Of a stretch of 35,075 nucleotides of DNA, positions 1-35,075 are shown in pieces. The notes below the pieces were generated by a model. The model had not been told where the DNA came from. It worked only from the letters and a program-made list of their open reading frames with translations, and did no database searches. The stretch is from Deltaproteobacteria bacterium (lineage in GTDB: Bacteria > Desulfobacterota > Dissulfuribacteria > Dissulfuribacterales > QOAL01). The first letter of the stretch is position 1. Each line of letters begins with the position of its first letter. Location: the NCBI GenBank assembly GCA_026986785.1, contig JALSNW010000029.1:1-35075 (forward strand), given 5' to 3'. The position numbers and the translations under genes are program-made.

Positions 1-1
1 G

Positions 2-1441
2 GTCAATGGTATGCCTACCAATCCAAACTTTGACTTCTGGAAGTTTCTCTACCAGTTCAATATGAAGCAATACCAGGAAGAAGGGGTGCCCATAACCTTT
101 GATCCAGTATATGACAACGAGAACATCCCCCCTCTATATTATGCAAATGGCAGAAATGGCTATCCCCAGATTACCATAGGTAATCCCATCTCCATCCTCA
201 CCTGGGTGGATGTCAACCCAGAGCCTGATGCCAATATGAGTAGCATTGCCTATGGAGGGGCAAAGATCCTCTACTTGAGGGAGATAAATGCTGCAGTTGA
301 TTCCTTCTGGTTGCCAGGCACATATGGGCTTGTCCCCAGATCTGAGCTTGCAGCTATCCCACCAAATGATCCAGGCTATGCCACCAATCCAGAGGTAGGA
401 AGATTGGTACTCAAGGATAGCGGTTACGTGATCTTCGATCATACGGGTGATATGTTTCCTGACCTTTGGTGGCCGGAAGACGTAAAGGCCATGCAGCAGG
501 CACTTATCAAGGTGTTGAAGGCAGAGGGAGAGACCGATCCAAGGCCTGTGCTCTTTTTGGCTGGACATTATTTTTCCGACTCCCATGGTGTGCAACCAAA
601 GGAATATGCCCTTGGTGCCCGTAGCTGTTATGATTGTCACGGGGATTACACCAAGGATCCAGGTGCCCACAGGATAACCGACAGGGTGATAAACTTCGTG
701 CCCTGGGCACCACCGTGGTTTACAGAGGAAAACCGCTTTCTGCGCTACGATCCCGATGCTGTCCCAGAAGATGCCCCTATTTGGATGAAGAGGTCTGGCA
801 TGGTGCCTGCCAATCCAGACGGCCTTTTCATAGTAGACGGGGAAGTGGCCTACATACGTCCTATACATGCAGACGGGATGGATTTTCTCGGGGCAAGGGC
901 TGATTCCGTCTTGAAACTCAGCAGGCATCATGCAGAGGAACTCTTCTACATGGTGGCGGAGGGCAAGGTCCGGGGTGACGAGATAGAAGAGATTGATCCA
1001 GACCTACTCAGTCCTGAAGAACGGGAAGCCGAGTATGTTAGGCAGGTTGTCAACAGCCCCTGGAATCAAAAGCTCTATTTCTACATTCCAGAAGGGCTCA
1101 AGCCGGAGATTACAGAATGTGGCTATCAGCCCTCAGCCGAACAGATCTATCTGGAAGGCCAGGGCATGGCCAAGGGCTATGTGTTGAAAATCGGCTTCAA
1201 TGAAGATGTACAACACGAAGGCATGATAGTAAAATTGCCATATATCGGGGCCAATCCCATAGTTGTCACAAAGACCGAGGGCCAACAGGGATTCGTGCGC
1301 GACAGTCGTGCTAAGATCCTGGGCCAGAATGGTGGTTTCGTGACCGTAAGGGTGGATCATCCAGGGGAGTTCGCCGCTGTGAATACCCAGTATCTCCTGG
1401 GGCCCAACGGGGAGCAGTGGGAGGCCTTCATGAAACAATAG
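2..1441 (+). CDS. c-type cytochrome, C-terminal part (5' end outside window)
   Basis: The reading frame is open to the left edge. The first ATG (base 11) has no Shine-Dalgarno sequence before it, so the gene almost certainly starts upstream. About 480 residues are visible. They contain one haem-binding CxxCH motif (CYDCH, bases 626-640, about residue 206 counted from that ATG), which implies covalent c-type haem and an extracytoplasmic location. The protein is rich in Trp, Tyr, Pro and acidic residues and has no transmembrane segment in the visible part. A stretch with two histidines (GHYFSDSHG) just before CYDCH could supply distal haem ligands. I do not recognise the family; more haem motifs may lie in the missing N-terminal part. 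The role is probably periplasmic electron transfer or a redox enzyme, but the substrate cannot be told. It is followed at once by a strong terminator, so it is the last gene of its transcript. Confidence 0.7.
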   Translation, partial: VNGMPTNPNFDFWKFLYQFNMKQYQEEGVPITFDPVYDNENIPPLYYANGRNGYPQITIGNPISILTWVDVNPEPDANMSSIAYGGAKILYLREINAAVDSFWLPGTYGLVPRSELAAIPPNDPGYATNPEVGRLVLKDSGYVIFDHTGDMFPDLWWPEDVKAMQQALIKVLKAEGETDPRPVLFLAGHYFSDSHGVQPKEYALGARSCYDCHGDYTKDPGAHRITDRVINFVPWAPPWFTEENRFLRYDPDAVPEDAPIWMKRSGMVPANPDGLFIVDGEVAYIRPIHADGMDFLGARADSVLKLSRHHAEELFYMVAEGKVRGDEIEEIDPDLLSPEEREAEYVRQVVNSPWNQKLYFYIPEGLKPEITECGYQPSAEQIYLEGQGMAKGYVLKIGFNEDVQHEGMIVKLPYIGANPIVVTKTEGQQGFVRDSRAKILGQNGGFVTVRVDHPGEFAAVNTQYLLGPNGEQWEAFMKQ

Positions 1442-1465
1442 GTCTGGATGCAGCCAAGTGATGTA

Positions 1466-1498
1466 AGAGGCGGGCAAGATCAGCCCGTCTCTTTTTTT
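1466..1498 (+). terminator. Rho-independent terminator after cytochrome gene
   Basis: A 10-bp stem (1466-1475 with 1483-1492, one G-T wobble) has a 7-base loop and runs into seven T's. It lies 25 bases after the cytochrome stop codon and just before the 3' end of the convergent dapF. The minus strand lacks a following T-run, so it mainly serves the plus strand. Confidence 0.85.
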
Positions 1499-1505
1499 GG
1501 AGGGA

Positions 1506-2327
1506 TCAAATTTCTTCTGTCACTCCTGAATAGACCAAGATGGCCTTCCCCTCCAAATAGACCTCTTTGAAATGGGGGGCCTCATCTTTTTCAAAATAGA
1601 TCGTGAGCTTTTCTCCTCCCCAGGTGGTGACTTCTACCGGTGGTTCCACCAGGCCTTTTAGACTGGAGATCAGGGCGCTTGCCACAGCCCCTGTGCCACA
1701 TGCGTGGGTTTCGTCTTCCACACCCCTTTCATAGGTTCGAATGAGGATGTTGGAGGGGCCTGTTACCTGTACGAAGTCCACATTCGTACCCTCGGGGCTA
1801 AAGGCCTGGTGATATCTAATAAGCCTTCCGAGTTCGAACACAGGGGTTGTCTCAAGGTCATTGAGAAGGAGTACTGTGTGGGGAACACCTGTGTCTATGA
1901 AGTGTACAGTCTCTTTTGTCTCGTGCAGTGTAATTTCGAGATCGAGTCTTAGGTCCTTTGGCGTGGTGAGCTGAAGTTTTACCATTGGGCCTTTTACCTC
2001 TGCCTTGATGATGCCTGCGCCTGTCTCGAATCTTAGATCAGGCCCACATATGTTTTCGAGTACTGCAAAGCGTGCTGCACATCTCCCCCCATTGCCGCAC
2101 ATATCTGCATGACTTCCATCTGCATTGAAAAAATGCCACTTGAAATCCGCTTCATCAGAATTGTCTATGAGTATGAGCCCGTCTGCCCCTATACCAAAAT
2201 GCCTCTTACAAAACTTCGTAGCCAATCCTGGTGCATCTGACAATCCTATGACATGTCTTCTGTTGTCAATAAGGATGAAGTCGTTTCCGCTGCCATGCAT
2301 CTTTTTAAATGCGATTCTTGATTTCAT
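1506..2327 (-). CDS. dapF: diaminopimelate epimerase
   Basis: Interconverts LL- and meso-diaminopimelate, the step before lysine and the source of the peptidoglycan cross-linking residue. Both catalytic cysteines are visible in their signatures: Cys77 in MCGNGGRC and Cys210 in ETHACGTGA. The substrate-binding start KKMHGSGNDF is intact. At 273 residues the length is normal. I chose the ATG at 2327 rather than the longer form from 2345: it overlaps the lysA stop as ATGA, and GGGAGG sits 10 bases upstream inside lysA. The gene is the last of the argH-lipoprotein-lysA-dapF operon and is presumably translationally coupled to lysA, the next enzyme in the same pathway. Confidence 0.96.
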   Translation of the reverse strand: MKSRIAFKKMHGSGNDFILIDNRRHVIGLSDAPGLATKFCKRHFGIGADGLILIDNSDEADFKWHFFNADGSHADMCGNGGRCAARFAVLENICGPDLRFETGAGIIKAEVKGPMVKLQLTTPKDLRLDLEITLHETKETVHFIDTGVPHTVLLLNDLETTPVFELGRLIRYHQAFSPEGTNVDFVQVTGPSNILIRTYERGVEDETHACGTGAVASALISSLKGLVEPPVEVTTWGGEKLTIYFEKDEAPHFKEVYLEGKAILVYSGVTEEI

Positions 2328-3598
2328 ACGGACATGGCCTCCCATTCGGGTATCACCTCACCTTGGATGAGGTCTTCGTATGTCTGACGCCTTCTGACTA
2401 TCTCAAAGCGCTCTCCTGCTACCATGACCTCCGCAGGCTTTGGCCTGGAGTTGTAATTGGAAGACATGGTGAAGCCGTATGCCCCGGCACTCATGACCGC
2501 CAGCAGCTCACCCTTGGACAAGGGGGGGAGTTTTCTGTCTCTTGCAAGGAAGTCCCCTGTTTCACATATTGGTCCCACAACGTCCACGAGTATATCAGCG
2601 GAATCTGCCTTTTGGATTACAGGCAATATCTCATGGTATGCGTCATAGAGGCTGGGACGGCCAAGGTCATTCATTGCCCCATCGACCACATAAAAGTTTT
2701 TCATACTGCCTTTCTTGTTGTAAAGGAGCCTCGTTAGGAGTATGCCGCTGTTTCCACATATTGAACGGCCTGGCTCAATTATTATGGTCTGATCCAGATC
2801 CTTGGCCAGGGCCAGGATTGCAGCAACATAATCCCCAGGGGCAGGAGGGGTCTCCTGGTGATAAGAGATGCCGAGCCCTCCTCCAAGATCGATATAAGAC
2901 AGTTCGATACCCATGGAAGAGAGTTCATTCATGAGTTCTCGCATCTTTTCAAAGGCATTTATGAAGGGTGTGGTCTCCAGGATCTGTGAACCGATATGGC
3001 AGTCGATACCTATTACTTCCAGCCACTTTGACTCATTGGCCTTCTGATAGGCCATTAAAGCCTGGGGGGCAGATAGTCCGAATTTGTTCTTTTTAAGCCC
3101 GGTGGAGATATATGGATGGGTCTTTGGGTCCACATCGGGATTGACCCTAATGGATATCCTCGCCCGTTTGCCAAGGTTTTTGGATATGGCTTCAAGTTCG
3201 TATAACTCCTCGAGGGATTCCACATTGAACATGAGGATATCTTCCTTTAGGGCATAGGCCATTTCGGCCTTGGTCTTCCCAACACCAGAATAGACTATCC
3301 GTCTTGAAGGGATACCAGCCTTGATGGCCCTAAATAGTTCTCCGCCAGAGACGATATCAGCACCTGCACCAAGCCTTGCCAACAGATTCAAGACCGCAAG
3401 ATTGCTGTTTGCCTTTACGGCAAAACATATGAGGTGATCTCTTTGATCAAAGGCCTTATCATATGCCTTGAAACGGTTGATCAAATGCCTCGATGAATAG
3501 CAATATACAGGCGTGCCTACGGTTTTTGCGATCTCAGAAACAGGTACTTGTTCGCAAAAGAGTTCATTTCCCTTGTAATAAAAGCTCTCATTCTTCAT
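2324..3598 (-). CDS. lysA: diaminopimelate decarboxylase
   Basis: PLP-dependent fold-type III decarboxylase that converts meso-diaminopimelate to L-lysine in the cytoplasm. The PLP lysine is Lys62 in FAVKANSN. The HIGSQI segment, the glycine-rich phosphate-binding DLGGGLGISY, the EPGRSI segment and the substrate-contacting CETGDFLARDR near the C-terminus are all present. At 424 residues it has the usual family length. The ATG at 3598 is the only sensible start. It is preceded by a modest AAAGGG about 12 bases upstream and by a 32-base gap after the lipoprotein gene. Its stop overlaps the dapF start by 4 bases. Confidence 0.97.
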   Translation of the reverse strand: MKNESFYYKGNELFCEQVPVSEIAKTVGTPVYCYSSRHLINRFKAYDKAFDQRDHLICFAVKANSNLAVLNLLARLGAGADIVSGGELFRAIKAGIPSRRIVYSGVGKTKAEMAYALKEDILMFNVESLEELYELEAISKNLGKRARISIRVNPDVDPKTHPYISTGLKKNKFGLSAPQALMAYQKANESKWLEVIGIDCHIGSQILETTPFINAFEKMRELMNELSSMGIELSYIDLGGGLGISYHQETPPAPGDYVAAILALAKDLDQTIIIEPGRSICGNSGILLTRLLYNKKGSMKNFYVVDGAMNDLGRPSLYDAYHEILPVIQKADSADILVDVVGPICETGDFLARDRKLPPLSKGELLAVMSAGAYGFTMSSNYNSRPKPAEVMVAGERFEIVRRRQTYEDLIQGEVIPEWEAMSV

Positions 3599-3630
3599 AG
3601 ATAGCTATGCCCTTTCAGCCTTTTTTTCAA

Positions 3631-4683
3631 TCAGTCTATTTCAATAGCAATCATTTTTGATGGGGGGCTTTCATTTGGAGGATAGGAATCATCGACTGCT
3701 GTAACAAAGTATCTATAGACCCCCTTTTTCAAGAGGGTCTTGTCGATAAATGTGGTGGATCTTACAGGATAGTTGTTTAATTTGAATATGATCCTAGATG
3801 GATTCTTCCGATATACATTGTATCCTGAGATATCATATCTCTTGAGTCGTTGCCAAAGGACATGGATGCCATCGGTTTTCTTCTCGACCTTGGCGATCTT
3901 AGGTGCACCGAGGAAACCAAAGCCCTTGGCCCTGACCAAGATGGGAGCCGATGCCATGCCCTCTATCTCTGTGCCGTGAAATGAAAAAATGGGTATCACT
4001 TTATATTCGACGTATCTATATGTGCGCCTGATCTTGTTGAACCAAGAGGTCTTCTCTGTGGTGCCACGAAGTCTGGTCCAGTCCTTTTCGTCGTCGAATT
4101 TTCTAAGAATTGCATATCTCATAGGGGATCTTATGGGGGTACCATCCTGAAACTTTTCTGGTGGGAGCCAGGATAGCCTCACACCCTTTTCGGATACCTC
4201 GGCAGTTAAGCTCCTTGGGGCATCGGGTGGAGAGTGCCAGGCAAAATAGACCTTGTTTGAAAAATCAGATATATTCAAGAGGCCTTTGACCGTACGCACC
4301 TGGTATATATAGTAATAGCCAGGCTCAAGTGTGGTGTCTTCATAGTGGATTTTTCTACCCGGTTCAGGTTTTGAGGCTAGTTTGATGGTAATGGGCTCTC
4401 CATAGTTTGGCGGGCATTCCAGGCAGCCACCATCTATAGGTACCTGTGCCTTGTATAGCCTGAACTCTTTTACATAGGACAAGGGGCTACCATCATGGTT
4501 TCTGACTGGTACACTCCAGGTCAGGATCACGCCCTGCGAGGTGATTTTATACGAAAGGTCTTTGATCCTTTCTGGCCTCAATGTCCCCGGTGGGACTGGT
4601 GCCCTCTTTCGGCCACAGGATATTGGGAGGGAAAAAAGCAGCATCAACAAAAGGCATAAGGTGTTCTTGAATGTTTTTTTCAT
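3631..4683 (-). CDS. lipoprotein with LptM-like N-terminus and fibronectin type III repeats
   Basis: A 350-residue predicted lipoprotein. A basic start and a hydrophobic stretch (residues 8-20) end in ISC, with Cys23 as the likely lipidated residue; the lipobox is imperfect because Pro is at -3. The mature start CGRKRAPVPP resembles the CGxKGPLxxP start of LptM/YifL, a small lipoprotein often encoded next to lysA/dapF in Proteobacteria. Here it is followed by about three fibronectin type III-like units (roughly residues 38-148, 152-252 and 258-348), recognisable by PxAPxxLxA...G..LSW and (Y)NVYR patterns. The ATG at 4683 overlaps the argH stop as ATGA; a longer frame read into argH is spurious. 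By position it may have an envelope role, but its function is unknown. LptM kinship rests on the short N-terminal motif and on gene context only. Confidence 0.8.
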   Translation of the reverse strand: MKKTFKNTLCLLLMLLFSLPISCGRKRAPVPPGTLRPERIKDLSYKITSQGVILTWSVPVRNHDGSPLSYVKEFRLYKAQVPIDGGCLECPPNYGEPITIKLASKPEPGRKIHYEDTTLEPGYYYIYQVRTVKGLLNISDFSNKVYFAWHSPPDAPRSLTAEVSEKGVRLSWLPPEKFQDGTPIRSPMRYAILRKFDDEKDWTRLRGTTEKTSWFNKIRRTYRYVEYKVIPIFSFHGTEIEGMASAPILVRAKGFGFLGAPKIAKVEKKTDGIHVLWQRLKRYDISGYNVYRKNPSRIIFKLNNYPVRSTTFIDKTLLKKGVYRYFVTAVDDSYPPNESPPSKMIAIEID

Positions 4684-6092
4684 AGTAGTTGAAACCCGGC
4701 CAACCATCTCTCTGCTTCCTTGAGTTGTTCTTTGACAGCTTCTGTGCCTGTGCCACCTGGGCAATTTCTGGAGTCTACAGAGCCCTTGACATCTAATACC
4801 TTCAAGACATCCTCCTGGATGGAGGGGTGAAGGGACTTGAGTTCTGCAAGGTCTAGATCTGTCAGTTCTCTGTTGGATGCAATACACCTGGCCACTGCCT
4901 TGCCAACTACCTCATGGGCCTGCCTGAAGGGAAGCCCTTTTTTTACGAGATAGTCCGCAAGATCGGTTGCTGTCAGAAATCCTGTCTTTGTGTCCTCCTG
5001 AAGCCTGTCATATCTCGGTTCCATGCCTGCTACCAAGAATTTCATGACATTGAGACATGATGATGCAGTGTCCAGGGCGTCGAAGAGGGCCTCTTTGTCT
5101 TCCTGCAGGTCCCTGTTATAGGCAAGGGGGAGGCCTTTCATGAGGGTCAAAAGGGCAATGAGATGGCCATAGACCCTACCTGTCTTGCCACGAACGAGTT
5201 CGGGCACGTCTGGGTTCTTTTTTTGGGGCATGATGCTGGAACCCGTGCAAAAGGCATCCGGCAATTCTACAAAGGCGAATTCAGACGATGTCCACAGTAC
5301 CAATTCTTCCGATAGCCTGCTGAGATGCATCATGACAGTGCACAAAACGAATACGAACTCAATGGCAAAATCCCTGTCTGAGACTGCATCCAGGCTGTTT
5401 GTACATACGTCATCAAAACCTAATTCCCTGGCTGTCATGTATCGGTCTATCTCAAAGTCCGTCCCAGCCAGGGCAGCACTGCCCAGCGGACAGATATTTA
5501 CCCTCTTTAAACAATCTCTCAGTCTGAGTCTATCCCTCTTGAACATCTCGAAATAGGCGAGCATGTGATGGCTCCACAGCACTGGCTGTGCCTTTTGGAG
5601 ATGGGTAAAGCCAGGCATGATAAGTCCCATGTGCTCCCGTGCTTGGTGGATGAAGGCACCTTGAAGGCCCGCAAGAAGCCTGTCCACCTTCATGATCTGC
5701 TCCCTTACATACATCCTGAGATCGGTTGCAACCTGATCATTTCTGGAGCGAGCCGTATGAAGCCTGCCGCCGGCCTCACCAATGAGGTCGGTAAGGGCCT
5801 TTTCGATATTCATGTGGACATCTTCAAGCTCTGCTCTCCATTCAAAGCTGCCTTGACGGATTTGTCGTTTTATCTCTTCAAGGCCAGCAACGATCTTTTC
5901 TGCATCCTGTTTCGATATGATCCCACACCTTGAAAGCATACGGGCATGTGCCTGGCTGCCCAGGATGTCTTGGGGATAAAGGCGTCTGTCGAAATGTTCT
6001 GAGGCAGAAAATTTCTCCACGACATCACTGGTCGCCTGGGCAAACCTACCACCCCAGAGTTTCTTTTTGTTTGTTTCCTGTGTCTTAGACAT
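4680..6092 (-). CDS. argH: argininosuccinate lyase
   Basis: Cleaves argininosuccinate to arginine and fumarate, the last step of arginine biosynthesis; member of the fumarase/aspartase superfamily. Numbered from the chosen start, the visible features are KLWGGRF near the N-terminus, HTARSRNDQ (112-120), the catalytic-base His in GFTHLQ (His164) and the family signature GSSIMPQKKNPD (284-295) carrying the catalytic serine. At 470 residues it is typical. I start it at the ATG at 6092, where TTGGAG lies about 9 bases upstream. The frame extends to a TTG at 6107, but that TTG is part of this Shine-Dalgarno. First gene of the minus-strand operon with the lipoprotein, lysA and dapF. Confidence 0.97.
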   Translation of the reverse strand: MSKTQETNKKKLWGGRFAQATSDVVEKFSASEHFDRRLYPQDILGSQAHARMLSRCGIISKQDAEKIVAGLEEIKRQIRQGSFEWRAELEDVHMNIEKALTDLIGEAGGRLHTARSRNDQVATDLRMYVREQIMKVDRLLAGLQGAFIHQAREHMGLIMPGFTHLQKAQPVLWSHHMLAYFEMFKRDRLRLRDCLKRVNICPLGSAALAGTDFEIDRYMTARELGFDDVCTNSLDAVSDRDFAIEFVFVLCTVMMHLSRLSEELVLWTSSEFAFVELPDAFCTGSSIMPQKKNPDVPELVRGKTGRVYGHLIALLTLMKGLPLAYNRDLQEDKEALFDALDTASSCLNVMKFLVAGMEPRYDRLQEDTKTGFLTATDLADYLVKKGLPFRQAHEVVGKAVARCIASNRELTDLDLAELKSLHPSIQEDVLKVLDVKGSVDSRNCPGGTGTEAVKEQLKEAERWLAGFQLL

Positions 6093-6165
6093 GAAGAGTT
6101 GCTCCAAGCCAAAAATTTATCTTTTGGGGCATTAGAGAAATAAGCTCCCATTCATTAGGACAAAT

Positions 6166-6206
6166 AAAAAGGGCAGAATGTGTTTTGAAAACCTTCTGCC
6201 CTTTTT
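6166..6206 (-). terminator. Strong, symmetric terminator between ahcY and argH
   Basis: A perfect 13-bp stem (6166-6178 with 6194-6206) has a 15-base loop and is bounded by A5 on the left and T5 on the right, so it reads as a terminator in both directions. On the minus strand it lies about 95 bases after the ahcY stop and separates the metK-ahcY transcript from argH. The argH promoter should lie in 6093-6165; I could not pick a convincing -35/-10 pair there. Confidence 0.85.
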
Positions 6207-6244
6207 AAAGGTAATATTTATTTATGTAAATAGCTTTTTAAAAG

Positions 6245-6294
6245 ATCAGTACAAGCTTGTGATCTGCATAATCCTGGTTGACTCCCTGTCAACC
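6245..6294 (-). other. Two stem-loops just downstream of ahcY
   Basis: The first is a perfect 7-bp stem GGTTGAC/GTCAACC (6276-6282 with 6288-6294) with a 5-base loop, immediately after the ahcY stop codon. The second is a stem AGATCA/TGATCT around the palindrome ACAAGCTTGT (about 6244-6265), followed on the minus strand by a short T-run. They precede the main terminator and may act as 3'-end stabilising or auxiliary termination structures. Confidence 0.5.
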
Positions 6295-6298
6295 ATGT

Positions 6299-8751
<2,453 letters not shown>

Positions 8752-8775
8752 GATGGTTTTCCTCCTGGGAACTGA

Positions 8776-8795
8776 TGGCCCTGAAAAAAGGGCCA
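8776..8795 (-). other. Hairpin in metK leader
   Basis: A 6-bp perfect stem, TGGCCC (8776-8781) with GGGCCA (8790-8795), has an 8-base A-rich loop and lies 9 bases upstream of the metK Shine-Dalgarno. It is not followed by a T-run on either strand. It is too small to be a known SAM riboswitch class. Confidence 0.4.
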
Positions 8796-8798
8796 TAT

Positions 8799-8821
8799 AA
8801 AAAAACCGGCAATTATGCCGG
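8799..8821 (-). terminator. Terminator after the tRNA-Ser genes
   Basis: On the minus strand a CCGGCA/TGCCGG stem (8816-8821 with 8806-8811) has a 4-base loop and is followed by seven T's. It lies 16 bases after the 3' end of tRNA-Ser(GCU) and about 50 bases before the metK start. Confidence 0.8.
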
Positions 8822-8836
8822 AACAAAACTCAAGAT

Positions 8837-8928
<92 letters not shown>

Positions 8929-8950
8929 GATCTCTTTCTACAAAAAATTT

Positions 8951-9038
8951 TGGCGGAGGGAGTAGGATTCGAACCCACGGTGCCTCTCGGCACAGCGGTT
9001 TTCAAGACCGCCGCCTTAAACCACTCGGCCATCCCTCC
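8951..9038 (-). tRNA. tRNA-Ser (anticodon UGA)
   Basis: Acceptor GGAGGGA pairs with TCCCTCC, then G and an encoded CCA. The anticodon arm GCGGT-CTTGAAA-ACCGC puts TGA at 9002-9004. It has a long variable arm (GTGCC-GAGA-GGCAC) and a GTTCGAATC T-loop. 88 bases including CCA, class II; reads UCA and other UCN codons. It is the first gene of the tandem tRNA pair. Confidence 0.97.
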
Positions 9039-9070
9039 GCAGGGCCGACCATCAGGTCAGTAAGTAACAT

Positions 9071-9099
9071 AATTTACTTAACGTCAAAATTTTAGTCAA
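9071..9099 (-). promoter_or_regulatory. Promoter for the tRNA-Ser pair
   Basis: On the minus strand a -35 box TTGACT (9099-9094), a 17-base spacer and a -10 box TAAATT (9076-9071) lie in an AT-rich stretch. Transcription would start near 9064, about 26 bases before the tRNA-Ser(UGA) 5' end. Confidence 0.6.
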
Positions 9100-9254
9100 G
9101 AATAAGGGCAAAGAAATTGGCCCTGTTCTAAATGGACAGGGTGACTATCAAAGACCGAGTTAGCCACAAAGTGTAAGGGGTGTGTTATTATCAAATAGTT
9201 TTTTCTCTCTATTTGCTGTTTTGTGGGAATCCTTAAAGGGAAAGGAAGGAGAAC

Positions 9255-10478
9255 TTGATAGAAAATCCACTTCTAACAACAGGGTTGTTGCTCTTTTTCG
9301 GCTATTGGGGTGGTAGGCTCGCCAACAAGCTACATCTGCCCCGGGTGAGCGGCTATCTAATAGTGGGGGTGATGTTCAGCCCATCCATTTTCCACCTGCT
9401 CACTGTGGACACTGTGAATCAACGGCTCCATTTCATTACAGAGGTGGCCCTATCGATCATTGCATTCAACATAGGAGGCAGCCTTGACCTGAGGAGTATA
9501 AGATCAGTGGTTCACCAGATTGGCTGGATCACGTTGTCTCAGGCTGTTGGGGCGTTCGTGGTTACAGGAGGGGCTGTCTTCATCTGTCTGAGGTTTTTCC
9601 CAGGCTTTTCCCAGGGTAGTCTTTCAACCACGGCCATGTATTTGTCCGTGGCCCTGGTCATAGGTGCCATTTCAGCAGCTACTGCCCCGGGTGCCGTCCT
9701 TGCTGTGGTGTCCGAGGCTGGCGCCAGGGGAGAATTTACAAATATACTCTTGGGTGTTATTGCCCTCGACGATGCGCTTACAGTTGTATTTTTTTCAATC
9801 GCCGGTGTCATGACCCAGGCAATACTCGGAGTGGACAAGATATTTGGCAATATGGTCTTGATGCCATTCATAGAGATAGGTCTATCTGTTTTGCTTGGAG
9901 GGGCTGGTGGTTATGTGATGTCATTTACCGGGCGTCATGTAGAGAGGAAGGAGGCTTTGCTCATGGTCGTACTGGGGGTGCTCTTTTGTATCACCTCCAT
10001 TTCGTCCATCATTCATGCCTCGTCTATCCTCTCGAATATGGTGGCGGGTTTTGTCATCGTAAATCAAGCACCCGGCCTTCAGACCTATTTCAGAGTGTTG
10101 GAATACCTGGAAGATGCAGTTTTTGGGCTCTTCTTCACATTGGCAGGCGCCCACATGGATATCTCCATCCTGGAGACCACTGGATTTCTGGCCATATTTT
10201 TGCTCATAGTCCGCATGGTTGGGAAACAAATCGGTGTCTGGATAGGTGCAAGGATCTCTCGGGCATCGAATACTGTCTCTCGCTATCTGGGCCTTGCACT
10301 GTTTCCTCAAGCAGGAGTGACCATCGGACTCGTACTTCTTGCCCAGGACCTTTTCCCAGAGTTGGCTGGTAGGATAGTCGTCAATGCTGTCATCGGTTCA
10401 GTGATGCTCAATGAATTTATAGCACCGGTTTTGTTGCACCATTGCCTCAAAAAGGCTGGTCAGATATCAGACGGATGA
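9255..10478 (+). CDS. CPA-type cation/proton antiporter
   Basis: A polytopic membrane protein of 407 residues with about 11-13 hydrophobic segments, matching the Na+/H+ exchanger (CPA) fold. The N-terminal GGRLANKLHLPRVSGYLIVGVMFSP is the usual first-helix pattern of the CPA2 branch (compare GYLLAGVLLGP). The mid-helix TAPGA (143-147) and the acidic pair Asp172-Asp173 in GVIALDDALTVVFF correspond to the discontinuous helix and the ion-binding carboxylates. It would exchange Na+ or K+ for protons across the inner membrane; the cation cannot be told. The start is a TTG at 9255 behind a purine-rich AAAGGAAGGAG whose spacing is short. The TrkA-type regulatory domain of many CPA2 proteins is absent; a separate CBS protein follows 72 bases later. 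Confidence 0.87.
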   Translation: MIENPLLTTGLLLFFGYWGGRLANKLHLPRVSGYLIVGVMFSPSIFHLLTVDTVNQRLHFITEVALSIIAFNIGGSLDLRSIRSVVHQIGWITLSQAVGAFVVTGGAVFICLRFFPGFSQGSLSTTAMYLSVALVIGAISAATAPGAVLAVVSEAGARGEFTNILLGVIALDDALTVVFFSIAGVMTQAILGVDKIFGNMVLMPFIEIGLSVLLGGAGGYVMSFTGRHVERKEALLMVVLGVLFCITSISSIIHASSILSNMVAGFVIVNQAPGLQTYFRVLEYLEDAVFGLFFTLAGAHMDISILETTGFLAIFLLIVRMVGKQIGVWIGARISRASNTVSRYLGLALFPQAGVTIGLVLLAQDLFPELAGRIVVNAVIGSVMLNEFIAPVLLHHCLKKAGQISDG

Positions 10479-10549
10479 GCTATGTTTTTAAGGCGTTTGC
10501 AATGTAGAAAATGGGCTGGGGGATCCCAGGTCTAAATAGAGGTGCATAA

Positions 10550-10981
10550 GTGAAGCTCAATGAGATAATAGACAGGCTTCCAAACCATGATTTCTTGAAG
10601 GTATCGATAGATACATCGATTCCCGACCTGACCGAACTGGTCAGGGAAAACAGGGGGGTCAGGAGTATCTATGTGGAAGACAGAGATAAGAGAATAGTAG
10701 GGGAGATATCTCTGGGTAGTCTTGTCAAGGTGGTAACTGGCAAGAGGCAATGTGCAACCAGGCTCAGCACCAGGGATCTTCTTTCCTGTATCACCTGCCG
10801 GACGGCCCGGGATATAATGGATAAGAAGTTGATATCTGCCAGTTTGGACGAGGATGTGGAAGAGGTAATCATGAAGTTTATTAGGAACGATATCAAGGAA
10901 ATGCCCGTGCTGGATCAGGACGGCAGGATCATAAAGAATATAGGGGTGTTGGATCTCTGGGCAATTGCCGAGTCCAGATGA
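10550..10981 (+). CDS. two-CBS-domain protein, possible antiporter regulator
   Basis: A soluble 143-residue protein of two tandem CBS motifs (about residues 10-65 and 82-140), recognisable by RSIYVEDRDKRIVGEISLGSL and DIKEMPVLDQDGRIIKNIGVLDL. CBS pairs bind adenine nucleotides or SAM and commonly gate transporters or enzymes. The start is GTG at 10550 behind AGAGGTG. The gene follows the antiporter on the same strand with no terminator visible between them, so the pair is probably cotranscribed, and the CBS protein may sense cell energy state for the exchanger. That link is inference. Confidence 0.83.
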   Translation: MKLNEIIDRLPNHDFLKVSIDTSIPDLTELVRENRGVRSIYVEDRDKRIVGEISLGSLVKVVTGKRQCATRLSTRDLLSCITCRTARDIMDKKLISASLDEDVEEVIMKFIRNDIKEMPVLDQDGRIIKNIGVLDLWAIAESR

Positions 10982-10985
10982 AATG

Positions 10986-11034
10986 GGAAAAAGATTTCCG
11001 TGGAAAATATTTTCTCAATGGGAAAATATTTTCC
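10986..11034. promoter_or_regulatory. Cluster of three GGAAA-N4-TTTCC palindromes
   Basis: Three imperfect or perfect 14-bp palindromes lie at 10986-10999 (GGAAAAAGATTTCC), 11002-11015 (GGAAAATATTTTCT) and 11021-11034 (GGAAAATATTTTCC, perfect). The last two are spaced 19 bp start to start, close to two helical turns, as expected for a repeated dimer-binding operator. The same bases could instead fold copy 2 on copy 3 as a hairpin followed by a T-rich stretch, giving a weak terminator for the CBS gene. They lie 120 bases upstream of the DUF3135 gene. Confidence 0.5.
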
Positions 11035-11155
11035 ATTTCTTTTGTTGTGTCTTTATCTTGTCCTGATTCCTCTATGATTTTACCCTTTTTTTAAGGAAGA
11101 TAAGGTACGGTGATTGCTTTTACTTAATCAAAAATGAGGGGAGATTCAGAGTAAG

Positions 11156-11548
11156 ATGTCTAAAAATAAGGCAGTTACTGTGGACTATGAGGAGCTTTGT
11201 AGGCTTTTTGAGTTGGATCCAGACAGGTTCGAGCAGACGAGAAAGGAACTGATTGAAGAAGAGATCTGTCAGCGGCCTCCAGAGGTCCAGGACAGGCTCA
11301 GAAAGTTTCAATGGAGTTTGGACATGAAGCGTAAAAAGTGCAAGAATGCCCTTGAGGCCTGTTTCATGTTCCACAAGATGTTAATGGATAGTGTATATGG
11401 TGAGAATGGCCTCCTCAGGAATCTTGAAAGGTTATTGGAGGTAGCCAAGGGTATCAAGGCCAGTCACGACCCTGTTTCTCCCACTGTAGAGACAAAGATA
11501 TTGCATTTCCCAATGGAACAAAAAAACAGGCGGATCAACTGCAGTTAG
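11156..11548 (+). CDS. DUF3135 family protein
   Basis: A 130-residue soluble, charged, helical protein. The segment YEELCRLFELDPDRFEQTR, then a basic amphipathic stretch RLRKFQWSLDMKRKKCKNALEAC and FHKMLMDSV, follows the DUF3135 pattern (a D-P-E-x-F-E start, an R-L-x-x-x-Q-W-x-x-D centre and a K-N-P/A-L-x-A-C end). No function is established for that family. The ATG at 11156 has GGGGAG about 13 bases upstream. It is transcribed alone, convergent with murJ, with only 13 bases between the two stop codons. Confidence 0.8.
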   Translation: MSKNKAVTVDYEELCRLFELDPDRFEQTRKELIEEEICQRPPEVQDRLRKFQWSLDMKRKKCKNALEACFMFHKMLMDSVYGENGLLRNLERLLEVAKGIKASHDPVSPTVETKILHFPMEQKNRRINCS

Positions 11549-11561
11549 GTTTTTTTCTATA

Positions 11562-13163
11562 TCAGCGGGCCTTATGGAAAAGGCGGATAAGGGCCTGGAG
11601 GATGTCTTTGGCTTCCTTTAGATCCATTATCATTACCCCTGTAACATATACTACAATCCCTACCACTATGCTGACAGATACCTGGACCAAAAGGCCCGCT
11701 GTTTTTTCCCCCAGGTATGTCCATATAGCAGTAAAGTAGACTGCAACTGCCATGAAGGCAGAGGCACATGCTATCTTTAAAAAGGCAGCAATGAGTCTTC
11801 TTGCAGGATAGCCACCTGTCTTTTTGTACAAGATCACGGCCAGGAATAGAAAGTTGAAGATCATAGTTATGGAGGTGGAAAGCGCGATAGCCCTGTGTTG
11901 AAAGCTCTCCAGGGTGAAAAGTATTATGACAACGTTGGCCCCTACCGTAAGAAAACTGCCGATTACTGGCCACTTGGTATCATCGAGTGCATAGTACACA
12001 GGTACGATGATCTTGACAGCAGAATAGGCTATCAGGCCTATAGAGTAAAACTTCAAGGCCTGTGCAGTCATCAGTGTGTCAAACTGTGTGAAGTGTCCAT
12101 GTCTGAATATGAGGCCTATTATCGGTTCTGCCAGTAGCCACAGTCCTGTCGCTGCGGGAAGGGTCAGGGCAAAGGCGAGTATCAATGCAGAGACAAGGGT
12201 GTCTCCCAGGTCCTTGGATGCCCCTTGTGTAGCCTGTTTGGCAACCATGGGAAGGGTAGCCACAGACAGGGCTACCCCAAAGAGCCCAATGGGGAACTGC
12301 ATGAGCCTGAAGGCATAATTTAGCCATGCCACACTGCCTTCTGCACAGCGGGATGCAAAGTTCGTATTTACGAAGATATTTATCTGGGTGGCAGAAAGTC
12401 CAATTATGGCAGGGATGATCAACCTACCCACCTTCAGTAGTCCAGGGTCCCGAAGATCCAAAATAGGTCTGATTCTGAAACCTTCTCTCCTGAAGCAAGG
12501 CATCTGAATAAGGAGCTGTAGCCCTCCCCCTGCCAACGTGCCTATGGCCATGCCATATATTGCAGGATAACCAAGGGCAGGGATGGAGAGGGCAAGCCCA
12601 CCGCCAATTATTATGGAACCCAGGTTGAAGCAACTGGACGCAAAGGCAGGGACGAAGAAGTATCCCCTGGTGTTCAATAGTCCCATGACGAGGGCCGATA
12701 TGGAGATGAGCAACAAGAAAGGGAACATGATCTGCGTTAACGCTGTGGCCAGCTGGATCTTGCCTGGTATCTGGACAAATTCCGGGGCCATGATCATGAC
12801 AAGGTCCTTGGAAAAGTAGATCCCAAGGAGACAAATGATGGAGATGATGATGGTTATGGATGTGAGCACATTGTTTACAAGTCTATGGGTGGCCTCCAGG
12901 TCTTTCTTTTCCTGATATTCGGTAAAAACTGTGACAAAGGCAGAGCTCAAGGCCCCTTCTGCAAAGAGATCCCTGAGCAGATTTGGTATCCTGAAGGCGA
13001 CTACGAAGGCATCCATGGAGGTACCTGCACCAAACAGCCCGGCCAGGACCTGTTCCCGTACAAGGCCTAGGAGCCTGGAGAGAAATACAGCAGCACTGAC
13101 GGATTTTGCAGACCTTGCTATCTTGGTGGCTGAAGAAGAAGGATTTGACGACATGATGGCCAT
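11562..13163 (-). CDS. murJ: lipid II flippase
   Basis: MurJ/MviN of the MOP superfamily moves lipid-linked peptidoglycan precursor from the inner to the outer face of the cytoplasmic membrane. The 533-residue protein has about 14 hydrophobic segments. The family signature near the N-terminus is intact: SRLLGLVREQVLAGLFGAG followed by FRIPNLLRDLFAEGALSSAF, including the arginine and acidic residues of the substrate cavity. The gene starts 9 bases after the stop of the cysM-cysS fusion, so the two are cotranscribed. No clear Shine-Dalgarno precedes either the ATG at 13163 or the one at 13154, which suggests translational coupling. Confidence 0.95.
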   Translation of the reverse strand: MAIMSSNPSSSATKIARSAKSVSAAVFLSRLLGLVREQVLAGLFGAGTSMDAFVVAFRIPNLLRDLFAEGALSSAFVTVFTEYQEKKDLEATHRLVNNVLTSITIIISIICLLGIYFSKDLVMIMAPEFVQIPGKIQLATALTQIMFPFLLLISISALVMGLLNTRGYFFVPAFASSCFNLGSIIIGGGLALSIPALGYPAIYGMAIGTLAGGGLQLLIQMPCFRREGFRIRPILDLRDPGLLKVGRLIIPAIIGLSATQINIFVNTNFASRCAEGSVAWLNYAFRLMQFPIGLFGVALSVATLPMVAKQATQGASKDLGDTLVSALILAFALTLPAATGLWLLAEPIIGLIFRHGHFTQFDTLMTAQALKFYSIGLIAYSAVKIIVPVYYALDDTKWPVIGSFLTVGANVVIILFTLESFQHRAIALSTSITMIFNFLFLAVILYKKTGGYPARRLIAAFLKIACASAFMAVAVYFTAIWTYLGEKTAGLLVQVSVSIVVGIVVYVTGVMIMDLKEAKDILQALIRLFHKAR

Positions 13164-13172
13164 GTTCAGGGC

Positions 13173-15545
13173 CTATTGGCCTGAACTTTTTTCTTTGCCG
13201 GATATGAATCTCAACCGCGGGCCATTTGCCGTGTCTATCAGCTCTATCCCGAGTGCGAGTAGCCTTTTTCTGATTCGATCAGCATCTTGAAATCTCTTTT
13301 CCTGTCTTGCGATCTGGCGTTTTTCTATCAATGCCGAGGCCTCGGGCGACAATTTTTTGCTGGTAAGATCGAATTCCAGCACCCCTACTATCGAGTCAAA
13401 TGCCCTGAAGGTCTTGGCAATGGTAATGGCATCGTTCGCATTGACCTTTCCCTTTGCAATCAGGGGATTTATGTTCCGTATAAATGTAAAGATTGTGCCA
13501 AAGGCTGCCGAGGTATTCAGATCGTCGCATATCGCTGAAAAAAAATTCTTATCAAGTCTGTCTATGGCCTTTTGGATCTCTGTTGATACTGGTTCCTCTG
13601 GCCTCAGGAACAGACAAGTGTTTATGTCCGATTTGAAGGCATCGATTCTCGAAAGCCCACGGCAGGCATCTGTCAATGCTTTGTAGGAAAAAGTGACAGG
13701 TTTTCTATAGTATGAGCGAAGTAGGAAAAAACGGATCTGCCGGCCTGAAAATCCTGCTTCCATCAGGTCCTTCACTGTTATGATATTTTTGTTCTTGGGG
13801 CTCATCTTCCTGCCATTGACAAGAATCAGTTCACAGTGGAGCCAGTATCTTGCCAGATCCTTTCCGGTTAGGGCCTTGGCAATGGCCGTTTCATTTTCAT
13901 GGTGGGGGAAGATGAGGTTCGTTCCACTGGTGTGTATGTCAAAGAAATCACCCAGGTATTTCATGGCCATTGCCGCACATTCGACATGCCAGCCTGGTCG
14001 TGCTTGGCCCCATGGCGTGCTATAGCCGATCCCTCTTTTCAGTTCATCCAGATTTACCCGTTTGAACAACGTGAAGTCATAGGGGCTGTCTTTTTCATAG
14101 TCATCCAGGTCCACTGTCCTGCCTATATCTATACCTTTGAGATCTATCTTGGAAAACCTTCCGTAGTCTGGAAGCTTTGAGATGTCAAAATAGACAGAAC
14201 CGTGACGTTCATAGGCAAAGCCTTGTTCAATCAGTCTCTTGGTGGTTTCTATCATCTCAGACACGTGGTGGCTGGCCCTGGGATAGTAATCAGCGGGGAG
14301 ACATCTTAATTGGGATAGGTCTTCGAAAAAAGAATTGGTAAATTCCGTGGTCAGTTCCTCGAGCGGGCGATTTTGTCTGATTGCCTCACTTATGGTTCGG
14401 TCATCCATGTCGGTTATATTCATTACATGGGTGATTTCGTAGCCCAGGTATCGAAGGGTGCGTTTCAAGAGGTCTGCAGATAATACCCTTCTTGCCATGG
14501 ATAGGTCCATGTGTTCACAGGCAGTAGGCCCACACGAGTAGATTCCAGCACGTCCAGGCTTTAGTGGTTCGAAGATCTCCTTTTTCCTGGTGGACGTATT
14601 GATGAATCGAAGTACTTCACCCTGGTCTTCATCATGTTCTTCTGGGAAGGAAAATAGGGTGGTGCTGAGATAGCGTTCCCCCCCATCTGGCAGGATCGCC
14701 ACTATAGTACCCGAATCCATGCCTGCTGCCTGGCGTATGGCTATGGCAACGGCAGCTCCAGAGCTCATACCGGCAAAGATCCCCTCTTCCCGTGCAAGCC
14801 GCCTGGCAGTTTCAAATGCCTCTTCGTCAGGGCAATTGACTATGTCGTCGGGTAGACGTTTGTCAAATATACCGGGCCGGTAGGACTCCTTCATGTTTTT
14901 CAGGCCCTGGATGGCATGCCCGAGAAAGGGTTCAACCCCTATGATTTTCACATCAGGGGATAGTTCTCGAAAGCGCTTTACTATCCCCATCAGTGTCCCT
15001 GTAGTGCCCATGGTGGAGATTATTGCATCAACACTGCCCCCTGTCTGATCCCATATCTCCTGGGCAGTATATAGATAATGGGTCTTCCAGTTGTCAGGGT
15101 TATTGAATTGATCAGTGAGGTAATATCTTTCCGGCTGTTCCCTGAAAAGTTTATAGACTGTCTCAATAGCTCCATCAGTTCCAAGGCGTGCCGGGGTGAG
15201 CAAGATCTCTGCCCCATAGGCCCTCATGATTTTTCTTCTCTCAAGACTTGCCGCCTCACTCATGGCAATCAGGCAGCGGTAGCCCTTGACCGCACAGACA
15301 AGGGCCAGGCCTATACCTGTATTTCCACTGCTTGCCTCGAGTACTATCCTGTCTTTCGTGAGTTCTCCACGGCGTTCTGCAGATTCTATCATGTTGAGGG
15401 CAATACGATCCTTTATGGAGCCACCCGGGTTAAAGGACTCGAGCTTTACCAGTATGGTGACGTCTTTGAAGGGGTTTAGACGCCTCAGGGGTACCAGAGG
15501 GGTATTTCCTATGAGATCGAGTATGTTTTTAGCACGGTTTTCCAT
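13173..15545 (-). CDS. cysM-cysS: CysM-type cysteine synthase fused to divergent cysteinyl-tRNA synthetase
   Basis: A 790-residue two-enzyme fusion. Residues 1 to about 305 are an O-acetylserine sulfhydrylase with PLP lysine Lys45 (PGGSIKDR), SSGNTG (72-77) and PDGGERYLST. DQFNNPDN and the STMGTTGTLMG loop match CysM rather than CysK; CysM enzymes can use thiosulfate. Residues 312-790 are a class I cysteinyl-tRNA synthetase. The zinc ligands are kept: Cys338 in CGPT, Cys523 in GWHVEC, and the His and Glu of FPHHENE (548-552). Both catalytic signatures are altered: the HIGH position reads MDLS (EHMDLSMARR) and KMSKS reads KMSPK (580-584). The DALR-type and C-terminal regions are present. Start ATG 15545, weak Shine-Dalgarno. 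Each half is clearly recognisable; whether the synthetase half still charges tRNA-Cys is open. Confidence 0.92.
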   Translation of the reverse strand: MENRAKNILDLIGNTPLVPLRRLNPFKDVTILVKLESFNPGGSIKDRIALNMIESAERRGELTKDRIVLEASSGNTGIGLALVCAVKGYRCLIAMSEAASLERRKIMRAYGAEILLTPARLGTDGAIETVYKLFREQPERYYLTDQFNNPDNWKTHYLYTAQEIWDQTGGSVDAIISTMGTTGTLMGIVKRFRELSPDVKIIGVEPFLGHAIQGLKNMKESYRPGIFDKRLPDDIVNCPDEEAFETARRLAREEGIFAGMSSGAAVAIAIRQAAGMDSGTIVAILPDGGERYLSTTLFSFPEEHDEDQGEVLRFINTSTRKKEIFEPLKPGRAGIYSCGPTACEHMDLSMARRVLSADLLKRTLRYLGYEITHVMNITDMDDRTISEAIRQNRPLEELTTEFTNSFFEDLSQLRCLPADYYPRASHHVSEMIETTKRLIEQGFAYERHGSVYFDISKLPDYGRFSKIDLKGIDIGRTVDLDDYEKDSPYDFTLFKRVNLDELKRGIGYSTPWGQARPGWHVECAAMAMKYLGDFFDIHTSGTNLIFPHHENETAIAKALTGKDLARYWLHCELILVNGRKMSPKNKNIITVKDLMEAGFSGRQIRFFLLRSYYRKPVTFSYKALTDACRGLSRIDAFKSDINTCLFLRPEEPVSTEIQKAIDRLDKNFFSAICDDLNTSAAFGTIFTFIRNINPLIAKGKVNANDAITIAKTFRAFDSIVGVLEFDLTSKKLSPEASALIEKRQIARQEKRFQDADRIRKRLLALGIELIDTANGPRLRFISGKEKSSGQ

Positions 15546-15886
15546 GGTGGATAATTTTTACACTTTGGAGATTGGTTTGTCATTAGTTTCAGTCATTATG
15601 GTTGTCTCCATCTTGTCCTTGGACGTGGACAGGCCAACCAAAGATCCATTTATTTCATGGACGAGGATGCAGGCTGGGAAAAGTGAAGTTGACAAAAGTG
15701 TTAATTTGAGAAACAATTCTTTTGGTCTTCTGTAACGATTATGTCATGATCTTCTGACGGTTCAAATATTGCTCATTCAAGAGGGGCCTATGGGAGTTTC
15801 AGTTCTCATCTCGACAACAAATAGCCAAAAGAAGCAGTTCTGTTCTATCTTACTTGGAGGAGGGATTGCCAGCTTGATGAGGCACC
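15546..15886. other. Divergent intergenic region between cysM-cysS and the dikinase pair
   Basis: 341 bases with no credible gene. It should hold the promoters of both divergent transcripts. One plus-strand candidate is listed separately; I found no convincing minus-strand promoter. At its right end a strong GGAGGAGGG (15856-15864) is set for a 12-codon ORF (15877-15915, peptide MRHHEKDKKKTS) that overlaps the dikinase start in another frame. Confidence 0.5.
15689..15717 (+). promoter_or_regulatory. Candidate promoter for the dikinase-like pair
   Basis: A perfect -35 box TTGACA (15689-15694), a 17-base spacer and AACAAT (15712-15717, 4 of 6 to the -10 consensus). It lies about 170 bases upstream of the first dikinase-like gene. 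The -10 box is weak. Confidence 0.35.
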
Positions 15887-18394
15887 ATGAGAAAGACAAG
15901 AAAAAGACCTCTTAGACGAACATTCCAGTATTTCAGGAATATCCTGGACCTCAATAACCAGATTCTGGAGGAGATTGCCCATGCAGAACGGGTGCTCGGG
16001 GGCAACTATCTCTTCGATAGGGCCTTTTTGGTGGATTTTGTCACCACTGTTTGTGAGACCACCAGAAAGGTCGTTTTCAATCTCAATAGCCTGACCAATG
16101 GTCATTATCTTGTCCTCTTCGACAGACTGGAATCGTTGAGATGTATCCTTGAGGACATTCTCTCTGGAGGCACAGGTTCTCTTGGAGATGAACTGACCCT
16201 CTCATACCGGGATATAAATCGCGATCTCGACGAGGTGGTGGGCTCCAAGAACGCCAACCTTGCAGATATGCACAACAACTTCCAGGTGAACATACCACGT
16301 GGGTTTGCCATAACGGTTGCAGCTTACAATCTTTTTCTCGAGGCCAATGATATAATCCCCAAGATAAAAAAGATATACGAGAAGGTCTCCGATGCAGATG
16401 CAATCGAGAAAGAGGTGAGGGCAGTGTTCAAAGAATCTGCCGTGCCAGAGGAGATGGCAGAGGCTGTAAAGGTGGCACTCGAAGATCTATACCAGGAAAT
16501 CGGGGCATTTTCAAAGCTTGCAATTCGCAGCAGTGCCATTGGTGAAGACACGGAAAGGAGTTTTGCCGGCCAGTTTCATACTGTTTTGAATGTCTCTTCT
16601 GAAGACCTGTTCGATGCGTACAAAGAGGTGATCATGGCCAGGTTCATGCCAGAGGTCATGAACTATCTCGGAAGAGACAGGGACCTTTCTTCTAACCCGG
16701 TGGCCGTTGGGGTTCAGGAGATGATAGATGCTGCTGTTTCAGGCGTGGCCTATACCAGAGAGCCCCTTGGGGAGCACAAGGATTGCCTCGTCATTGGTGC
16801 TGTAGAGGGACTTGGCGAGAGCTTGGTAGGTGGTCATCTGAGTGGCGAACACTATGTGCTCAAGCGTCTATATCCCTTCCCCCTTGTGTTGAGCTTCATA
16901 TCCGAGAAACCCTCGGACCACAGGTTGCCCGATGGCAAGCGAGCCCTCGATCAGACTACGGCCCATTTGAAAAGGGGCTCTTCCCTGCTCACCACAAAGG
17001 ACCTGAAAACTATTGCCGAGACAGCCATGTTGTGCGAGAAGGCCTTTGGTACTCCTCGCGACATGGAATGGGCCCTTGACAACGAGGGCAGGCTGACAAT
17101 GCTCCAGAACAGGCTTCTTGCCATTCAAGTTGCCCCGAAGCCAATGGATGCAGACATAGAAAAGATCATAGAGGGCTTCCCTGTGCTATTGGATGGCCTT
17201 GGTCATACAGCTCAGCTCGGGGTGGCATCGGGGAAGGTTGTCCATGTTGACCCGGATGGTGACTTGGAAAAGGTGCCTGTTGGGGCCATCGTGGTTTCCA
17301 GGTACGCCCATCCAAGGTTGAGTCGCGTACTCAAGAAGGCAGGAGCGATTATAACGGATGTGGGGAGCTCTACGGGACATCTCGCCACCATTGCCAGGGA
17401 ATACAGGGTACCGGCAATCTTCGGCACTGGAAAGGCTACATCGGTTCTGGAAGATGGGATGGAGGTGACTGTGGATGCCGATGAGAGAAAGGTCTATCTG
17501 GGGATAATAGAAGAGCTGGTGGAGCAAGAGGCAAGGCGTGACTGGGAGTACATGGAAGAACCAGAGATCAAGGCCCTCAGAAGGATTCTCAGTTATGTGG
17601 CCCCTCTCTACATGGTCGATCCAGGGGCCAGTGATTTTGTCCCTGAAAATTGCAAGACCATTCATGATATCATCCATTTTTCTCATATAAAGGCGGTTGA
17701 TTCCTTGATCGAGCAATTTTCTTCTGTCAAGGAGATAGAGGGAGAAAGGGCCTTTGAATTAGAGGCCGATCTCCCGATAAAGATCACCATAATCGACATA
17801 GGAGATGGGGTGGAAGCAGAGGAAGGGGGCAGCCAGATCGAGGTGGGACAGATTCTTAGCGTGCCGATGAATGCCCTATTGAAAGGCCTTTTGAGACAGG
17901 ATGCCTGGGACAGGGAGCCTGCCCCCTTTGCAATTGGCGACCTTTTCTCCAGTATGACCCGGCCGGTGAGCATGTTGACTAATCCCCCTGAATACTCGGG
18001 CCAGAATCTGGCCATAGTAGGCAGGGAATATATGAACCTGAGCCTGCTGCTCGGCTATCATTACAATGTAATAGATTCCTTTGTCAGCCATGAGCCTGAT
18101 AAGAATTACATATACTTTCGTTTCGCAGGTGGATTTGCAGAAGAGTCCAAGAGGAGAAAAAGGGTCGAGCTCATAAGATGGATACTTGAAACCCTTGGTT
18201 TCAAGACAGAAGTGAGGAAGGATGTAGTCATAGGGAAAATCAAGGGGATAGAAAATCATAACCTGCTCACAGTGCTTCAGCATATCGGGGAACTGATCGC
18301 GTTTACCAGACAGCTCGATGTGAGGATGGCGGATGAAGATGCGGTTGAACGGTTCTACGATGGTTTCCTGGACTTGTGCCGGGAGTGCACTTAA
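15887..18394 (+). CDS. PEP-synthase-like ATP-grasp/phosphohistidine protein, paralogue 1
   Basis: An 835-residue cytoplasmic protein. A helical N-terminus (1-105) is followed by the PPDK/PEP-synthase ATP-grasp region, with VGSKNANLADM (118-128), the nucleotide-binding LAIRSSAIGEDTERSFAGQF (211-230) and DMEWALD (392-398). The swivelling phosphohistidine domain has His498 in DVGSSTGHLATIARE. PEP synthase would next have its PEP/pyruvate barrel; I see none of that barrel's motifs. Instead there is a C-terminal region of about 280 residues with CKTIHDI (589-595), LEADLP (625-630), GREYMNL and YIYFRFAGG. By family logic it should autophosphorylate on His498 from ATP; the acceptor is unknown, and PEP synthesis is doubtful. 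ATG 15887 has GAGG only 4 bases before it. Paralogue 2 starts 22 bases after its stop. Confidence 0.8.
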   Translation: MRKTRKRPLRRTFQYFRNILDLNNQILEEIAHAERVLGGNYLFDRAFLVDFVTTVCETTRKVVFNLNSLTNGHYLVLFDRLESLRCILEDILSGGTGSLGDELTLSYRDINRDLDEVVGSKNANLADMHNNFQVNIPRGFAITVAAYNLFLEANDIIPKIKKIYEKVSDADAIEKEVRAVFKESAVPEEMAEAVKVALEDLYQEIGAFSKLAIRSSAIGEDTERSFAGQFHTVLNVSSEDLFDAYKEVIMARFMPEVMNYLGRDRDLSSNPVAVGVQEMIDAAVSGVAYTREPLGEHKDCLVIGAVEGLGESLVGGHLSGEHYVLKRLYPFPLVLSFISEKPSDHRLPDGKRALDQTTAHLKRGSSLLTTKDLKTIAETAMLCEKAFGTPRDMEWALDNEGRLTMLQNRLLAIQVAPKPMDADIEKIIEGFPVLLDGLGHTAQLGVASGKVVHVDPDGDLEKVPVGAIVVSRYAHPRLSRVLKKAGAIITDVGSSTGHLATIAREYRVPAIFGTGKATSVLEDGMEVTVDADERKVYLGIIEELVEQEARRDWEYMEEPEIKALRRILSYVAPLYMVDPGASDFVPENCKTIHDIIHFSHIKAVDSLIEQFSSVKEIEGERAFELEADLPIKITIIDIGDGVEAEEGGSQIEVGQILSVPMNALLKGLLRQDAWDREPAPFAIGDLFSSMTRPVSMLTNPPEYSGQNLAIVGREYMNLSLLLGYHYNVIDSFVSHEPDKNYIYFRFAGGFAEESKRRKRVELIRWILETLGFKTEVRKDVVIGKIKGIENHNLLTVLQHIGELIAFTRQLDVRMADEDAVERFYDGFLDLCRECT

Positions 18395-18415
18395 CAATCG
18401 GGGGCACATTTATAG

Positions 18416-21073
18416 ATGCTGGACTGGCTGAAAAAACAGGTGGGGCGTTTCCAGGAGAAACGTCAGCAAAAGGCCCATGAGTATCTCCAAGAACTCAAAT
18501 GGAGGTATCAGATATTTCGGTCGCTTCTCTATGAAAATACCAGGGCCGTGGAGCTTATTACTGACATCGATCTGAAGTTTAGGGAGTCGGATTTCTTTGG
18601 TCCAGATGTCAGGCACAAGATCCGCGAGCTCGTGGATGTGACAGCCGAGCTTGTGGAGAAGCTGAACCAACTCGATTACGACAGGCACGCAGCCTTGTTC
18701 AACATCCAGAAGAAGGTTGGCGCGAGGATCGATGAGTTGTTGAAAAAGATCCCCAGCTACAAGGATCTCCCCTATTGTGTACCCATCGAGGAATTGCCTC
18801 CTCAGTGTTCTCAATTTGCAGGGGGAAAGGCCTGTACCTTGGCGAAATTGAGGGCTGAAGATGGGTTTCATGTGCCTGATGGGTTTTCCGTGTTGGTCAA
18901 TGGATGCCGATATTTTCTCGAAGAAAGCGGGTTGTCCATTGCAATACTGAAAAGGCTTCAACCTGTTATTTTCAAGGGCAAAGAGATGACCAGCCAACTG
19001 GAGGAGGAAATCAAAAGACAGGTAATGGGGGCACAACTTCCCGGCCCCTTGGAGGAGGCCCTCAGGCGTATGTCCTCCAAATTCTTTGAGCAGGGCAAGG
19101 GGCTTGCCGTAAGGAGCAGTGCCCTTAGTGAAGATGGGGCGCAGCATTCGTTTGCTGGGCAGTTCACGTCTGTGTTGAATGTGGTCTCCTTTGAAGGTCT
19201 CAAGAAGGCAGTAAAAGAGGTCATTGCAAGCAATTTCAATGGTCGGAGTCTGGCTTACAGGATCGGGGCTGGTATGAATGCCTTGGATTTCAACATGGCT
19301 GTCTTGTGCATAGAGATGGTAGACGCGGAAAAGGCCGGGGTCATTTTCTCTCTGGATCCGAATGACCAGGAACTGAGGACCATGCTCATCAGCGCCCTGT
19401 ATGGTATGGGGGAGCTGGTAGTCTCTGGCGCCTCTATGGTTGATGTGTACAAGCCATTCAGGAGGTCAGAGGCTGGCGTGCTCTTTGCAGAGCCCCCTGT
19501 CATAGCGAAGAAGACAAAGCGCCTGACACTGGACCCAAAAGGAGGCCTCAGGGAAGAGGATATTCCCCCTGGGATGCAACAGAGGCCTGTCCTGTCAGAA
19601 GACGAGGTAAGGGAGCTTGTGTCTCTCAGTCTCAGGATAGAAAAGGTCCTTGGAGGCCACCAGGATATAGAATGGGCCATTGACAAGGAGGGGAGGGTTT
19701 GGATCATCCAGGCCCGTCCTCTGATCCTGGAGGGGCCGTCGAAGAAGCGCAAGTTTGATCTGGAGCACAGGACCTCCTTGTTCGAAGAGAGCCTGATAAC
19801 CTCCAGGGGGATAGTGACAGGCAAGGTAAAAAAGATACGTAGCCGTCAAGACCTTGATGCCTCCTTTGACGAGCCCACCATCTTGGTCATGCATCGTAGT
19901 CTCGTGGATGCAGCTAAGGTCATGAGCCGTATCGTTGGACTCTTGGTGGATTTTGGCAATCCGGCAGATCACCTTTCGTGTGTTGCTAGGGAATATGGCA
20001 GGCCGATGTTGGTGGGCCTTGTCGATGCCATGAAAAGGCTCGAGGATGGAACTTGGGTCACCATCGATGCCGATCATGGCAGGGTGTTTGAGGCAGAGGA
20101 CCAGGAGATAAAAGATGCCATAGCCGAGTTCAGGAAAAGAAGACAACAGCAACAAAAATCCCTTGAAGCAGGCCAACAGAAGAATACTGTGCTGGAAGAG
20201 CTCAAGGCATTGACCGTCAAACTGAACCTGACAGATGCCTATGGGCCTACTTTTTCCATCATGGAGTGCCGTTCTCTCCACGATATAGTGCGCTACGTGC
20301 ATGAAAAGGCCGTAATGGCCTTTTTCAAGGCAGGAGATGAACTACTTGAAGAGACATCTGGTGTTGTCTACAAGCTCGAGAGCGATATCCCCTTTTTCCT
20401 CCAGATAATAGATATGGGAGGAGGATTGGTGCCGGAACTGAAAAAAAAGAGAAGTGTTACCCCTGATGAAATACGCTGCCGGCCCTTCAAGGCCTTGTGG
20501 AAGGGAATCTCCACCCCAGGGCTCAGATGGGCAGGGCCTCCTCCTGTGGTCGGCAATGTCAGTTCCGTAGTGGGGCGATGGATGTCTGACACCAGGAGTC
20601 AAAGGCCTCTTGGTATGCCAAACTATCTGATAATTGCCAGGGATTATCTCAACCTCAATGCCAGGATGGATTTTCATTTCACCATGGTGGATAGCCTATG
20701 TGGCCTCGATCACAGAGAGAACCACGTAAAATTCCGGTTCAAGGGTGGAGGGACCACCTTGAAACAGCGTAACAGGCGAGCCCGTGCCATAGGGGAGATA
20801 CTCGAGCGTGCAGATTTTTTCACTGATGTCAAGGCAGACCTGGTGAATGCCACATTCGCATATGCCCCGGCCGAGGTCATCGAGGAAAAGCTCGTAATAG
20901 TCGGTAGGCTTCTTGGCTTTACAAGGCTTATAGATGCGGCCATGTACAGTGACGAAACCCCCCACCTGGTTGCCGACGCCTTTTACGAAGGGGACTATGA
21001 GCTTAATAAACTCGTGGAGATGATCTCGAGGCAGCAGGGGAAAGAGGAAAAGCAGGACGTGACTCATGCGTGA
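18416..21073 (+). CDS. PEP-synthase-like ATP-grasp/phosphohistidine protein, paralogue 2
   Basis: An 885-residue protein with the same plan as its upstream neighbour. A basic helical N-terminus (1-115) precedes the ATP-grasp region with FAGGKACTLAKL (134-145), LAVRSSALSEDGAQHSFAGQF (230-250) and DIEWAIDKEG (417-426). The swivel domain has phospho-His519 in DFGNPADHLSCVARE. A Gln/Lys-rich helical linker (565-595) leads to the C-terminal domain with ECRSLHDI (617-624), LESDIP (654-659), IIDMGGG, ARDYLNL (741-747), DFHFTMVDS and VKFRFKGGG. No PEP/pyruvate barrel is visible. It lies 22 bases after paralogue 1, so the two are one operon and could form a heteromer. Its 3' end overlaps the convergent phosphatase gene by 10 bases. 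The substrate is unknown. Confidence 0.8.
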   Translation: MLDWLKKQVGRFQEKRQQKAHEYLQELKWRYQIFRSLLYENTRAVELITDIDLKFRESDFFGPDVRHKIRELVDVTAELVEKLNQLDYDRHAALFNIQKKVGARIDELLKKIPSYKDLPYCVPIEELPPQCSQFAGGKACTLAKLRAEDGFHVPDGFSVLVNGCRYFLEESGLSIAILKRLQPVIFKGKEMTSQLEEEIKRQVMGAQLPGPLEEALRRMSSKFFEQGKGLAVRSSALSEDGAQHSFAGQFTSVLNVVSFEGLKKAVKEVIASNFNGRSLAYRIGAGMNALDFNMAVLCIEMVDAEKAGVIFSLDPNDQELRTMLISALYGMGELVVSGASMVDVYKPFRRSEAGVLFAEPPVIAKKTKRLTLDPKGGLREEDIPPGMQQRPVLSEDEVRELVSLSLRIEKVLGGHQDIEWAIDKEGRVWIIQARPLILEGPSKKRKFDLEHRTSLFEESLITSRGIVTGKVKKIRSRQDLDASFDEPTILVMHRSLVDAAKVMSRIVGLLVDFGNPADHLSCVAREYGRPMLVGLVDAMKRLEDGTWVTIDADHGRVFEAEDQEIKDAIAEFRKRRQQQQKSLEAGQQKNTVLEELKALTVKLNLTDAYGPTFSIMECRSLHDIVRYVHEKAVMAFFKAGDELLEETSGVVYKLESDIPFFLQIIDMGGGLVPELKKKRSVTPDEIRCRPFKALWKGISTPGLRWAGPPPVVGNVSSVVGRWMSDTRSQRPLGMPNYLIIARDYLNLNARMDFHFTMVDSLCGLDHRENHVKFRFKGGGTTLKQRNRRARAIGEILERADFFTDVKADLVNATFAYAPAEVIEEKLVIVGRLLGFTRLIDAAMYSDETPHLVADAFYEGDYELNKLVEMISRQQGKEEKQDVTHA

Positions 21074-21720
21074 ACAAATTTCCTCTCTGGCAGTACGACA
21101 GCAGTGAGCAGGTTGCCATAGGCTGCCCCGGTGTCTATGCCGATCTTGTCTTCTGTCACCAGAGGAAGCTCAAAAGGTGTGTGGCCAAATACCACGGTCT
21201 TGCCAATAGTGACCCTGGATTCCAAAAAGATATCCCGCACCTCGCAAAAATCCATGGCCGTCTGTTTCTCCAAGGCTATATCAGGTCTGACCCCGGCGTG
21301 TACGAAGAAGTATTCCCCTTCTTCGTGAAAGAGCTTCAGATTTTTTAGGAACCGAGTATGTTCTTCTGGCATGAATGAAAGGGTGTGAAGGCGGCTCAGG
21401 TCCTCTTCTCCATAGCTCCTGAGAAAATTTTCTATCTTTTGCTGTCTGAGATATGGAATAAGGGCCTCATCCGGGGCCTTGACATATTCCAGGAGCAGAT
21501 TTTCATGGTTTCCCAAGAGGCAAACAACCCTTTCAAATGTCTTTTGTAGCTGGACGAGGGTTGAGATAACCTCCTTTGAGTCGGGGCCCCGACCTATGTA
21601 ATCCCCAAGAAAGACTGCCGTGTCTTCATCCCGAAGGGAGAGGCGTTCAAGGAGGTCATGTAGTTTGGTACTACAGCCGTGAATATCACCGATTGCTATT
21701 ATCCTTCTGCTTGATGTCAT
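21064..21720 (-). CDS. PPP-family metallophosphatase
   Basis: A 218-residue protein with the full set of PPP Ser/Thr phosphatase metal-binding motifs: GDIHG near the N-terminus, GDYIGRGPDS, GNHE, the first metal histidine in FVHAG and the last in GHTPFE. Bacterial relatives dephosphorylate phosphoproteins or cleave diadenosine tetraphosphate; I cannot tell which here. I chose the ATG at 21720, with AGGACAG just upstream, over the TTG at 21753. It converges on dikinase-like paralogue 2 with a 10-base overlap of the 3' ends. A role in reversing a phosphorylation made by those proteins is possible but is only inference from position. Confidence 0.88.
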   Translation of the reverse strand: MTSSRRIIAIGDIHGCSTKLHDLLERLSLRDEDTAVFLGDYIGRGPDSKEVISTLVQLQKTFERVVCLLGNHENLLLEYVKAPDEALIPYLRQQKIENFLRSYGEEDLSRLHTLSFMPEEHTRFLKNLKLFHEEGEYFFVHAGVRPDIALEKQTAMDFCEVRDIFLESRVTIGKTVVFGHTPFELPLVTEDKIGIDTGAAYGNLLTAVVLPERKFVHA

Positions 21721-21891
21721 GGTCTGTCCTGAAAAGAATATCGCCCATATCAATGGTGAAGCCCAGATTGTGCAGTCAAGATACCTGAAAAAGACAATTC
21801 TTTTGAATGATTACATGGTTAGCATACATCTGATCCCATTTTATTTTCGTTCTATAAAGGTGAAGTCCAATCTGTGATCAGTCTTCAGGCA

Positions 21892-22014
21892 TTTGAGGCT
21901 CCAAGGGCTTGCAATCTTGCTGAATCTGTTTTGGTGCCTGGCAGTTGAAGTGCCAAAAATACATATGTGTGCCCTCCTCGTATCTTCTGAAAGCCTGTGA
22001 GCTGTATAATCCAG
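21892..22014 (-). repeat. Dispersed repeat, copy A
   Basis: About 123 bases that match copy B (28995-29116) at roughly 70-75% of positions in a hand alignment. Shared blocks include GGATTAT, GAAGAT, AGGGCA, GTATTTT, ACTTCAA, CAGATTC and ATTGC. Small indels shift the frame between copies, so conservation looks nucleotide-level rather than coding. A shorter stretch also matches copy C (30300-30404). Confidence 0.55.
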
Positions 22015-22187
22015 ATTAAAATATGCACAAATTTCTATCTTATCACGATACTATAACCTTTGCATGGTCTTGTCGTCCTATTGAACTGCCTGTTTCCATA
22101 GTGACAACACACCACGTGGGGGAATTTTTTGTTGCAAAATGAAGCAGTATTTATCCTGAAAAATCAATAAATTTTTTGTCGCAGGTG

Positions 22188-22217
22188 GTGACTTCCAGTG
22201 TGTGAAAAATTTATAAT
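22188..22217 (+). promoter_or_regulatory. Promoter for the first TauE/SafE transcript
   Basis: A perfect -10 box TATAAT (22212-22217) lies 18 bases after GTGACT (22188-22193, 4 of 6 to the -35 consensus). A second TTGACA at 22223-22228 has only a poor -10 after it (TAAATA). Start of transcription would be near 22224, about 80 bases before the small membrane-protein gene. Confidence 0.5.
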
Positions 22218-22304
22218 GAGCCTTGACAGGCGTAGCAGTTGGGTCTAAATACTGTGGCTGCTTGTGAATAAGGATTCATTCTGAAAAATGGAGGGTGTTT
22301 CATT

Positions 22305-22544
22305 ATGAAACCGAAAAAATCCAAACGCGCTCTCGCTATCAAGACCTTGGTCTTTGGTGCCTTGTCCGGAACTTTGTACTACCTGTTGTTTTCCAATGTG
22401 GACTGGGTGACCACAACTTACACAATGGGTGGCTGGCATACAGTCTATCCAGTGGGGACAGCACTCTTGTTCTCGTTTGTTCATGGTGCATTCGCCAGTA
22501 ATTTTCTCGCACTATTGGGGATAGAACCTAAGGGAGGACATTAA
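22305..22544 (+). CDS. small two-helix membrane protein
   Basis: A 79-residue protein with a basic N-terminus (MKPKKSKR) and two hydrophobic segments (about residues 11-28 and 47-70) joined by a short loop with WVTTTYTMGGWHTVYP. It ends in KGGH. The ATG has GGAGGG 9 bases upstream, an excellent ribosome site, which supports real translation. It lies 39 bases before the TauE/SafE gene on the same transcript, so a small accessory subunit of that exporter is likely. I do not recognise the family. Confidence 0.75.
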   Translation: MKPKKSKRALAIKTLVFGALSGTLYYLLFSNVDWVTTTYTMGGWHTVYPVGTALLFSFVHGAFASNFLALLGIEPKGGH

Positions 22545-22583
22545 GAAAATCAAGAAGCAGTATTTCCGGAGGAGGCAATGGTG

Positions 22584-23897
22584 ATGAAACGTCTTTTAAT
22601 GGCAATGGTAATAGTATTGGTATGCTGTTTGACGGCAACTGTAGTACTTGCAGGAGGAGGTGGTCCTCCAAAGAACCTGATCAAGGGTTTTTTTCTCAAG
22701 ATCAACCCTGACCATACAGCAATATTCAAGAAGGATGTCACAGGTGAAGAGATCAGCTTGAAACTGTCAGAAGACATCAAGCCCGAAGATATACCCATGA
22801 ACAGGAAGGTCTTGGTGACACTTAAAACAGAGGGACATGAGATCACCAACGAGGTCAAGCGTATCTCGATAATGTTTATAGACCTTCCGGTGAGCAAGGT
22901 GATAGCCCTTTTGGTGGTTGGTCTGATTGGGGGACTGTTGAGCGGCTTTATTGGCTCAGGAGGGGCCTTTGTGCTCACACCCTCCATGATGTCTTTGGGG
23001 GTCCCCGGGGCTGTTGCAGTGGCCAGTAACATGTGTCACAAGTTTCCCAAGGCAATGGTAGGTGCTTATAAACGTTGGAAGTACGGGCAGGCCGATGTGA
23101 AACTCGGCCTTTTCATGGCTGCTTCTGCTATCGTTGGGGTCCAGATAGGTATACAGATACAGAAATACATACTGGATCATTGGGGCAATGCCGGCTCCAA
23201 CCTCTATGTGAGTCTCATGTTCGTCATAATACTTGTAGTAGTGGGTACATATGTTTTCTATGATGCTTTTAAACTAAAGAAAGGTGGGAAAGAGGCCGAA
23301 GTCACAAAACTTGCCTTGGCCCTACAGAAGATAAACCTGCCTCCAATGATCCATTTCAAGCAGGCAGGCATAACAATCTCCATCTGGTTTACCATACCAG
23401 TGGGGGTGGCAACTGGTATGCTGGCAGCCACTATAGCAGTAGGTGGTTTTATCGGGGTGCCTGGGCTTATTTACGTCATAGGTGCGTCTGCTGTGGTTGC
23501 AAGTGCTACCGAGTTGGTAATCGCATTTGTCATGGGTATGTGGGGGTCCATACAATGGGGTTTGAGTGGTCTGATTGATATTCGTCTTACTTTGTTGATC
23601 CTCGCTGCCTCTCTGATCGGGGTACAGCTTGGTGCCCTGGGGACAACCTATGTAAAGGACTATATGATAAAGATAGTCATGGGGGCTGTCATGCTCATAG
23701 TTTCTGTCAGTCGTGGGGCAAAGATACCAGCCTATCTCGCAGACTTGGGCCTTCGTCCTCCTTTGACTCCTCAAACAGCGGCATTATACGATGCCATAAG
23801 TTTTTGGGCTCTGGTCGCCGCCCTTGGGGCTGCTGGCATAATCATATCGGCAGCCATGATAAGGGGCATGCTCCAGGCCAGGGCCGAGGGCTTGTAG
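22584..23897 (+). CDS. TauE/SafE family exporter with extra N-terminal periplasmic domain
   Basis: A 437-residue membrane protein. A cleavable-looking signal (residues 1-23, ending VVLAGGGG) and a periplasmic segment of about 70 residues with a KDVTGEEISLKLSEDIKPEDIP-type stretch precede the TauE/SafE fold. That fold has two related halves, the first starting GGLLSGFIGSGGAFVLTPSM and the second GMLAATIAVGGFIGVPGLIY. Family members export sulfite, sulfoacetate or related organosulfur anions. The start at ATG 22584 puts GGAGG 8 bases upstream; the ATG at 22578 is too close to it. Transport direction and substrate are inferred from the family only. Confidence 0.87.
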   Translation: MKRLLMAMVIVLVCCLTATVVLAGGGGPPKNLIKGFFLKINPDHTAIFKKDVTGEEISLKLSEDIKPEDIPMNRKVLVTLKTEGHEITNEVKRISIMFIDLPVSKVIALLVVGLIGGLLSGFIGSGGAFVLTPSMMSLGVPGAVAVASNMCHKFPKAMVGAYKRWKYGQADVKLGLFMAASAIVGVQIGIQIQKYILDHWGNAGSNLYVSLMFVIILVVVGTYVFYDAFKLKKGGKEAEVTKLALALQKINLPPMIHFKQAGITISIWFTIPVGVATGMLAATIAVGGFIGVPGLIYVIGASAVVASATELVIAFVMGMWGSIQWGLSGLIDIRLTLLILAASLIGVQLGALGTTYVKDYMIKIVMGAVMLIVSVSRGAKIPAYLADLGLRPPLTPQTAALYDAISFWALVAALGAAGIIISAAMIRGMLQARAEGL

Positions 23898-23985
23898 CTT
23901 GTCTGTTCTTATATGTTTGCAACATTTTTTTGGATTTAATTTTTTCAATTGCAATAAAGATGATTGAGGGTTGTTTGCCAATAAT

Positions 23986-24008
23986 GGCACTTTGACAAAC
24001 TAAGTGCC
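23986..24008 (+). other. Stem-loop in the 3' region of the first TauE/SafE transcript
   Basis: A perfect 7-bp stem GGCACTT (23986-23992) with AAGTGCC (24002-24008) has a 9-base loop. It lies just before the main terminator and has no T-run of its own. Confidence 0.4.
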
Positions 24009-24023
24009 TTAGAAGACAGGTTG

Positions 24024-24061
24024 AACGGCAGTAGTCATCTCGTAGCTACTGCCGTTTTTTT
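24024..24061 (+). terminator. Terminator after first TauE/SafE gene
   Basis: A perfect 11-bp stem AACGGCAGTAG (24024-24034) with CTACTGCCGTT (24046-24056) has an 11-base loop and runs into seven T's. It separates the first TauE/SafE unit from the SLC13 permease transcript. Confidence 0.92.
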
Positions 24062-24142
24062 GTAATTAATTGTGTAAAAGGTTTAATTGGCCGTATATAT
24101 ATAAGAGGGACTTAATAAAAAAAGAACATGGTAGGGAGAATT

Positions 24143-26095
24143 ATGAAGAACAGATTCGTTAAAGAGATGTTTGCAGGTGTATTTGCCTGTTTACTCATGT
24201 TTTTGGGGCAATCAGTGTTTGCAGCCGAAAAATTGGTGTCGCAATCCCCTGTCCTGACAAATGACATCATGATAGTGCTTGCTGTGCTTGTCTTTGCCAT
24301 TTTGTTATTCATCTTTGAATGGGTAAGGGTGGATGTTGTTGGGATCTTGATGATGGTCATATTGCCCCTCCTTGGAGTTGTCACTGCCAAGCAGGCCATC
24401 AGTGGACTTAGTTCCAATGCAGTGGTCTCCATCATAGCTGTAATTATCATCGGGGCTGGTCTTGATAAGACCGGGGTCATGAATATCCTTGCCAGGCAGA
24501 TCATAAAGCTTGCTGGGAAGTCAGAGACGAGGATAATGGCCCTCATTGCGGCAACAGTGGGTCTTATCTCAAGTTTCATGCAAAATATAGGTGCAGCCGC
24601 CCTCTTCATGCCTGCTGCTACCAGGATCAGCAAGCAGCTTGGCGTGCCAATATCACGCATACTCATGCCAATGGGGTTTTGTGCAATCATTGGCGGATGT
24701 ATCACCCTCGTTGGTTCAAGTCCATTGATCCTCCTTAACGACCTCATGGAGCAGTGGTGGAACAACAATATCTCTTTATTGGGAGGCAAGGCCTTTGAAC
24801 CCTTTGGCCTTTTTACTGTCACCCCCATGGGTCTTGCCCTTTTGCTTGCAGGCATCGTCTATTTCGCCCTATTGGGTAGGTGGATCCTTCCTGCCAAAGA
24901 GGCCCAGGAAGGTTCAGGGCTCATGTCTGGACAGGTCGAGAGCCTTTATTCCATTAAGGTGGGCAAGAGGCCCTTCGAGATGGTTGTGCCGGAAAAATGG
25001 AGGCCGAGAAGTCTCGATGATCTAAATTTCAGACCTACATACAAGTCGACCATCGTTGGGATCTATAAGCCAAAAGAGAAGAAGATGATCCTTTCTCCCC
25101 AGAGGGACGATGTTGTCGAGCCTGGAGACATAGTGGCCGTTTTTGGCAGGCAACAACATGTAAAAGAAATAGAGCATGATCTTGGTTGGAAGGCAAAGGA
25201 GGATATGGAGTATTTTGCAGAGATGCTTTCTCCCAATAATAGCGGTGTCGTGGAGGCGGTCATTCCCCCAAATTCAAAACTCGTTGGCACTACCATGAGG
25301 GACCTCCATTTCAGAAAGACCTTTGGAGTAAATCCTCTTGCCCTGAACAAGGGGGGTGAGATCATACGAAGGAATATCTCGAGGATGAAGCTGCGCTCTG
25401 GAGATGGTCTTCTCTTACTTGGGCCATGGGAGAGGCTTCATTATCTGAAGAAGAAGGGAATCCTGCTTTTTACCGAGGACCTCAAGGGTGAAATAATGCG
25501 GCCAGATAAGGCCCTGCCAGCCTTGGCCTGCCTGGCTCTTGCCCTTACCCTGGCCCTTGGCTTCCATGTTCAGCTTTCCATATCTCTTCTCAGTGGGGCC
25601 CTTGGCATGGTGCTTTTGAAGGTCATGTCCATAGATGAGGCCTATCAGTCAGTGGACTGGATGACGGTTTTTTTACTTGGCGGTTTGATACCTTTGGGTA
25701 TAGCCTTTGAGACCACAGGGGCAGCCCGTTACATTGCCACGAGTATCATGAATGCCATGGGAGAGGTGAGTCCATTTATGCTGCTACTGATCGTTGGCCT
25801 CCTGACCTCATTCTTCACCCTTGTGGCTTCAAATGTTGGTGCTACCGTGCTGCTGGTTCCTCTTACCATGAACATGGCATTTCAGGCTGGGGCAGATCCC
25901 AAGATGGCGGCCTTGGTGGTGGGCATAGCAGCCTCCAATACGTTTGTACTCCCTACACATCAGGTGAATGCACTCATCATGAGGCCAGGTGGGTATCGTA
26001 CCATTGATTATGTAAGGGCCGGGACCGGTATGACCATATTATATCTCGTTGTAATGATGGCCATGCTCAAATTCGTTTACGGTATTTCCGCTTGA
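24143..26095 (+). CDS. SLC13-type anion permease with two RCK_C (TrkA-C) domains
   Basis: A 650-residue membrane protein. A signal-like N-terminus (MKNRFVKEMFAGVFACLLMF, ending VFA) is followed by a first block of helices with SNAVVSIIAVIIIGAGLDKTG. Two cytoplasmic RCK_C-like regulatory domains follow (about residues 275-365 and 372-450, the first with RDDVVEPGDIVAVFGR and the second with RSGDGLLLLGPWE). The second helix block carries VASNVGATVLLVPL and ASNTFVLPTHQVNALI. This is the plan of SAC1-like SLC13 permeases, some of which carry or sense sulfate. I start at ATG 24143, behind GGGAG; ATG 24128 in the same frame has no ribosome site. First gene of a run with the NhaD-type permease 16 bases downstream. 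Confidence 0.87.
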   Translation: MKNRFVKEMFAGVFACLLMFLGQSVFAAEKLVSQSPVLTNDIMIVLAVLVFAILLFIFEWVRVDVVGILMMVILPLLGVVTAKQAISGLSSNAVVSIIAVIIIGAGLDKTGVMNILARQIIKLAGKSETRIMALIAATVGLISSFMQNIGAAALFMPAATRISKQLGVPISRILMPMGFCAIIGGCITLVGSSPLILLNDLMEQWWNNNISLLGGKAFEPFGLFTVTPMGLALLLAGIVYFALLGRWILPAKEAQEGSGLMSGQVESLYSIKVGKRPFEMVVPEKWRPRSLDDLNFRPTYKSTIVGIYKPKEKKMILSPQRDDVVEPGDIVAVFGRQQHVKEIEHDLGWKAKEDMEYFAEMLSPNNSGVVEAVIPPNSKLVGTTMRDLHFRKTFGVNPLALNKGGEIIRRNISRMKLRSGDGLLLLGPWERLHYLKKKGILLFTEDLKGEIMRPDKALPALACLALALTLALGFHVQLSISLLSGALGMVLLKVMSIDEAYQSVDWMTVFLLGGLIPLGIAFETTGAARYIATSIMNAMGEVSPFMLLLIVGLLTSFFTLVASNVGATVLLVPLTMNMAFQAGADPKMAALVVGIAASNTFVLPTHQVNALIMRPGGYRTIDYVRAGTGMTILYLVVMMAMLKFVYGISA

Positions 26096-26111
26096 TAGGA
26101 GGGCTTGTATT

Positions 26112-27947
26112 ATGAATACGGATTTGTCTATGCCTGTCTTCAGCAATTCGGGCTGTAAGGCTGGGTCTATTATTGCTACTGTGGTGCTATTTCTTGCAGT
26201 CATTCTTCTCCCTATGGCTGGCACTGCTGTTGCTGAAAAAGCCCATGGCCATTCAGGAGATACAGGGGGCTCTGAGGCATCTGGGCCTGGAGAAACCCTT
26301 GCCATTTCCGGGAAGATCTCAAATCCCCACAGTACAGGGGTGGACGATGTCAAACTGAAGGTCTTTTTAAATGGGCAGGAACTGGAGCCAGTGGCCAAGA
26401 AGGGCCAGCACGCCCATGGAGAGGCCGGGCTCAAGACAGAGGCTGACGGGACGTTTCAGACCGTGCTCGCATTGCCTCCAGGAAGCATCAAGGGTGCCAA
26501 GATAGAGATAGAGGCATTCAAGCCGAGCTATGAGACTGGAAGGGTCAGCTTGGACAATACGAGGATCGCTTTCGATGGGCAGAGATACCTGGCACATGTG
26601 GATCTCACCATAAAGCGCACACAAGGGCCTGCCTTCTGGATAGCCACCATTATCTTTATCCTCGCATATGTTCTCATTTCTTTCGAGCTTCTACACAGGA
26701 CCTTGGCTGCAATGCTTGGTGCAGCCACCATGTTGGTCATCAGCTATACCCTGGGGACAATAAATCCGGAATACCATATCCTTTCCTACGAGAGTGCCAT
26801 TCATGCCATTGATATGAATGTCATCTTCCTCCTCATGGGCATGATGATCATCGTGGGTATCCTGAAGCACACAGGGGTGTTTCAATGGTCGGCTTATCAA
26901 TGCTACAGACTGGCAAAAGGGAATGTAATCTTGCTGTCGGTAATACTCATGAGTTTTACTGCTGTGGCATCCGCATTCCTGGACAATGTCACAACCATGC
27001 TTTTGCTTACCCCTGTAAGCATAGAGATTGCCTTGTCCCTTGGTATCAACCCCCTGGCCCTCCTCATACCAGAGGTGTTGGCCTCAAATATTGGTGGAAC
27101 GGCTACATTGATAGGTGATCCTCCAAACATCATGATCGGCTCATATGCCGGGCTTACCTTTATGGATTTTGTCATAAACCTTACTCCCGTGTGTATAGTC
27201 TCTATGGTGGTCCTTTTTGTATATTCCAGGTTTGCCTATGGCAAGGAGTATGGGAAGGCCACCGTAACTGATATACAGGCCTTCATAGAAAAACTCCGGC
27301 AGGAATACCAGATCACCGATTCCCAGCTTCTCACAGTCGGTGGCATCATAATGGGCATAGTGGTGGGTATGTTTTTGACCCATGGCTATTGGCACATGGA
27401 GGTGAGTATTGCAGCACTTTTTGGGGCTGCCCTGCTGTTCACCTATGGTTTGCTCACGAAAAAGATCGATCTATTGACCCTCATAGAAAAAGACATAGAG
27501 TGGACCACACTTCTCTTTTTCATGTTTCTATTCATACTTGTAGGGGCAGTGGAAGAAACAGGCCTGTTGGATCTTATTGCCGACTGGGTACTTCATCTGT
27601 CTCATGGCAGTCTGGTAACCTCTATCTGCCTCATCCTATGGGTATCTGCGATTATGAGTGCATTCGTGGACAACATACCATTTACAGCAACCATGCTTCC
27701 GATAGTGGGATATCTGACCCAGGTGATACCAGGCGCTGATTCTGGTGTCCTCTGGTGGGCATTGGCATTTGGTGCATGTTTTGGAGGTAACGGTACCATG
27801 ATAGGTGCAAGTGCCAATGTCGTAACCCTTGGTATCGCAGAATCGGCAGGACATCCAATGAAATTTTTTGGTTTCATGAAAGTGGCCTTCCCGTATATGC
27901 TTGTTAGTGTGGCCATTGCCAATGTCTGGTTACTGATCTTTTATTAA
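26112..27947 (+). CDS. ArsB/NhaD-superfamily permease with N-terminal periplasmic domain
   Basis: A 611-residue protein. A hydrophobic N-terminal segment (about 18-41) is followed by a His-rich, Gly-rich stretch (KAHGHSGDTGG) and an Ig/carboxypeptidase-regulatory-like domain of about 110 residues outside the membrane. Then come about 12 helices of the ion-transporter superfamily. The paired half-motifs are clear: SAFLDNVTTMLLLTPV with GGTATLIGDPPNIMI in the first half, and SAFVDNIPFTATMLPI with GGNGTMIGASANVV in the second. Relatives carry Na+/H+, arsenite or dicarboxylate; the substrate is unknown. AGGAGG lies 9 bases before the ATG. It follows the SLC13 gene by 16 bases. Confidence 0.87.
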   Translation: MNTDLSMPVFSNSGCKAGSIIATVVLFLAVILLPMAGTAVAEKAHGHSGDTGGSEASGPGETLAISGKISNPHSTGVDDVKLKVFLNGQELEPVAKKGQHAHGEAGLKTEADGTFQTVLALPPGSIKGAKIEIEAFKPSYETGRVSLDNTRIAFDGQRYLAHVDLTIKRTQGPAFWIATIIFILAYVLISFELLHRTLAAMLGAATMLVISYTLGTINPEYHILSYESAIHAIDMNVIFLLMGMMIIVGILKHTGVFQWSAYQCYRLAKGNVILLSVILMSFTAVASAFLDNVTTMLLLTPVSIEIALSLGINPLALLIPEVLASNIGGTATLIGDPPNIMIGSYAGLTFMDFVINLTPVCIVSMVVLFVYSRFAYGKEYGKATVTDIQAFIEKLRQEYQITDSQLLTVGGIIMGIVVGMFLTHGYWHMEVSIAALFGAALLFTYGLLTKKIDLLTLIEKDIEWTTLLFFMFLFILVGAVEETGLLDLIADWVLHLSHGSLVTSICLILWVSAIMSAFVDNIPFTATMLPIVGYLTQVIPGADSGVLWWALAFGACFGGNGTMIGASANVVTLGIAESAGHPMKFFGFMKVAFPYMLVSVAIANVWLLIFY

Positions 27948-28020
27948 ACAAGTGGCTTGTATGAACAGCGAAATAATTGATCATTGGAGAAATCTAAAAC
28001 AGTAAAAAAGAGGGGGAAAA

Positions 28021-28986
28021 ATGGTACAAAAGGTAGAACCTCTTACGAAATTCTTGCTGCCCATTGACGGAAAAGGCACCTATAAGGCAGCCTGCGGACT
28101 GGCTGGTTCTCTTGCCGCCGTATGCAAGGACAGGGTCAAGGAGATCACCCTGCTGCATGTCATGGCTGGAAGGTATCTCAGTACCCATATGGCAAATATA
28201 GATATAAGGGTCGACACTGTACTCGAAAGCGACTTGTTCAAGCGGCTCAAGGAAGATTTCATCAATAAGCAGATCCAGCCGGTGTTGGACGAGGCGGCTG
28301 AGATCATCAAGAAGATATATCCAGAAGGGCATATCGATTCCAAGGTAAAGGATGGGAAGCCTTCACGGGTCATAATAGATTTCGTGAAGGAAAATGAATA
28401 TTCCACAATTGTTATGCAGAGACGGTGCATGGATCCGGTGAAGGGTTCTTTCATTGGCAGTGTAACCTCGGGTATCCTATATGGGAACGGTTCTTGTTCT
28501 GTCTATATACCTGGTACGGACTATCCTCCGGATGGGAGCAAGGTGGACTTTCGAAGCCTTCTCGTCCCTGTCGATGGTTCCCCTGGTTCCCTGGCGGCAG
28601 TGGAAGAGGCAGCGATATTGATGAACTTCGTGCCAGAGGCACGTATCCTATTACTGAATGTCGTAGACGTAGTCGACATAGCCAAGGCAGCCGAGAAGAA
28701 TCTGTGGCCTTCTCCTGTCCAGGAGGCCGAAGGAATTCTGGAGAAAGCGGTCAAGATATTGACAAGCTCTGGTATCGAAAGGGATAGGATGGATAAGAAG
28801 GTAATGCCAGGGGATCCTGCCGAGGTCATAGTGTCAGAGGCGGAATCATCGAGTGCAGACATAGTCTTTGTGGGCCGCACTGTGCGCAGTCCTTTTACAG
28901 ATATAATCGTGGGGAGTGTGGCACGTGCAGTACTTGGTAGGTGCGCCAAGAAGACATTGGCGGTCATAACTCCTGAGGCCCAATAG
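28021..28986 (+). CDS. tandem universal stress protein
   Basis: A 321-residue soluble protein of two UspA-type alpha/beta domains (about residues 8-165 and 177-321). Each has the LLPIDG or LLVPVDGS first strand, a conserved central VIVxFVKE or VIVSEAESSSADIVFVGR segment, and a final GSV...L strand. The ATP-binding G-x2-G-x9-G(S/T) loop is incomplete in both halves, so nucleotide binding is uncertain. GAGGGGG lies about 4 bases before the ATG. It follows the NhaD-type permease by 73 bases with no terminator and may be its stress-linked regulator or partner. Confidence 0.88.
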   Translation: MVQKVEPLTKFLLPIDGKGTYKAACGLAGSLAAVCKDRVKEITLLHVMAGRYLSTHMANIDIRVDTVLESDLFKRLKEDFINKQIQPVLDEAAEIIKKIYPEGHIDSKVKDGKPSRVIIDFVKENEYSTIVMQRRCMDPVKGSFIGSVTSGILYGNGSCSVYIPGTDYPPDGSKVDFRSLLVPVDGSPGSLAAVEEAAILMNFVPEARILLLNVVDVVDIAKAAEKNLWPSPVQEAEGILEKAVKILTSSGIERDRMDKKVMPGDPAEVIVSEAESSSADIVFVGRTVRSPFTDIIVGSVARAVLGRCAKKTLAVITPEAQ

Positions 28987-29428
28987 ATGACCCAGGATTA
29001 TGTAGCCCGCAAGTTTGCCGAAGATGCGCACCAGGGCATGCAGACGTATTTTGGTACTTCAATTACCCGACAACAAAGCAGATTCGGTAAAATTGCGAGT
29101 CCCTTGCGGCTTCAAACGTCAGAGTTTTTAGAGCAAAAGAATCTTCACCTTTTGGGCGAAAGTATTTGCCTTATAAAAAATCTTTAATCAGACATTTGGA
29201 GTGCATAACCCGGGATGAATGGCTACCTGTGAAGATTGGAAGTTTTGTTCAAGAACAAGACCCATGAGAAGGCTATGCCTTGGCCTGGGCAAAAGGGTGA
29301 TCCTTAGGGGTGGCCGAATGGGGAAAATTGACAGATACAGGCTCTTGTGCGTAAATGAGTCGAGACATACTTTTAATGGGCCGGTGCTTTCAAGGAAGAT
29401 GGTTAAAATCAAGGAGGTTTTATAAGTT
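28987..29428 (+). other. Intergenic region with repeat copy B
   Basis: About 440 bases between the Usp and SUMF1-type genes. The left third is dispersed repeat copy B. A 66-codon frame starts right after the Usp stop, but it lies on the repeat, has no ribosome site and is not convincing as a gene. The rest shows only a possible weak promoter, TTGACA at 29328-29333 with TAAATG 18 bases on. Confidence 0.45.
28995..29116 (+). repeat. Dispersed repeat, copy B
   Basis: About 122 bases, plus orientation, matching copy A (21892-22014) over its whole length and copy C (near 30404) over its first 35 bases or so. It begins 9 bases after the Usp stop codon. Shared blocks are listed under copy A. Confidence 0.55.
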
Positions 29429-30211
29429 ATGAATGGAAAATGGCAGTATCTGGTTATTTTTATGTCCATTTGTTTAGGCTTTTTGGCCAGCCCAGTGGGA
29501 AAGGTATTTGCAGATACCTATAAAAACAGTATTGGGATGGAGTTTGTCTTGATCCCTGCAGGTACTTTCATGATGGGGGCCAGCAGACATTTTGAAAATG
29601 CAGATATAGATGAGCTACCAAGGCATAAGGTGACCATTACCAAACCTTTTTACATGGGCAAATATGAGGTGACCCAAGAGCAATGGGTAAAGGTGATGGG
29701 TAATAATCCCAGCCATTTCAAGGGGCACAAGAGGCCTGTAGAGAATGTCTCTTGGAATGATGCAATGGAATTCATAAAGAAGCTCAATAAGATGGAAAAG
29801 ACAGAAAAGTATAGGCTTCCTACAGAGGCTGAATGGGAATATGCAGCACGGGCAGGTGAGCCAGGTTCCTATTGTTTTGGTGACATGGTAGCAGATCTTC
29901 CCCTCTTCGCATGGTATTATCACAACGCCAATGCCCAGACCCACGAAGTGGGGCAGTTGAAACCAAATGTGTGGGGCCTGTACGACATGCATGGTAACGT
30001 GTGGGAATGGTGTAATGACTGGTACAGTGTTGATTATTATTCCAAGTCCCCTGAAAAGGATCCTCCTGGCCCTGCAAATGGGGTACTCAAGGTTGAAAGG
30101 GGAGGTGGTTGGGATGCGTTACCTGATGCATGTAGATCGGCCTATCGTCATGGTTTTTTCCCATATAAGGGCAATTCTGCCTTGGGGTTCAGGATAGTCA
30201 TGACACCTTAG
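29429..30211 (+). CDS. secreted SUMF1/formylglycine-generating-enzyme-like protein
   Basis: A 260-residue protein with a signal peptide (residues 1-28, ending GKVFA before DTYKNS). Almost all the rest is a SUMF1-type C-lectin-like domain: NSIGMEFVLIPAGTFMMGA, YEVTQEQW, RPVENVSWNDAMEF, RLPTEAEWEYAARAG, GLYDMHGNVWEWCNDW and the C-terminal RGGGWDALPDACRSAYR with GFRIV. True formylglycine-generating enzymes use a cysteine pair (or copper site) near the end; only one Cys (in DACRS) is present here, so sulfatase activation is unlikely. Non-catalytic relatives serve in maturation or as binding domains. AAGGAGG lies 11 bases before the ATG. It seems to be a single-gene unit. Confidence 0.87.
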   Translation: MNGKWQYLVIFMSICLGFLASPVGKVFADTYKNSIGMEFVLIPAGTFMMGASRHFENADIDELPRHKVTITKPFYMGKYEVTQEQWVKVMGNNPSHFKGHKRPVENVSWNDAMEFIKKLNKMEKTEKYRLPTEAEWEYAARAGEPGSYCFGDMVADLPLFAWYYHNANAQTHEVGQLKPNVWGLYDMHGNVWEWCNDWYSVDYYSKSPEKDPPGPANGVLKVERGGGWDALPDACRSAYRHGFFPYKGNSALGFRIVMTP

Positions 30212-30271
30212 AGACACCATTTTGCTGTCCCAATGGCCTTTGGGCCACAGGACATGGAAGTATGCTTTTGA

Positions 30272-30301
30272 GCCGGCCTTTGCCGGCCTTTTTGTTTTTT
30301 T
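30272..30301 (+). terminator. Terminator after SUMF1-like gene
   Basis: GCCGGC (30272-30277) pairs with GCCGGC (30282-30287) across a CTTT loop and is followed by a 12-base tract that is all T except one G. It lies 60 bases after the stop codon. Confidence 0.8.
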
Positions 30302-30404
30302 CTTTCCTACTACCGGATAAACGTCTTTGGCCGCATACGAGTTCTGATTCCTGCTTCCTCGATACCTTACATCTTCACCAAGCCTGCGAGCTGCATGATC
30401 TGGC
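30300..30404 (-). repeat. Dispersed repeat, copy C (partial)
   Basis: On the minus strand, from 30404 downward, about 37 bases match the start of copies A and B, with CAGCTC-CAGGCTT and GAAGAT conserved. The remainder, to about 30300, has diverged or is a different variant. The left boundary is approximate. Confidence 0.4.
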
Positions 30405-30581
30405 TCCAATTCTTTGAAGTAGAGCTGTTTCGAAGAGAAACAGGTGTTACATGTGAAAAAATTATATAATCTCAATAGGTTATATATGGTTGTTTCTGAA
30501 TGAAACAAATGTCTTGTTATTTTTTGCACACAATCTTGGAAACTTCAGTGCTTTTTTTATAAAAGCCTTTTCAAAACAATA

Positions 30582-30616
30582 TGTTACGTCATTTGGCACT
30601 TTAATTGCCAGTAACA
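30582..30616 (+). other. Interrupted hairpin
   Basis: TGTTAC (30582-30587) and TGGCA (30594-30598) pair with TGCCA (30606-30610) and GTAACA (30611-30616), leaving a 6-base bulge on the left arm. No T-run follows. It could be a protein-binding site or an RNA element; function unknown. Confidence 0.35.
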
Positions 30617-30714
30617 CATTCAACTAAGGTTCTCAACTCCTGAATATAAATTTTCCAGAGTTTTTGTGATGATCCATATAGTTGTAAAGGAAGCTTGAGG
30701 TAGCGAATCAGGGA

Positions 30715-31233
30715 ATGGAGAAAAGGGTAGCGCTTTTGGCAGATGGTAATACTTCGGATCTGTATGCGAGTTTTTGTGCAGTAAAACTGGCCAGGAGAAT
30801 GGAGGCGAGGCTTTTGTCCATACTGCTTATGCCAGACAGACATGCGATTTCGGGGAATTCTTGTTCTGAACGGTGGCAGAGCTGTTCTCCTTCTGAATTT
30901 CTTTCTTTGATATCGAGTCTTGGAAATTTCGAGGGGGTCCAGCTTTCATACAACCTCATTGATGAAAGAGACGAGGATAGTCTGGTGGAGTTCCTCGTTG
31001 AGAGTAAGATCACCTGTTTGATCATGGGAACCGTGAATCAAGACGACTTCGATAAGAAACAGAAATGGTTATCGGCCCTGGTTAAAAGGATATGCCAGAA
31101 CCGCCGCTGGTACATGGGAGAGGATCTGACCGTGTTTCTCGCAAAACCGTGGAGTGAGAAGGACTTTAAGAAAGTTCTCAAACAGATTAGTTCCGATTGC
31201 TGCCTTTATCCAATAGAGATGGTATTTGGCTGA
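30715..31233 (+). CDS. Usp-like single-domain protein
   Basis: A 172-residue soluble protein. Strand-helix pattern fits the universal stress fold: KRVALLADGNTSDLYASFCAVKLARRMEA at the start, LLSILLMP as the second strand, and ITCLIMGTVNQDDFDKK in place of the usual VVxGSxG loop. The nucleotide-binding glycines are mostly missing. The C-terminal 50 residues (WYMGEDLTVFLAKPWSE and beyond) go past the core fold. AGGGA lies directly before the ATG; a better GAGG is 20 bases off. It precedes the second TauE/SafE gene by about 110 bases and may belong to that unit. Confidence 0.68.
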   Translation: MEKRVALLADGNTSDLYASFCAVKLARRMEARLLSILLMPDRHAISGNSCSERWQSCSPSEFLSLISSLGNFEGVQLSYNLIDERDEDSLVEFLVESKITCLIMGTVNQDDFDKKQKWLSALVKRICQNRRWYMGEDLTVFLAKPWSEKDFKKVLKQISSDCCLYPIEMVFG

Positions 31234-31342
31234 TTGGAAGTGGAAAGGACTAAGGTATCCCAGAGAGATATGACAGGCATAGCCCTGGATTGTGGCAGGG
31301 CCCCTGTTTATTCAAGGGAAAAAATAATTAGGAGGGTTTAAT

Positions 31343-32293
31343 ATGTATGTCTATTTGCCAATTGCACTAACCAGTGTGAGCCTCTGGCTGGTAGTGGGCC
31401 TGGGCTTGCTGGTGGGCCTTTTATCAGGCCTCTTCGGGGTAGGTGGGGGGTTTCTCATGACCCCTCTTCTCATGATGATAGGTATTCCACCTACAGTTGC
31501 CGCAGCTACAGATGCCAACCAGATCGTTGCGGCCTCTGCATCAGGCACCTTGGCCCATTGGCGGCTTGGAAACGTGGATTTCAAGATGGGCCTTTTGCTC
31601 CTGGTAGGTGGCTTTACCGGCGGCGCCCTGGGTGTCCATGTGATCAAGGTCTTGAGGGCTACAGGAGGGGCTGATTTCCTGATCAAGATGACCTATGTCA
31701 TCATGTTGGGCGTGGTTGGTGCTTTTATGTTTTTCGAGAGCCTAAATGCCCTCAAAAAGCAAAAGGCAGCAGCATCCATGTCTGAGGCCGAACTGAAAAG
31801 GGAAGAGGACAAGAAGAAGGCAAAGGCCAAGAAAAAGGGTATGTTGTCTTCTCTGCCTTTCCAGGTCCATTTCGAGAAATCAGGCGTTACCCATTCGGCC
31901 ATTCTGCCAATAGCTCTGGGCATATTCGTTGGCGTATTGGCGGCAATCATGGGGGTTGGTGGTGGCTTCCTCATGGTTCCTGTCATGATCTATCTCCTTC
32001 GCATGCCCATGCACGTTGTGGTTGGAACCAGTCTCTTCCAGATAATGTTCACCTGTGTAGAGGTTACTTTCCTTCAAGCATATCAAAACCATACAGTGGA
32101 CATCGTTTTGGCCATCTTGCTTCTTGCCGGCTCTACTATCGGGGCCCAGGTGGGTACTACTCTTGGAAAGAAGCTCCACGGTGATCAGCTCAAGATATTG
32201 CTGGCAATAATAGTCCTTGGTGTAACAGTGAAGATGATTCTTGGCCTGGTTCTGGAACCATCCTTGTTACTGGCACACGGAGGAGGGCATTGA
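31343..32293 (+). CDS. TauE/SafE family exporter no. 2
   Basis: A 316-residue membrane protein of about 8 helices in two related halves. The half signatures are GLLSGLFGVGGGFLMTPLLM near the N-terminus and GVLAAIMGVGGGFLMVPVMI in the second half, both classical for TauE/SafE. The halves are joined by a highly charged cytoplasmic linker (about residues 140-170, KREEDKKKAKAKKK). The protein ends in AHGGGH. AGGAGG lies 7 bases before the ATG. The next gene starts 2 bases after its stop, so the two are tightly coupled. Likely exports sulfite or another sulfur oxyanion or organosulfonate; the substrate is inferred. Confidence 0.9.
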   Translation: MYVYLPIALTSVSLWLVVGLGLLVGLLSGLFGVGGGFLMTPLLMMIGIPPTVAAATDANQIVAASASGTLAHWRLGNVDFKMGLLLLVGGFTGGALGVHVIKVLRATGGADFLIKMTYVIMLGVVGAFMFFESLNALKKQKAAASMSEAELKREEDKKKAKAKKKGMLSSLPFQVHFEKSGVTHSAILPIALGIFVGVLAAIMGVGGGFLMVPVMIYLLRMPMHVVVGTSLFQIMFTCVEVTFLQAYQNHTVDIVLAILLLAGSTIGAQVGTTLGKKLHGDQLKILLAIIVLGVTVKMILGLVLEPSLLLAHGGGH

Positions 32294-32295
32294 TC

Positions 32296-33075
32296 ATGAA
32301 GCAATTTAAGAAGATCACAAAATACGTGGCTGTCAGCATCATGGTATTGGCTGTGGGGATATTCTTGGGTAGTCAGGCTATGGCCTTGACATGCAAGGTC
32401 TCTCCAGGGAAGATCCCAATAAGCCTTGGTTATCATGGGACAAAGGTGTCGATAACCGGTGAAGGCCTGACGACTCAAGATCTCATAGTCCAGATCTATT
32501 CCCCTCCAGGCGAAGAGCACCTCAAATACAAAGGCAAGGCCGGAGGGATATTCTGGATGAAACTTGGTACAATGATTTTTGAAAATGTACCCAAGGTCTA
32601 TCTGGTGTATTCCACCAAGGATACCCATGAACTCCTTTCTCCAGATACATGCAAGGAGCTGTCTATCGGGTTTGATTCCCTAAAGAAAAAGGCTGTCATA
32701 AAGAGTAACCTGAAGAATCTTGACAGGGAGAAGTGGCTCAAGGAGTTAATGAAGTTCAAAAAGGTCGAGCACCTTTATCTCGAACAGTCGGGAGTGATCA
32801 AGGTGGATACTGCCAACCATTCCTACAGCCTCAATATCGACTGGCCTTTCGAGGCCCCACCAGGGGAATACATAGTAGAGGTATATGCCGTAAAGGATGG
32901 AAAGGTTGTAGACAAGGCTGAGGCAAAGATAAAAGATGAAAGGGTAGGGATAGAGGAAATCCTTTCACATATGGCCTTCGAAAAACCAGCAGTTTATGGT
33001 ATTATCGCTATCGTGGTGGCTATTATTGCTGGATTTGGTGTCGGCATGGTATTCAAGGGAGGTGGCGGCCATTAA
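32296..33075 (+). CDS. TIGR02186-type membrane-anchored periplasmic protein, TauE/SafE partner
   Basis: A 259-residue protein with a signal peptide (residues 1-28, ending QAMA before LTCKVSP), a periplasmic beta-rich domain of about 195 residues, and one C-terminal transmembrane helix (AVYGIIAIVVAIIAGFGVG) ending in KGGGGH. The start LxxxVSPxxIxIxxGYHGxxVxIxG, the later APPGxYxVEVY and the terminal anchor fit the TIGR02186/Alph_Pro_TM family, which I recall as a frequent neighbour of TauE/SafE genes. I start at ATG 32296, 8 bases after AGGAGGG; the TTG at 32290 in the same frame is less likely. Two bases after the TauE/SafE stop. Probably a periplasmic subunit or substrate-handling partner of that exporter; no function is proven. 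Confidence 0.78.
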   Translation: MKQFKKITKYVAVSIMVLAVGIFLGSQAMALTCKVSPGKIPISLGYHGTKVSITGEGLTTQDLIVQIYSPPGEEHLKYKGKAGGIFWMKLGTMIFENVPKVYLVYSTKDTHELLSPDTCKELSIGFDSLKKKAVIKSNLKNLDREKWLKELMKFKKVEHLYLEQSGVIKVDTANHSYSLNIDWPFEAPPGEYIVEVYAVKDGKVVDKAEAKIKDERVGIEEILSHMAFEKPAVYGIIAIVVAIIAGFGVGMVFKGGGGH

Positions 33076-33117
33076 GTAGGTTTTCTTAACCAGGAAATAT
33101 CTTTTAATTCAATATTC

Positions 33118-33163
33118 AGCCCCTGCCTTGCCATAAAAGACAGATAAAGGTAGGGGCTTTTTA
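33118..33163 (+). terminator. Terminator after the second TauE/SafE unit
   Basis: A 12-bp stem AGCCCCTGCCTT (33118-33129) with AAGGTAGGGGCT (33147-33158), one G-T wobble, a 17-base loop and a T-rich tail. It separates the exporter unit from dikinase-like paralogue 3. Confidence 0.88.
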
Positions 33164-33184
33164 TTCTCCAGGAGAGATAAGTTA

Positions 33185-35075
33185 GTGGCGTTTTTTCAAG
33201 GGATCATTGATAAAATTAAGGGTAGCCTGGGCGTCCAAAAAGGGCGTCAAGAGGTCTCCATAAAGACCAAATTCGAACAGTTCAAGAAGGTTCTTCGGTC
33301 GAATCAGGTAGCCCTTGAGATAATCGCTGACATGGGGGAAAAACTCAGTGGCGATTATATCTTTGACAAGCGTTATATCGAAGAGTCCTATGAACGCCTC
33401 TCCCAGGCTGTTCTCAGAAGTGTCAATGCCCTAAACACCCTATGCGATAACAGGTACAAGGATCTTTACGAGGTCTATGACAGGGTTACAAGGCATCTGC
33501 TCGAGATACTTAAGCAGAGAGAAGACAGAACAGGGCCTCCTGTAATCCTATTGAAGGACATCTCCAGGGCACATAGCGCCATAGTAGGGGGCAAGGCCAG
33601 GCATCTTGCCAAGATCATCAGGGATCTCGGCCTCCCAGTCCCAGAGGGCTTTGTGATAACCACAAGGGCGTATCACGATGTCATCACATATAGTGGTCTG
33701 GCCAATATAATCGATAGACTCGAAGGGCTTATTGCATCCCCTGTGGTAAATCCAGATGAGATAGAGACACTTCGTAGGCAAGTCAAGGAAAAGATAGAAA
33801 GGATTGAGCCACCGCCACGTCTACTTGATGAGATCGCCTATGCCTTGGCCCAGATAAAGCTCGATAAGGCACGCACACATCTTGCCGTCAGGAGCAGTGC
33901 CCAGGAAGAGGACATGGATTTTTCGTTTGCTGGCCAATTCGATACGGTGCTCAACGTCATGGCCACTGCCCAGGATATCTTTCTTGCCTATAGAAAGGTC
34001 ATGGCAAGTCTATTTGGTAAACACGTGATAGCATACAGGCGTACTGTCCTGGAGGGTGAAGGCCAGATGTCCATAGCCGCCATCTGTCAGGTTATGGTGG
34101 ATGCCAGGAGCAGTGGGGTGCTCTATACGGTCGATCCATTGGATTCTCTGTCGGAGGATATGGTCATAGTGGGGAACTGGGGCCAAGGTGAGGCCGTGGT
34201 GGATGGGAAGATGCCGACAGATCTGTTTCGCGTGTCCAAGCGGGATGGCCTGAAGATCGTCAAAAAGGAGATCAGTAAAAAGAGGCAGGCCTTGTACCTG
34301 AGCCCGGCAGGGGGACTTGAGAAAAGAGATGTCCCGGTGGACCTCCAGGACAAACCATGTCTCACGGACCAGGAGGTCTTGAAGCTTGCCCAAATAGGTA
34401 GCCGGTTGGAAAATTACTTCAAGCGCCCTCAAGACGTAGAGTGGGTTGTGGACAAGAGGGATCGTCTCTTGATCCTTCAGTCCAGAGAGCTTTTAGTCAA
34501 ACATGATGAACGTGTAGAAAGGGCCCTTCTCGATCTGGAGGATAAATACGAGGTAATCTCCAGTGGAGTGGGTATGACTGCCCAACAGGGAATAGGCTAT
34601 GGGCCTGTAAAGATCGTCAGGACCCTCAAGGACCTGGATGACATCCCAGAAGGGGCGGTGCTTGTCAGCCCAAGAGACATGTCCAATTTTGTCCAGGTGA
34701 TGAAAAAGGTCTCTGCAATAGTCACAGAGGTTGGCACACCTGTTAGCCATATGGCCACCATATGCAGAGAGCTTGGGGTGCCTTGCCTCGTGAATGTCAC
34801 GGGAATACTCGACAAGGTACATGACGGCATGGAGATAACGGTAGATGCGGAAGACCAAAAGATCTACAAGGGCAAGGTGCATGAACTCCTGGTCTACAGG
34901 AATTCCCGCGTCATAAATGTGTTTGAATCCAGGGATTTTAGGCTGCTTAGAAGATTACTCAATGCAGTTGCACCGCTAAACCTCGTGGATCCACTGATTG
35001 AAGAATTCAGGATGGAAAATTGCGAGACCTACCACGATATCCTGAGATTTATCCATGAGAAGGCGGTTCAAGAGT
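33185..35075 (+). CDS. PEP-synthase-like ATP-grasp/phosphohistidine protein, paralogue 3 (3' end outside window)
   Basis: The frame is open from a GTG at 33185 to the right edge, 630 codons. The start has AGGAGAG 8 bases upstream. The plan matches the two paralogues at 15887-21073: a helical N-terminus (1-115), VGGKARHLAKI (134-144), ATP-grasp HLAVRSSAQEEDMDFSFAGQF (232-252), DVEWVVDKRD, and the swivel domain with phospho-His522 in EVGTPVSHMATICRE. The shared C-terminal domain is just beginning at the window edge: ENCETYHDILRFIHEKAV (611-628) lines up with CKTIHDI and CRSLHDI of the others. No PEP/pyruvate barrel motif is seen before the edge. The substrate is unknown. It lies after a strong terminator, so it has its own transcript. 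Confidence 0.8.
   Translation, partial: MAFFQGIIDKIKGSLGVQKGRQEVSIKTKFEQFKKVLRSNQVALEIIADMGEKLSGDYIFDKRYIEESYERLSQAVLRSVNALNTLCDNRYKDLYEVYDRVTRHLLEILKQREDRTGPPVILLKDISRAHSAIVGGKARHLAKIIRDLGLPVPEGFVITTRAYHDVITYSGLANIIDRLEGLIASPVVNPDEIETLRRQVKEKIERIEPPPRLLDEIAYALAQIKLDKARTHLAVRSSAQEEDMDFSFAGQFDTVLNVMATAQDIFLAYRKVMASLFGKHVIAYRRTVLEGEGQMSIAAICQVMVDARSSGVLYTVDPLDSLSEDMVIVGNWGQGEAVVDGKMPTDLFRVSKRDGLKIVKKEISKKRQALYLSPAGGLEKRDVPVDLQDKPCLTDQEVLKLAQIGSRLENYFKRPQDVEWVVDKRDRLLILQSRELLVKHDERVERALLDLEDKYEVISSGVGMTAQQGIGYGPVKIVRTLKDLDDIPEGAVLVSPRDMSNFVQVMKKVSAIVTEVGTPVSHMATICRELGVPCLVNVTGILDKVHDGMEITVDAEDQKIYKGKVHELLVYRNSRVINVFESRDFRLLRRLLNAVAPLNLVDPLIEEFRMENCETYHDILRFIHEKAVQE

Follow-up and report, generated by a model that had tools for sequence, protein, structure and literature searches.

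PEP-synthase-like proteins with a different C-terminal domain, linked to two-component and anion-exporter genes, are candidate signalling phosphotransferases

PEP synthase carries an ATP-grasp domain followed by a central phosphohistidine swivel domain, and ends in a C-terminal TIM barrel (PF02896). Outside the PTS, the swivelling dikinases that have been characterised use small-molecule acceptors (PMC4844700, PMC12167813). Genes with this kind of front half are found in published genomes as PEP synthases, and Dissulfurimicrobium hydrothermale Sh68 is listed with five of them, including LGS26_08740, 08745 and 08765 (PMC8780430). Here we describe three paralogues (P1, P2 and P3, Table 1) in a window of 35,075 nucleotides, the whole stretch of DNA analysed, which is an entire contig (C29) of a genome of 2.59 Mb. 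Like PEP synthase (TIGR01418), they have the ATP-grasp and then the central swivel domain in the same order, and the PEP synthase structure 2OLS aligned to a family protein in Foldseek at 24% identity. They differ from PEP synthase in an extra N-terminal helical domain of ~100 aa and in an unrelated domain of 265 aa where the barrel would be.

Table 1. Positions of the family genes, key residues and neighbouring genes; positions refer to the window unless a contig (C6) is given.
Feature	Position	Strand	Remarks
Paralogue 1 (P1)	15887..18394	+	835 aa; ORF, Pfam, AlphaFold2 model
P1 C-terminal domain, ~265 aa	17567..18391	+	Pfam, NCBIfam, PDB-sequence and fold searches without significant match
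P1 H593 and D594 codons, T-H-D-I motif	17663..17668	+	H593 retention follows that of the kinase half
Paralogue 2 (P2)	18416..21073	+	885 aa; P1-like architecture; C-terminal domain ~593-856
Paralogue 3 (P3)	33185..35075	+	630-aa open frame, cut by contig end
Predicted phosphorylated His codons	P1 H498 17378..17380; P2 H519 at 19970; P3 H522 at 34748	+	
Metallophosphoesterase	21064..21753	-	Metallophos; PrpA/ApaH-like below named cut-offs; recurrent convergent P2 neighbour
TauE/SafE family anion exporter	22578..23897	+	
Two CitMHS-family transporters	24128-26095, 26112-27947	+	
Universal stress protein (double Usp)	28021..28986	+	
TauE/SafE exporter of type A operon	31343..32293	+	
Alph_Pro_TM membrane protein	32290..33075	+	PF09608 E 1.4e-51; TIGR02186 below its cut-off
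CheY-like receiver after P3 tail	C6:969-1352	+	
Sigma-54 response regulator after P3	C6:1369-2778	-	
Histidine kinase after P3	C6:2762-4246	-	

The open reading frames and the phosphorylatable histidines (residues 498, 519 and 522) that a sequence-only reading of this DNA had proposed were found exactly at the positions it gave. HMM matches and a full-length AlphaFold2 model of P1 (pLDDT 82.9) divide this protein into the N-terminal helical domain (residues 1-100), the ATP-grasp (104-411), the swivel domain with H498 (430-540) and the C-terminal domain (~561-835). The dikinase front half is complete, as had been claimed; PPDK_N (E 1.2e-61 to 3e-77) and the PEP-utilizers mobile domain PF00391 (E 5.6e-13 to 2.1e-18) were matched by Pfam in all three proteins, with ATP-binding residues and histidine intact, and on these two domains the proteins belong to the swivelling dikinase superfamily. 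Among aligned members, K121, R214, S215, S216 and Q407 are kept in 117/119 and E394, R409 and H498 in 118/119, and pairwise identity between P1, P2 and P3 is 25-32%. The P3 frame continues onto contig C6, which overlaps the window end by 144 bases with 3 mismatches, giving a reconstructed protein of ~861 aa; the C6 tail encodes the common C-terminal domain, which is therefore present in all three paralogues. The same genome has a fourth family member (C44:57542-60022), preceded 15 bases upstream by a gene for a protein with DUF202 and a receiver (L040:6436-7467, + strand).

The PEP-utilizers_C barrel PF02896 was absent from P1, P2 and P3 both in Pfam and in profile searches against PDB sequences, and the matches to PDB sequences and to PEP synthase models end at the swivel domain. 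PEP synthase models were the top NCBIfam matches, with TIGR01418 reaching 251-310 bits against a cut-off of 739.75. The pyruvate phosphate dikinase model TIGR01828, whose barrel is likewise absent here, scored 32-44 bits (cut-off 843.45), and the rifampin phosphotransferase model NF041857 scored 151-251 bits (cut-off 999), the His domain of the family being central. HMM and structure searches found no TIM barrel, so the claim that the pyruvate barrel is missing and that a different common domain replaces it held for all three proteins, once P3 had been completed with its C6 tail. With a complete dikinase front, no barrel and another domain in its place, pyruvate is an improbable acceptor, and the proteins are unlikely to be PEP synthases. 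Genuine barrel proteins are encoded elsewhere in the same genome, namely a normal PEP synthase of 816 aa (C22) and a PtsI-sized protein of 602 aa (C45).

Searches with the C-terminal domain gave no consistent Pfam match across 71 members and no NCBIfam or PDB sequence match. Its model (pLDDT 82.5) found only background-level similarity, with a best E of 6.7e-3 in Foldseek (PDB, BFVD) and a best Z of 5.8 in VIA-align (rmsd 4.4, 105 aligned). These matches assign it to no known fold, and they do not by themselves prove a new one. Within the domain, D594, H600, P660, H725, G748, G749, R759 and D811 are invariant or nearly so among aligned members. It had been proposed that three diverged copies imply distinct substrates; this was not supported, as one set of invariant polar residues is retained throughout the family and what differs between copies is the set of genetic partners. 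Because D594, H600, H725, R759 and D811 are invariant across all paralogues, conservation argues for one chemistry under different regulation rather than for different substrates.

The family also includes relatives that have lost the kinase half. Kinase-less members of 367-410 aa join the N-terminal helical domain directly to the C-terminal domain, without ATP-grasp or swivel; one member of 801 aa has a degenerate ATP-grasp and no phosphohistidine, and one of 274 aa consists of the C-terminal domain alone. The unit that is kept is thus the N- and C-terminal core, and the phosphohistidine engine between them can be dropped. Three further members that looked kinase-defective were left out of this group: L086 (split by a frame break), L104 (short start) and L076, in which the ATP-grasp is degenerate with H498 and H593 kept. 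All seven kinase-defective relatives keep D594, H600, H725, R759 and D811, which suggests that these residues serve a function persisting without the kinase, such as target binding. H593, on the other hand, is lost in 5/7 kinase-defective but only 1/147 kinase-intact proteins (Fisher p 1.8e-7), and it is the only column lost with the kinase half among the 22 conserved at ≥95%. Two kinase-less forms retain it, and the sole kinase-intact member lacking it also has D392 of the ATP-grasp changed. The tree requires at least five independent kinase losses, and among five independent pairs H593 shifts in the same direction in 4 (median), with no pair going the other way, although the phylogenetic sign test gives a median p of 0.125, five pairs being too few for significance. 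Since H593 alone among the strongly conserved residues relaxes upon kinase loss, it is a likely partner of phospho-H498.

The neighbourhood was counted for 125 distinct family genes in 65 genomes. A two-component gene lies at most five genes away from 101 of them, in 60 of the 65 genomes, and receivers and histidine kinases are both among these linked genes; 79 have a TauE neighbour. An adjacent, co-directional short receiver was found for 47/125 family genes compared with 21/518 unlabelled genes of the same loci, counts that measure linkage and not phosphate transfer. Two operon types recur. In type A the order is TauE, Alph_Pro_TM, kinase and receiver, the receiver lying directly downstream of the kinase at 19 of the 20 loci where the next gene can be seen and overlapping it as called at 10 of them. 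In type B the order is receiver, TauE, the c10 partner protein and kinase, with the receiver preceding TauE in most loci where this is visible. The P3 locus is of type A, while no receiver is found next to P1-P2 in this genome. A scan of the long members found no receiver domain fused to a family protein.

In many genomes a phosphatase of ~350 aa, with an HCX5R signature and a Pfam DSPc match, directly adjoins family genes. Of 22 close-relative genomes with this phosphatase, a comparison of coordinates places a family gene just upstream in 21 (the exception is G031), and in one protein of 1252 aa (L181) kinase and phosphatase are fused. The genome of P1-P3 has no full-length copy of this phosphatase. 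The second half of the partner phosphatase (~190-302 in L135:7216-8268 and its relatives) resembles a separate family of ~190-aa proteins, one of which has a cysteine-rich C-x3-C-x2-CC start. The links to two-component receivers, TauE exporters and phosphatases, together with the kinase-less relatives, had been missed by the sequence-only reading.

The C-terminal domain was found in 49 genomes among ~100 relatives, with up to 12 copies each, and in 110/296 sampled species (genomes) of the phylum; a genome often has several copies. The relatives that carry a name are MAGs of Deltaproteobacteria and a single MAG of Thermoleophilia, and a few more members occur in the phylum of the latter. Plasmid records gave no match. 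In the tree, P1 falls within the type A clade while P2 belongs to a different one, and at least six further genomes keep their tandem, most of them with a metallophosphoesterase nearby. A hetero-oligomer of P1 and P2, as had been suggested, would be consistent with a conserved tandem pair drawn from different clades. Some members are much larger than P1: one of 1833 aa (L078:9760-15258, - strand) has ~1080 N-terminal residues that neither Pfam nor NCBIfam matches, and a subgroup of ~1060-1124 aa (L098:5490-8675, L066:2355-5726, L095, L096 and L097) has an extra C-terminal domain, weakly like 3-keto-disaccharide hydrolase in L098 and L066, the two that were scanned. Outside the family, contig C17 of the genome of P1-P3 encodes at L042:1787-7045 an HMG-CoA reductase of 903 aa that includes a fused kinase-like (EcKL/APH) domain and, directly after it, an 849-aa dikinase with a C-terminal His domain in RPH-like order.

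As the engine is kept, the pyruvate domain is swapped, and the neighbours include signalling proteins and an anion exporter, joined in relatives by a phosphatase, we read the family as signalling phosphotransferases built on the PEP-synthase engine and carrying out regulated, reversible phosphorylation, with a probability of roughly 0.45. It is the dedicated phosphatase of the relatives and the receivers alongside that make regulated, reversible phosphorylation the best reading, and judged from sequence and gene order a signalling kinase is more likely than an enzyme of sugar metabolism. In the proposed mechanism, the ATP-grasp would bind ATP and load phosphate onto H498 of the swivel domain, converting ATP to AMP and Pi as in PEP synthase and RPH. 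The loaded swivel domain would then turn to the C-terminal domain, where H593, beside D594, H600, H725, R759 and D811, would receive the phosphate or catalyse its transfer to a target held by the domain. Reversal of the mark would fall to the dual-specificity-type phosphatase, which one clade encodes as a partner gene and one protein carries as a fusion; for P1-P2, the nearby metallophosphoesterase may act as phosphatase. The co-encoded CheY-like receiver and histidine kinase would set the activity, and the commonest output would be the adjacent TauE/SafE anion exporter with its membrane partner. We infer the direction of phosphate flow, the target and the control by the receiver, as well as the catalysis, the last from homology with PEP synthase and RPH (PMC4844700). 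The most detailed version, a new signalling kinase made from PEP-synthase parts that passes phosphate from ATP to H498, to H593 and on to a target on a novel domain, is reversed by a dedicated dual-specificity-type phosphatase, can reach about a dozen copies in one genome, is wired to single-domain receivers and TauE exporters throughout the phylum and is annotated as PEP synthase, is tentative and, taken as one piece, rather unlikely.

The main rival is a small-molecule kinase, in which the C-terminal domain would bind a metabolite that is phosphorylated from H498 and the two-component genes would regulate expression only. The metabolite could be an anion that TauE or CitMHS transports, or a compound that phosphorylation would turn into a messenger (compare RPH and HpeHI). 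Characterised swivelling dikinases outside the PTS do have small-molecule substrates (PMC4844700, PMC12167813), transporters are constant neighbours of the family genes, and the invariant polar residues resemble a binding or metal site, the strict conservation of several H, D and R residues fitting a small-molecule active site equally well. However, up to 12 paralogues per genome with the same invariant site and their own receiver or kinase genes would not be typical of a catabolic enzyme, the single-domain receivers lack a DNA-binding part, and kinase-less forms persist beside the same partners, so that we regard this explanation as doubtful.

Next comes direct His-to-Asp donation, with phospho-H498 (or H593) passing phosphate to the Asp of the CheY-like receiver and replacing an HPt protein or histidine kinase. 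In type A loci the receiver is directly downstream and often overlaps, and the DD, D, T and K residues of the receiver beside the kinase are intact in 19 genomes. Compared with other short receivers, helix alpha-1 is its most conserved region (entropy ratio 0.38), a hint given that the comparison set is of mixed paralogues. This helix is the usual phosphodonor docking face of receivers. Nevertheless, normal histidine kinases in the same clusters could phosphorylate the receivers, an HCX5R phosphatase is better matched to phosphoesters than to phospho-Asp or phospho-His, and several family members have no adjacent receiver, which together leave direct donation improbable.

Less probable still is an ATP-loaded regulator without a further acceptor, in which phosphorylation of H498 would report the ATP or energy state and drive the N- and C-terminal core allosterically, much as a PTS-type transport regulator would. 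The persistence of both domains without the kinase in several lineages and the frequent TauE neighbour agree with it, but the loss of H593 along with the kinase suggests that phosphate moves on to the C-terminal domain, and the phosphatase partner also speaks against it.

The PPDK_N genes of G023 number exactly five, and three are family genes in an order fitting LGS26_08740, 08745 and 08765, and from this agreement with the published record we infer that G023 is D. hydrothermale Sh68. That P1-P3 are ordinary PEP synthase isoenzymes, as such annotation would have it (PMC8780430) and as their leading NCBIfam matches might suggest, is extremely unlikely and was rejected, given that the barrel is absent, the scores fall far below the cut-offs with alignments stopping at the swivel domain, and a gene of true PEP synthase size exists alongside, barrel-bearing in the genome of P1-P3 and of 816 aa in G023.

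Two other loci in the window are worth recording. A 790-aa protein (13173-15545, - strand) fuses a cysteine synthase-type PALP domain (residues 9-287) to a complete cysteinyl-tRNA synthetase (325-767), thus combining the making and charging of cysteine in one protein, and the fusion is also present in related genomes. At 3631-6107 (- strand), an ORF matching fibronectin type III (3634-4887) overlaps the argininosuccinate lyase gene (4683-6107), and one of the two probably has a wrong start.

Counting family genes as PEP synthases in published genomes overstates central carbon metabolism and conceals what would be an entire regulatory family. Should the kinase-phosphatase interpretation prove correct, the family would represent a bacterial reversible phosphorylation driven by a swivelling phosphohistidine domain, a system separate from the PTS and from both histidine and Hanks-type kinases. 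H498 and H593 offer a directly testable pair of residues. The engine is known, while the acceptor domain, the architecture and the linkage appear to be undescribed in the part of the literature that was covered, where the papers that name TIGR02186, or PEP synthase together with TauE or with response regulators, do not describe the family.

Among known systems, RPH, HpeHI, CreHI and PpsAB follow the same principle, in which the ATP-grasp and swivel domains stay and the acceptor domain is exchanged (PMC4844700, PMC12167813). Their acceptors are known small molecules and homology of their acceptor domains to that of the family was not detected; in RPH, moreover, the acceptor domain is central and the His domain C-terminal, whereas the His domain of the family is central. 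HPt proteins and histidine kinases are similar in that a phosphohistidine protein is encoded beside receivers, but their fold is unrelated. In PTS enzyme I and the nitrogen PTS, a swivel phosphohistidine domain homologous to that of the family is used elsewhere in regulating transport; the family differs in having no barrel, and its phosphate donor would be ATP instead of PEP.
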